From: Haliclystus octoradiatus
Lineage: Eukaryota; Cnidaria; Staurozoa; Stauromedusae; Haliclystidae
Direction: 5' to 3'
Length of the DNA: 64,000 bases
Assembly (NCBI GenBank): GCA_916610825.1
Contig: OU744449.1
Location: 26,395,732-26,459,731, forward strand
Shown here: piece by piece, positions 1 to 64,000 of the stretch
How positions within the stretch are numbered: the first letter of the stretch is position 1
Layout: each line of letters begins with the position of its first letter
Translations under genes and position numbers: made by a program
Notes under the pieces: model-generated
What the model was told of the DNA's origin: nothing
What the model saw: only the letters and a program-made list of their open reading frames with translations
Databases searched by the model: none

Positions 1-302
1 TTGTGGGCAGCTGCGGTGCATCGCGGCGTATTGACAATCGAGGCAAATCTGCCTTGAAACCTGTTAAAATTGATCTGCAATATCGTGGCCTGATAAATAA
101 ACAATATTTACAATCACTACACTTACGGAAAAAGCTACTCCTCTAACAATAGAAGTGGTACTGGTGCAATCGGCAAGGCGATATCGTCTCGATTACTCAA
201 TATTACTTTAACATTATCAAATTTCATTGCAAATAGTCCTTGATTTTAGAGACGCAGTATTAAGCTTGAGATTATTAACGTTACGGCTCTTTGATTTCTT
301 AC
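1..302. other. Gene A intron, no feature seen
   Basis: Intron after the 303-413 exon. No further fibrinogen-like exon or recognisable repeat is visible before the window edge. Confidence 0.5.
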
Positions 303-3300
303 CATCGTTGTCATCATCAATTTCGACATATAACGGAACTTTTCTTCCCGTAAAATTGAAATTAAGAATATAGGTTCCTTTTATGGACGGCCATGATACC
401 AATTCGGAAAGATCTAGAATCATCAAATCGAATGGTTGCTGATTAGAATTAACATCAGATTGACATTATTAAGAGTCAGACTGCCCATGACGGAAAATAC
501 TATGATACACTATGGTCCTAATGACATCATCAAACTCTCTAATACACTGCCACAAGACTTTAGATAACTGTAGACAACTCAAATATTCACGGAAGTTTCT
601 CGCCTTTGCTTGCGTATATATGTAGTTTAAGTCAATATATATGTAGGCAAAAATCGCCAAAAACTTCATTCGAATGACCCAAAACGTTTTAAAAATTAAA
701 ATATCATGATCCTTCATCTGATGTATCTTCGTTGATCTTTATTGTCAATAGTTCAAAGAAGGAAAACACAATGTCGGAATTTTCTGTACTGATCACGATG
801 CTACCACATCACATGATCGCAGTCACTATTATGATTGGGTCAACTTGTGTTCGATTCTTCGTGAGTGAAATTGACAGTTTTTGTTGATAAAATTAATAAC
901 TTCGGAGACTAGACCGATGAATTACTAAAAAGGTATGATTTTCGCTTTAGAAAAACACTCATGCATGGATCAACTTGCTCCATTGCAAATTCCTGCTGTT
1001 GTCCGGCACTCGGGGAGCTAGAATAAACTCGCCTGTTTGTGCTCCCTTTTTTATTACACGTCAACCGTGTCTCCCAACATCTCTCGTGTAGGAATTTTTC
1101 GATGAAGCATGGCAACCCATGCATTAACCCTTAACTTCCATAACAACACTTAACCAATCACCATCATCATCAAATATTACATATCAGACATGCAATACTT
1201 CCAGCACAGTCATGTTTCCTAATTATACAGTTACACTCATTTCTTAAGTGGATAGCTAAATCAATATCATGGAAGATTTCTACACTGATCATGTATAGAG
1301 TAGAAATGAAATATCTCACAACCAACAAAAGGTTGTTTATCATTGATAAATTCCGATTATTATGGCTCGGCAATTACCATGACATTCATCTTCCTGGCAT
1401 TGTATCTGTCGTGTTGGGTTTCCTTTGCAGTCTTTTCCGCCGCAATCTGGCTTTGGATTGATACAATGACGTATTTCTTCACCTTGATTCAATGTGCCAC
1501 ATATGTCTTGAGTACAATCCAGATTGGGACTGATCCAATCCGCCCATCCCCCATCAACTAAAATGTCAATACATATACAAAGATTCGGATTAAAGATGCA
1601 ATTAAAACATCTATGAATATATGGGAAAATTATGCAAACATTTCCACACTTTATAAATCGATGAAATTTCCCGGTAAAGCTTTGTCACACCTCCCCAAAC
1701 GAGTCTCTTGGGAATTGTTAAAAGAAAAGATTCACAATTAACTCTGGTGATGTATTTTGGCCGATGTCACAAAACCCTGTAAAGAAACTGGGTATTCCGG
1801 ATGGTGGAACACCCACAATCCTGATGGAATGGTCAATACAGATACAAAGACTCGGATTAAGGATGCAATTAAAATATCTATGAATGTATGGGAAAATTAT
1901 GCAAACATTTCCACACTTTATAAATCGATGAAAGTTCCCGGTAAAGCTTTGTCATACCTCCCCAAACGAGTCTCTTGGGAATTGTTAAAAGAAAAGATTC
2001 ACAATTAACTCTGGTGATGTATTTTGGCCGATGTCACAAAACCCTGTAAAGAAACTGGGTATTCCGGATGGTGGAACATCCACAATCCTGATGGAATGGT
2101 CTGTATCCATTCCCTCAAAGCTCAACTCAACTTTGCCTTTATTTATCATCGTTCAACTTTTTAACCAGGTTTAACGCCTCATCTTTATCTAAACGGCTCC
2201 CATATTGTCTTGGTGAATACATTTATCTAAAAGCAATTGGATTGGAGCAAGCTGTAGCAGGAGCTGAGCTTTAACAATTAAGGCTCATTCGCCAGCACAT
2301 TAATTTAAATTGATCTCTATGATGTACATTTGAAATCAGATGTGAGATTCAATGTCATTGCTCTGAGCAAAAAGTTACTCCTTTGAAAAGATAGAAAGAT
2401 TGGTACAAGAGATGCTGTCGGTAGCCTGTAATAAGGTGGTTCTATCGTCTTCATTATTTACATTTCGTGTTTAGAAAATGAATAGCTATTGGAAACAAAA
2501 TGCAACAGCTATCACAATGAAGTGTATGTTCAGTTGAGGGTATACGAATAATGATAATATACTTACTCTGTCCTAAAGTTTTACAGTGGTGCTGAAAATC
2601 AAAAGAAAGATCCAATATAATCCAATAAAACAGGGCAAGCATGTGTGAGAGCAATTTATCAATGATTGGAATGATCGAGCCGACGAGTCCCCAGACCAAT
2701 TTACCCAGAAGGTTCATAACGGTACCGCAAAAATGTCCTGCACAGACTGAACACCCCTTTGAGTTTGCGCAGGTCCTTCTTAGGCAGTTATGAATGGATC
2801 AATCATGGACCAGGGACAACGATCACCTCTAATTACCTATCCATTTAATACCGAATTTGTAAAATGTTCACATTATAATGTTTAAAGAATTTTCTAGCAG
2901 AGCGGATGAACCATTTCGTTCAAGCCTATATATTTACAAAAATCCCCTGGACCTCAAATTTCTCTGCGGCATTGCGCACAGTAATATTGTAGTTGAAACT
3001 GAATGACTGAATATTGAGTCTCCATGTTGATAACATCTAAAACTTAATCCGATAAATCCGACATGGCATGTAATGGCTGGCATTCACTTGCAAATTAATA
3101 GAATATATTATTTTTAGATTTTTTCTCTCCTTTTTTGTAATTTCCAATGTATGTTAACGTTTGTATATACATATAAATGTCAAAATCTGTGTATCAGTTC
3201 CGCAGCAGCATTCTCCACCAGTTGTAACGTGAATGCTTCAAAAAACATATTATCCAAATATTGTTATGACGACCTTTGTTTTTGGACATTGTTTTCTGTT

Positions 3301-4577
3301 TCTCGCATCGAAAGAAAACACATCTTTCTCCTGTGATTTAGCTTTGCTTCACGACAACAATGCAGTATTTTGCCATCTTATTTTTCACACGCATGATTAA
3401 GCATTCGTTCCAAACAAATTTTCAGCGAAATACATTGTTTTAAAGTCACTTTTTCAGATCTCAAAATTTAAAATCAAGCCTAACAAAAAACGTTCCGGGT
3501 TAGTTTAAGGCTTGGTCTAACTGAAGTAAGATGTTTGGAATTTTTTTTTGGGATTTTTGGAATTATCATTTTTTCACGAACCGTGTAAGCTTACAGCTTT
3601 TTTCACCAGGGTGGTTGGTTAATTTGTTAGTATTTTGAAGCTTGTGTGCGTTTAATAGCCGGATGCCCTTCCTGACGCCAAACCTATAATAGTGATCCAG
3701 ACAAGGATTGAACCTGAGACCCTGCGGGCCATGGTCCAACGCCCTAGCCACTACACCAAGGCAGCACCTTTATTCACAGCCGTAATCTAAGAGGAGTTCA
3801 TGCACGATATGAGGGCATTCTTGGGCAACATTTGTTTACAAATACGTGAATGGCGCTATTATTATATTAGATGGAATGCTTTATCATGTCACGGAATCCT
3901 GCCTAAATATATAGATTAATGTTTGGTTCCCCTCCTGAGAATGTATCTAGCTATGGTCAATAGAAATATGAGTAAGGTAATAACATGGCTATCCGGTTAA
4001 TTGGCAGAGAATAAACTCAAACACAGGAATGAGTGACTTTGTGCAAATACTCGGTCAATACAAACAATATTTTCCTTTCAAACATTTCAAACATTATCAT
4101 CAAGCACAACACTTCACTTTTTCATGCCTTGAAAATTAACGAAAAAGCATGAAGATAGGTAATACCGATAACACTTATAGATAGATAATGCTATTAATAT
4201 ATGTGATTTCTTACCGGAATGAATGTAATTACGTCAGTATTTTCAAGCGTAGTTACTTTCCCTTCGATATCGTAAGTACTGTACACTCTACATTCTTTAC
4301 TAATTCTAGCATACGATAATGCGAAACAAAGCTGATAATTGAAACATAAACTGCGGCATCTATATAAACTATTGACAGTTTTTTCTTCTAATAGATCAGT
4401 CGACGTATGAGTAAAGGTTTGATCTTTCAAAACTCTCCCGCTATAATTCTTTTGTTTGTGATCAGCTCCACATTGCTCGCTGATAAGTTCAGCTTGATGA
4501 ATACCTGAAATACTATATTGTATAAGAAATAGATACAGAATGCTATATCTCGAGTCTATATTTAACGTTTGCAGCAT
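1..4577 (-). CDS. Gene A (partial): secreted PAN/apple-TSP1-fibrinogen-like protein
   Basis: Multi-exon gene whose 3' end runs off the left edge. Four coding exons are visible: 4577-4215 (signal peptide and PAN/apple), 2591-2567 (25-nt microexon), 1557-1378 (TSP1) and 413-303 (start of a fibrinogen-related domain). Junction phases are 0, 1, 1 and 1 and stay in frame throughout. Every exon has a same-size counterpart in gene B, apart from one extra codon in the first and last, so the two are tandem duplicates. The predicted product is secreted or extracellular. PAN and fibrinogen-like domains commonly bind glycans or proteins in innate defence or matrix, but the ligand here is unknown. The remaining fibrinogen-like exons should lie just left of base 1. 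Confidence 0.8.
303..413 (-). CDS. Gene A exon 4: start of fibrinogen-related domain
   Basis: A 111-nt exon between acceptor TTCTAG and donor GTAAGA, phase 1 at both ends. It encodes a segment with GTYILNFNFTGRKVPLYVEI, the first strand region of a fibrinogen C-terminal-like domain. The paralogous exon of gene B (7722-7829) is one codon shorter. The cysteine normally found in the VyCDM motif is absent; the sequence reads LYVEID. The next exon lies outside the window. Confidence 0.75.
414..1377. other. Gene A intron 3, no feature seen
   Basis: Intron between the TSP1 and fibrinogen-like exons. Only short chance reading frames are present, and no repeat was recognised. Confidence 0.5.
1378..1557 (-). 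CDS. Gene A exon 3: TSP1 domain
   Basis: A 180-nt exon, phase 1-1, with acceptor TTTTAG and donor GTAATT. It encodes a thrombospondin type 1 repeat: DGGWADW start, cysteines at CTQDICG, RHCINPKPDCGGKDC, and an end at QCQEDECH. It is nearly identical in length and motif to gene B exon 3. The preceding microexon supplies the first base of the Ile codon before DGGW, and the last G joins AT of the next exon to give Asp. Confidence 0.88.
1563..2100 (+). repeat. Two-unit tandem duplication (about 270 bp) with a protein-like frame
   Basis: A unit starting near 1563 recurs near 1832, and its first part appears a third time at about 2027-2100. On the + strand each unit can be read as a peptide containing CKETGYSGWWNTHNPDG and ending KEKIHN followed by a stop. 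The Trp-rich start faintly resembles the WxxW cysteine-rich modules of mucin-like proteins. It lies inside gene A's intron on the opposite strand. No start, splice chain or promoter was found, so a degenerate gene fragment or transposon piece is as likely as a real exon pair. Confidence 0.6.
2567..2591 (-). CDS. Gene A exon 2: 25-nt microexon
   Basis: Microexon between acceptor GATTTTCAG and donor GTAAGT. It encodes HHCKTLGQ plus one base, entering at phase 0 and leaving at phase 1. Exactly these phases are needed to join the PAN exon to the TSP1 exon. Gene B has the same microexon (9694-9718), encoding HHCKATGS. Confidence 0.75.
3574..3769 (-). repeat. tRNA-derived SINE, family 1
   Basis: On the minus strand the element begins with a tRNA-like head: an A-box-like stretch TTGGTGTAGTGG (complement of 3748-3759) and a B box AGGTTCAATCC (complement of 3705-3715). 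A body and a T-rich tail follow. Related copies are at 10868-11068, 34894-35013 (tail part) and 30176-30345 (diverged). It lies in the first intron of gene A. Confidence 0.75.
4215..4577 (-). CDS. Gene A exon 1: signal peptide and PAN/apple domain
   Basis: A 363-nt exon, 121 codons, ending at donor GTAAGA in phase 0. I place the start at the ATG at 4577 (MLQTLNIDSRYSILYLFL...). The predicted protein then aligns from its first residue with gene B exon 1, and a hydrophobic signal segment precedes EQCGAD. The frame stays open upstream with two more ATGs, so a longer start is possible. PAN/apple features are the cysteines of EQC, LYRCRSLC, QLC and KEC, the phrase NYSGRVLKDQT, and CFALSYARIS. Confidence 0.8.
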
Positions 4578-5341
4578 GATTTCACCGTTACACATCTGAA
4601 AAATAGCAGCCAGAAAGGATAGATATACGAACATTTTATGCTCTAATGAATAATGAAATTGTTTGTTTTGAATTGTCAATTTCATAGGCAATCAAATATC
4701 TAATAGGAAAATGCTTGTTAGATAATATTTATATAATCAACAAGACGAATGTTTGTATTTTAATTCTATGCAATTTCACGATTTAGTGGAATACAATGAC
4801 TTTTACCTGTAGGTTTAAAATAGAGGAGCTACACATATACTGTACCCGGGGTAACTCCTTAAATATATATTGAAAGAGAGGTCCTTCTTTCATCATATGT
4901 AGAAATGAATATAGTTGGTATTCTCAAACAAATAGGCGAAATAAAGTGCCAATTCGATGGAACGAAGCAATTAAGACAAAAATAAATGAGTGGAAATAGA
5001 TTGCAAAAGAAAAGATACAGATTCCAAGGAGAGACTCCACGACTCGAAAGAAACTTCGTTTGTTACACTCTTGATTATAAAATCAGTAATAATATTCGAC
5101 AATGACCATGTTTGAAAAACAATCAAAGCATATAAAAATTCAAAACATTTAAGGAGGTTTGCAACAGTAGAATTCCTTTTCAAATAGAAGTAAACCCGCC
5201 ATTTATTTGATTTATTCATCATATCGGATCGCTTTCATTGATATATCTACTATTGGCATAAATTCGAAACATTTTTGCGCTTCAGCAATCGATAGGAAAA
5301 ATTTGTCTCGTACTTGAGCTGTAATGATATGAATGTAACAT
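4578..5341. other. Intergenic region between genes A and B
   Basis: About 760 bp between the start of gene A and the 3' end of gene B. It must hold gene A's promoter, but no convincing core element stands out in this AT-rich sequence. Confidence 0.4.
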
Positions 5342-5347
5342 TTTATT
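5342..5347 (-). promoter_or_regulatory. Candidate poly(A) signal of gene B
   Basis: TTTATT on the + strand reads AATAAA on the minus strand, 77 bases beyond the stop codon of gene B. Confidence 0.5.
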
Positions 5348-5423
5348 CATTTTTTTCTGCGATTTATTTGCTGTTCTTATAAACATTATTTTACACTTAT
5401 ACAGTATATATTCTCGTGAAATG

Positions 5424-5689
5424 TTATGGAGTAGGTTTAATAAGCTTTAATTTCATTGTTGTTCTTGATAGTGGTGCGAAATCAAATTTCCATTTACGCC
5501 ACGAAATACTTAATCCAGAATTTGTAACCGTCATTCCATATAATCCATTAAGGTTTGATTCATGACATCCTACATACCACCATGCACCATGATATTTTTC
5601 TGCACAATTTCCATGAGAAGTATCATGATCTTCATCAAATGTAGAAAAAGGCTGGTCGTGGTGATTCAAGAGTGAATTTTTCGCATTGC
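5424..5689 (-). CDS. Gene B exon 6: C-terminal half of fibrinogen-like domain and stop
   Basis: Terminal exon with acceptor TTCACAG, phase 1, and stop TAA at 5424-5426. It contains FSTFDEDHDTSHGNCAEKY, then GAWWYVGCHESNLNGLYG, then WRKWKF and TTMKLKL. These are the calcium-loop, disulfide and C-terminal strand motifs of fibrinogen-related domains. Confidence 0.9.
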
Positions 5690-8600
5690 CTGTGAAGAAA
5701 TTTAAAACGAACTATCAATTGGTTACCAAGGCTGATGAATTTTCCGCGGAGATTGAAAAATATCTCCTGTTACAAAAAGAAAACATGCTAGGGTGTATAG
5801 TAGGCAGAATCGACATGGCCCTTTCACAGTTGTGATCTGACAATCACCAATTCGATAGAAACAAATGGTGTAGGTCCGATCAAATGTTTCTTAATCAATG
5901 CAAGGAAAATTTGAATTGAAAACCAAGTCCAGGACTCATAGCTAAGGAGGGTGAATTGAATCTGCAACTTTATGCCACGTAAAATGCCAGGTTTGCTTTG
6001 ATTGATACTGCACAGTGGCAGACGGCAGAATAGTACATGTTTTTAAAAACTCCGAGGGTATTATAAAAACATTTTGGGGAACATGCTTCAGGAATTCCTC
6101 GAAGTCATTCTAAATGCATCCTAAATGCCTCCTAAATGCATCCTAAATACATCAATAGACAGCTTCGCAGACTATCCAACGAAGTTTCAATCGTTTTTTC
6201 TTTTGGAATTGATCATAATAATAGATTTGCTAACATAAATTTCTAATTTTAGGACTTAATAAAATTTGGTATGAATTTGAATCAGTTTTGAACAAGGATG
6301 AAAATTAATGCTTTTCCATTTTACGACTGAAGTCGTTTGGAGGATATAGGTTGACTGGCCAAATCTGATGACTTTCCAGAGCGTTAATGATGAATTACCC
6401 AAAATACTGTCTAATGATACAAAAATATCTCGAGCTAATACTTTCTGAATTCTTCCTTCATAATTAGAATAAAAACAAAGACTTTAATAATAAACGGGAA
6501 AGGTCTCATTGATATATGTTCTAACATAATGTAGACCGTGTCGCCCTACCGAAGGCATCCGTACCATTCCTCTCTTTTTAGATGAGTGGCATTTTTCGCT
6601 GAGAGCAATGATCTTAAACGCTCTTTGTTGATCTCAGCCGCGACACTGCAGATCAATTTCAACAGATTTCATGGCAGATAGGTCTCGATTGTCAATGTGC
6701 AGCGATGCGCCGCAGCTACTCACAATGCAATTCCCTCTGGACCATTCCATCCGCCATCTTCAGATTGTACTCATTTGATGTTTCAGATAAAGTCAAGGCT
6801 GAGTTTACCTCCGGGGAATTTGAACCACAGTCGATCAGATATGATCCGATCTGAAATTCGGTTGCTCTGCCATCTGAGCTAATCCTCCTTTATGTTCCAG
6901 CCTCAACGAAAAAGTTTATTTTCATCCATATGCCTATAGATCTTTATTTGTAAAATAGAATTAAAGTCTCTGAAGTATATTTGGCGAATGAAACCTACCT
7001 GAATATCCTAATGCAGTGAGCCTGTAATTATCTACTTCGTTATTTAGATTAAATGATGAATAATCAGCATAAGCATTTTCGTTCCCATCAGAAAAATTTA
7101 CTCGTAGATGTTGGAAGCTATAATATGATGCTAAAATATGAATATTCTCATTCCCAAGCCAAAACTCATGCGATACATTACCAAATCCATGTTTGTATTG
7201 TTCCCAGTTACGATAAAAATCAACTGAACCATCATAACGCCTTTGCATTGTTACCCAAACTATATAAACAAGAAAATCAATAATCTATACATATCATAAA
7301 AGCTATGTTTATCTAATGGCAGATAATAGATGTGCTCTATATGTCTTTATTTGACAATGCGGTAAATAATGTAAAATTGAGTAAAAGATCTGTCTGATGG
7401 ATCGCATCGGAATGAGTGGAACTCGAGTATAACAGTCAGTGTATTCCTAAACTATTTCACCAATATTTTTTTATTATATAATCATCAGTAATATACCAGG
7501 ATGTTCGCAATCGAGAAAGCCGTATTCAAAAAAGGTCATAATTCACACATAAAATTAACACTTTTTAACCCAACCAGTGAGTCCATGTGCTGCCTAGACA
7601 GCAAATTTCGTTTTATTTGTTTCTCGTGATTAATCAGTCCAGTAGAGTGTGATACTAACGTAAACATGAGCAGACTATCATACACACAGCTCAATTTATG
7701 ATTACAGGCATATTTCCTTACCATCCCTGTTTCTGTCAACTTCAATGTACAGCGGAACTTTTCTGCCATCAATATTGAAATTAATAATATAAACTCCTTC
7801 AATTGACCAAGATTGCAGTTCAGAAATATCTGGAAGTACATATCGTAAAATAAGGATTACATTTCTTTTTAAAATACTTCACCTTTACTAAACTCTATCC
7901 GTCCGTTGAAAGGTATAGACGTGCATCCCGATAGGGTTCTATATTTTCTCAAATATAGATCTCTGTTGCTTTATTTTTGTTAATACTATATACATACAAA
8001 GATGTTGATGTTGTCACACTACTAAATATAAAATAACAGAAAAAAATGTGAAATTTCATGGCGTCATCCTTTAATTATTGGTTGACTTAATCGTAGTCAT
8101 TTTCAGGAACTTTGTAAACAAGCTTCGAGCCAAATTGAAAACAGAAATAAATAAAAAATATACGCACAACATTAAAACTGAATCTCATACCATGACATTC
8201 ATCTTCCTGACATTGTATCTGTCGTGTTGGATGCCCTTCGCAATCTTTCCCACCACAATCAGGCTTTGGATTAGTACAATAACGTCTTTCTTCACCTTGA
8301 TTCAATATTCCACATACATTCTCCAGACAATCCAGATTAGGACTAATCCAGGCCGTCCAGCCTCCATCAACTGAAATGTTAAGATTATAGTTACCAAACT
8401 ATAGAGCTTTTGCCCATCTGCAATGTTGGTGTGGCATATCAATACATCCCGGTGTCACGGTCTTTTCAAAATACACCACTATAGGGTCATCAATCTTTTC
8501 TTTACATAATTCTCGAGGGACTCATTGGCGGAACCTGTGAAAGGGCTCTATTTGAAAAATTTAGTTTAACAATTGTATCTTTCTTAGATTGAGTCAAGTC

Positions 8601-11600
8601 ACAAGTGTGAAATAATTAAGGCATCCAATGTTAACTTTTTAATGATTCTCAAGCAGTGGTCGTTATGATGAGATCAAATTGAAGAAAATTTACAGCGACA
8701 CTTCATATGATCCAAGATCTTATATTGGAATTTATAAAGTCTTGTCTATTTCCGCTTTTCAAGATATTTTGTCAAGTATGCTTTTGTTGTTATTGTGGGG
8801 TTATATATTATGAAAAAAAGTAAAAACTTTCGAACCAATAAAGCTTTACTGTCTTGATTGATTTGAAAATAGTTATTCTTCATTGCTATAGAGGCGAGAT
8901 CAATTTAACAGTAATCCTAAGGAAGGTTATCATATAGTAGAGTGACATTTCCACACGCAACGATACACCCAACAATTTTAATTTTGCAAGAATATTTTGC
9001 TCATTTCAAATTTGATCTACTTGTTTCGAGAAAACAATATCTCATTGTGAGGGGAAAATTTCTTGGTTGGAAAAATTTTGACTTGAAAGACTAAAACACT
9101 TACAGGATGGGGAAGTCCAGTATATTTTGTTTAGCTTCCAGCTAAAAACAGTCATCTTTTGGCACACATCAGTTAAGTGAAACAAACAAGCAACATATTA
9201 TTACAATGATTTCCCTGTATATTACTAGAATAGGATACCGATTACTGCATTTCGATACAACCATGCAGATCAAACGTATCATCGAATTTAGTTTCAGATT
9301 GAGATAAATGATGCTCCATTCGAATACAGTGACTGTATTGCATCTTTGTTATAACATGTTTGGTTATTGAGCTGTACAAACATCTTGCAATGACATATAT
9401 AACATATTTATGCAATCCATATAAATTTTATCAGAATTGATTTGAATAAAGCCTCCATATTTTCATGAACTCATTTGCAAGAAGTACAGATTATAACTGA
9501 TTTCTTAATTTGAATTTTACATTAGCGAAAGTATATAAAAAATGCTTGAAAACGTTTAATCGGTCGGATATAATCTGAAAAGATACTTCATTGGTTAAAA
9601 TCCCGGTTAAAGTACCATTACTGAGATACAGTAATAGTAAACATTCTTCATTACAAAATATACATTTAAAAGTTTTAAGTTAATTTCTACTACCTGATCC
9701 AGTTGCTTTACAATGGTGCTATACAAATAAAACACAAAACGATCTAATTAAAAAAGAGAAATTAGCATGTTTGATTCATTTAAGTAGGAACGAACGAACG
9801 AATGAATGAATGAATGAATGAATGAATGAATGAATGAATGAATCAATCAATCAATGAATCAATGGTTTGTTTATTTCTGCGTAACAGCATTTAGAGTTAT
9901 GAATCACATATAGAATAACTTAAAAATAATTAACAAGTGATAGAATAGTTTTACATAATTAAGAAGTTAGATAGATTTTCATGGGAGAGTTATATTTTAA
10001 ATTTATAAAAATAGGTTGTCTGAAGTGTTTCAAGACTTGAACGAGTTATATGCATTTATACATCTTATAATAAAAGTTTAGCGATGCTGATTTGAATGCG
10101 CCATTGGCACAGCAAATCGACCATGTGGAGTGACAGTAAAAAGTTACCCGGCAGAGTCAAAATCTACAAAACTATTAATAATTTTATAACAAAACAATAG
10201 GTCAGCAATCAATCTTCTCCTTTCAAGTGTTTCAATATTCAAGTTAAAAATGCGTTCCTTCCAAGTTAAATGGTATCGATACGGTAGTTGTTTCGAAAAT
10301 CGGCGTAGTACATATACTAACAATTTGAAATATTTTTTCAAAATTGGTGACCAAACCTCACTGGCATATTTAAGAATGGGACGAACATACTTCATAAATA
10401 GCTTGATTTTATAAGAACAGCTACTTTTTACAATGGTTGTTATATATGTTGAAAAATTTAATGTTGATGCCATTACAATATTGTCGTTAATGAAGAATGC
10501 TGAAAATAAAACAATCAATCTAATTCACGCAATTAACAGAAAATCCCGGGCAGAAAATACAATGCAGTTCTTACTATGACTATTTTACAAACAGGCTTTA
10601 ACAGAAGAGTGTTTTCATTGAAAGGTCTCCTGACGAGAATTAGGAATTTTGAATCATGAAATATCTGTTTGACCTCTGTATTTATACCATGCGATATCAC
10701 ATTTGTATTGAAATTGACACAACGGTGAGTAAGCCTCTTCGGATTTTGTTGTTGCTGGGTTTCACATTTTTCCATGAGCCGGGTATATGCCGCTCTCTTA
10801 TTTATGTCTCCGTACTTCATCGTGTCAACTTGTTTTTATTTTTATCTTTATTTATTTGTCATCTATCCATAAGCCGGGTAAGCCACTTGAAGCTTTTTTC
10901 ATCGGGGTGGTTGGTTAATTAAATAGCATTTTTGAAGCATGTGCGATTTTAATGGCCTGATGCCCTTCCTGCTGCTGACGCCAAACCAATAGTGCTGCAG
11001 CCAGGGATTGAACCCAAGACCCTGTGGGGTCAAGGTCCAAATCCCTAACCACTTCACCAAGGCTGCGAATCAAATATTTGTCTATACCAATCTATGTCTT
11101 GTGTCTCTCCAATGTTTATTTCGATTACATCAACTCAATAACTGACACACACTACTATAAGTCAGCCATTACGGCTCAAAATGGATGACAAAAGTGAAGC
11201 AAAAATTTACGTTTATTTTCAGCGCTTTTATAATAATGCAACGACTTACCTTTCTAAATGTAATGATATCAGAATATCTAAGTCCAGTTACTTTCCCTTC
11301 AATATCATAAGTACTATAAACTCTGCAATGTTTCCCGATTCTATTATACGATAAAGCAAAACAGAGCCGATATGTATAACATAGATCACGACATCTAAAT
11401 AAACTACCAACAGTTTTTATTTCTAATAAATCAGTTGATGAAACAATAATAGTTTGATCTTTTAATATTATGCCGCTATAATTCCCTCGCTCATGGGTAG
11501 CTCTACATTGCTCCATAATGTTTTCCACTTGAATAGTCACTGTTATATAGTACACAAGCCATACTAAGCCAAAATTTATATTGATGTGCCATGATAAATT

Positions 11601-11609
11601 AGAAGTCAT
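5424..11609 (-). CDS. Gene B: secreted PAN/apple-TSP1-fibrinogen-like protein (complete)
   Basis: Six exons: 11609-11250, 9718-9694, 8370-8191, 7829-7722, 7259-6999 and 5689-5424. They sum to 1200 nt, exactly 400 codons including the stop, which supports every junction. The predicted 399-residue product has a signal peptide (about 1-28), PAN/apple (about 30-120), a microexon linker, TSP1 (about 129-188) and a fibrinogen C-terminal-like domain (about 189-399). The fibrinogen-like part keeps RRYDGSVDFYRNW, EFWLGNENIH, a calcium-site-like DEDHDTSHGNCA and the GAWWY...CHESNLNGLYG signature. Its N-terminal CDM cysteine is lost. Extracellular recognition or defence is plausible from the modules; the ligand is not known. 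It is a tandem paralogue of gene A. Confidence 0.85.
5690..6534. other. Gene B intron 5, proximal part
   Basis: Intron sequence. Near 6105-6150 the phrase 'cctaaatgcatcctaaat' is imperfectly repeated. Nothing else was recognised. Confidence 0.4.
6535..6893 (-). repeat. tRNA-derived SINE, family 2
   Basis: On the minus strand the head reads like a tRNA: A box TAGCTCAGATGG (complement of 6870-6881) and B box GGTTCAAATTCC (complement of 6815-6826), followed by a more GC-rich body down to about 6535. The 3' acceptor strand does not pair with the 5' one, so this is a SINE or tRNA-like relic and not a functional tRNA gene. It lies in intron 5 of gene B. Confidence 0.65.
6999..7259 (-). CDS. Gene B exon 5: central fibrinogen-like segment
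   Basis: A 261-nt exon, phase 1-1. It encodes VWVTMQRRYDGSVDFYRNWE, then YKHGFGNVSHEFWLGNENIH, then a YRLTALGYSG end. This is the core of a fibrinogen-related domain. The usual GGGWT is replaced by a degenerate VWVT across the junction with exon 4. Confidence 0.92.
7722..7829 (-). CDS. Gene B exon 4: start of fibrinogen-like domain
   Basis: A 108-nt exon with acceptor ACTTCCAG and donor GTAAGG, phase 1-1. It encodes ISELQSWSIEGVYIINFNID and then GRKVPLYIEVDRNRDG. The canonical CDM cysteine position reads EVD. It is homologous to gene A exon 4. Confidence 0.85.
8191..8370 (-). CDS. Gene B exon 3: TSP1 domain
   Basis: A 180-nt exon, phase 1-1, with acceptor CATTTCAG and donor GTATGA. It encodes DGGWTAWISPNLDC, then CGILNQGEERRYC, PKPDCGGKDCEG and QCQEDECH. 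It is the close paralogue of gene A exon 3, with a high proportion of identical residues. Confidence 0.9.
8371..9693. other. Gene B intron 2, no feature seen
   Basis: AT-rich intron of about 1.3 kb. No exon, RNA gene or repeat was recognised. Confidence 0.5.
9694..9718 (-). CDS. Gene B exon 2: 25-nt microexon
   Basis: Acceptor TTTGTATAG and donor GTAGTA bracket 25 nt encoding HHCKATGS plus one base, phase 0 in and phase 1 out. Conservation with gene A's microexon (HHCK...G) and the required phases support it. Confidence 0.75.
9787..9862. repeat. (GAAT)n-type tetranucleotide microsatellite
   Basis: Runs of GAAC, GAAT and CAAT units inside intron 1 of gene B. Confidence 0.9.
10144..10518 (-). 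mobile_element. LINE reverse-transcriptase C-terminal fragment
   Basis: An open frame of 124 codons contains FMKYVRPILKYASEVWSPIL, an RF-KQLPYRYHLTWKERIFNL segment and ETLERRRLIADLLFCYKI. This is the classic tail of LINE reverse transcriptases (VRPxLEYASxVWSP ... RR..DL...YKI). The catalytic part and any 3' UTR are absent. It is a truncated relic in intron 1 of gene B. The clade (CR1, Jockey or similar) cannot be fixed from this piece. Confidence 0.8.
10868..11068 (-). repeat. SINE family 1, second copy
   Basis: Shares the GGGGTGGTTGGTTAATT block, the TGCCCTTCCTG...CCAAACC block and the tRNA-like head with the 3574-3769 copy, but is diverged. Confidence 0.75.
11250..11609 (-). CDS. Gene B exon 1: signal peptide and PAN/apple domain
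   Basis: Starts with ATG at 11609 and ends at donor GTAAGT, phase 0, 120 codons. The hydrophobic leader (FGLVWLVYYITVTI) precedes MEQCRATHERGNYSG. PAN/apple cysteines are EQC, FRCRDLC, RLC and KHC, with CFALSYNRIG between. It aligns residue for residue with gene A exon 1. Confidence 0.85.
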
Positions 11610-12980
11610 GATTTTAAAGTCATTTGTAACAACAAAAAGATGAAAGATTGAGAGATATTTACTGCTTCGTGATGTTCTCAGCTATTGGTATTGAGCATAA
11701 TTATTAATTTTCGCTTTCTTCATATGGAATTACTTATAAATCATTAAGAATTGATGAGTTGATGAATATTTGTTTATTTATATTTTTAATCGACATTTGA
11801 ATTATGATTGATTGAAACCGCACCGAGAGAGAATAGCCAATAGCCACGGATAATTGCCAATTTAAGCCGGCATCAGCCTGGAAATACAGGATACAAGAAG
11901 TTCCTTTTCTACAATTTGGTATTTCGGACAACTTTGTGACGAAAAATTGCAAAATGGTGCAATTTTGAAGGCATTACAGTAATGAAGCTACTATATATGC
12001 AAATGGCACCTTCTTTTGTGCAAAATGCCTATTTCGTCAGGAAAATTGACAAACACACCGGTCCTTTGATTGGCTTGTAGTTACGGCTGTTTCATGCTCT
12101 GGTGTACGTCATTGGAATAGTTTACTGGTTTCTGTAACGTAGTGCAGTTGCCTTGCAATGTTCAAACAGAAGTGCATATTACTTACTAACTTGAAAATCC
12201 AGACACCTTGTTAATACAAAATTTTAATGGCATTTTAATAGTTTTCTGCTTGCAAAATTATAGTTATATTTTTAATCTCCCTACTCTGCGAAGGAAGGAG
12301 AGATCATAATTAGCAATTATATTGACCGGTAGATCACAATTAGCTCACACTTACGCAGGGGTCAAAGAAGTTGCTCACGCAGTAGTTTTTCATGGAATCG
12401 CTATTTAGTGATTCTTGGAACCGTGAAGCTTGCCCCTTTTTTCGTAAAATGTCGCATTTTGGTATCGAAATTAAGTTCACAATAGCTCAGCTACTTCAAA
12501 ATTTTATCACGCATTAATTTCTGGGTTATCTAGACTTTTAGTTTCAAGGAATGTTGCTATTTTTTAGAATCTCAGTTTCAAGTGTGCCGTGTCAATCAAA
12601 AACTGTGGTAGGCGATAGATACTGTATCTGATGCTCTAGCTAAGCGGGGGATTCCTAACATGACGTATCCTATTGAAATGCACGTGCGAAGGGGCGATGT
12701 AAAGGTCATATAAATAAGCATTGAACATACATTATAATTGAAGAACACGAATTTCAAAGTAATCCCAAACTTCAAAGCATATCTCCGTGTCGTGCGTGTC
12801 ACTGTGGTCACATCTCATTTGGATGTGTAATTGTGTTTCCCTTTCGTTTCTAGACAAATTTCATAATTGATTACATATTAAGTTAGATTTAGACGAATAT
12901 GTGTCTATTTGCTCTACTCCGTAGAGCAGAACAAACAGCTTGCCACGATAGATTGACACGAAAAAATATATCACTTTGAT
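11610..12980. other. Intergenic region between genes B and D
   Basis: About 1.4 kb upstream of gene B. No coding region, RNA gene or clear promoter element was recognised. Confidence 0.4.
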
Positions 12981-13258
12981 AAATCAAATAAAAACATTTC
13001 TTCGTTACCTCTTTATTAAAAACTTTTACAATATCATAATAATTTCAAAACAATCAAGGATTTTTATATATCTATCTGACTATATATCGTATGAGCGAGG
13101 TATTAATACAGAAATATATCATTAAAAATCAAATAAAAACATTTCTTTGTCATCTCTTTATTAAAAACGTTTACAATATCATTAGAAGTTTAAAACAATC
13201 AAGGATTTTATATAATCTATCGGACTATACATCGTATAAGCGTGGTATTAATACATAG
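12981..13258 (-). repeat. Tandem duplication in gene D's 3' region, with duplicated AATAAA
   Basis: A unit of about 145 bp starting AAATCAAATAAAAACATTTC at 12981 recurs at 13126 with scattered mismatches. On the minus strand each copy carries AATAAA (from CTCTTTATTAAA), so gene D appears to have two duplicated candidate polyadenylation sites downstream of its stop. Confidence 0.8.
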
Positions 13259-13320
13259 TCAATTTTTCTTGATAGAAAATGGCAAGCATATTTTGATAAA
13301 GTATGATAATATTATAATAA

Positions 13321-14133
13321 TTAACATCTTGGATATTTATTATATCTGTTACAGCTTAATCCAGTTGGTACTAGACATGATCTAGACCAAAACTTCGTTC
13401 GACAGCAGAAATCATGTTGGCGACATCCTTCATGAACACAACAATTGCCACATACCCATTTCCAACACGTGCATCCTTTGCCGCACATCCCATAACAGTT
13501 CCTAGAGCGTCTAGGGGTTAAATACCATGGACAATAGGCTCGTTTTGATCTTGATAAGACACGTTCCATATATCGTTGTGTTGAAAGAGGCTCTTTAACA
13601 ACGGTTCTTGTTTTTCTTGCACTGAGCCTGTACCCAGCTTGTTGAAGCATCGTCACAACCGAATATAAAGGCAGAAACGCTAGGCGAGATTTATGAATTC
13701 CAGGGAGACTTTGTAATTCATCAAATAAATTTGTTACATGTTTAATGCTACCTGTTTTGACCAGCTTTTTAATCGAATTCTTAATATCTTTTTCAGATGA
13801 ATAAATCAACTTGTCTTTTTTATCATTACCTTGTTGTGACACTTGTTCTCTTAAAATCTTCTGCTCTTCTTTCGAACCAATTGTTATATATTCATCATCC
13901 CCATATGTTCTTTTTAGAGTATTATTATCTTCGTGAAATAATACTATTGGTTTTCCGCCACGTTTGAAATATAATTCAACGTTATTTTCATTGCTTCTAA
14001 AACATACATCAAACGCTGGAATGTTATCTTGGCAACCAGCAATTTGCGTTGTTGATTTCTCAGTAAAAATGATTTTTGAATTTATTCCACGATGGAAAAA
14101 TAGAACAAACGATGCAACTAATAAAATGTTCAT
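13321..14133 (-). CDS. Gene D: secreted proprotein with phospholipase-A2-like Cys-rich tail
   Basis: Intronless 270-codon gene with a signal peptide at about 1-19 (MNILLVASFVLFFHRGINS). A pro-region of about 180 residues follows and ends in the basic site RSKR (195-198). The last 72 residues hold 14 cysteines and the phrase CTCWKWVCGNCC...GCRQHDFCC (221-244). The His-Asp next to a CC pair resembles the active-site helix of secreted phospholipases A2 (CCxxHDxCC), although the rest is not a canonical PLA2 and no calcium-binding loop is evident. A mature secreted Cys-rich peptide released by a furin-like protease is the likely product. Whether it has lipase activity cannot be told. Confidence 0.8.
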   Translation of the reverse strand: MNILLVASFVLFFHRGINSKIIFTEKSTTQIAGCQDNIPAFDVCFRSNENNVELYFKRGGKPIVLFHEDNNTLKRTYGDDEYITIGSKEEQKILREQVSQQGNDKKDKLIYSSEKDIKNSIKKLVKTGSIKHVTNLFDELQSLPGIHKSRLAFLPLYSVVTMLQQAGYRLSARKTRTVVKEPLSTQRYMERVLSRSKRAYCPWYLTPRRSRNCYGMCGKGCTCWKWVCGNCCVHEGCRQHDFCCRTKFWSRSCLVPTGLSCNRYNKYPRC

Positions 14134-14867
14134 ATTTCAAAAAGGTTGTTTGTCTTTCAAAATAAAAGTTAAACGCATCTAATCTAAATCGAATCTAAAC
14201 GCACGGGTTTTATGAACAGAAAGTGATTGATGTTTTCATTGATATATTGACATTTTGTAACAAGAAAAACAAATAAAAGAAGCTGTGACGCTCAACATGC
14301 ATTTTACCCCAGTTCTAAAAAATTTGTAGACTACATCACATCGCAGACCGCAAATCAACCTCAAATTCAGGCTGTCACGCCACATGAGAAATTCGAAAAG
14401 TAATAAAATGAAACAGGTATTCTGATTCAAGAAATCTAGATTTAGAAATGTTCTGATTATTGAGAAAACAAAGAAATAGTCATGAGACCTGCATTTAAAT
14501 TTAATTTGACGAATGGATGTTTTGTATATCAACGATGAAACAGATCGTCTGGATCTATTAATGCAGGCTACCCACGTTAAATATATCATTCATTCGTTCA
14601 GATGCTTGATAAAATATACAAACATCTACCCGGCGTTAGATTGAATGGCTTACTTGGAATTGAAAGATGTTTCTACCGCCGGCTGAATTCTGAGAGGAAA
14701 CATCAATACAGTTAAGTCGAAATAGTTAATTCTGGACACAGTGTTTATATAGGCGTCATAGAAGATTTAGTAGCGGTGATCACACGGTTTCGATATCAAT
14801 TCAGGATTAACTTGCACACGTGGATTAAACGAGTATGAAAAATAGAGTATTATTTTTACTATTCGTA
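14134..14867. other. Intergenic region upstream of gene D
   Basis: Contains a TATA-like AATATATC on the minus strand near 14240, roughly 110 bases before the gene D start. No gene seen. Confidence 0.35.
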
Positions 14868-15331
14868 TGACGGGAATTGCAAGACGGAACTTTCTAGAAG
14901 CGACTATCTACGTGCGGAATAGAACGCAATGTCATAAGTTCAAGCTAACGTCATCAATTTGGTCCTATTGTTCTCCAAGATTGACGTCATCGCTATTCTA
15001 TTTCAAGACAAAACTGGAAAATTCGATGCTGACCTTGACGCTGTCATGTAATCTAGAACATTCTTAATTATTATATCACATTCTATATTTAGTAACATAA
15101 ATTAGTATAAAAATAACTCCACCAAATCTTGTAAATTATTATAACATTAGTATCTGTGTGAGGATCATCTATAGATCAAGCCTAGAATACAACTGTGTAA
15201 TCAGGCAACGAATACAAGAAATATACGCTACGCTACTAAATGCTGGAGTATTTAATTTGTATAAACGTCTGTCTATCGGAGGCAACGCGTTGCTGAGAGA
15301 TATTTGTTGTGGACATATCTAATTCCCGACA
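14868..15331 (+). repeat. 5' LTR of BEL/Pao element
   Basis: 464 bp, TG...CA ends, identical to 19800-20263 except for one base. The flanking CGTA is at 14864-14867. Confidence 0.96.
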
Positions 15332-15334
15332 AAG

Positions 15335-15350
15335 TGGCACCCGTGATGGG
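15335..15350 (+). promoter_or_regulatory. Primer-binding site of the retrotransposon
   Basis: TGGCACCCGTGATGGG begins three bases after the 5' LTR. TGG would pair with a tRNA 3' CCA end. The primer tRNA was not identified. Confidence 0.75.
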
Positions 15351-15426
15351 AGAAGAATTTTGAGACTACATTCAGAATTATACAACACACAATTATTGGA
15401 GATTAAACTATTCATATATAGTTACA

Positions 15427-18400
15427 ATGGGGGAAGAAATGCTGGAGAGCCAACTCAAGAAGTTACAAAACAGAATACAATTACTTAACTTAACAGTGGA
15501 AGATGCAGATGGAGTTATTGCGAGCAATAATGTTCGAGAACTAGAAAATTACAAGAGAGATTTACTCAAACAATTAGAGGAAATCAACAAAACGGAGACA
15601 TCAATCCAAGAACTGAAAATAGAAGACGGCGAAGAACCTCTATCAGTGAGACAATGGAAGAAAGATTTACAATTACAATTGAAGCTAAGCAACACAACTA
15701 TGGAGACCTTAGAGAAACATATTAAAGATATCAACAATACAGTATCAGAAGAAGATTCTATCAGAGAATTAGAAATATTACGCAAAAAACACGAAGAAGA
15801 ACTTAAACTTGAAGAGAGAAAACTACAATTACAAATGCTTAAACAAAGAGAAGCAGAAAGTGAGCAAACTATTAAGAGAGATCAAAACTCTCAAAACATA
15901 ATAAGTGCTAAACTACCAAAGCTGGTTATAACAAAGTTCAATGGGACACATATCGACTGGAACAGATTCTGGAACCAATTTGAGTCTGAAATAGAAAATA
16001 GCAGCAATTTAGCACAAGTTACAAAGTTTTCATATTTGAAAGAGCTGGTTGAAGAAAAAATACGCCCTGTTATTGATGGGCTACCTTTCACAAATGAAGG
16101 TTATGAGAGAGCTAAAGCTATATTAAAGTCAAAATATGGTAGACCTAGTGAAGTAACAAATGCACATATTCAAAGCATATTATCATTATCTACAATATAT
16201 GGAACAAATACTTACAAAATTAATGAGTTCTATCAAAAACTAGTTACAAATGTACAAGCGTTAGAAACCATGGGAAAGTTAACAGAAATCAACGGTTACG
16301 TAAGAATGACATTGGACAAATTACCTGGTATACGATCAGATTTAGTACGAACAGATAACAATTGGCAAGAATGGAAGTTCAACCATCTAACCGAAGCACT
16401 TTGGCAATGGACTGAGAGAAATCCTGTTTCTGAAGATCGTCAAAATACAGACAGATATAAACATAAAAAGGACAAAATATTTAATACAAGACAATCATCA
16501 TGGAGAAGCTGTGTATACTGTAAAGACGAAGAGCAAGACCATAAATCATCAGAATGTACAAAAGTTAAAGATATTAGTGAAAGAAAACAACTATTGATGA
16601 AAGAGAAACGATGTTTCAACTGCACAAAAATGGATCACAGAGCAGCTGATTGCAAGAGTAAATGGAAATGTTCTAACTGCTCTAGAAGACATCACACGTC
16701 AATATGCGAAGGCAACCACACTGCAACAAAACCACAAAAGGAACAAACACTGACAACTGCTGAATCAAAAGATGTAACATACGCTGTAGTAATAGTAAGA
16801 GCCAACGGTATCAAATGTAGAGCATTATTGGACACTGGAGCTGGAAGCTCATACGCTTCTTCGACTCTCATTAGCAGACTAAAAATGCAGCCTATACGTA
16901 AAGAAATGAAAACAATAGAAATGATGATGGAAAAAACGACAAGGAAAATATCAATGTACAACATTACAATTACAGATTTGGATGAAACATGCGTTATTCA
17001 AGCAGAGGTAAATAAAGTTGATAAAAGAGAGTTATTATCACTACCGAATCCTAACTATGACAAAATGATTGCAAGATATACTCACCTAAAAGATGTGTCA
17101 ATGAACGAACAAGAAAACGATAAGATGTTATCTATTCACCTAGTTCTTGGTGCAAGTGAATACGCCAGAGTAAAGACAACATCACAACCACGAATTGGTC
17201 GACCAGGAGAGCCAGTGGCGGAAAGAACAAAACTAGGTTGGACCATCCTGTCGCCTGGCGAAGAAGCAACATTGGGAAGTACATATCTTACAAAAGATTC
17301 AACATATGACTTCGAGAGACTGTGCTTGTTGGATGTGCTGGGCGTGGCCGATACAAACAAAACAGATGATGAAGAAATTCTTGAAACATTTAAGGATAAA
17401 CTAACTAAAAGTAAAGAAGGATGGTATGAAACAAGCCTTATTTGGAAGCCTAATCACCCAGAGTTAGCAAGCAACAAAGCAGGAAGCATGGGGAGATTAA
17501 ATAAATTAATGAGAAGATTAAATCGGCAACCAGGATTGTTACAGAAATATGATGACATTATTCAAGAACAACTACAAGAGGGAATAGTAGAAAGAGTTCC
17601 TGACGCCATAAATAACAAAGAGTTTTACATACCTCACAAACCAGTTATCAGAGAAAACGTGGAGACTACAAAATTAAGAATTGTGTATGATGCATCTGCA
17701 AAAGAAAACACTAATCGACCATCGTTAAACGATTGCCTTGAAACTGGTCCACCACTTCAAAACAAGCTATGGGATGTATTGATCAGAAATCGTTTTAGAC
17801 CAATAGCACTCACCGGAGACATTAAAAAGGCATTTCTACAAGTTCGGATTAAAGAAGAGGATCGAGATTCGCTGAGATTTCATTGGATTAAAGATAAAGA
17901 TCCAACAAAGATTGAAACATTACGTTTCACAAGAGCATTATTTGGTTTAGTACAATCACCCTTTATGTTGGCAGCAACAATAGATACTCATCTGGACACA
18001 ATGAAGAAAGAATATCCTGAAGAAGCAGAAGAGATAAGAAAGTGTTTATACGTAGATGATTTGATCACTGGCTGCAACACAATAGAGGAAACCCAGAGAT
18101 TTAAAGACAAAGCTTGCAGCATCTTCAAAGAGGGAGGTTTTCAACTACATAAATGGCATTCAACCAACAACTGTATTGAAGGAAAACAAGAAACACAAAT
18201 ATTCCCGTTAGAAGAAGAAAGGACATTTTCAAAAGAGCAGCTTGGATCTCTTGAAAACGACTCGAAGATAATGGGCATTTATTGGAATAAGCAAGATGAC
18301 CATCTCAGCGTAATTGTACCACAACCACCTTCAAGGACGACCAAGAGAGGGATTCTACAGTACTTGGCAACAATATTTGATCCGCTTGGGTTTGCATCGC

Positions 18401-19722
18401 CTACAACATTGGTTGGAAAAAATATATTCAGGACATGCTGTGAAAATAAATTCAATTGGGATAAAGAATTCGACAAAGACATCACATCACGCTGGAAAAC
18501 ATTCTTGGACAGACAACCGGAGACATTCGAAGTACCTAGATCGATACCTTCGTACAAGGAAGACATAGAATGGATAGATCTACATGCCTTCAGCGATGCA
18601 ACTGAAAAGGGTATCTGCGCAGTCGTCTACGCTGTCACAGCACAAAAGTCTGGTATCAGTAAAGGTTTACTGGTTGCAAAATCAAGATTATCACAGAAAA
18701 CAGCAACTATTCCACGTCTGGAATTAAATGCAGCGACAATGGCAGCAAATATACTTTGGAATGTTCACGAAGCCATTAAAGACTTGCCAATACGGAACGT
18801 GTACGCCTGGACGGATAGCACTGTTACACTACATTGGATCCGAGGTTCTGGAAATTACAAACAATACGTAAACAATCGCGTGAAAAAGATCAAAGAGAAG
18901 CCATTCATACAATGGAGACATGTTCCTGGTAAAGAAAACCCAGCTGACATAGGAAGCCGAGGGGCAGAAGCAAAACAGCTCACAGATCTTTGGTGGAACG
19001 GTCCAATTTGGTTAGAAGATGCCGACAATTGGCCTAAAGACATATTAACACAATATACGACTGAAAGTGCAGCAGAAGCAAAAGCCATAAAAGAAGTCTT
19101 GTCAACAACAATTACAAGTCAAGACGACGAAATTCAAAAACTACTAGACAAACATGGTACATGGAAAGCCTCCAGAATTATAGCATGGATCATGAGGCTC
19201 AAACACAACGGTAATACATCTAATGAAAACAATTACAGAGGATACCTACAAACGCAAGAGATTACATCAGCTACAAACAAAATAATAAAAAAGATTCAAG
19301 AAAATTTCATCAAAGAAGACGCATTTGAATCATTCAAACACAAATTAAACCTTCAGCAAAATGAAGAAAATATCTATGTATGCAAAGGAAGACTACAAGG
19401 AGACTATCCTGTATTTATCCCTCCAAAAACAATCCTTGGAAAGCAGATAGTCATACAGGCACACACAAAAACGCTACATGGGGGAGTTGGTTTGACCATG
19501 GCAGAAGTCAGAAGCAAATATTGGATACCAAATTTACGACGTTTGTCAAAAACCATCATTAGAGACTGTTTTAAATGTAAACGCTACCACGCCACACCCT
19601 TCAAAAGACCTAAACCTGGAAATCAAGAACGACCAAGAAGAAATACAGCAGATATTGCGAGAGTGAAAATAAAAGATACAGAAGACACAACAAACAAGGA
19701 AGACGAAGTAACCATAGAATAA
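15427..19722 (+). CDS. gag-pol: BEL/Pao Gag-Pol polyprotein, truncated in integrase
   Basis: One uninterrupted frame of 1431 codons. It has a coiled-coil N-terminus, then a DUF1759-type Gag region (about 165-330, KFNGTHIDWNRFWNQFE). Three CCHC-like knuckles follow (361-428, e.g. CFNCTKMDHRAADC), then an aspartic protease (LLDTGAGSSY, about 467). The reverse transcriptase has LTGDIKKAFLQVRI (about 791) and catalytic YVDDL (about 874). RNase H has HAFSDATEKGICAVVY (about 1052) and WTDSTVTLHWI (about 1126). The integrase HHCC finger runs from 1345 to 1385. After CFKCKRYHATPFKRPKPG the protein goes straight into a basic tail (NQERPRRNTADIARVKIKD) and stops. No D,D-35-E core is present, and only 77 bp remain before the 3' LTR. 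Confidence 0.95.
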   Translation: MGEEMLESQLKKLQNRIQLLNLTVEDADGVIASNNVRELENYKRDLLKQLEEINKTETSIQELKIEDGEEPLSVRQWKKDLQLQLKLSNTTMETLEKHIKDINNTVSEEDSIRELEILRKKHEEELKLEERKLQLQMLKQREAESEQTIKRDQNSQNIISAKLPKLVITKFNGTHIDWNRFWNQFESEIENSSNLAQVTKFSYLKELVEEKIRPVIDGLPFTNEGYERAKAILKSKYGRPSEVTNAHIQSILSLSTIYGTNTYKINEFYQKLVTNVQALETMGKLTEINGYVRMTLDKLPGIRSDLVRTDNNWQEWKFNHLTEALWQWTERNPVSEDRQNTDRYKHKKDKIFNTRQSSWRSCVYCKDEEQDHKSSECTKVKDISERKQLLMKEKRCFNCTKMDHRAADCKSKWKCSNCSRRHHTSICEGNHTATKPQKEQTLTTAESKDVTYAVVIVRANGIKCRALLDTGAGSSYASSTLISRLKMQPIRKEMKTIEMMMEKTTRKISMYNITITDLDETCVIQAEVNKVDKRELLSLPNPNYDKMIARYTHLKDVSMNEQENDKMLSIHLVLGASEYARVKTTSQPRIGRPGEPVAERTKLGWTILSPGEEATLGSTYLTKDSTYDFERLCLLDVLGVADTNKTDDEEILETFKDKLTKSKEGWYETSLIWKPNHPELASNKAGSMGRLNKLMRRLNRQPGLLQKYDDIIQEQLQEGIVERVPDAINNKEFYIPHKPVIRENVETTKLRIVYDASAKENTNRPSLNDCLETGPPLQNKLWDVLIRNRFRPIALTGDIKKAFLQVRIKEEDRDSLRFHWIKDKDPTKIETLRFTRALFGLVQSPFMLAATIDTHLDTMKKEYPEEAEEIRKCLYVDDLITGCNTIEETQRFKDKACSIFKEGGFQLHKWHSTNNCIEGKQETQIFPLEEERTFSKEQLGSLENDSKIMGIYWNKQDDHLSVIVPQPPSRTTKRGILQYLATIFDPLGFASPTTLVGKNIFRTCCENKFNWDKEFDKDITSRWKTFLDRQPETFEVPRSIPSYKEDIEWIDLHAFSDATEKGICAVVYAVTAQKSGISKGLLVAKSRLSQKTATIPRLELNAATMAANILWNVHEAIKDLPIRNVYAWTDSTVTLHWIRGSGNYKQYVNNRVKKIKEKPFIQWRHVPGKENPADIGSRGAEAKQLTDLWWNGPIWLEDADNWPKDILTQYTTESAAEAKAIKEVLSTTITSQDDEIQKLLDKHGTWKASRIIAWIMRLKHNGNTSNENNYRGYLQTQEITSATNKIIKKIQENFIKEDAFESFKHKLNLQQNEENIYVCKGRLQGDYPVFIPPKTILGKQIVIQAHTKTLHGGVGLTMAEVRSKYWIPNLRRLSKTIIRDCFKCKRYHATPFKRPKPGNQERPRRNTADIARVKIKDTEDTTNKEDEVTIE

Positions 19723-19790
19723 ATATTATACTATAAGCTAAACTATACATGTGAAAAAGTGTATTTAACTATAAACGATATACTTAAATA

Positions 19791-19799
19791 GGGGGAGAG
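19791..19799 (+). promoter_or_regulatory. Polypurine tract
   Basis: GGGGGAGAG lies immediately before the 3' LTR, the usual plus-strand priming site. Confidence 0.85.
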
Positions 19800-20263
19800 T
19801 GACGGGAATTGCAAGACGGAACTTTCTAGAAGCGACTATCTACGTGCGGAATAGAACGCAATGTCATAAGTTCAAGCTAACGTCATCAATTTGGTCCTAT
19901 TGTTCTCCAAGATTGACGTCATCGCTATTCTATTTCAAGACAAAACTGGAAAATTCGATGCTGACCTTGACGCTGTCATGTAATCTAGAACATTCTTAAT
20001 TATTATATCACATTCTATATTTAGTAACATAAATTAGTATAAAAATAACTCCACCAAATCTTGTAAATTATTATAACATTAGTATCTGTGTGAGGATCAT
20101 CTATAGATCAAGCCTAGAATACAACTGTGTAATCAGGCAACGAATACAAGAAATATACGCTACGCTACTAAATGCTAGAGTATTTAATTTGTATAAACGT
20201 CTGTCTATCGGAGGCAACGCGTTGCTGAGAGATATTTGTTGTGGACATATCTAATTCCCGACA
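19800..20263 (+). repeat. 3' LTR of BEL/Pao element
   Basis: 464 bp, one difference from the 5' LTR, followed by the CGTA target-site duplicate at 20264-20267. Confidence 0.96.
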
Positions 20264-20423
20264 CGTATACAGGATCCAATGCGCTCAAACGCTGAAATTA
20301 ATCTTATCCAAACAGGCCGCTTCGGTGTCTATCAACAAATTAAAAATTCCATAGGTCATACGTACAGAAGCATCGAACAAGGTAGTTTATAGATGTTTAA
20401 TTTATAATAGACATAAAGATAAG

Positions 20424-20490
20424 GCAAAAGCCTTTTTCCGTTACTCGGAGTTACTCGGAGTTACTCCGAGTAACGGAAAAAGGCTTTTGC
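20424..20490. repeat. Perfect inverted repeat 1 (28-bp arms)
   Basis: Left arm 20424-20451 is the exact reverse complement of 20463-20490, with an 11-nt spacer that also partly repeats the arm (TTACTCGGAG occurs twice in direct orientation). Its right arm overlaps the left arm of the next palindrome by six bases. Confidence 0.95.
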
Positions 20491-20573
20491 TTTATCTACG
20501 GAGTTTCACGCGTTTATTTTGCTTTCATAAGCTCCGCAAAGTAAACGCGTGAAACTCCGTAGATAAAGCAAAA
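20485..20573. repeat. Perfect inverted repeat 2 (32-bp arms)
   Basis: Left arm 20485-20516 (TTTTGCTTTATCTACGGAGT...) is the exact reverse complement of 20542-20573, with a 25-nt loop. Together with the previous repeat it makes two abutting hairpins just downstream of the retrotransposon. Confidence 0.95.
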
Positions 20574-21048
20574 TGATTTTTCCTCATCTCTGTGTCTAGT
20601 CTAGTCTATTGCTCTAGGCACGTCTGATTTACGGAAAACGAAAAGAAATTTACGGAAAATATAAAACGAGATCCAATGTATTCTGCTTTCCTGTGAATGA
20701 GTGTACCGCGTGGAAATACATCGTTTTGAGCGATGGATTTAGGTGTTAGTGAATATAGCAACAACTATTTTGCGATGATGTTTTGAATTTAGAGTTTGGA
20801 CATTCGACATACTGAAGAGATTTGGATATGATTGATATTATTGATATTCTGTTTAATTTACTCCTTCTGTCTTTTACCGTAGTTTTTATCATCGATTGAT
20901 GGTACTGTTTGATTAATTGATTAACTATATTTTGTATTTGTGTCACTGTCATCTTCGTTAGTTAATTTCATTAGGCCTCTGCATACCAACATTGACACAT
21001 TGGTTTGTAATTTATTGCATTATTGTCGATTTCTAATGTTGAATTAAC

Positions 21049-21388
21049 CAGGCGCGGATCCAAGGAGGGGGGGGGGGGGGGCAAAAGGTGCTTGAGCACC
21101 AGTCAGATTTTCAAAGCCGCAATGACGTAATTTGATATTGCCATAGAAACGGAAGGATTTCAGTTATTTTTGCGTTTGCCATATTTTGCTGCTGATAGCA
21201 GTCCCGAACTCTCTCAGTGAACGATTTCATTGGATCAATGATTCAAAGCAATCTTCCAATCAGCAACAAGGGCTGAGCCCCACCCCCTACATGACGAAGG
21301 ATACCTGGACCCCCTACATGACGGGGCTTCGCCCCTTTATTTTGTCCCCTTCCAGCACCAGTCAGATTTTCAGCTGGATCCGCCCCTG
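21049..21388. mobile_element. Non-autonomous hAT-like element (MITE)
   Basis: Terminal inverted repeats CAGGCGCGGATCCA and TGGATCCGCCCCTG match at nearly all positions. Flanking 8-bp duplications GAATTAAC (21041-21048) and GAATTTAC (21389-21396) differ at one base. Eight-bp duplications and CAGG..GCGGATCC ends are typical of hAT elements. It contains a long G run and two copies of CACCAGTCAGATTTTC, and has no transposase. Confidence 0.85.
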
Positions 21389-21715
21389 GAATTTACTAAA
21401 AACGAAGATTAAATTTTAGTTCCGATTCTTCTCATTACTAATCTCTTAACTCTTGTGCTAATATAAGCAATGGCAAAATAAAGAATTTGGTTTATACTGG
21501 ACTATCATGTTTTGATATCGAGTGAACTAACTAGAAGGTCCTAAAACGAGGCGAAGAAAATATTATTTACTGAGTTGTCTGAAAAAAAAAACAATTCCTG
21601 AAATGTTAACTATTTCCTATCTACTATATTTAGTAAAAGCATTTAGTAATATTCATTTATAATATATATACATTGAAAGAAAGATATTTCTTCCGTATGA
21701 TAAAGAATATGTATG

Positions 21716-21957
21716 TTACAAATCTTTCTTTGTAATTTGTTCAAATCTCAATACTCTCATCATTTTATATTCATTAATTGTACGGAATTTTGCGTATGTT
21801 AATATTCCCAAATGATAACGATTATATTTTATAAAAATTTCCCATTCCTTTTCATGTTTATCTTTTAAACGTATTAATCTCGTATTGAAATCTTTCAGGA
21901 AGGATTCAACCACACAATGAAGCAAAGCAGCTTCTGGGAATACATCTTTTGCTTCAG
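21716..21957 (-). CDS. Gene C exon 32: cytoplasmic tail and stop
   Basis: Acceptor GAATTTCAG, phase 1, stop TAA at 21716-21718. It encodes about 80 residues, charged and soluble-looking (AEAKDVFPEAALLHCVVESF start, FEQITKKDL end), following the last membrane segment. No known domain was recognised. Confidence 0.8.
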
Positions 21958-24900
21958 CTGAAATTCAAAAGAGATACGATTTAGATGAAAGCGTTTAAAT
22001 ATACTGCAGCATCATATTTTAATATAGATCAATGTAATAAAATGCAAATAAATCAATTTATAAAATTTTAAGATATTACCTTGAATAGTATTCTTTTTCA
22101 TCTGAAGTCGCTTGCAATGCAATACCAAACCAAACAATACAACCACCAGAAGAACTATTCCTGTAACGAGCGATGTCTTTTTGATGGCTGTTAAATCGAT
22201 ATCAAGGTTTGGTTCTTCCGGTGCATCAAACCACTGGAACAAATAAGGCAGCATTAATCTATACCTATATGTGAATGTTAAAATCTCTAACTGTGTCTGT
22301 GTGTGCATGGCTTAATTTTCTGTTGTTTAATAGTCAATTCACAAGTTATCCTGACATTTCTCCAAAATCATATTTCAAACTTGTAAAAGGGGTAACTCAG
22401 GAGCTTCAGGTACAGGAAGGACGCCAATTTCAATTCAGAAGCACCTTAGCAACATAATTTTTTTTATTCTCAAACTAATTCCTCATTTACTTCATTAAAA
22501 GGTATCCCCAAACATTTCTTTCGAATTGTAATATATATGCTAGATGATTCCCAGAGATTGTGAAAACGTACCCTAATTGATAGGTATGTCCCCGTATACC
22601 AACTGTATTGAGCAACCTCAAGGGGGTTCAGACAAATTGAAGCAAACGTTTTAGATCCTATGAAAATATTTAATGGGTTGAAAGACTTTACTATGTACTA
22701 ATAGAGCACCAATGAGGCATTACAAAAACAATTTCTTGTAGTGGAATCCGGCATGGGACTTGAGTCCACTTGGAAATCAAAAGTTACATTGTGAAGATAG
22801 ATTTGTTTGCTTAATATCTTAATAATAGTCGGTAAGGGTAATATCTATTTTGAGGGCACATCCATACCTCGTTTGCATCTATTACTCCATGCATTGCTTC
22901 ATACTCTCTAGCATAAGGTCTGATAAATTGTTGAAGCAGGATCATTTCTGCTGCCAAAACCAAACCATCAGATTTTGTGCTTGGTATCACCTCGACAACA
23001 CGCATGTTCTTCTCTTTCAAAATGTTCTTCATTGCAATTGCTGATCGATAATCTATTAGGATTCCTTCGACAAGTTCTTGTTCGAGTGAGTTAATCAAAT
23101 CCATTGTATCATTGAAATTCAAGTCTATAGAGAAAGTTATAAAAACAGTTTCTAGAATACGACATAAAGATATTGCAGTATAATTGATCAAAACAATTAT
23201 CAAATGTAAACAATTTAATTTCAATTATTGTCACTGTGAATGTATATATAATAGAATTGTTGAATTTGGATCAACACAGGATAAGAAAGCTGACAGAAAT
23301 GTTTAAAGCTAAAAACGAGAAACAAGTTTCACAAAACTATCAAATTTTTGCTTGAAACAAAAGTGTACACATTTGTCCATACAGCTATAGAATAACATTT
23401 TTCTATTTTAAGTAAAAATGTTCTTGTATTCTTTTTATTTTCCTGTGTGTGTTTACTCAGACATAATAAACTTTAGAAAAGATGTAAAAAAAGTCAAGCA
23501 TACGATATAATACTTTACTATACAATAAACGGTAATAAGTCGTATTGTACCTGAATGATTGACTTTAGAATTTCGTCTTACTGCAACTTGATATTCTTGG
23601 GTATTATCAATCACACCGATCTGATAAAGTAATCATTTAAATTGAAACAATTTTACGTCAGTTATTTAAAAATATTGTTGTGTCAGCTTAAAGGTCCCGA
23701 ATAATTGGTGATGATGATGATGATAACGATAAAAATTGTTACAGCTTCTATCAAACCTGTTATAGCGACCACCTCTGTTTAGCAATCACTGTCTATAGTA
23801 TCCACTTCAGTTATATACGCGAAAAACATTATTGACATTGCCTAGTTTCTATAGATTGTAATTGTTTGTCCTTGGAAGTTATTCAGGGCTGAAAAGATTC
23901 TGATCAAAAGAAGGATAATGGTTCTATGATGATAATTACTTATAAGCCAAATAAAGTTTGTAAAGTACAATCTATGACTGATATTATTATAGTAGAAATA
24001 CCTTTGCACCATAGAGATTCTTGTACGGTAAAACATTTTTTTCTGCAAACATTTCTGTTGAAATAGCTGATGAAAACATGCCAATCAATATCAAACCAGA
24101 CATTGAGCACATAATTGTGAAAATACGGGTCAGTATGCTACGTGGTGTTAGATCTCCGTACCTGGTTAAACGACATAGAAATATAAATATTCTTAATTAC
24201 GTCAATATTGAAATTTTTTTCTTTATAATTTATTATTTATTTCTTCGTACATATATATATATTATATATAATTATTATTATATAAAATTTAATATAATAA
24301 TAATTAATAAATAATAATATTAAATATAATAATAAAATTTATGTTTATCTATAATAGCAGATAATATAGGGCTCTATGTCTTCATTTGACAGAGCGGTAA
24401 ATAATAATAATATATGGCGAAAGAGTCAAAGAATACACATTCTGAATACACGGTCTGAAGATCGCTGTGAAAAGCGTGAAACTTGTAAAGTATGTGTATT
24501 CTTTGACTCTTTCGCCATATATTATTATTATCTTTCGCCATATATATATATATACATTCAATAAAATGTTAACTTGAAACAGAACTATGTGTCATTTAAA
24601 AATTTGCCTAATATACCCCTATTTTAATTTATCTAATTAATCTATTTCAAAATTGTTCTCAACGTCATCATTACTAAAGGTAAAATATATTGAAATTGAG
24701 CAAAATCGACGGACTCGATTGGTCGAACAACGGTTAATTCTAAAGCCGTATCAAAACATGGGATGTTTTTGACTTCTGATTTTTCTGTTAGCCATTATTG
24801 ATACCCATTGTCGCTACGTGTTTCCTTAAAGTCTGCTAATAGAATCAGCAGCCTATGTATGACTGTATGTCTATCATTATGACTCACCCAACTGTTGTCA

Positions 24901-27900
24901 TAGTGATCAATGCCAGCCACGTCCCCTGGAGTGCTCCTTCAACGTAGCTGTTGCTTTGAAATTCATCTTTATTTTCAACTCGATCCTGAAATCAATCATA
25001 ACATCTACACCTCATAGTAATCATCTAATTACTTAAGTACACATGTGCGTATATGCATTTTCCTCAGAATGTATCGAATGATATTAATCCATGTTTGCAA
25101 ATTCATTATATTGATCATATAAGACAAACAGTTTTTTTACTCTAAACTGATCACAAGTAGCATTACAAATTGTAGAAAAGCAAATAGCTATACAGCAATA
25201 GCAACTTGGACAAGATAAGTTGAATAATTGAAGCCAAAATCCCAACTTCAAGATTCATCGATGTCCTAGTGATACACTAGTAATACTTATATAGCACTAT
25301 AAGTGGTATACCACAGTGAACTAGTATAAACCAGTGAAAACAGTGTTCTGATAATTATAATTCTTGTTCTTGAAATGCTACTACCGTGTTTATACTCTGC
25401 GCAAATGGTCCATTGATGTGATGTGGCGATCCAATAATCTTGGGTCGGAACATCACTTATTTTTGAGAGGATCTACTTCACAGCAACTAGAAGTTAGGTA
25501 GAATAAGTAAAAAAATTCTTATCATGCTGTAAACTTCTGTGTAGTCTATTGTTGAGTAGACACAAAATTAGCCAGACTAAGTGCAAGGATAATTGAGCGC
25601 TAGGTTTCTGTAAATATCTTGAAGGTATCAATGAACAATTATATAAATAATTCAAGAGCTTCTGATTTTCAATTATTTTTCAATTTCTGACAGAAGAGCT
25701 ATTTGTTGGCGTCATGATGGGAATGAAATCATAAGAAGAGCACATGTGTCGACCCTAAGAATGAACCAATTGGCAAGCGAAACCGGTGAAACAAGCTACA
25801 ATAGTAACTGCATGGATTTTCGGAACAATATTAAAATATTACATCTATAGATTACCAGAAACCAAATAAATATTCCAAATAAATGTGCAATGAGTATAAC
25901 CATTAATACGACAGGCCAACATTTGAATAAAGCAAACAAAATATTGACAGTTTCTGTTTCCACAATGACATCTTTGACAACATGAGCTGATCCAGCATTT
26001 TTCAAAAATGGAATAAACTTAAAACCACCTTGAAACGTATCAATAATTGAATTGGCTGTTACAGGATAATGGAAGTGTGCATTGTCGTCAATAGATTGAA
26101 GTAGTTGGTTAATGCCTATGAAGCAAATATAGATATTTCAAATAAACTACTTATGTATGCAAGCATTAAGAAGTTGTTACTATATGGTGACGTGTAATGA
26201 ACCGATTGTAAGTTTTAATTATATTCATAACACTGAAAGGTGGCCTTCGCGTTCGGTCTTTGAGTACAGTGCGTGTAACAAATATCCAAGGGAGACGGCA
26301 CACTCCTATAATGTAACTGCCTATACTACTACTACTACTACCGTGATGCAGTGATCCAATGCACTACTTGTGGCTTGAGAGATGGCATTCACTTTCAACT
26401 TTGATCGCGTAAGAGGGACGGCACACTCCTATAACATGGCTGCCTATACTACTATTACTACTACTACCGTGATGCAATGAACTAATGCACTACTTGTGGC
26501 TTGAGATATGGCATTCACTTTTCAACTTTGATCGCGTAAGAGGGACGGAACACTCCTACAATGTGACTGCCTATACTACTATTACTACTACCGTGATGCA
26601 GTGATCCAATGCACTACTTGTGGCTTGAGAGATGGCATTCACTTTTCAACTTTGATCGCGTAAGAGGGACGGCACACTCCTACAATGTGACTGCCTATAC
26701 TACTATTACTACTACTACTATACTACCGTGATGCAGTGATTCAATGCACTACTTGCGGCTTGAGAAATGGCATTCACTTTTCAACTTTGTTCCCGCAAGC
26801 CGCGATAGTCAATATCTATCAGTCACTCATCAGCAGGTCATTATGAAAGTTGAATAAAATCGAGAAATATATTATCGCCACAGAGCTAAAATGGCAGGTT
26901 TCTTCGGGCAACTTGAAAATCACATAAAAGTGTTTATAAAAATATGATAAACAATTACCTATTTCTTGTTTTAATCAAATTCTATTGTACACCCTTCAAA
27001 AATCAAATTCATATTTCAAGATTCACGGAGAAAGCCATCTTATCATTTTGAAAATGCTGCATGTGAGCTTCATGGTCTTTGATTCTTTTGTTCTCCCAAG
27101 ATTTTGCGAATCCATGGAAGCATGACGAAAACACAAAATGAATGAATTAAGAGGGCTCTGACCGTGAAATGATTTATGAATTCATCTCTGGCGATCTCCA
27201 CAATAACATTGGACTAAAACAAGAAACGGGAAAGTATTTATGCTATTTTTATGAATATTGTATATGAATTTCAAATTGCCCGGAGAAACCTGCCAATTTA
27301 GTCCTGTGGCGCTCGGTTGATTATTGGATCTCAGGCTCAATGAGCATAGGCATAATGACTTTGACGTATCTCGGTCAATATCAGATGATATTTTATACGT
27401 TGACATAGATAAATAACTGTTAAAAACTTACCGTATTTAATTGGCTGCCTCCCATTCCGCGTTCGGTCAAAATATATCATTGGTCTTTCTGAATCAAATG
27501 GAGATCCAATAATTTTGTAATGCTGACAAATACCGCAAATGGAATTCATCATTTTGATGATTAATTCAGGGAGTATTCCTACAATTGATCCATTTTTATA
27601 ATTGATGTAAGGCATCTCAAGAAAATACGATGAGTAGATAAGCGGTGGACAGCGACAAGTTTCTAAAATATTTAATAAATGATTTGTTAATTCCTGCATA
27701 ATTTCATAATAAATGTGAACTGCATACTGAATAACTTAACAATAACAAATGATAACTATTTTACATTATTAGATATTTGAATAGATTTCTATTTGATGTA
27801 GTATAATTTGAATTTATAAACATCAGGTGCCTGATTTGTTTCTAGGCTTCTATATATGTTTGATAGATTTGACCCATTATGGATTTAAAAGAAGCTAGTC

Positions 27901-30900
27901 TGCCAACCGCAGTACTGTAAACAGAATTTACTTCAACAAAATGGGGAACGACTGGGAATCTGAATTGATAATCTTTAAGTGTTATTTATTTCATCCCCAA
28001 CTAAATTTTGGAAAATGCATCCTCTATTATTCCTTTATCCTATGTATTTTATGGACTAACATATTCATTCATTGGTTTAATGCTTTGCAAATGCAAATAT
28101 CTTTAAGTAAGAGCTATGTATTTTCCTTTGGGAATAAAAACATTCCACCGGAGGAATATTTTTATTGATGGCCGCAGGATAAGCAGCGTCTCCAAAGTTA
28201 AAAATTTGGGAATATATTCAACAGAAAATTCAAAATTGACTGCACACTGTGCCTATCTTTCTGTCAAAGCGTCTTCCATGTGTTAGCTGTTAAAACGCAT
28301 CTTTACATCAAGACATAAAGATTTATTGCCCGGGGCGTTTAAAGTTTACATCAGGCACATTCTTGAATCTGAGACACCTGTATGGAGTCCACAGTTGGTG
28401 AAACATATCGACGCCATCGAAAAAGTGCAACGAAAATTCACGAAATATCTATATGCACAGTGGCCAGACTGCTTTTACAATGATAGAATGAAGATTTTAA
28501 ACTTAGAATCCCTAGAGATTCGAAGAATAAAACAAGATCTCTGCGTAGTATTCAAACTTTTAAACGGTTTAGGGTTTAGTTGATATTCCAACAACAGATA
28601 TGTTCACTATTAGATCAAAAATCGTAAAACTCGAAGAAGAGGAATCTGATTTGGAGCATTGAAGGTGGACCTCAAGATTTAATAGAAGCTGGAGTTGAGA
28701 TCCATAAATTTCAGGAAATTCGGGTTTGAACTTAATTCTCTTTGTGTTTGAGAGTATTCTAAATGGAGCGTTCTAAGAGAGTAGAAAACAGAGGAACAGA
28801 TAAAAATTATACGGGAGTAAATTTAAGTTCCCCCCATATGCGGGAGCCCACTATAGGGCATCTGCATGTTAACATATAAGACCAGTATAACTAATAATGC
28901 GGATACATTAATTTTATTCAAGCAATGCCCGTCATCATCATCATGTGCTTTTTTTCAAATAGACTTTTCCATTTTCTCTGCTTTTGGCTTTTTCTGCCGC
29001 AATAAGAGAAATAATTTAAGTCCTATATTCCTCAAATCTTCTTTAAGTTGGTTGATGTGAGTGTTTCTGAGATGTCCATCAATTAACACGGTACAGTTCC
29101 GTTGGTTGGCTAATTATTAGAGCATTGTAAGACCAGTATGTTGTTTCTTATATAATTCTTAAAGCTGACAAGAGGGAATGTCCTTCGACCCTGTATAACC
29201 GACCACATATATCATTGTAATGATTGGTTACCTGCATAAACTGATTTACTTAATGGTCCCGTTCCAATCATTGTGTATCCTGCCACTTGTGCTGTAACTT
29301 CATAATTTGGATTGAAACCATGAATAATATAGGATGTTGTTGTTTGTCCAACCTTTTGAATATTTGTAAAAGGAAATTGATAGCTAACAGATCCTTTTCT
29401 TGATACACCATATGTAATCATATAACCAAGTAATATTCCTCCGTGATGATTTTGATTTATTGGATACCATGATAGTTTAATAGATGTTGGAGAATAGAAT
29501 CTTTCTGCTGCAACATGCATAGGGGGCATACTTGGAACTAAAACAAAAATGTCATAAGGATTAGATATAACCAAATCCAAGGAAGCAAATATGTTTCCAT
29601 CAGGACACAAATTTTGGATGGTTATTAAAGCCCTTAAGGGAACGAATAAGCTTTTTTCACAAATTTAAAAAAAAGTAGAAAACGAAATGTGTTTTTATTT
29701 GGTAACTTCAAACTTTCTTTTTCAAAGTTCTGGCTTCCCTATTGACAGAAATGGGCTACAAATGTTGATAAATTAAGTTGAAATAATGCAGCATATTTCT
29801 ATGTTAATTTTTACAATGTATAGATAGAGATTTTATTTTATCTTTTTGTTTTATTTTTAAGAAATATATATTTTTGATACAAAGAAAAATTATTTGTATA
29901 AGGCAAGATCACTTTCGTTTATTTCATAATTTTCAAGATCTAATGGCTAATTTTAGTCACACGAAAAGCTAGCAAACCTTGACGAGTATCATACACTGCT
30001 GTCAATCAAATTGAAATCGCATATATCATACATATATCACATATGAGATATATTTACTGGTTTACGATCATAAACATATCAACAGTAGCGATATTGTCAG
30101 CAACAGAGTCATCAGAACAGTGTCAATATAGTAGGGACGATTTTGAAATACTCATTTTTTACCACTTCTGAACTGAATAAGCTTTTTTCACTGGGATCGT
30201 TCGTTAGTTGATTAATAATTTGGAGCTTGAGAGTTTTATGAATGAATCCTATCCTGGAATCAGGCTATAGTGGTCCTGTCGAGAATTGAGCCCAATACTC
30301 TACGGCTTAAGTTCCAAAGTCCTGACCACTGCGAGTAACCACCCTTTTTCCTTGATGTTAATTATGTAAATTATGTGTTGATTATTTTAATTATGTTAAT
30401 TATGATAATTATGATAATCATTTGAATTATGTTAGTTATGTCAATTATATTAATTTATATATTACCAGTTTGGATGAGTGTCTCTTACCTCCTTCGATAG
30501 CCTTGCAATGAGTCCAATCCCACTCACCCATACCTCCACTACTTCTAGCAGCCAATTCTACTTCATATAATAAAGATGGATTAAGACCACTAATAATGCC
30601 AGATGATGCCGATGCAGGGAATTCTACTGAAGACCAAGCGTCGGCGGAATTGTAAATCTTGTAGCGTGCAACATAATTCTCCATCATTCCATTCCACTGA
30701 TTGTCATTGATTTGACGCCACAATAGACGGATACTATGACTGGATTGTTCAAGGCAGTGTAATATTTTGGGAATTCCTGATGGAGCTGAAGTGTTACAAA
30801 TTACAAATAATAGAAATAATATTAGTGAAACGAGGAAGTAAATCATTCAAGAGAAATTTATTTTGATTCTTTAGGAGGAGTCCGACGTTTTACGCCAGCT

Positions 30901-33900
30901 TGTGTTAGTCTGGATTGTTCAAGGCAGTATAATATTTTGGGAATTCCTGATGGAGCTGAAGTGTTACAAATTACAAATAATAGAAATAATATTAGTGAAC
31001 CGAGGAAGTAAACCATTCAAGAAATTTATTTTGATTCTTTATAGGAGGAGTCCGAAGTTTTACGCCAGCTTGTGTTAGTCTATTGCCACAAGCTATTATG
31101 TAGCTTAATATATATACCGCATTTTACATATATATCATTTTTTACACTGTAGTTATTAAATTGTAATATGTATATCATCTATGTAAACGTTTACAATTGA
31201 GCCTTTGTAATCAACATTAATTTTCTTCTTAAAAATAGATTTCTAAAAATGACAATTTATGCTGTTGTCGGATTCTCAACGAGTTGCTATTTTATTGCTT
31301 ATCTCTATCTCACAATTAATAGTAAAAACTTACTGATCTGAATAAAGTTTGCTCAATTCCCAAAATACTTACTTCCTTGATGAGTTTTTACAGACAGAAA
31401 ATAGGTAGGCATCTGAATTAAGGATCTGGTATAAGCTGCCAAAGTAACCATGTAAGTCGTGCGTGGCTCCAATCCTGGTATTATATAATCCTGCTCTCTA
31501 ATGTCAGCAAAAGCGATTGAAAATGGTTTGTCATCATCAACCAATCTACGAAAAGCAACAGATATACCAACAATTCCCAATGAAAGATCTTCAACAATGT
31601 AGCCTTTCCAAGACATTCGAATTTCAGATGATGATATACTTGTAGCAGTAAAATCAAAAGGTGGAAGCGCCATTTCTATCAAATGAATTAATTATACAAA
31701 GGATAAATCAAATAATACGAGAAGTGTAATTATTTATAATTTCAAATTTAAGATTGTTTCTTGAGTAAAACTGTGCGAACCAATAGATAATCATCATATG
31801 CCAGAAACTATGGCATAGCAAACTGGCAGCGACTAAGGAAATCTGAAGTACTGATGTATAGCTATGTATACATTTTGATTTTTTTAATGATTTTCCACAA
31901 AATGAGCAGCCTTTATAGACTTTCTCAGGATAAATCCTTTATAATCTAAATAGATGCAGTAAGCTCTACAATTTACTTGCTTCACCAATGAATTAACTGA
32001 GTATTACCTGGTTGGACTGTTATTGCATCGACATTTATACCCAAAGAGGAAATGATAGCTTGATCATAGACCATATATAGTAGTTCGAGTACTTCTGTAC
32101 CACTGATGTTGTCATAGAAAACTGTTACATTGGCTATGATACTTCCATTTCTGAAACGATAATAACGATGTAAATAAAAATTTAAAAACATTAGAATAAT
32201 AGTATGTCAATAACAATTTACATTATGAAAAGGCTACAAATCTACAATCTGTGTAGTAGTATTATCCAATAGAAAACAACAACCTGTCATATGGACTCTT
32301 TGATTATCAGATAGTTTCTTGGAATAGAATATAATTATTCACCTTTGATATTTTTAATTAATTAGAGTAAACAAATATTTTAAAATTATGCAACATGAAC
32401 TATAGTTCCAGGCACTTATTGACAAAACTAAAATGGAAATAAAAAGAGCCTGAATCTAGTTCTATTGCATATTTTTAAATATCTGTTGACTTTAATTAGT
32501 TTAGAATATCATGGTGAATAATTCTATTCTACTCCCAATAGCTACCTGATATAGTCAAAGACTCCATATGAAAGATTGATTTTTCTACTGGACTATGTGT
32601 ACTGCTACACAAAATGTAGATTTGCTAAGTTTGCCGAGAGGGTTCCCACAATGTTGCTAATCAACTTAAGACTTCCCTCTTTTTCTGTTTAACAAGATTG
32701 ACAACTATTTCTCGAGGAGTCACAATGACTTTCAGTGACACAAAGTAGGGCGCCCATGTCTAAAGGCTAACTTCCATGTGTGGGGTATACACTGGCACCT
32801 ATAGAGAGATTCTATCCCATGGAATTCTCGTGAATATAGGTGATGTGATCCGCAATTTTGAAAACATTCTTGTAACACATTTAATAACGTAATCAAGTAG
32901 GAACAAATCCAATTATTGTCAATAAGAAACTACTATATTTTAATGATGAATTGTTGATAATGAGCGACTTCTCGTTGATGAAAGAGTAGCGAGGGCGATA
33001 TTTTATTGAAGGAGACGAAAAGGCTGATCAAGCGTTGATGAAATAGTGTATCACAACAAAGTTGTTAATTCTAAATCGCAATGAATACAGATATGCTATG
33101 CATGACTGTAGCATAAATTTCTCAACTGTATATACAATAAGTAAGGTATACCTACCTTAAAGAATTGACATGAATATCATTGACCTTTTGAGGATGATGA
33201 ATGAATGAGAGTATCTAAAAAGAAGAGAGCAAAATACGATCTCTGATTAGCTGAGAGCAGTTTTAGAATGAGCCTATTCCATTAAAGCGTTTTTCACTCA
33301 TAGTCTGTAGTTATTAAAAAGGTAGTTCACACTTTCCTTGATTTATGATCCCATAACTGTCAAGCGGCAAACGGAGAAAACGAAAAGGCTTCAGAAAATC
33401 ATAAGCTCCTGCAGGGTGTTTTCTCCATACGTATCACTCATGTAGCTATGAGACCATTGTTCACGGAAAAGTGGAAAATATTAGTTTGCATCATAACCAA
33501 TCACGATTTGTGAGTGTTTAGTACGCTCTTTCAGAGCATTTCGTTCATCTTTGAATCCCTGACCAACTAATTAATTCTCCAATTTCTTTTACGCCACTAG
33601 AAGAAAGCCGAGGCGAGAGCTTTACATTTTCCTTGCATTTTTGAATTAAAGTTGCAAAGAAAAGATAGACATTGAAAAATTGATATTAAAATATTCTCCT
33701 CAAATAAAAAGATATGGATGCTAAACATCGTTAACTTATAAAATTGTTGATCCATTACTTTACAAATTCATTTCCATTTTCGTGTGCGTTTGCGTGTGTC
33801 ATCTATTCTGAAGAAATTGACTGGGAAAAGTAAATACCCGCTGCCTAATTTGAAAGCATTTGAATTTGTGAAAAGACGTGAACACAAAGAAAGGAATCAA

Positions 33901-36900
33901 GATACAATGATTGGCTATAAAGTTTTGCTATTACGCATGGCGGTACAATCTAAAAGCCTGATTGTTGAACTTTTCATTTTGTTCGGGATACGTTGCTAGC
34001 TTTCATTTGGAGGAAGGGTTTTGTGTATTTAAGAGTTTTGACCTCTTTCGTTTACGCGTTGGTTGCTTATTCAAAGTTTTCCTTTCTATGAATGAAAATT
34101 CCTTGCTATCAAGCTAAGAACTGATGTAAACGAAATGTGAAATATTTCCAAAAATTTCAATTCAGTGAAAATTGGGAAGTATGTTTTTGAATTGATATTT
34201 TGTGCAAATTCTTTCAATAAACTGTACTAACGAGGTTTTTGCTGGCTTTTTTACTTGCAAGCTTTAGGATTTATTTTAAATGAACACTTTGAGAAAATGT
34301 AGAAAACTCAATACTGGTATTTACAAATTTAATGTATTTGAGATTTTGTTACTTGCTATAGGCAATGCTTTATTATAATTAAATGTATGGGTTGTTAGAA
34401 TATAATACAATAAAATAAAATACAAGCATTCAATAGAAGTACCTTTTCTTTTTCCTTCTCTACGTATTCCAGATAAGCAGTGCTACTTCGATTGAGCAAA
34501 TCTTTTGTAAAACTTCCATTTAACAAGCGAATATTCATCCCTATTTGAATGGATCCTGTAAAAAAAACAAGTACAGCATAATAAATATTTCCTAACTATA
34601 TCATATGCCCACAATGTTGCTTCAGAATATAGCCTAAACGACTTGAAACATATTTAAGAAATACCTTACAAACATGTTCATAATTTGAATTGGCAATTGG
34701 TAACGCAATTCGTGAGTGAAAGTCAATTTATCTGCCCTATACAATGTGTACATAAATGCTGGGTCAATATATAAATGATTTACTGATTCAAAAAGCCTGC
34801 AGTCACTAATACAAATTTGAAATACGCCTTCTACTACAGACAAACATCATTTGATTAGAAGCATCACACCGTTTTGATTTTTCATTTCTCCACAAACCGG
34901 GTAAGCTTGCAGCTTTTTTTCACCGGGGTGGTTGGTTAATTTGTTAGTATTTTGAAGAGCTTGTGTGCGTTTAATAGCCGGATGCCTTTCCCCACGCCGC
35001 CAACCTATAGTGCTCCTCTCCAGTTCATTTGCCTGCAGAGCATATACACCTATATGCTCTATTATATATTTGTTTTATTCGAAGAATTCCAAGACAATTT
35101 GCTTGGGATGCTAGCAAATATCTGTCTGTTCCTATTTCAAGAAAATGTCTTCAAGCTTTATAAGAATAGATTTGTAAGTGCATTTTGATAGTTATTAAAA
35201 ATATTAACATGAAACTCTTTGAATAATATTTAATTCTCATCATAATTTGCATTATCTTTGTTTACTAGGGTAAAAAGATTAATTATGAGGCTATAAAATG
35301 AGAGTCAAAAATGAAACATTCTAGATTTCCGCAACTTCAAGTTTCACACCAGAAGGTGATCATCAGGCGATTTATTTCAACTAATTATGACGCTATACCT
35401 TCCCCATGCCCATCAAGTACATTTAACGGGTAATTGAAATCTGATAGTCTGTATGCATACATGTAGCAAAAAGACCCAGCTATCAGTGAGATACAAGTAC
35501 ATCGTATTAGTTAACATACCGTTGCATTGATCTATATTGCATGCTTTTGACTCTTGAAGGTTTCCATTACATTCATTTCCTCCATATTGTGGCATAGGGT
35601 TAGAACATCTTCTCCATCTTTGCATTGATCCTCCATCACAAAGAACATCACATGATGACCATTCTGACCAATCAGAGAATTTTCCGTCAACTGAAATCAA
35701 TTAAGGGATCATCCGATTGGTTTAGATGTGAATAGGTTCTTCGATAATGATTAAAGAAAAAGGAATCCACAATAAAATATTCGATTTCGTTCTATGGGAA
35801 AAATTAATGTCATTGTCGAGTTAGAGCATTTAATAGAAATTCCATGGATATACAGGAAATGCAATCAATTTTGCAGACTTGAAATGATATCAATATTACA
35901 ATTATGAATGATACATAAGAAGTATGCATGGATTGTAGATTTCTGTTGATATGGTACAATGTATAATAACGAAATTGATTTGATCAATCTGATTGGTTTA
36001 GAATTGTGACGCCAAATAATCATATCAACGAAGAATAAAATCAGTTTCGAAAACGCAATCCATCTTGCAGTTCGAATTTGATAACACGATTGAGAACCTT
36101 CAATTTGATCAGGAGTTTTTAAAAACGGTAACTTACGAATAAGAAAGTAATAAAGTAATGCCGGGAGTAATGTAAAAGTTCATAAAAGTGCGATAGTTAT
36201 TATACAGAGAAATTGGCACACAATTTTCTATGAGCTTTTTATATCTGGCGCACGAGAGGCATGTAAGAACAAACTCAAAGGCAGAAATCACAAACCACTA
36301 CGGCGAGTGATTTTCTGATACCGTCTCTTTTCCTCCCTACGTGCCTTTTGCTCTCAAATATCAAGCGCCTAATATCAATAACTCTAGGAAACTGCGTGCC
36401 AATTCTACAATGTATAATGTAATCGATGTGTCTTGTTTTGAAATATTCACATTATATAGTTAAACGCAAAATAAGAAAAGAGCTTTTCACTCCAAGAAAA
36501 GAGCAGGAATTTTGCAATAAGTGTGAATTGGAATAACATTTCAAGAAACTTTTTATATGTGTTAGACAACATTTTTCTGTAATACGAATGAGTTTGACCT
36601 CATTTCAAGTAGATGGATTTTCTATGCATATAAATAAAGCCTAATAACAGTTGCTAGAAGGGGATTTCATACTTTGGCATGCTTCATTTTAAGTAGATGG
36701 ATTTTCTATGCATATAAATAAAGCCTAATAACAGTTGCTAGAAGGGGATTTCATACTTTGGCATGCTTCATTTTAAGTAGATGGATTTTCTATGCATATA
36801 AATAAAGCCCAATAACAGTTGCTATAAGGGGATTTCATACTTTGGCATGCTTCATTTTAAGTAGATGGATTTTCTATGCATATAAATAAAGCCTAATAAC

Positions 36901-39900
36901 AGTTGCTAGAAGGGGATTTCATACTTTGGCATGCTTCAGTATTACACCATCGTGTTTCTTCATTTCCTCCATCACAATCAAGGCCTCCATTCATCGGAGC
37001 AGGATTATCACATAAACGATATCTCATTATCACACCACCAAAACACGTTTGTGTACATTGCGTCCACGAATTCCATTCAGACCAATCACCATTTACTACG
37101 AGAAAGAAACTATCACTTATAATCTGATCCATAACTTGATCAAATATATTAATAATGCAAATGAAATTTCTTTTTTCATAAGCAAAATAACTATTTCACG
37201 CAAAAGCTGACAGAAAATATATTTATTAATGAAGAATAACGTTTCGGGTTCTTAACTGAGCCCATTTTCAAGTCAATTACAAGGTAAAAAAGTAATCTAG
37301 TTTTCACATAATAAATAGATATAATAAAAATGCATCCTTGCGGATGAAATTCACGAAAATATTTTTGATCTTATTGAATAAGATTGTCCATTCAGTCAAG
37401 GATTCAGTTATCTAAGGAAAATCATTTCAAAGAGCAAACAATCGAATTTGTCTCCTTGCGGCGACGTAATAATAACTATATAATGAGAAATGGAATGATT
37501 TACAGTACATACATTCCAAACCGAAAACGTTGATGCATATATTTCATAGCAAAACAAAATTACCTGATACTGATGATTATTTCAAGTGGCATTTCAAATA
37601 CTGATACTTATATAACTAATGCATATAATATTATTTTGCTTGTTTCTAGTAAATAACTTTTTCAAATTGGAATATTATTACATTAAAAATATTGATTTTC
37701 GCTGGTTAAAAAGGACTGCATTGAAAACTATTATTAAAAAGGTGTTAATGGAGCCAACAGTATGCCTTATAAATAATGTTGAATTGTATATCACGGATAT
37801 TGGGAGATGATAGCATATTAAATGATTTTTGTAGCATTCCACAACTTAAAATACTCAAAATCCTTTTATCAAAGACTGTTTGCGTTGCTAATTAAAATAT
37901 GTGAAAATATATTTGTAAAGCCTGGTTTCCATATATAGCAAATTTGCCTGCGTCGTTGCCTGCCACATTTGCCTGGGTCACAGCCGTAGACATTTAATGA
38001 TCTTTTTTCTATTGTTTCGACCGGATATCATTTGTCTTGCCTGACTGATTTCAAAGTTGGAGTGAGTTCATGCGGCAAATTTGGAGTTGGAGGGCAAAGT
38101 TGGAGTGAGTTCGCAGGCAAATTTGCTATATGGAAACCAGGCTTAATTGTATCTTTTTCAACAACATTAACCTTGATACTATCTATTTTTTGTTTCATTG
38201 AATTACAACTTCGCATATACAAGGCAAACCAGCTTGATAACTACATGCACAGTTATAAAGATGCAGTTACACAACAGTTTTTAACGTGTGATCCAAGAAA
38301 TCAAAAGAAGGGAATATTTGGTTCTAATTCTCCAAAAATCGTTAAGAACATTTGAGTCTCAAATGAATTTTACAGGTAACTTAAACCGTATGTATAAAAG
38401 ACAAAAGAATGATGCTCTGCTCGTATGATGACAGTTTGATGATCGTGAAATAAACACGTGAAACTTGGAGTTACGGAAAGGCTTTGATGAATCTTTGTCT
38501 CAATTTTGTATTATGCTCTGTTTTAACAAACATTGAGCACTTTCACATATATATATTTTACCTTATATTACATTATTAAAAGACAAAAGAATGTAACTCA
38601 CATTGGCATACACTACGATTACATATGACTCTTTGTCTTTCTTCATTAGTACAAATGTTTTGTTGAAGGCATTCACGGTATCGTTGTTTAATACTTATGC
38701 CACAAGTTTGGTCTGTTGTGAAAACACAGGCACTCCATATTGTCCAGACGCCTGACACAGATGAGTTTGAAGTTCCTTGAAGACATTTTGAAACATTTTA
38801 GAATGTATGGCAGACATTTTACATTGTTGAAATAAGTTGGTCATCAATTTTGAAATGATCATGCATATGATCAGCAATATATTACTAGCATTTGAGTGCT
38901 TTATTCTAGCCCCCGGGGGGGGGGGTCCAAGTGCCGCATTGATGGGGGGAGGTGCCACTTTGGAAACATGTGAAGTCCCAGAAATCCTTTAAAAGCTACC
39001 CAATTTGTTTTAAAATCTTGAAAATGCTACCCAAAAAGTCCAGAGAGGTTACTTCCATATAGGCTCTATGCTGGGATGTTCAATGTTTTGGAGGAAAATT
39101 CAAATCCAGTTTTCAGTTTTTAGCCTTCAATTCTCTAGAAAATGGAAATGGGACCCAAAACGTTTAATATTCTAAAATTTCCTACCAAAAAAGTATATTT
39201 CTCAGCTAGAATATGGACGCAAAAAAGTGGCACGTCCCCGTATACTAGCAGTATGGGAGTTACCCTCCGGGATTCTAGCTTCCCCTGCGGAGTCTCACAA
39301 CATCTTTAGGTAGCAATTTGTGATAAAACGCAGGTACTTCGCATTCCTAAAGTAAAAAATAATTGTATTCGTAAACTTTATTTTTTAAATTTTTCTTTTA
39401 TTTTCTTATTTTATAAATTTGTATTTTTTGATTCCATTCCATAATTTACAAAAGCAGTATATATAAAAACGTATTATAATTAATTAAATTAAATTCTGTA
39501 TTCTATTCAAAATTCTTAAACTAGTATAAATATGCCTGTATTCCAATCTTTTACGTATAGTATTAAGCCAATTGAACTATATTGCCAGACCGAGGTAAAT
39601 GTTTTGGCAGATGGATTATTAATTTGCAAAATATACGTTAAAAAAGAATCGAATTCATAATTTTCAGTGTGTGTGAGGATGGAAATTAATTATACCACTT
39701 ATATATATTGAGATCAAGCAGAGGAGAATATGGTAATTTCATGTGCATGATTACCTTCACAGTTTATATGGCGATTGCACTCTTGGTAATCATATGCTGA
39801 ACCGAAGCAGGTCAAAATCAAATTCCTTGGGCAGCTCCTTCGTCTTATCATAAATCCATCTCCACATGTCAAATCACAAGCACTCCAAGGGCCCCAGGTT

Positions 39901-42900
39901 TGCCAAACTATAATTATTAAAACGTAATGATGTTTGTAAAGGTTGAGACAAGAAAATGCTGATATCTAATACCGAATGGTTCACCCCATATGTTTAGATC
40001 CGATATGGTTCAATCCGATATTTCTGATAGGAAACTGCATTTAGAGATCATTTCAATTTCTCTCAGTTGGATATTATTATCGGATGGGCTGGTTATTCTT
40101 ACGATTTCTGTTCCTCGCATCACCTAGCGTGAGACGACCAGACCATCCAAACAAAGTTGATTTACAATACATCATTCATCTACATAATATACCTGTGATA
40201 TTTTCATTTGTATAACCATCAGACTCATTATAAGTTGGTTGGTGGGTGGTGGATGGAATTGCGGTGGTGTTTGGAGTTGAGTCACAGTCATCTGTGCAAT
40301 TGAGAGAATCTTAAAGATAAAATTTGTAAAGCAGTATTATAATATATGTCATTTTGGATACAATATTCAATTCACCATTTTCTATACCTGTGATATTTTC
40401 ATTTGTATAAACTTCAGACTCATTGTAAGTTGATTGCTGGGTGGTGGATGGAATTGCGGCTGTGGTTAGAGTTGAATCACAGTCATCTGTGCAATTGAGA
40501 GAATCTTAAAGATAAAATTTGTAAAGTAGTATTATAATATATGTCATTTTGGATAAAATATTCAATTCCCCATTTTCTATATACCTGTGATATTTTCATT
40601 TGTATAAACTTCAGACTCATTGTAAGTTGATTGCTGGGTGGTGGATGGAATTGCGGTTGTGCTTAAAGTTGAATCACAGTCATCTGTGCAATCGAGAGGA
40701 TCTTGAAGATAAAATTTGAAAGTAGTATTCAATAGTAGTATGTCATTTTGTATACAATAATGATTTCATCATTTTTCATCCATTTGACAACATTTCCAAA
40801 ATTAATAAAAATAATGCTTTCAGCCATATATATTTGTTATTTAGAGTCATCCAGCAAGCACAAGTGCTTGTTTATTTGAGTGATATCACGAATCTACGGA
40901 CAGATACAAAGGCCTGGTCCAGATGCCGTTCTGTACACTTACGGATCCTATTATGCTTTAATGAAAAATCAAAGATCGGCTTCAGAACAGCATATGAAAC
41001 GGAATGAGAACGCCGTTGAATTGGATTGTGCTCAGGCGTTCCGAGCATTCTGTAACCTGTTTCGAACGACTCAGTTAGATGGGAATTTATGCATAAAATT
41101 CGCTGAACGGCATCTGAAACCAAATTATTGATTTAGTCGGTCTGGAGGCGTTCTCAACAGGAATAGAATCATTCATCGTCATCGTCATCGTCATCATCAT
41201 CATTATTTATTCATTCAGGACCTGATGTTTACATAGAACGTTTTTCACAGGACTGAATGATCGGTACATGTACAGAACAGCGTAAATTTTAACATGCTTC
41301 ATTATATGGATCATTGGTGTGCTGACTGGGTGCAACGCTTAACATACAGTATTTCCAATTGAAAACAAGGGCAAACTACAGTCTAACCTGCTATAACGGT
41401 CACCTCTATAAAGCGGCCACATGTCTATAGTGGTCACTCTTGGTATGTCTAAATAAGTATTTTCTATTGAATCAAACCTGTATATAAAGGTCACCTGTTT
41501 ATAGTGGTCAATTTATCTACCTCTGTCAGCTGGCTGTTATATACAGATTTTACTGTACTCTAAACGCTGGCTGGTTTGAAAAGATCTCCATAATAATAAA
41601 TTTGAATGATTAATAAACTTTCAAATAACAACTTTAAACTTGACAACTTTTAAACAACTAGAAACGATAAACAAACTAAATAAACAGGTTAATAATATGT
41701 AACTTTATATTATCTAGGCTTAAAAATAGATTAGAACTATAATTTTAATGTATATCTGATACAGTTTAAAACAGGTGCTGTTCGCTCCCATTATTACTGA
41801 TGCCATTGACCTCTTTATTGTTATATTTATCACTTACTACGTTTATATTTGCATAAGAATCCACACGTCTCTCCATCGACATCGCCATTGCAATTAATAT
41901 CATTCCATTGACCGTTGAGCATAGCCAAGCAGCCTTCCATTTTCTGCTCTTTTTTCGCACTAGGTTCATTTGTTGACCAATTTGTGAAACTGAACGCTGC
42001 CCCATCTTCCCATTCCCATACATAATCGCCATCAAAATCTTGACCTCCAATAAATACATTACATCTTCGATGATTCTTTGTCACAACGGTTGCTGCAAAT
42101 TCATTTGTTTTCCTACTATTGATACTCGCTATCGTAGCATTCATATCGTCACATTTCTCTTTCGCTATATGCCATGTAACTTTAGGCATTTTATTATAGC
42201 TCCAACATTCATCATTGAATGGTTCAAAGGTATTTCTGCAGCTTTCATATACAATAGCTACATAGGTAACAAAAGCACTTAAGATAACAGAATGTTGCAG
42301 CTGGTGACAGAATGAACTATGTGTAAATTTGGGTTTACTCGTTAGAAATATTCAAATTCAAAATCTTTACTTTATTTGTTGTATCAAGTGCTTTTTTAAA
42401 TACTTTGTAATGTCATCTTGCCATAAACGAATTAGAAATTTTTGAGAAAAATAAGCATTCGACAAATTGACTTGTCAAATCTTGAAAAATGGAGATTCAA
42501 TGATAATTAGTGAATAACTCATGGCCAAGACGAATGAATGCGAGATGATCACATTATCAATCGATTATTCGTCCATAACAATCACAAATTTGGACATCGT
42601 ATTATTATGGTCGAGCAAATGCTTGATATAAAGACTGTAATAGTCAACTTCATGAAAAAAGTTCAGATAATAATTTTGGCGGTTGACCCTACACAGTCGT
42701 CATTCTGTTAAACTTATCGTTCATTTGTAGCTGAAATAGGAGCATGTTTTTTGTATCTATGCTGAGCAGAATAGAGTTTGAGCATAAAAGGTGCTGCATC
42801 ATAACACTGACCAGCTGAAATAAACTACAGTGAAAACATATGTTACACTGCTGTGCAATCTTATATTTTGCATCATAAATGGTACCTTTTGGTTCTGTCT

Positions 42901-45900
42901 GGTTCTCCATCATTTCACATGTGTCATCACAAATAGTCAACTCGTGGCAATTTGTCCACCCTAAAATAGTGTTATCATTAGCTTAATAAATTTATCATCA
43001 AGCTTCGCATAATTAATGCTGCTTATGACACAATCATTCACCTTGCAAGTGAGCATTCTCCTCTAGCGAGACTATTATTTATAGATTTATATATACACAG
43101 ATAATGTATTCAGAAATGTTAAAAGCACCCAGACTTCTGCTGAAAGTTACAATTTGATTTCATCTGAGGGGAGGGGTCTGTGTATCACCCGCCATTAGTC
43201 TAGGGCCGTGGCATGTATGACCCATTTCTAAATTCGATATTGTCTTAATTTTCTTGAGACATAATGAATCATTGTAATTTCAGTGAATATGCTGGGATTT
43301 TTGTTCCTGATTAAATTATTAATGTTGCGTTTTTTAGAATGAGAGGAATAGGCCTTGTCCCAAAAGGATATTTCAGCGTTTAAAACAAGAGAACTGTTAT
43401 TTTCTCGATATTTAGTTAGAAGTGTTAAAACGTTGGAACAAATTGAATAGTCCAAACGTTGTAAAAATTAAATTGTGATGTGTTGTGGATCTTTCATGCT
43501 GATATGTTATCAATTAATTGTTCAATTGCTGTTATCTTCCTACTTTTCTAATCAATTTATTCTCAAAACAACTAAAAACATTATAGAGTTAAGCAGTTGA
43601 TTTTCCTTTGTCAAATGAAATTTATACTTATGTACCTGGACAATACCCACTTCTGCAACTTTCATATTCTATACTTTCACCAATACAATCGTTACCGGAA
43701 CCGCAGTCTCTCATCCTCACTGTAGTTCCCAGTCCACACGTTGAATTGCAATATGACCACAATGTCCATTCATTCCATTGCGCTGCAACTAGTAATAATA
43801 AAATTGGGTAAAATTACTAAAGACTATACATATTGAGAAATACGTAATCAAGTTCAAGAGAAAACAAAAGTTTTCATCGATTAAAAAGTCAATTACGGAA
43901 ATCGAATGAAATTGAGCCATTTGATTGGTCGAATAAGGTCAAACTCAGGTCAATTCTAAACTCTTATATCTATAATCGGTATGAAAGACGTGACAGATAA
44001 TTTGATCCATAAACAAAGATAATATTATTGTGAAAAAATATCCTAACAAATGCATCTAAACAAGATATGTTAAAGCACTAACTAGCCGCATATTTATAAC
44101 TGCATGCTATGGAAATCGTATGCCTTGCCCGTGGCATGCTTATATGTCCGTACATTGATGATCGCAGGAATAGACGCCACCATCTAGGAGTCTCGGATAA
44201 GGCTCTTGAGTCATCTTTGTTCCGATTCCTCTGAATTACAAAACATTGAGCACTCTCAAACACATGTGTTTACCTTATTACTGTAGTATGAATAAACTGA
44301 TGATGATGTAAATATTAGGTACCAAATATTGACAGCAAAAGTCAGTGGCAACAGTTTTCTAATTTTATTTTCTTGCTCAAACGTCTCGGTATTCCTCTGT
44401 ATCCATTAGAAAACTGTTGCCATTGTCATTTGCTGTCGACTGCTTTAAAAAGACTTTTAATCATGATGTAAATAATCGACGAAAAATAAACTTCCAATTA
44501 CCTGGTGAATACTTGCAAATGTATCCAATTTCTGCTTTAGTTTCATTACATAATATCTGATGCCAGCCATTAGTAGTTGCAACAACACAATCATCATTCT
44601 CTGGATTTCCACTTGGGGTAATACCAACTGCAGACCAATCACTGTATGTATATGGATATCCATCTAACCATGTGTAGCTTCCTTCATTGTCCATATCATT
44701 CAAACCGATAAAGTAATCATTAGGATAAATGTCACTTGTGAATACCTGTTCTTCTGTAGAGGTGATGCTTGCGAGAAAAGCCTGTTTTTCAATGCATCTG
44801 TCTTTTGCTATTGACCAACTGATATCATTTTCTCTTCCGAAATACCAACAATGTTTACCAAACTTATGAAAATCATTTTTACATCTTATAACTTCTTCAC
44901 CTATGAAAGCAATTATAAATTTAAAATTATAAATTTTCTTAAACAACCAAAAAGATAAATCTACATAATCCTACTGTCTCATGAGTAATAATACGATGTT
45001 TGAGATGGTGATAGCTGGATAATTTTCGTCAAAAGCTTCGTCACGCCTTTACTTAATATATAAATGTTTTACATCGAACAATGCAACGCTCAATCTAATG
45101 GCTCACAAGGTGTTATTGGCCTTATAGTTGAAACAGATATACCCGTATGGAGTCTTTTCTTGCGCAAAGATATCACCATCATTGAATTCAACGCTAATTT
45201 ACTCGGATTTTATGTCAAAGACCACACATTACATGTATATACTTCATACTAAGATAATCATGAAGAGCGACCTTAAATTCTTATAAATCAGATGTTCAAA
45301 ATCTGATCTGATAATGTTATTTAAAGTCTTACAACAATTTAGTAGATTTACAGCTTAGTACTCTCGCGAAAGATTCACCTATGATACAAGTAGTTAAATG
45401 TAAATTAGAATTAATGAATCTAACAAACACTGTAAAATAATATATAAACATTCCTATCTCGTTTAATAAAATTAGTAGTACTATATTACTTCAATTCTCA
45501 AATTTGTAAGTGCTTCCTTCAGAATTGTATCAGCTTCTCTATGAATAACTGATGATCTATGAACTTTACAATTAAAATAACCCTTGTATAGCTAATGTAA
45601 CGATTATTTATATATTAATCTATTTATTTAACTTGAAATTCGAATAGAAAATGAATGCATGGATTTAGCTATTCTCTTATTTGTCTTGGATATAAGTTGA
45701 TATCATACCTCTTTTATTTTTGCAGATGAAACCAAAATTTGGCAACGTCCAATTGCTTGTTGTATCGTGGAATTTCCCATTAAGGAGGATTGCGTATGAT
45801 TGATCTTTGGTGTGTGGCTCTCCGTTATTCCAGTTTAGATAAGTAGAATTACTACCATCAATCCAATTATATATCTTTTCAGTTCTATATGAAATATCTC

Positions 45901-48900
45901 TTAAACCAATGTCATAAAAAAATGTTGGATCTGCCATTGCTAGAACAAAATTATTTTCATCTATATTTCTGATCGATGCTAACGTGGAGTTATGTTCTTC
46001 ACAAAGTTGTTTTCCATCTTCCCATTCCAGATTAGCATGTTTTTTAAATAGCCAACAATTTTCTTGGTATTGCACAAACCCATCAGAGCAATCACCAGAA
46101 GATATCTCTGCAAAATGAACGCTATGTATTAATGAAAATGATTAATGATACTGTAGTGGCAAAAATATAGGAGGTTCTAGAAAAGGAAACAAACCTATTC
46201 GAAGTTCGGGATTTCACTAGTTTAATTTTCGATTTCCAGACAAAAATACTTAAAAAATCAAACTGATGAAAATCCGAGTTATAAGAAAGACTTTGCTCGT
46301 CAGCGGCGTATTTTCCAAACTTCTAATTCACTTCTGAGGTATCTATAGGCCTTCAGCCACATGGCGTTTCAATTTTTAAAGCTCTAAATGCGATACATTG
46401 CTCATAAATTGCAATTAAAAAAACAAAAACACGTCATTTCGAAGTGATAATGACTGCGTTGCCTTTGTTTTCTTTCTTCTGTGTTGAAGAAATAAACGAC
46501 CGCAAATAAAAATACGAAAAAGTCCGAAGTCGACGAATTTTAACTTATCAATCCTTTTATAATACTGTTGGAATATGATGTTAACAACCACATCCAGTAA
46601 GATTGTTCTATATTCAAGGATAATCGTCAAAGATAAGCCAAGCTATATAACAGTACACTCTGAGATTCACACCATACGCTGATCAATAATGCAGGCGATT
46701 GATTTCAACATTCCATTTTAGTTTTAAAAGACTCATCTTTGTGATCACCTCATTATTTACCTTCATTTTTGAAAACTAAATTCTGTAAATGAATACATTA
46801 GCAGAAGGCACAGAAGGTGCACTATCACTACCTCTTAATTTTATAAAAAACTTTAATAAATTACCTGATGATCGCTTAGGCGTGAAACTTTAAGTAACAA
46901 AATGAATGTCTTATTTTTGACTATTTTCAATTGTAAAAACTAATATATATATAATAAAGATAGATTTATCTATCTATCTTGAGTACCGACTGTCTGATGA
47001 TCGCACATTGCGTGAAACTATCGTAACAGAAATTAAGAAATTAGAATTGACAATTCTTACTTTTGTATCTTGTTATTTATGATTGCTTAATATTATTCAA
47101 GGCATTTTTAAAAGTATAGATACTGTTTTTGATTGTACAACATCTGATTGCAAGTTATTCCAACTTTCTGATTGTGCGATTAAGAAAAAGTTATACCAAG
47201 TGTCTGTTTTGGCTGCTGTATCAATCCTCAGCTGTGAATATCATGGCTACCTGTGATTGTTTTAATTTGTTCAAAATTTGAAAAGAAATCTCTCGAAGTA
47301 TAGATATGTAACAATTTAAAAGCAAAACATAAGTGCAGTAATTTGCGTTGACATTCAAGGAAAAATTGCAGTTTTAAATGTTTTAAACGGTCTTGGTAGC
47401 TTGAAATAATGTCTGGACAATGTCGTGCAAATATTCTGCGAGTGAATTGCTTCTGTACTCGCTCCAAAGTGATTATATATTTTGCTATTTTTTAGGGAAT
47501 AAACCCGTGTTGCATATTCAAGTTGTGCATTCTATACCTTCACATATAGTTTGGTTGCAATGTTTTAATTCTGTCGGGTTACCATAACAGCCATAACTCA
47601 AACATTTTCTTGATCGTAATCCGCATGTTGCACCACAAAGGTTCCAATCTCCCCATGCTGACCAATCTGAATAAAAAAACCAAATTAATATATGATTTCT
47701 CTTCATCTTCACATTCAGTAATCACAAAATAATAACATGATTAGCATAGTAATAGTTAGGGTTAATCCATTAATGTATCTATAAGTGATATTCATTTGGA
47801 TTAACTGAGCCATGAAAAAGCGGCTCTACATTTATATATGTATTTGAAATTTAGAAAAAATTTGCAAAACAACTAACATACAGAAGGCAATAATTGCGCT
47901 GACTCTATATGCGCTGACTCTATATTTGACCAAAGTTAGGATATTTATAAGGATGCATAACCATAAAAGCTGTGTAAGAGCTACCCTAACTGACAGCATG
48001 TAGAGAATATACAGCTTTTGAAGTAGGGATTTTCAAAATACTTTATTTGGTACCATAATTTAGGAATGGGAATGGATTTCTTAATTACTTGATGCAAAGG
48101 TATTCCAACATGTAGAGGTTACGATTTAAATAGGTTACACCTTTCAATGAATTATCCCACAATAATCAGGATCATCAGATATGTTTAGTATCTACAACAT
48201 GGCATGAAGGTGACATGTAACTATAGAGGATCAGTATTCCATGTATCTAGAACTCAAGATATCACGTTAACGCACTGCGTGAGAAAATGTCCAAGTAGAT
48301 GAGAAATTGATCTAGAATGTGATACGAAAATATGACGTATTCCATTTGGCATCAATGTGCCCAGCATCTACATCATATCCAACTTTGTAATTAATGAATT
48401 TTCTAAAATAATTATATCGAATATTGTAAGCATAGAAGGAATGAATCAGGAAATTAATTTATTTATGTTTGCAACTTATAGAATAGATAGATGATGAGTT
48501 ATTGTAATGAATTTTGCTGTTATTCTGATAGATTATTTTCTAATTTTGTCATAAATAGATCTATCTTGAAAAAAAACATTAAAGAAAATTGAAAACCCTA
48601 ATTGAAAAAATGTGTTTCGATAAAACAAACATTTTTATTAACAAAAACAAAATGAAAATTGGAACAAACATCATGACAGAGGTGACGAAATGAGATTGTT
48701 TCATTTTATCACGTACTTTATAGTAAGTTAGTATCTAATTCATAGTCATGTATATAGTAACATTTGCATTCTATTATCCTCTGCTTTAAAAAACATTGAG
48801 CATTGTAAATAATTCATGGAAATCATCTTTCAATTACCTGGTGAATATTTGCAAATGTATCCAATGTCTGCCATTGGTTTACTACATTTTATTTGATACC

Positions 48901-51900
48901 AACCATTAGTAGTTGCAACAACACAGTCAGAACCATCTGCATTCCCGCTTAATGGATCAAAAACTGCAGACCAATCACTAACTGTATATTGATTTCCATC
49001 TAACCATGTGTAACTTCCTTCATTGTCCATATCATTCAAACCGATAAAGAAGTCATTAGGATAAGTGTCATTTGTAAATGTTTGTTCTTTTACAGAGGTG
49101 ATGCTAGCGAGAAAAGCCTGTTTTTCAGTGCATCTGTCTTTTGCTGTTGACCAACTGATATCATTTTCTTTTCCGAAATACCAGCAATGTTTACCAAACT
49201 TATGAAAATCATTTTTACATCTTAGAACTTCTTTACCTGTGAAGGCAAATTATAAATTTTCTCAAACAACAAATGGATAAATGTACATAATCCTAGTACT
49301 CATGCGCAATGACACGATGTTTACAATGGCGATGACAGGCATTTTCTTCAAAAGTTTCTTAACGCTCTTAGGCAGTCTACAAACGTCGTGCTTTTCATGC
49401 GCCGTGCTAATCTTCTGGCGAGACCTGGCAAAAGCGCGACGTATAAATCAGTAAAGCACGACGCAATTTGTCTAGCTCGGCAAAAGCTCGAAGCACGACG
49501 ATGGTTGCCGCTCGGAGCGGCGTCAGCACGACAGTTGTTTTATAAGGCGTGCTTTTTTGAATGCCGAGCTTTTATTCGTCTGTTTTCAGACGAATGTTCG
49601 GTCAAATTCATGCGAATTGGGGATAAAATAGTAGTTTTTATGATGTTTTCTTATCATTTCATTCACTTCTCGATGATATTGGTGAACATAAAGTCCAATT
49701 ATAAACTACTTCATTATGCTCAACTGTTTGGTATTCTGCTGTCTATTAAAATAGTGGATTTTATTACTATGTTATTACTATGTAGGTTGAAAACATTTCA
49801 GGATGCCCTTCATTTCAGTTGCATGTTAACTGGTAACATAGCTTGATAGAACAAATATTTCTTTATGAGATTTAATTGTTTTATTAAATTAAAACATTTA
49901 TATTCGAAGGAAATTTAACTAATAAATATTAGATCTCTTAAACCGAAATCTTATATCTCAGACAGTGTGACATCATTTTCAGGTACTGCTAAAGTTAGCT
50001 AAAGATAGTTTTACTTTCAATAATTGCGCAATACGCCTTTCAATTTTGATGACGTCAATGGCCAAAGCACGGCAATTTCACGCCGTCTGAAATGAATTGA
50101 AACCAGAATTCCAATTCTGCCGTGCCAGACAAAGCAAAGCACGGCGCATGTAAAGCGCGACGTTTGAAGACTGCCTTACTCAGTAGTTAATTGTTTTACA
50201 TCGAGTTATGCTAAAGCTTCTTCTAATGACTAACAAGGAGTTTTCGCGCGAACGTTGAATCAGATACACCCGTCTGGAGTCCTTTCTTGTACAAAGATAT
50301 TAATGTCATTGAAATGATTCAACCTCAAATTTGATCGGATTTTATTTCAAAGGTCACATGTCATGTATAAAAACCATACGAAGATCGTCTGTAAAGTCTT
50401 TGGTTTAAATCCTTAGAAGTCAGGCGCATCAGATCTGATCTGATGATGTTATTTGAAATTTTAAACAATTTAATAGATTTAAAGCCTTTAACTCTCTTGG
50501 AAGATTTACCTACATTATATGATACCCCTGACCATTCGTTTCCAGTTATAGTTTTCGAAAAGAAAAAAAACAGAGCAACAGCCGAGGAGCGATGGGAGAG
50601 TATAACTAAAATGGCAGGTTTCTCCGTGCAAATTGAAATTCACATAAAATGTTCATAAAAATACCATAAATACTTTCACGTTTCTTGTTCTAGTCAAAAT
50701 TTATTTTGGAGCTCACCGACGATGAATTTGTAAATCATTTCACTGTCAGAGCCCTCTTAATTCATACATTTCGTGTTTTCGTCATGCTTCTATGGATTCG
50801 CAAAATCATGGGAAAACAAAAGAATCAAAGACCTAAAAGCTCACATGCAGCATTTTCTCAAATTGATAAGAAGGCTTTGACCGTGAATCGTGAAATATAA
50901 ATTGAATTTTTGAAGGGTTCACAATAAAATTTAATTGAAACAAGAAATAGGGAATTGTTCAGCATGTTTTTATGAACGCATTTATGTGATTTTCAAGTTG
51001 CCCGGAGAAACCTGAAGTTTTAGTTCTGTGGCGCTTGGTCTAGAGTCTATTAATCAAACTGGTGCTTTTCCCCCTGTTGCTCCCCCTGGATCCACCCTTT
51101 TCAGGGATCCTCATCTTGATTGTCGATTTCTATCCATATCAACCAAATGAACCTGTCCTCTCAATTCATAAAATCAAAATCATATTTCAGATATGTAAAT
51201 CTCTCCAAAAAAATAAGATAAACATTTCAAGTCATGGTTTGATTCACATCTACAGTTTCTATACACTCGCTTGCAAAGCCTCGCTTTTTCGTTTGGCATT
51301 CTCCTGCAACTCGTGCATAAAACCGTACGAACCAGAGCCATCTATTATAAGAGTTGGGACACGCAAGTTTCGTGGCTCGAAAATCGTTATTTTCGTTCCA
51401 TTGAAAACTAGGTTTTGTTTTTGAACAAAAAGTTTTTCGAATTCATGATATTATTTTCGAGGGCATTCTACAAATTTCGTGTGCCTTGGTTTGACGAAAC
51501 GAAAATGGCGGCGTTTACAATATCACGCGAGTGGAATTAATCCAATGGGTGCTGAGAGTGGAACAAGAAAGAGTGTCGAAACCCTTGTAAATGGATGGCT
51601 CTGGTACGAACTCATCAAAAATGAAGATCTCCATATATTACATCATCATAACAAGATGGTCTGATATTAGTAATCATAATACTATCCCCCGTACTATCCC
51701 CGTATTATGCAAGAAGTAGATGACAACTCAACAAGAGATCTAACAATATAAGTACCAACTATAAAGCAATGAGAATAGTACCATGTAGCGTCTTTCAACG
51801 AATGTAGCTGATGCAGATTATGTAAACCAAATAATAGAATAGAATTTCATTTCAATCTCATGATAAAAAGATATTTACAGGCTAAAGACATTGATTAATG

Positions 51901-54900
51901 AAATATGATATACAGTGGTTGACGTCATCTCGTAAGGAAAATTTGCTTGTCTATTGAGAGACGCTATAGAGTTTATGAGATAAGTCATGGTTTGATTCAC
52001 ATCTACAGTTTACATCTAGCAATACAAGTCTAAAATCTTTTTATTATATCGCTTCCAATCACATTATTCCAATGCATGCAAATTCAGTAAGCAAATTCAG
52101 CTAACATTTATTCGTTTACTACAACCTTAAACTAGCGTAATTTATAATCAGTGTAAAGAAACTCCATCTTACCTATATGGCTCTTGCATATAAAACCAGC
52201 CTCTGGTATTGCGAAAGAAAGTGTTTCGTCATCAAATTTCCCATCATATAATAATACCCCAATCTTGGTTTTGTCAGTTGGTCCAGTCTCAGAATTCCAA
52301 TTCCGATATGTAGACATTGATCCATCAATCCAGTTATAAATTTGTTCATTTCTATATGATGTATCAAGTAGCCCTATGTGAAAACTGTAACCAGATTCTG
52401 TGTTTCCCCTAACAAATCTACTTTCATCTACATTTCTTATTGATGCTAAAGTAGAATTGTATTCTTCACAAGCTTCCTTTGCATCGTTCCATGAAATATT
52501 ATGGCGTATCTCAAACAGCCAACAATTTTTCCTGTATTTAAGAAAACCTTCTGGACAGTCTGCTGATATTGTTTCTAAAATACAAAATAGCAACATGAGA
52601 TAATCAATTATCTATTCAACCCTGCACAGCAAAATCCTTCGCGGCTATTTAGAGACAATAAAGGTGTCTTTCAAGAAATTATTCCTACAAAACAAGACCA
52701 TTTGAAGTTTTCCGTGTGGTAAGGAATTTTGTGTTATATCAATGCAATTTTTCCTAAATTAATTAACACCTTAAGGAGTTGAGTAGTAATCAGAATAAGA
52801 CCAAAAAGCTTCCTTTTTATCAATATTTTCTTCAATAATTAACACCTTCTTCAATTATTTGAGTAGAATCGGGCTATTAACTGATATAATTTTCTTGTTT
52901 CAGAATAATTTCGTTACACAGAGATTGTATATTTTCACACATATGATCCCTATATATCCTTTACAAATAAATACTAGTATCCTAGTATACCCACCCCCTT
53001 TTGCATGAGCAAATCTATTTCAGTATCTATCCAAACACAATATGAACACAATCCTTTTAACTAACTTCGTAGTTATTATAATTCATACAATCAACTTTAT
53101 AAGGAATTATTAACTCTAAGAAGTATTAAAAAACGAAAGTATAATAAGTGCAACTATATGTACAAGAATAAGAATAAGAAGCAAACAGTAAACATAGAGT
53201 TAAAACATCAACACCAGATTGATGAAGCAGTAATGAATAAATTATTAAATTATTAAAGATAGCCTATATACTATACTTTATAGATAATGTAGGCTTAATT
53301 CTTAGTTCGTTGCAGAATGTTCCAACAAAATTGAAGTGGACATGATCATCCAATCCATTCCATTCATCATCATCATAAATTTATTCAGAATAGTTTATCC
53401 AACTTCTTGATATTGACCTTGTATTGTATCTGCTAGGATAGTCGCATCTCTGAAACAGAAGTTAAATTCCATATAAGTGATAGCAAGATCAAAAGGCGAA
53501 TTAGTAGAAACAACACTGCTGTAGGATCGGAATTATTTAATATTGACGCTAAATCTGATTCTACTTTTTTCAGCTCAGAAATTGTTAATACATTCGAAAA
53601 TCTATTCGAAAATCAATAACTTGTTCATTTAACTAATCCGATTTCATTTGAATTTATGTGTGCAGGAATCTGATTCTATTTAGTCACAAATACTGTGACA
53701 TATTTGCTGAGCAACTGATGTGATAGATAAGTAGCCTGTTTGACCTCTGACAAAGAAGTAAACGTACCTATGCATTTCATACTATAATTGTCTATACTAT
53801 CACAAACGAAGAACAAATGAAATGGGAAGCTATTGGCTATTGGTAATTATATGAAACCTTTTGCTGTCGGCTTCTGCCTCTGGACCTCGGGTCCCTGTTC
53901 AGTAGACTTTCTATAAAAACAATAACGCTTCATTATTTTGTTTTTCGTTTGATAGCCAATTAATTTATTAAATATTTGTTTTCATTTATTTAATTGTCAA
54001 AAGTAGATCAGTCTACAATATCAGTAGCTATATCTATAGGCCTACAATGGTTACAGTATTTACTACTTTTGACTTGGATTCCTACACACATAAGATAATA
54101 TATCTAAATCTGTTACTTGTTGAGTTCATTTAATATGTTATGAAATCGGGATAATGTCATTTTTAATGTTGGTAGACTGATAATAGGCTCACCTGCTTAT
54201 TATTCAGTTGCAACACCACTCATTGCGTGAAACAGGAACAGTACAATTAGATTCGTTCGAACTCAAAACAACAGAATTCCAAACGCTTGATCAGTTTATA
54301 CGCCATCACCTATTTAATAGAATATGTGGATACATTTATAAAACAGTCTACAGTGTAAAGCAGGACTATGTAATAATAAGCATACGGGCATATACGAATA
54401 ACAATTGTAAAAGAAAGACAAATCTGCCTGCAGTCAAAATTAAAAGATGCTCGGCCTAACATACCTTTTCATTCTAATTGCTTGATAGAAATCATCTTCT
54501 GACGACCGAAATTGTTGTATGCATCATCGTGTTTGAGTAATATTAATTCTCCAATATAATCGCCAAGTAATACAGTATCAAATTTGTTAAAGGCATTGTA
54601 GTTTGTAGCCCAGTAGATGTTGAACACTTTCTTCAGCCTTCAAAGTCGCGTTCAATTTCAATTTCAAAATTTGCATAGCAAATTACCAACCGTCAATAGA
54701 TGTGAAGTTTTTGGCAAGATTTCCAGCTGGGGTTTTGGCTAGATTCACACCATGGTCACACTGGTCTCTGTGATGTACCGCTGAGCGGAGTTGAAACCCA
54801 GCTTGATCAGTAATCATTGAAATCTGTTTCACACGCAATAAGTGACTCACGCAATAAGTTTCACATCTTGCCGCATGAAGGTATTATTTTGCTTTATTTT

Positions 54901-57900
54901 ATTTCGATTGCAAATGTTAGATAGATATATATCATACAACGATCATTGGATATAGTAGATAGATACTGCGTCAACTCGAGCATTATTTGCGAAAAGCTGT
55001 CATCTCCGCAATCATACCACATATGCTGTTTATTTTCTGGTTGATTAATATTTTCGAATGTTTTAAATTTTTTGCTGAATGGCTGACCCTGGTTTTGTAA
55101 CCCGTACTTTGAAGACGACTAAAGAGCTATCAGTTACTTACTACAACGTGGTAAATGTAAATAATCTACCACGGCTATTACAATATGAATTTATTATTAT
55201 TTTGATTCGCTGAATGATATGGTTCCAGGCCTGACGTGATTAAAAATAATAATAATACTATTTGGGTTCAACGGTGTCCTGCCTAAATCCACAGAAAAAA
55301 TATCAAATTGGTTATTAGACGATTACATGATTGGTTAGAGACTGTCGTTCAAGAAGAGTAATTTTCTGTGAGTTGTATTATCTTTAAATCACCAACGCAA
55401 TGCAAGTAGAAATTTAACATTTTTTCTAGACAATATCGACATCATTTATAGTTATCTTTTTCAAGAACTCTATAAAATTGAAGATAAACCTTACAACAGA
55501 TTCAATTGACTAAATGCAATGTAGCTATTGCTTTATATCGAGCATTATTTAAAATGTTAAATTGCCTATCATAAATTACATCAATTATCAAATCAATATA
55601 TTTCACGTTTCCATAAGAAAATATGCTCACTTGTATGACCGTTGTATGACATAGCTGTATAAATTTTAATATAGATATTTTGTATATACTTTATTTGCCA
55701 ATCCTTGATGGTTAGAAATAAAATACACGCATACAAACATCATACTGTTGTAACCTTGTTATTACTGAAAAAAGATACATTTAAAAAACCATACAAAGAG
55801 CGTTACTTTTTTGACCATTTCTTTCCCTCATTTTTAATACATTGATATAGATATAAAAGGATATGGACTGTATTAATTTTGTTGCACAGTTTACTCTTTA
55901 CCCAATTACAATGAAACATTAAATATATGGAATCACCCTACACAGCAAAATCCTTCGCGGCTATTTAGAGACAATAAAGGTGTCTTTCAAGAAATTATTC
56001 CTACAAAACAAGACCATTTGAAGTTTTCCGTGTGGTAAGGAATTTTGTGTTATATCAATGCAATTTTTCCTAAATTAATTAACACCTTAAGGAGTTGAAT
56101 AGTAATTAGAATAAGACCAAAAAGCTTCGTTTTAATCAATATTTTCTTCAATAGTTAACACCTTTTTCAATCTTTTGAGTAGAATCTGGCTATTAACTGA
56201 TATAATTTTCTTGTTTCTGAATAATTTCGTTCTACAAAAACTACACACTTTCACACCCAGAATCCCTAGATATTCTTTATAAATAGATACTAATATCCCA
56301 ATTCCCCATATATCCAAACCCCTTTTGCATGAGCAAATCTATTTCAGTATCTATCCAAACACAATATGAACACAATCCTTTTAACTAATTTCGTAGTTAT
56401 TATAATTCATACAATCAACTTTATAAGGTATGATTAAGTCTAGGAGGTATAAAAAACGAAAGTATATAAGAACAACTATAAGTACAAGAATTAGAATAAG
56501 AAGCATACAGTAAATATAGAGTTAAAACCTCATCACCAGATTGATGAAACATTAATTAATAAATTATTAAATTATTAAAGATAGCCTATATACTATACTT
56601 TGTAGATAATGTAGGCTTAATTCTTAGTTCGTTGCAGAATGTTCCAACAAAATTGAAATGGGCATGATCATCCAATCCATTCCTTTCATCATCATCATAA
56701 ATTTATTCAGAATAGTTTATCCAACTTCTTGATATTGACTTTGCATTGTATCTGCTAGGATAGTCGCATCTCTGAAAAAGAAGTAAATTTCCATATAAGT
56801 GACAGCAAGGTCAAAAGGCGAATTAGTCGTAACAACACTGCTGTAGTATCGGAATTATTTAATATTGACGCTAAATCTGACTCTACTTTTGGCACAGAAA
56901 CTGTTAATACATTCGAAAATCTATTCGAAAATCAATAACTTGTTCATTTAACTAATCTGATTTCATTTGAATTTATGTGTGCAGGAATCTGATTCTATTT
57001 AGTCACAAATACTGTAGGCCTTTATTGACATATCTGCTGAGCAACTGACGTGATAGATAAGTAGCCTGTTTGACTTCTGACAAAGAAGTAAACGTAACTA
57101 TGCATTTCATACAATAATTGTATAGATCATCACAAACGAAGAATAAATGAAATGGGAAGCTATTGGCTATTGGTAATTATATGAAACCTTTTGCTGTCGG
57201 CTTCGGTCTCTGGACCACGGGTCCCTGTTCAGTAGACTTTCTATAAAAACAATAACTTTTCATTATTTTGTTTTTCGTTTGATAGCCAATTAATTTATTA
57301 AATATTTGTTTTCATTTATTTAATTGTCAGTCTACAATATCAGTAGCTATATCTATAGGCCTACAATGGTTACAGTATTTACTACTTTTGACTTGAATTC
57401 CTGCACACATAAGATAACAAATCTAAATCTATTACTTGTTGAGTTCATTTAATTTGTTATGAAATCGGTATAATGTATATTTTAATGTTGGTAGACTGAT
57501 AATAGGCTCACCTTCTTATTATTCAGTTGCAACACCGCTCATTGCATGAACCAGGAACAGTATAAATAGATTCGTTCAAACTCAAAACAACAGATTTCCA
57601 AACGCTTGATCAGTTTATGCGCCATCACCTATTTAATAGAATATGTGGATACATTTATAAAACAGTCTACAGTGTAAAGCAGAACTATGTAATAATAAGC
57701 ATACGGGCATATACGAATAACAATTGTAAAAGAACGACAAATCTGCCTGCAGTCAAAATTAAAAGATGCTCGGCCTAACATACCTTTTCATTCTGATTGC
57801 TTAATAGAAATCATTTTCTGACGACCGAAATTGTTGTATGCATCATCGTGTTTGAGTAATATTAATTCTCCAATATAATCGCCAAGTAATACAGTATCAA

Positions 57901-60900
57901 ATTTGTTAAAGGCATTGTAGTTTGTAGCCCGGTAGATCTTGAACACTTTCTTCAGCCTTCAAAGTCGCGCTCAAAATTTCAATGTCAAAGTTTGCATAGC
58001 AAATTACCAACCGTCAATAGATGTGAAGTTTTTGGCAAGATTTCCAGCTGGGGTTTTGACTAGATTCACACCATGGTCACACTGGTCTCTGTGATGTACC
58101 GCTGAACGGAGTTGAAACCCAGCTTGATCAGTAATCATTGAAATTGTGACTCACGCAATAAGTTTCACATCTTGCCGCATGAATGTATTATTTTGCTTTA
58201 TTTCATTTCGATTGCAAATGTTAGATAGATATATATCATACAACGATCATTGGATAAAGTAGATAGATACTGCGTCAACTCGAGCATTTTTTGCGAAAAG
58301 CTGTCATCTCTGCAATCATACCACATATGCTGTTTATTTTCTGTTTGATTAATATTTTCGAATGTTTTCAATTTTTTTGCTGAATGGCTGACCCTGGTTT
58401 TGTAACCCGTACTTTGAAGGCGACTAAAGAGCTATTCAGTTACTTACTACAACGTGGTAAATGGAAGTAATTTACCACGGCTATTACAATATGAATTGAT
58501 TATTATGATGACTCGCCGAATGATATGGTTCCAGGCCTGACGTGATTAAAATAATACTACTTGGGTTCAACGGTGTCCTGCCTATAAATCCACAGAAAAA
58601 TTATCAAATTGGTTATTAGACGATTACATGATTAGTTAGAGACTGTCGTTCAAGAAGAGTAATTTTCTGTGAGTTGTATTATCTTTAAATCACTAACCCA
58701 ATGCAAGCAGAAATTTAACATTTTTTCTAGACAATATCGACATCATTTATAGTTATCTTGTTCAAAAACTCTATAAAATTGAAGATAAATCATACAACAG
58801 ATTCAATTAACTAAATGCAATTTAGCTATTGCTTTATATCGAGCATTATTTAAAATGTTAAATTACATCAATTATCTAATCAATATATTTCATAATCACG
58901 TTTCCATAACAAAATATGCTCAAAGTCTAGAACAACAAGTAATATATATATCATCATTTTTAATTATATTTACTTAGCACCAGGCCTACTTATACATTTG
59001 TGTACTTCATACAATACTATTAAATATATGTCAAAGCTAACAAAACTCCTATAGCCTTTTGACATACTGTATGCTAAACTGCTATATAGCTATCATCTAA
59101 TTTTACTGTATTTCTTGTATGACCGTTGTATGACATAGCTGTATAAATTTTAATATAGTATATTCTGTATATACTTTATTTGCCAATCCTTGATGGTTGG
59201 AAATAAAATACACGCATACAAACATCATACTGTTGTAACCTTGTTGTTACTAAAAAAAGGTACATTTCAAAAACCATACAAAGAGCGTTACTTTTTTGAC
59301 CATTTCTTTCCCTCATTTTTAATACATTGATATAGATATAAAAGGATATGGACTGTATTAATTTTGTTGCACAGTTTACTCTTTACGCAATTACAATGAA
59401 ACATTAAATATATGGAATCACCCTATATAGACCGTCTACCTGTGGTCAACGGAGAATTTATAATTTCAAAAATATTTGTTTTATGGACATTAGCCTCAGT
59501 ATATAATTCATCATTTTCCTTCTCATTTCTATTGATTGCAATTTATTTTCAATTTCTTGGTTAATTTTCACACAATGTAAACGAACAGCATCGCTCATAT
59601 AGTGATGCGAAATAAAATAAAATTCAAACAACCACTTTTATAAATATATAGATATATAGGATCTACCTCATTTCCTATATCGCATGTAACTGCAGTGGGA
59701 GCAGCAAGCTAGATTATCTTGATACAAGACATAATGAGCTCAGACAGGTATGCTAGATTTTATATCTCTTTTTTAAGATAATTATGATCGGCGTCCAGGA
59801 AGTGTGAAATACCTGGTAAAACAGATCTTGTTTGGACTAATTTTTTCTCTGAAATAAGACTTAATGGCTATGCCATTTTTCAGTTTTTGCTGTGTATATA
59901 TACAATCTACCTACATGTGGTCAACGGTGAACTTATAATGTCAAAACTATTTGTTTTATGAACTAAGGTATATAATTCATAATTTTTCTTCCCATTTCTA
60001 GTGATTGCAATTTATTTTCAGTTTCTTGGTTAATTTTCACACAATGTAAACGAACAGCATCGCTCATATAGTGATGCGAAATAAAATAAAATTCAAACAA
60101 CCACTTTTATAAATATATAGATATATAGAATCTACCTCAATTCCTTCATCGCACGCGTAACTTCAGTAGGAGCAGCAAGCTAGATTATCTTGATACAAGA
60201 CATAATGAGCTTAGACAAGTATGCGAGATTTTATATCTCTTTTTTAAGACAATTATGATAGGCGTCCAAGAAGTGTGAAATACCTGGTAAAACAGATCTT
60301 GTTTGGACTAATTTTTTCTCTGAAATAAGACTTAATGGCTATGCCATTTTTCAGTTTTTGCTGTGTGTGAAAGAAATGTTCAATTTTACCCGAGTTGTGG
60401 ATAAATGAAAAAAAAATTATTGACTCATGAACAATTGTTATGTTTAATATATAAAACATTGATATACCTGGACATAAAGCTGCAGTGCAAAGTTTAAAAT
60501 CAGTTAGGTCACCATCTGCAATGCCATTGTTGCATTCTCTTGTTCGTTCTCCACATGCTGAACTACAAAGAGTCCAGGTAGACCATTCCGAACAATCTGG
60601 AACTGGAATGGCATTCACATGGAATTAACATATATACCTCCAAATATTGACACATGACAATGTGTTATAATGTTAAACTCTGCTACGCTATGTGCAAAAT
60701 AATGGCAAAATAAAAGAATTAAAGACCATGAAGCTCACAAGCTGCATCTACTCGTAATGCTAAGAAAGCTTCAACCTTGAATAGTGGAATGTATATAAAT
60801 AGGATTTTTGAAAAGACTAACAATAAAACTTGACTAAAACAAGAAATGGGAAGGATACTATATTTTATGAACACATTTTTGTGAATTTCAAGTTGCCCGG

Positions 60901-63900
60901 AAGAATCTGAAGCTTTAGATCTGAGCTGAGTCTAATGAAAATTCCCTGTTTTCTGTCTGACTGTAATTTTGGATTTACATCTGGGATTTTACGAAATTCT
61001 AGAATTTTTGAATTAAAATGTGTCCTCCATCGTGATGCAACGTAGCAACAGCCTACCATGCCCCAATATATTATAAAAGAAACATACATCAACGTAAAAT
61101 CTGGAAGGGAGAAGTGGAATGATCTCTTATAAATTTTGAGTTTCAAGCTCAAAGCTAGATTCTTCATTTTTGAGAATTTTTTTTTTTCAAAATCGAACAC
61201 TTTTTCCTTTTATTTTATTGTAAGTTATTGTATATTTTTATATAGCATCAATTTTGGTATATGCATATTGCATATCTTACCCCCTTATGGACTGAATCTA
61301 ATTCACTTCAACTTATTCAGCTCATATACTGACACCAAAACCATGTAAAAGGGTGAAATTCATGCCTTTTCATGACATTTTCAAGGCATATTCACATTTT
61401 AATATCGTGTGAATGTGGATGTTATCATGGTTTTCAAACTTGTTCATGACATATACAAATTTGCGTTTTTACTTTTTTTACATGTTCATTGTGTTCTCAC
61501 AACACTTCCATGGCATTTTTACGGCTTTACTGTTGGTAGTTTGAACACAATATATCAAAGCGTAATATCAATTCAACGTACCTTGACCATCAGCAGTATA
61601 TGCTAACATAAGAGTTGGATGAATGTTGTTTATTGCTCGGAATGATGGTAACGGATCATGTACGGAATGGTTTACCAGTTGTATCCGGACATACACTGTT
61701 GCATCCGTTTGGTAGTTGGCTAATAACGGCTTTAACTGTGGAGCTATGTCAACAGTGTTTTGCGAGATATTTTTTTCATCAATCGTCCATGGAGGAATTA
61801 TCCATTCGATACTGTTAGTCATTTGGGCAGATAATGTGCTATAGTCTGCACAATCTATAGAATTATTTGAGACTGTAATTTTTGCTGTGAAGCTTCTGTA
61901 GGTTGTGCTTTTGGCAATGAATCGAATGTCTGCATATTTTAGCAAGGAGGTGTCAATCGTCTTGAATTGAAATTTAAATCCTACTATCATATCTTTGGAC
62001 AGATGACGTACAGTCTTGTCCATTGCATTGTCGCATATGGTACGTGATGAAGAAAAGCTGCCAATGGATAGAACTTGTTGAGTAATATAATCTGTAAATA
62101 ATTCAATAGCACATAAATTTGAACGTGCTGTGAATGATAAGATGACCGTTTGGTGGTATAATATGCATGTATACAAATGTACTCATCGTACTTCAGAGTA
62201 TCCACACTACTAATGGATGACGGGAATCTATTTTTCCTTTGCACATGCGCATTTTATTCAATTTTTACAGCCAATGAAAATCGTCTCACATATTTATTGT
62301 TAAAATTACTTCCACAATTTATCCATTTACGAGAACACCTTTTGTTTGTTTAGTCCTCTTTATATTTTTTTTATAGATGAGCCTGGGAGGTTTAGATTCG
62401 AAACAAATTCACAGTTAAAGTGGAAACTTAAAACCTTCGGGAAACGGGAAGACTTGTATTCAGGGCATTCATTCTTCAGTTTGACCAGTATGAGGATTTC
62501 TAAAACCTTCACTGTGAACGAAACTGTTCTGAACAAAGTTTTGATGGAAGTGCCTTATAGACGTTCACAGTATGGATACGCACAAGCACGATTCGATTTC
62601 GACTTCGAAAGACTTCGTTACAAATCTGATTTTCCCTGATATGAAAAGATGAGATTCAATTACCAATTTTCTTGAATTAGATGCGGGATTAGATGAAGCA
62701 ACATTTTGTGAAGTCTTTACCTTGATCGTTTATAAAGCAATGATGTCGTTGTATCTCTGGCAGGACTTCTTTGTTTCCGCTAATAAGATTTTCCAAAGTT
62801 GTTGTCTTTGTCCTCTCCATAATGCCAATGAGAGAATCACTATCTTTATTGCATTCTCCCCATTCACCAATATTCTCCGTCTGATAGCATCGTTCTATAC
62901 GGTATAAAGCATAAGGATTACAAAGTCAATACGTTATTATTCCATTGCTCCATGAACTGTCATTGCTCTACCCCAAATAAATTTGAAACCTAAATTGCGG
63001 TGGATAGGTACGCAATTTTGAAAGAGAAACCTGTCATTCATATCAATTTGGCTTCGAAGCATTTGATCTCACATTGTTTGGTGAAAACAACGATAAAAAC
63101 ATGTAGCAAACGATTTTAATTAACAAAAGGAAGACATTCGGAAGATGTAGTAATTTCATTCGATACTTGTTATTTTATATGTCGTATAGTATAGGCTTTG
63201 CTATAACAACATCTATTGAGATCCCGTGAATGCAAAGGCTAACATGAGCCTGATTTAATTATTCAGATTACACATGAACATAAATATATTACAGGAATTA
63301 AAAGAGTGCTTTCGTCAATCAGGCCCATTCATTTTTCAGAAAAAGGGGATGATACCATAAAGTTCTGATGTAGCGTTTTCAACTTCAAACCGTTCCGTAA
63401 CAAAGGTTTTGGCTATAACTTTGTTATAGGTTTGTATATATTTTCAATTAGACCTACTTGAAAAATGTATTTTGATCTTTGGACCAAATTTCTCCTTTCC
63501 TCCAGCACTGAATAACTCTGTGGAATGTGAATATGTTCGCCTAGAACATGCAGATGCCAAGTTATCGGTAGAAATGAAAACAGTAAAATCGACTTCAAAT
63601 CTGTCATCATGGGCCTTGAAGAAATCATTTAGCAAATCAGCTATATCCGGACTTTCGTGCAACGAAGTGTCAAACCATTTGTTTTCGTATGACCATACCA
63701 CTTCAAATTGATTTAGTTTTCTACTTGGCCTCGAGCAGAATTCATTGGCTCTTATACCTTTTGGGGCGTTCATGAGATAATTGATTGTGGCATCAAGTGT
63801 GCAATTAACGTCATCGAAGCTAGCCTGAAATTGGATGTTAGCACTAGATACTTTATAGAACGATGGTTTTGCAATATTGCTAAATTTAATCAATAAAGAA

Positions 63901-64000
63901 CTAGGTACTCCTTCTGTACGTGGAAGTTCTGGGTACGTGTTTGGTTGGTCAAATATAATGCATTCAATGTCATCTGTAGTAACAATATCGAAAATATCAT
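21716..64000 (-). CDS. Gene C (5' partial): giant lectin/TSP1/SEA/FN3 receptor with K+-filter glutamate-receptor-like channel
   Basis: Assembled from 32 exons spanning 63973 to 21716. Junction phases agree at all 31 joins, and the coding length (7220 nt) leaves exactly 2406 codons including the stop after the two-base partial first codon. From the N-terminus: two beta-sandwich domains, TSP1, CTL, CTL, TSP1, CTL, CTL, TSP1, a short Cys-rich exon, CTL, three Ser/Thr-rich linkers, four TSP1, SEA and three FN3. Then come S1, M1, a pore with TTVGYGD, an inner helix, S2, M4 and a basic cytoplasmic tail of about 100 residues. All ectodomain joins outside SEA are phase 1, and the FN3-to-S1 join (29232 to 27662) is also phase 1. 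No stop, signal peptide or start exon separates ectodomain from channel. The signal peptide must lie beyond the right edge. The alternative is two adjacent genes split at the 1.6-kb intron 29231-27663; transcript evidence would decide. Confidence 0.75.
22080..22233 (-). CDS. Gene C exon 31: M4 transmembrane segment
   Basis: 154 nt, phase 0 in and 1 out. It starts WFDAPEEPNLDIDL, where the W aligns with the end of an iGluR S2 lobe. A membrane span TSLVTGIVLLVVVLFGLVLH follows, then a basic CKRLQMKK stop-transfer. This extra C-terminal helix is the eukaryotic glutamate-receptor M4, absent from bacterial GluR0. Confidence 0.85.
22868..23124 (-). CDS. Gene C exon 30: S2 half of the ligand-binding-like domain
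   Basis: 257 nt, acceptor TCTCTATAG, donor GTATGG, phase 1 in and 0 out. It contains SLEQELVEGILIDYRSAIAM and later SDGLVLAAE. This resembles the v..G..D..a lobe-2 strand and helix of Lig_chan or SBP_bac_3 folds. The motifs are weak, so ligand identity is open. Confidence 0.75.
23551..23620 (-). CDS. Gene C exon 29: start of S2
   Basis: 70-nt exon, acceptor TTTATCAG, donor GTACAA, phase 0 in and 1 out. It encodes GVIDNTQEYQVAVRRNSKVN, comparable to the first S2 strands that cross back from the channel in glutamate receptors. Too short to score alone; supported by phase. Confidence 0.7.
24002..24161 (-). CDS. Gene C exon 28: end of K+ filter and inner helix (M3)
   Basis: 160 nt, acceptor TTTAACCAG, donor GTATTT, phase 2 in and 0 out. 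It starts with the last base of a Gly codon, then YGDLTPRSILTRIF, then a helix CSMSGLILIGMFSSAISTEM. YGDLTP completes the potassium-channel filter. The helix has K-channel-like glycines and lacks the glutamate-receptor SYTANLAAF motif. Confidence 0.88.
24240..24345. repeat. AT-only low-complexity tract
   Basis: About 100 bases almost entirely A and T (TATATAATTATTATTATATA and similar) in intron 27 of gene C. Confidence 0.9.
24401..24531. repeat. Perfect 40-bp inverted repeat
   Basis: 24401-24440 is the exact reverse complement of 24492-24531, with a 51-nt loop. The loop contains GTCTGAAGATCGCTGTG and GCGTGAAACTT, related to phrases at 38430-38465, 46863-46892 and 46992-47020. Confidence 0.95.
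24888..24985 (-). CDS. Gene C exon 27: pore helix and start of K+ selectivity filter
   Basis: 98 nt, acceptor GATTTCAG, donor GTGAGT, phase 0 in and 2 out. It encodes a short acidic turret, then YVEGALQGTWLALITMTTVG. Joined to exon 28 the filter reads TMTTVGYGD. The pore helix GTWLALITMTT is typical of potassium channels. The intron splits the first filter glycine codon (GG|G). Confidence 0.9.
24986..25855. other. Gene C intron 26, no feature seen
   Basis: AT-rich intron without recognised repeats. Confidence 0.5.
25856..26115 (-). CDS. Gene C exon 26: end of S1 and M1 helix
   Basis: 260 nt, acceptor TTCATAG, donor GTAATC, phase 1 in and 0 out. It contains INQLLQSIDD and FHYPVTANSIIDTFQ, then GGFKFIPFLKNAG. 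These align with the S1 end of glutamate receptors (dF..Pf...G). The outer helix CWPVVLMVILIAHLFGIFIW follows. The conserved carboxylate-binding arginine of the TIT..R motif is not visible. Confidence 0.8.
26285..26800. repeat. Minisatellite of about 125-135-bp units with (ACT)n cores
   Basis: Four copies of a unit containing GTGATGCAGTGATCCAATGC, TGGCTTGAGAGATGGCATTC and GAGGGACGGCACACTCC, separated by CTACTACTATTACTACT stretches of varying length. Copies start near 26343, 26470, 26594 and 26729. In intron 25 of gene C. Confidence 0.9.
26876..27311. mobile_element. MITE-like element with long inverted termini
   Basis: Ends CGCCACAG and CTGTGGCG. Inward the two sides stay inverted over more than 100 bp (AAATGGCAGGTTTCTTCGGG versus CCGGAGAAACCTGCCAATTT). 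Related copies at 50598-51033 and, partially, about 60715-60920. No coding capacity. Confidence 0.75.
27432..27662 (-). CDS. Gene C exon 25: S1 start of ligand-binding-like domain
   Basis: 231 nt, acceptor AATATTTTAG, donor GTAAGT, phase 1-1. It encodes TCRCPPLIYSSYFLEMPYIN and then NGSIVGILPELIIKMM. This matches the S1 opening of glutamate-receptor-like domains (P......g...Gil.dli..l). The frame is open for another 12 codons upstream to an ATG at 27699, so a start here is formally possible. That reading lacks a signal peptide, and the acceptor plus phase fit with the last FN3 exon are better. Confidence 0.8.
28070..28585 (+). pseudogene. Decayed LINE reverse-transcriptase fragment
   Basis: Reads across frame breaks. 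Pieces such as KVKNLGIYSTEN, VYIRHILESETPVWSPQL, IEKVQRKFTKYLYAQW and LESLEIRRIKQDLCVVFKLL match the C-terminal part of LINE reverse transcriptases. It carries at least one stop and lies on the opposite strand in the intron joining FN3 to the channel module of gene C. Confidence 0.8.
29232..29537 (-). CDS. Gene C exon 24: FN3 domain 3
   Basis: 306 nt, phase 1-1, acceptor TTGTTTTAG, donor GTAACC. Fibronectin type III pattern: PSMPPMHVAAE, SIKLSWYPINQ, GYMITYGVS, and a YEVTAQVAGYTMIGTGPLS end. It is the last ectodomain module before the channel. Confidence 0.9.
30176..30345 (-). repeat. Diverged SINE family 1 copy
   Basis: Shares the AAGCTTTTTTCACTGGGATC start, the TCCTATCCTGGAATCAGGCTATAGTGG middle in degenerate form and a GAGAATTGAGCCCAA B-box relic with the other copies. 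Confidence 0.55.
30489..30785 (-). CDS. Gene C exon 23: FN3 domain 2
   Basis: 297 nt, phase 1-1, acceptor AACACTTCAG, donor GTAAGA. It encodes PSGIPKILHC, HSIRLLWRQI, YVARYKIYN and LLYEVELAARSSGGMGEW. The open frame upstream of the acceptor begins with an ATG and hydrophobic residues (MIYFLVSLILFLLF). This is probably chance in T-rich intron, but a start inside it cannot be excluded. Confidence 0.85.
30740..31079. repeat. 170-bp tandem duplication covering the 5' end of FN3 exon 23
   Basis: 30740-30909 and 30910-31079 are near-identical. The second unit copies the acceptor and the first codons of exon 23, then ends, leaving a partial duplicate exon without a donor 5' of the real one. Confidence 0.9.
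31373..31675 (-). CDS. Gene C exon 22: FN3 domain 1
   Basis: 303 nt, phase 1-1, acceptor TTTGATAG, donor GTAAGT. It encodes MALPPFDFTATSISSSEIRM, SWKGY, VAFRRL, and YIIPGLEPRTTYMVTLAAYT. Clear FN3 strands; joins exon 23 as THQG-TPSGIP. Confidence 0.88.
32008..32150 (-). CDS. Gene C exon 21: C-terminal part of SEA domain
   Basis: 143 nt, phase 2 in and 1 out, acceptor CGTTTCAG, donor GTAATA. It begins NGSIIANVTVFYDNISGTEV and ends GINVDAITVQP. The GSII stretch sits where many SEA domains self-cleave (G|SVVV). Joins FN3 exon 22 at phase 1. Confidence 0.82.
32151..33155. other. Gene C intron 20, no feature seen
   Basis: About 1 kb of AT-rich intron without recognised features. Confidence 0.5.
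33156..33214 (-). CDS. Gene C exon 20: middle of SEA domain
   Basis: 59-nt exon, phase 0 in and 2 out, acceptor CTTTTTAG, donor GTAGGT. It encodes ILSFIHHPQKVNDIHVNSL and then two bases of the Arg before NGSII. Supported by phase and by the SEA fold context. Confidence 0.75.
33215..34442. other. Gene C intron 19, no feature seen
   Basis: About 1.2 kb of intron; only chance reading frames. Confidence 0.5.
34443..34555 (-). CDS. Gene C exon 19: N-terminal part of SEA domain
   Basis: 113 nt, phase 1 in and 0 out, acceptor TTTTACAG, donor GTACTT. It encodes SIQIGMNIRLLNGSFTKDLL and NRSSTAYLEYVEKEKEK, the first strand and helix of a SEA module (f..dl.n.ss..y). Joins the preceding TSP1 as QCNG-SIQIG. 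Confidence 0.82.
34894..35013 (-). repeat. SINE family 1, tail fragment
   Basis: Carries the ACCGGGTAAGC...CACCGGGGTGGTTGGTTAAT and TAGCCGGATGCC blocks but lacks the tRNA-like head. Confidence 0.7.
35520..35690 (-). CDS. Gene C exon 18: TSP1 domain
   Basis: 171 nt, phase 1-1, acceptor GATTTCAG, donor GTATGT. It encodes DGKFSDWSEWSSCDVLCDGG, MQRWRRCSNPMPQYGG, NECNG and ACNIDQCN. Full TSP1 with WSEW, the RWR layer residues and six cysteines. Confidence 0.93.
35691..36602. other. Gene C intron 17, distal part
   Basis: Intron sequence between the TSP1 exon and the 84-bp array; nothing recognised. Confidence 0.45.
36603..36938. repeat. 84-bp tandem array, four copies, overlapping an exon end
   Basis: AGTAGATGG recurs at 36608, 36692, 36776 and 36860, an exact 84-bp period, with few mismatches between copies. 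Each copy carries TTTCATACTTTGGCATGCTTCA. On the minus strand this is the last codons of TSP1 exon 17 plus its GTATGAAA donor. The array therefore begins inside the exon and repeats its splice donor three more times in the intron. Confidence 0.95.
36925..37095 (-). CDS. Gene C exon 17: TSP1 domain
   Basis: 171 nt, phase 1-1, acceptor CTCGTAG, donor GTATGA. It encodes NGDWSEWNSWTQCTQTCFGG, MRYRLCDNPAPMNGG, LDCDGG and WCNTEACQ. Its last 14 bases belong to the first unit (in transcription order) of the 84-bp array. Confidence 0.93.
37919..38143. mobile_element. Harbinger-like MITE
   Basis: Inverted termini AGCCTGGTTTCCATATATAG and the complementary CTATATGGAAACCAGGCT extend about 31 bp with a 2-bp indel. 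The flanking 3-bp duplication is TAA (37916-37918 and 38144-38146), the TWA type used by PIF/Harbinger elements. 225 bp, no coding capacity. Confidence 0.8.
38397..38592. mobile_element. Short retroposon-like insert with long direct repeats
   Basis: AAAAGACAAAAGAATG occurs on both sides (about 38397-38412 and 38577-38592). It frames an insert that contains AACATTGAGCACTTTCACA, a phrase also found at 44245-44270 and 48790-48810. Long target duplications suggest retroposition. It lies directly next to the donor of exon 16. Confidence 0.5.
38602..38751 (-). CDS. Gene C exon 16: TSP1 domain
   Basis: 150 nt, phase 1-1, acceptor TGTGTCAG, donor GTGAGT. It encodes GVWTIWSACVFTTDQTCG, KQRYRECLQQNICTNEERQ and VICNRSVCQ. 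Six cysteines and the W..W motif are kept. Confidence 0.88.
38910..39271. mobile_element. Candidate non-autonomous DNA transposon
   Basis: Starts CCCCCGGGGGGGGGG and ends CCCTCCGGG. Both ends are flanked by ATTCTAG (38903-38909 and 39272-39278), a 7-bp direct repeat. The ends are GC-rich and only loosely inverted, so the family is uncertain. Confidence 0.5.
39755..39907 (-). CDS. Gene C exon 15: TSP1 domain
   Basis: 153 nt, phase 1-1, acceptor AATTATAG, donor GTAATC. It encodes WQTWGPWSACDLTCGDGFM, IRRRSCPRNL and YQECNRHINCE. The exon lacks an internal start codon but has clear WGPW, TCG.G and RRR TSP1 marks. Confidence 0.88.
40193..40309 (-). CDS. Gene C exon 14: Ser/Thr-rich linker, copy 3
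   Basis: 117 nt, phase 1-1, acceptor ATCTTTAAG, donor GTATAT. It encodes DSLNCTDDCDSTPNTTAIPS, TTHQPTYNES and YTNENIT. Mucin-like, with potential N-glycosylation sites and a CTDDC pair. Confidence 0.8.
40388..40504 (-). CDS. Gene C exon 13: Ser/Thr-rich linker, copy 2
   Basis: 117 nt, phase 1-1. It encodes DSLNCTDDCDSTLTTAAIPS, TTQQSTYNES and VYTNENIT. Exon plus flanking intron recur with a period of about 195 bp. Confidence 0.8.
40585..40701 (-). CDS. Gene C exon 12: Ser/Thr-rich linker, copy 1
   Basis: 117 nt, phase 1-1. It encodes DPLDCTDDCDSTLSTTAIPS, TTQQSTYNES and VYTNENIT. It is the first of three tandemly duplicated exons that lengthen the stalk after the third lectin block. Confidence 0.8.
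41174..41203. repeat. (ATC)n microsatellite
   Basis: CATCGTCATCGTCATCGTCATCATCATCAT in an intron of gene C. Confidence 0.9.
41379..41555. mobile_element. Tc1/mariner-pogo-like MITE
   Basis: Inverted ends CAGTCTAACCTGCTATAAC and GTTATATACAGATTTTACTG, flanked by TA on both sides (41377-41378 and 41556-41557). Internal CTATAGTGGTCA motifs repeat. A related fragment is near 23740-23800. No transposase. Confidence 0.75.
41838..42257 (-). CDS. Gene C exon 11: C-type lectin domain 5
   Basis: 420 nt, phase 1-1, acceptor TTACCTATGTAG, donor GTAAGT. It begins IVYESCRNTFEPFNDECWSY. It keeps FIGGQDFDGDYVWEWEDG, WSTNEPSAKKEQ, CLAMLNGQWNDINC and CGFLCKYKR. It is the only lectin exon here with both an EPx motif and WND, so it is the best candidate for a calcium-dependent sugar site. 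Confidence 0.9.
42886..42960 (-). CDS. Gene C exon 10: short Cys-rich exon (truncated TSP1?)
   Basis: 75 nt, phase 1-1, acceptor CTATTTTAG, donor GTACCA. It encodes GWTNCHELTICDDTCEMMEN and QTEPK. The GW...C...C..TC spacing resembles the first half of a TSP1. Being phase neutral, it may be included or skipped without a frame change. Confidence 0.5.
43636..43788 (-). CDS. Gene C exon 9: TSP1 domain
   Basis: 153 nt, phase 1-1, acceptor TTACTAG, donor GTACAT. It encodes AAQWNEWTLWSYCNSTCGLG, TTVRMRDCGSGNDC and YESCRSGYCP. Typical TSP1; the exon contains no in-frame start codon near its beginning. Confidence 0.9.
44331..44437. repeat. Imperfect hairpin (33-bp arms)
   Basis: GACAGCAAAAGTCAGTGGCA...TTTTCTAAT (44331-44363) is inverted at 44405-44437 with about three mismatches and a 41-nt loop. 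A foldback or MITE relic in gene C's intron. Confidence 0.85.
44502..44900 (-). CDS. Gene C exon 8: C-type lectin domain 4 (six-Cys type)
   Basis: 399 nt, phase 1-1, acceptor GCTTTCATAG, donor GTAATT. It encodes CKNDFHKFGKHCWYFG, FIGLNDMDNEGSYTWLDG, DCVVATTNGWHQILC and GYICKYSP. EPN and WND calcium motifs are absent. Paralogue of exon 5. Confidence 0.92.
45709..46107 (-). CDS. Gene C exon 7: C-type lectin domain 3 (four-Cys type)
   Basis: 399 nt, phase 1-1, acceptor CATTTTGCAG, donor GTATGA. It encodes DCSDGFVQYQENCWLF, DIGLRDISYRTEKIYNWIDG, NWNNGEPHTKDQ and FGFICKNKR. It lacks the loop disulfide pair found in exons 5, 8 and 11. Paralogue of exon 4. Confidence 0.92.
47228..47525 (-). pseudogene. 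LINE reverse-transcriptase relic beside exon 6
   Basis: ERVQKQFTRRIFARHCPDII, YQDRLKHLKL and CFAFKLLHIY match LINE RT C-termini. An adjacent frame gives EYATRVYSLKNSK, a frameshifted remnant of the EYA..VWSP block. It starts only about a dozen bases beyond the donor of exon 6. Confidence 0.75.
47538..47666 (-). CDS. Gene C exon 6: TSP1 domain
   Basis: 129 nt, phase 1-1, acceptor TTATTCAG, donor GTATAG. It encodes DWSAWGDWNLCGATCGLRSR, KCLSYGCYG and HCNQTICE. Same length as exon 3, in keeping with a duplicated TSP1-CTL-CTL cassette. Confidence 0.92.
47667..48837. other. Gene C intron 5, no feature seen
   Basis: About 1.2 kb of AT-rich intron. An AACATTGAGCA phrase shared with other intronic repeats is near 48793. 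Confidence 0.45.
48838..49236 (-). CDS. Gene C exon 5: C-type lectin domain 2 (six-Cys type)
   Basis: 399 nt, phase 1-1, acceptor GCCTTCACAG, donor GTAATT. The frame is open throughout. It encodes CKNDFHKFGKHCWYFG, FIGLNDMDNEGSYTWLDG, DCVVATTNGWYQIKC and GYICKYSP. Very close to exon 8 at DNA level. Confidence 0.92.
49371..50175. mobile_element. Harbinger-like non-autonomous element
   Basis: Termini GGCAGTCTACAAACGTCG...GCGCCGTGCT and their complement at the right end match at about 35 of 38 positions, with TTA on both flanks (49368-49370 and 50176-50178). It is GC-rich relative to its surroundings. The 152-codon frame inside shows no transposase motif. Confidence 0.8.
50598..51033. mobile_element. 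Second copy of the long-inverted-repeat MITE family
   Basis: Contains AAAATGGCAGGTTTCTCCG at the left and CGGAGAAACCTGAAG...CTGTGGCG at the right, homologous to 26876-27311. The left tip is diverged. Confidence 0.65.
51034..52172. other. Gene C intron 4, remainder
   Basis: Contains a GTACGAACCAGAGCCATC at about 51329, roughly inverted at about 51590-51615 (GATGGCTCTGGTACGAAC), possibly another MITE. Otherwise nothing recognised. Confidence 0.4.
52173..52574 (-). CDS. Gene C exon 4: C-type lectin domain 1 (four-Cys type)
   Basis: 402 nt, phase 1-1, acceptor TTGTATTTTAG, donor GTAAGA. It encodes DCPEGFLKYRKNCWLFEIR, ACEEYNSTLASIRNVDESR, HIGLLDTSYRNEQIYNWIDG and AGFICKSHI. No EPN or WND motif. 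Paralogue of exon 7. Confidence 0.92.
52621..55936. repeat. 3.3-kb tandem duplication, unit 1
   Basis: Starts CCTGCACAGCAAAATCCTTC, 46 bases from exon 4, and is followed directly by unit 2 at an offset of 3316 bp. The units are highly similar throughout by eye, with small indels. No exon of gene C and no transposon protein was recognised. It includes two CACGCAATAAG-type phrases seen elsewhere as GCGTGAAAC repeats. Confidence 0.93.
55937..59421. repeat. 3.3-kb tandem duplication, unit 2
   Basis: Repeats unit 1 from CCTACACAGCAAAATCC to TATGGAATCACC. An extra segment of about 190 bp near 58915-59110 is absent from unit 1. Confidence 0.93.
59433..60365. repeat. Tandem duplication of about 460-bp units
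   Basis: The block from CTACCTGTGGTCAACGGAG to TTCAGTTTTTGCTGTGT (59440-59896) recurs at about 59910-60364. It includes GATTATCTTGATACAAGACA and TACCTGGTAAAACAGATCTT in both. Confidence 0.9.
60468..60596 (-). CDS. Gene C exon 3: TSP1 domain
   Basis: 129 nt, phase 1-1, acceptor AGTTCCAG, donor GTATAT. It encodes DCSEWSTWTLCSSACGERTR, ECNNGIADGDLTDF and LCTAALCP. Six cysteines and a WSTW motif. Confidence 0.9.
60715..60920. mobile_element. Partial copy of the long-inverted-repeat MITE family
   Basis: One half only. GTGAATTTCAAGTTGCCCGG and ACTAAAACAAGAAATGGGAA match 27180-27310 and 50930-51020. Confidence 0.6.
60921..61581. other. Gene C intron 2, remainder
   Basis: AT-rich intron, nothing recognised. 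Confidence 0.45.
61582..62091 (-). CDS. Gene C exon 2: beta-sandwich domain, copy 2
   Basis: 510 nt, phase 1-1, acceptor TTATTTACAG, donor GTACGT. About 170 residues: FKFQFKTI, YADIRFIAKSTTYRSFTAKI, SIEWIIPPWTIDEKNISQNT, VDIAPQLKPLLANY and IHPTLMLAYTADG. The order AxIxF..., VxWxxPxW, SPDI..LL and PxLxIxY is that of a beta-sandwich module common in bacterial surface proteins and some marine invertebrate proteins. No name is certain. Confidence 0.75.
62092..63457. other. Gene C intron 1 (visible), no feature seen
   Basis: About 1.4 kb. A 97-codon frame on the + strand (62346-62639) shows no domain, and its context gives no support for a gene. Confidence 0.45.
63458..63973 (-). CDS. Gene C exon 1 (first visible): beta-sandwich domain, copy 1
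   Basis: 516 nt, phase 1-1, acceptor TTACTACAG (the frame is also open to the window edge), donor GTAGGT. It encodes IKFSNIAKPSFYKVSSANIQ, FQASFDDVNCTLDATINYLM, FEVVWSYENKWFDTSLHESP, DIADLLNDFF and PKIKIHF. Same layout as exon 2. The signal peptide and any further domains lie beyond base 64000. Confidence 0.75.

Follow-up and report, generated by a model that had tools for sequence, protein, structure and literature searches.

This locus raises the question of whether a large adhesion ectodomain and a K+-channel core, which lie one after the other on the minus strand of a 64,000-nucleotide stretch of Haliclystus octoradiatus DNA (contig OU744449.1, positions 26,395,732 to 26,459,731; hereafter the window), are parts of one polypeptide, and, if they are, what kind of receptor that polypeptide would be. 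The best reading of the sequence is that a SEA-bearing adhesion receptor is itself a K+ channel, and that it comes from an undescribed, apparently cnidarian family.

Gene model and ectodomain

With exon borders set by eye on the sequence, the gene occupies 33 exons in the window (64000 to 21716), 25 for the ectodomain and eight for the core; all 32 junctions are AG/GT with consistent phases, there is no internal stop, and the frame closes at a TAA at 21716. The original prediction of an open frame over 32 exons keeps its phases, its stop codon and its eight core exons, but not its total or its 24 ectodomain exons. Its gene start at 63973 has to be abandoned, as this position follows an internal AG; the frame of exon 1 stays open upstream as far as the actual acceptor at extended coordinate 64030 (40 kb outside the window was read). 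The gene starts ~2.4 kb past the window, in an exon at 66444-66174 (MFLSGMYRHSLLSCFVCIIFLIFCFKMFTG...) that encodes a signal peptide and then the start of a TSP1 domain. The complete model, including the part beyond the window, has 34 exons and 2,581 aa with a single terminal stop. Its hydropathy gives the signal peptide (residues 11-29), M1 (2237-2255), M3 (2297-2315), M4 (2472-2490) and a weak segment in S1 (2118-2136; 1.63), and over the full 2,581 aa it indicates no second signal anchor ahead of the channel.

The extracellular region of ~2,060 residues is made up of TSP1, beta-sandwich, five C-type lectin domains, a Ser/Thr linker, further TSP1 domains, a SEA-like domain and three FN3 domains; Pfam matches Lectin_C five times, TSP_1 five times (once in one piece, four times in another) and fn3 three times. 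Exon 1 (63458..64000 in the window, true start ~64030) and exon 3 (61582..62091), on either side of exon 2 (62721..62894), encode two beta-sandwich-like domains for which Pfam gave nothing above its cut-off, and exon 4 (60468..60596) encodes a TSP1 domain seen from its WxxW/Cys pattern, under the Pfam cut-off. Lectin domains 1 to 4, all from Pfam, are in exons 5 (52173..52574), 6 (48838..49236), 8 (45709..46107; 85% aa identity to an exon of paralogue A, discussed below) and 9 (44502..44900), and the intervening exon 7 (47538..47666) encodes a short TSP1-like domain that is absent from the Pfam list and was assigned from its pattern and matches to paralogue A. The Pfam-matched TSP1 of exon 10 (43636..43788) and a short 75-nt linker exon, 11 (42886..42960), the least certain of all, are followed by lectin domain 5, also from Pfam, in exon 12 (41838..42257). 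Glycan-binding C-type lectins typically carry EPN or QPD, plus WND; EPN/QPD was found in none of the five lectin domains of the window gene, and exon 12 carries EPS and WND. The Ser/Thr-rich linker comes from three near-identical 117-bp exons, 13 to 15 (40701-40585, 40504-40388 and 40309-40193), this tandem array over 40701-40193 being split by 80- and 78-bp introns and perhaps length-variable between individuals. Exons 16 (39755..39907), 17 (38602..38775), 18 (36925..37095) and 19 (35520..35690) each encode a TSP1 domain matched by Pfam. An LIVBP amino-terminal domain is usual in animal ionotropic glutamate receptors (iGluRs); the window protein differs from them in that its ectodomain pieces gave no Pfam match to this domain at E 0.1.

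Exons 20-22 (34555-34443, 33214-33156 and 32150-32008) encode a SEA-like domain with an NGSII motif. SEA was the top match for this region in all three sequences compared, the window and two from Hydra, at 17.0-21.3 bits, under the Pfam curated cut-off of 26.4, and a profile of the three sequences searched against the PDB found ADGRF1 first (E 6e-5). The motif GS[VI], which we take to be that of self-cleaving SEA domains, is present in the window gene, in copies A and C, in the two Hydra sequences and, for copy B, in an open stretch outside the exons modelled. The three FN3 domains, matched by Pfam, are encoded by exons 23 (31373..31675), 24 (30489..30785) and 25 (29232..29537), the last ending ...SKSVYA in phase 1. 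When exon 25 is extended into its intron a TGA comes after six codons, so that a short secreted form of the product is possible.

Elsewhere in the window, the minus strand has open stretches at 4197-11681 with a fibrinogen C-terminal domain at 5427-5711 and PAN-like domains at 4197-4691 (above the Pfam cut-off) and 11172-11681 (below it), which would appear to be another recognition-type gene or genes downstream of the window gene. On the plus strand, a 1,452-codon open frame at 15364-19722 is a BEL/Pao-type retrotransposon (Peptidase_A17, RVT_1 and an integrase zinc-binding domain).

Channel core and the question of its gating

Exon 26 (27432..27662), placed by the gene model and the paralogues, encodes the ETCRCPP linker and the S1 lobe, and exon 27 (25856..26115) the end of S1 and M1. 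The pore helix with TMTTV is in exon 28 (24888..24985) and the remaining K+ filter (GYGD) with M3 in exon 29 (24002..24161), both supported by Pfam and PDB sequence matches. S2 starts in exon 30 (23551..23620) and its lobe, including the Asp of EGILID placed by alignment, continues in exon 31 (22868..23124); M4 follows from hydropathy in exon 32 (22080..22233), and the cytoplasmic tail and stop codon are in exon 33 (21716..21957), with exons 27, 30 and 33 taken from the gene model. The layout of S1 and S2 split by M1, P loop and M3, then M4, is given both by the hydropathy of the window protein and by the model of a Hydractinia homologue, P0001; a seven-helix module is absent from the window protein, which has M1, P loop, M3 and M4 only. 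Pfam matched the window core to Ion_trans_2 at 6.3e-12 and to Lig_chan at 23.4 bits, under the cut-off of 30.8. In a PDB sequence search with the core, the best 60 of 304 sequences (E up to 1) were K+-channel-type pores, and folds were therefore compared instead: the predicted structure of P0001 (pLDDT 84; built from 38 sequences, replacing a first model from 11 sequences with pLDDT 65.7) matches the fold of iGluRs and of the GluR0 and AvGluR1 ligand domains.

K+-filter iGluRs in animals are, to our knowledge, known only from the rotifer AvGluR1, and we know of no adhesion ectodomain in AvGluR1 or GluR0. The window core shares an iGluR-like core, the filter type and the ligand-domain fold with AvGluR1 of Adineta vaga and bacterial GluR0, which PMC3483616 gives as TXVGYG receptors; these bind amino acids (entries 1ii5 and 4io2, with glutamate), whereas the carboxylate-binding Arg is absent from the window core by alignment. 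With animal iGluRs (AKDF, NMDA, epsilon and lambda) the core has in common the S1/S2 clamshell, the pore loop and M4, but a K+ filter replaces the Q/R/N site, the Arg is lost, and the SYTANLAAF gate motif is not found in M3 of the window gene, which ends in GMFSSAISTEMFAEK (the SYTANLAA motif is named for iGluRs in PMC3483616).

The mechanism that we favor, which taken in full has in our view an even chance of being right, is that of a surface receptor that doubles as a channel subunit and is gated via its ectodomain. One gene would yield a signal peptide, the ~2,060-residue ectodomain, a conserved E-T-C-R-C-P linker, the channel core and a cytoplasmic tail, the core consisting of a periplasmic-binding-protein-type bilobed S1/S2 around M1, a K+-filter pore loop and M3, with M4 after it. 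Four subunits would assemble into a K+-selective pore. The SEA domain may cleave itself between G and S, the lectin/TSP1 part then being held non-covalently, and binding or pulling on that part could change the clamshell via the FN3 stalk, which would open the pore and hyperpolarize the cell. Such a receptor would be the ion-channel counterpart of an adhesion GPCR. Adhesion GPCRs, e.g. ADGRF1 (GPR110), likewise have a SEA-like domain and an adhesion ectodomain adjoining a signalling module, which is seven helices in their case and a K+-channel core in the window protein.

The ligand site bears on two alternatives. The protein could be an amino-acid-gated K+ channel of the AvGluR1/GluR0 type, with the ectodomain serving only to place it at contacts with matrix or cells. 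The modelled clamshell fold, nearest to GluR0 and glutamine-binding proteins, would suit such a channel, as would the S2 Asp, which by alignment is retained in three of the four Haliclystus and both Hydra cores, and the S1 ligand Arg, retained in 5/20 other rows of the alignment; the 11 GluR0-like rows all have this Arg. Against it, the carboxylate-binding Arg column of S1 has R in none of the four Haliclystus and neither of the two Hydra cores, a count that depends on the alignment (the neighbouring column of Hydra P0054 does have an Arg). With the amino-acid-binding Arg missing by alignment, the product is unlikely to be a glutamate receptor, and we consider amino-acid gating somewhat unlikely. 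The altered ligand site, together with the very large ectodomain and a lectin number that varies by copy, could also point to a non-conducting or constantly open subunit acting mainly in adhesion or recognition, its clamshell a structural relic. However, the filter TTVGYGD is present in all four Haliclystus copies (the window gene and paralogues A, B and C), and a K+ filter is found in 40/40 alignment rows, though many of these were found partly through the filter; we regard a relic as improbable.

Junction of ectodomain and core

The favored mechanism requires that the ectodomain and the core be one protein, as originally predicted, and here the paralogues are informative. Three of them, A, B and C, lie ~0.5 Mb from the window gene on the same chromosome and keep the order FN3, TCRCP, core, so that FN3 followed by the TCRCP linker is seen in 4/4 Haliclystus copies, with an intron of 1569, 1285, 505 and 529 bp ahead of S1. 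The exons modelled were 20 and 22-33 in A, 23-31, 32 and 33 in B, and 22 and 24-33 in C, with only matches counted upstream of these. The fit required the window phases, which means that phase identity is partly built in; independently of the fit, AG/GT-bounded open exons in the required phases were found wherever they were looked for. Exon length, likewise outside the fit, equals that of the window gene in all 13 modelled exons of A, in 8/11 of B and in 7/11 of C. Counted in equal-length exons only, and leaving out exon 27 of A, mismatches to the window at codon positions 1/2/3 number 216/123/371 in A, 244/173/341 in B and 174/104/246 in C. This excess at position 3, along with the Pfam domain matches, argues that the gene is not a chance reading.

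It could still be supposed that two neighbouring genes had been merged on paper, the first coding for a secreted adhesion protein that stops after FN3-3 and the second for a short channel of the GluR0 type, headed by a signal peptide of its own. The phase-1 junction would suit a signal-peptide exon too, and the pre-S1 introns contain ATG ORFs with phase-1 donors in copy A (hydropathy 1.81) and with weak ones in copy B (2.94), as well as short hydrophobic ORFs, without a phase-1 donor, in copy C. Against this, in the pre-S1 intron of the window gene the ATG-led candidates with a phase-1 donor have only weak hydrophobicity (1.22 or less). The candidates of the four copies are unlike one another, the intron is as short as 505 and 529 bp in two, the domain order and linker are common to all four, and FN3 runs on into a like linker and core in database models made independently for Hydra (P0054, P0055) and for Oculina (P0006). 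Given the pre-S1 intron in four copies and the gene models of other cnidarians, two separate genes are very improbable. We are highly confident of the fusion itself, an adhesion ectodomain and a K+-filter core in one polypeptide, and the relatives in other cnidarians indicate that it is real and old.

Two exons of the window gene are very similar to sequences of paralogue A. Exon 27 (26115-25856) has 94.6% nt identity to its counterpart in paralogue A (C5:26980457-26980716), including 27/31 four-fold sites, compared to 62-77% for the other exons compared between these two, and the high-identity tract ends within 2-4 bp of the exon borders; it is probably a very tight gene-conversion tract. Lectin exon 8 (46119-45642) is 88.9% identical to C5:26955623-26956099 across 478 bp, of which 12 bp lie in the upstream and 67 bp in the downstream intron, a likeness that may reflect exon duplication or conversion. 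Lectin and TSP1 matches number about ten each in the region of paralogue A at C5:26.948-26.972 Mb, versus the five lectin domains of the window gene; near paralogues B and C no lectin match showed. The ectodomain content differs strongly among the Haliclystus copies.

Relatives and implications

The search with the core found 53 proteins, the best named animal ones being from Hydractinia, Oculina and Pocillopora. The sequence AETCRCP is seen in P0001, P0005, P0006 and P0008; it comes after FN3 domains in P0005 and in P0006 of the coral Oculina, and P0001 and P0008 begin shortly upstream of it. With the whole-length sequence, four proteins came up: three are isoforms encoded at two Hydra loci, and the fourth is a Dscam2-like protein of a centipede, with no channel among its listed domains. 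Two uncharacterized Hydra vulgaris database proteins, LOC105849170 and LOC101238067, resemble the window gene in their TSP1 repeats, SEA-like domain, FN3 and core, with ARTCKC as linker and TIGYGD as filter. In P0054 and P0055, where TSP1, the SEA-like domain, FN3, ARTCKC and the core are all found, three FN3 domains follow SEA by reading, and Pfam passes 2 and 4 fn3 stretches per whole protein; they differ from the window protein in that their Pfam matches include no C-type lectin domain, and in their N-terminal modules, laminin-G-like in P0054 and further FN3. A search of related genomes for the same architecture, as had been proposed, was productive at two Hydra loci and, for FN3-AETCRCP, in a coral model. 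Among the open-access literature matches listed, there was no published description of an adhesion-ectodomain/iGluR-core fusion, which is weak evidence of absence, and passages of PMC12226733 discuss animal iGluR classes without mention of an adhesion K+-channel family. However, since most of the architecture is already in Hydra database proteins, the window gene is not unique; the Hydra, Hydractinia and coral sequences are in databases as uncharacterized, and as far as seen the receptor type is apparently undescribed.

A profile search, whose first sequence was a CUB-Ig protein and which therefore favors the CUB type, found 223 proteins, of which the best 120 were listed. Among the 15 listed matches with E below 1e-69, the six named rows are from Hydractinia, Rhopilema, Acropora and Hydra, and CUB is present in ten and FN3 in two; below these, the list has a single octocoral protein, then GluR0-like proteins that carry PF00497, and K+ channels in general. 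As far as a word-based search with a length limit can show, the channel family looks cnidarian. In a tree of 37 of the 40 rows, which leaves out P0009-P0011 for missing S1 and holds no other animal iGluR, the four Haliclystus cores, the two Hydra cores and Hydractinia P0001 come together with support 94/90. All eleven GluR0-like rows (carrying PF00497; P0021 is from a named cyanobacterium) fall on one side of a branch supported at 100/100. Two long branches, P0071 and P0072, meet in this tree.

Haliclystus has further matches. At C1:24228000-24249400, two tandem sets follow the CUB-Ig-type protein P0060 in order, from CUB to tail, so that this channel family may have a second kind of ectodomain. 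Other pore or S1 matches are on C2, C5 (20.96-21.30 Mb), C8 and C10; some may be ordinary Kv channels, and the many on C5, C8 and C10 suggest a family expansion.

A broader hypothesis, which we put forward as a tentative possibility, is that there is a phylum-wide, undescribed cnidarian family of adhesion K+ channels, in which iGluR-like cores that partly lost amino-acid sensing were repeatedly joined to recognition ectodomains (TSP1/lectin/SEA/FN3, CUB-Ig, EGF and FN3), and in which SEA self-cleavage would let the pore be gated by contact or force, the cell then being silenced directly by touch or recognition. Known adhesion receptors signal via GPCRs, kinases or the cytoskeleton. If the favored mechanism is true, recognition would be turned into hyperpolarization in one step by a polypeptide running from lectin and TSP1 domains to a K+ pore, which would also show what animals made of K+-filter iGluRs. 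Such receptors would then be candidate sensors of self/non-self, prey or substrate in cnidarians, and the related genes in Hydra and Hydractinia, both of them laboratory animals, make the receptor directly testable.
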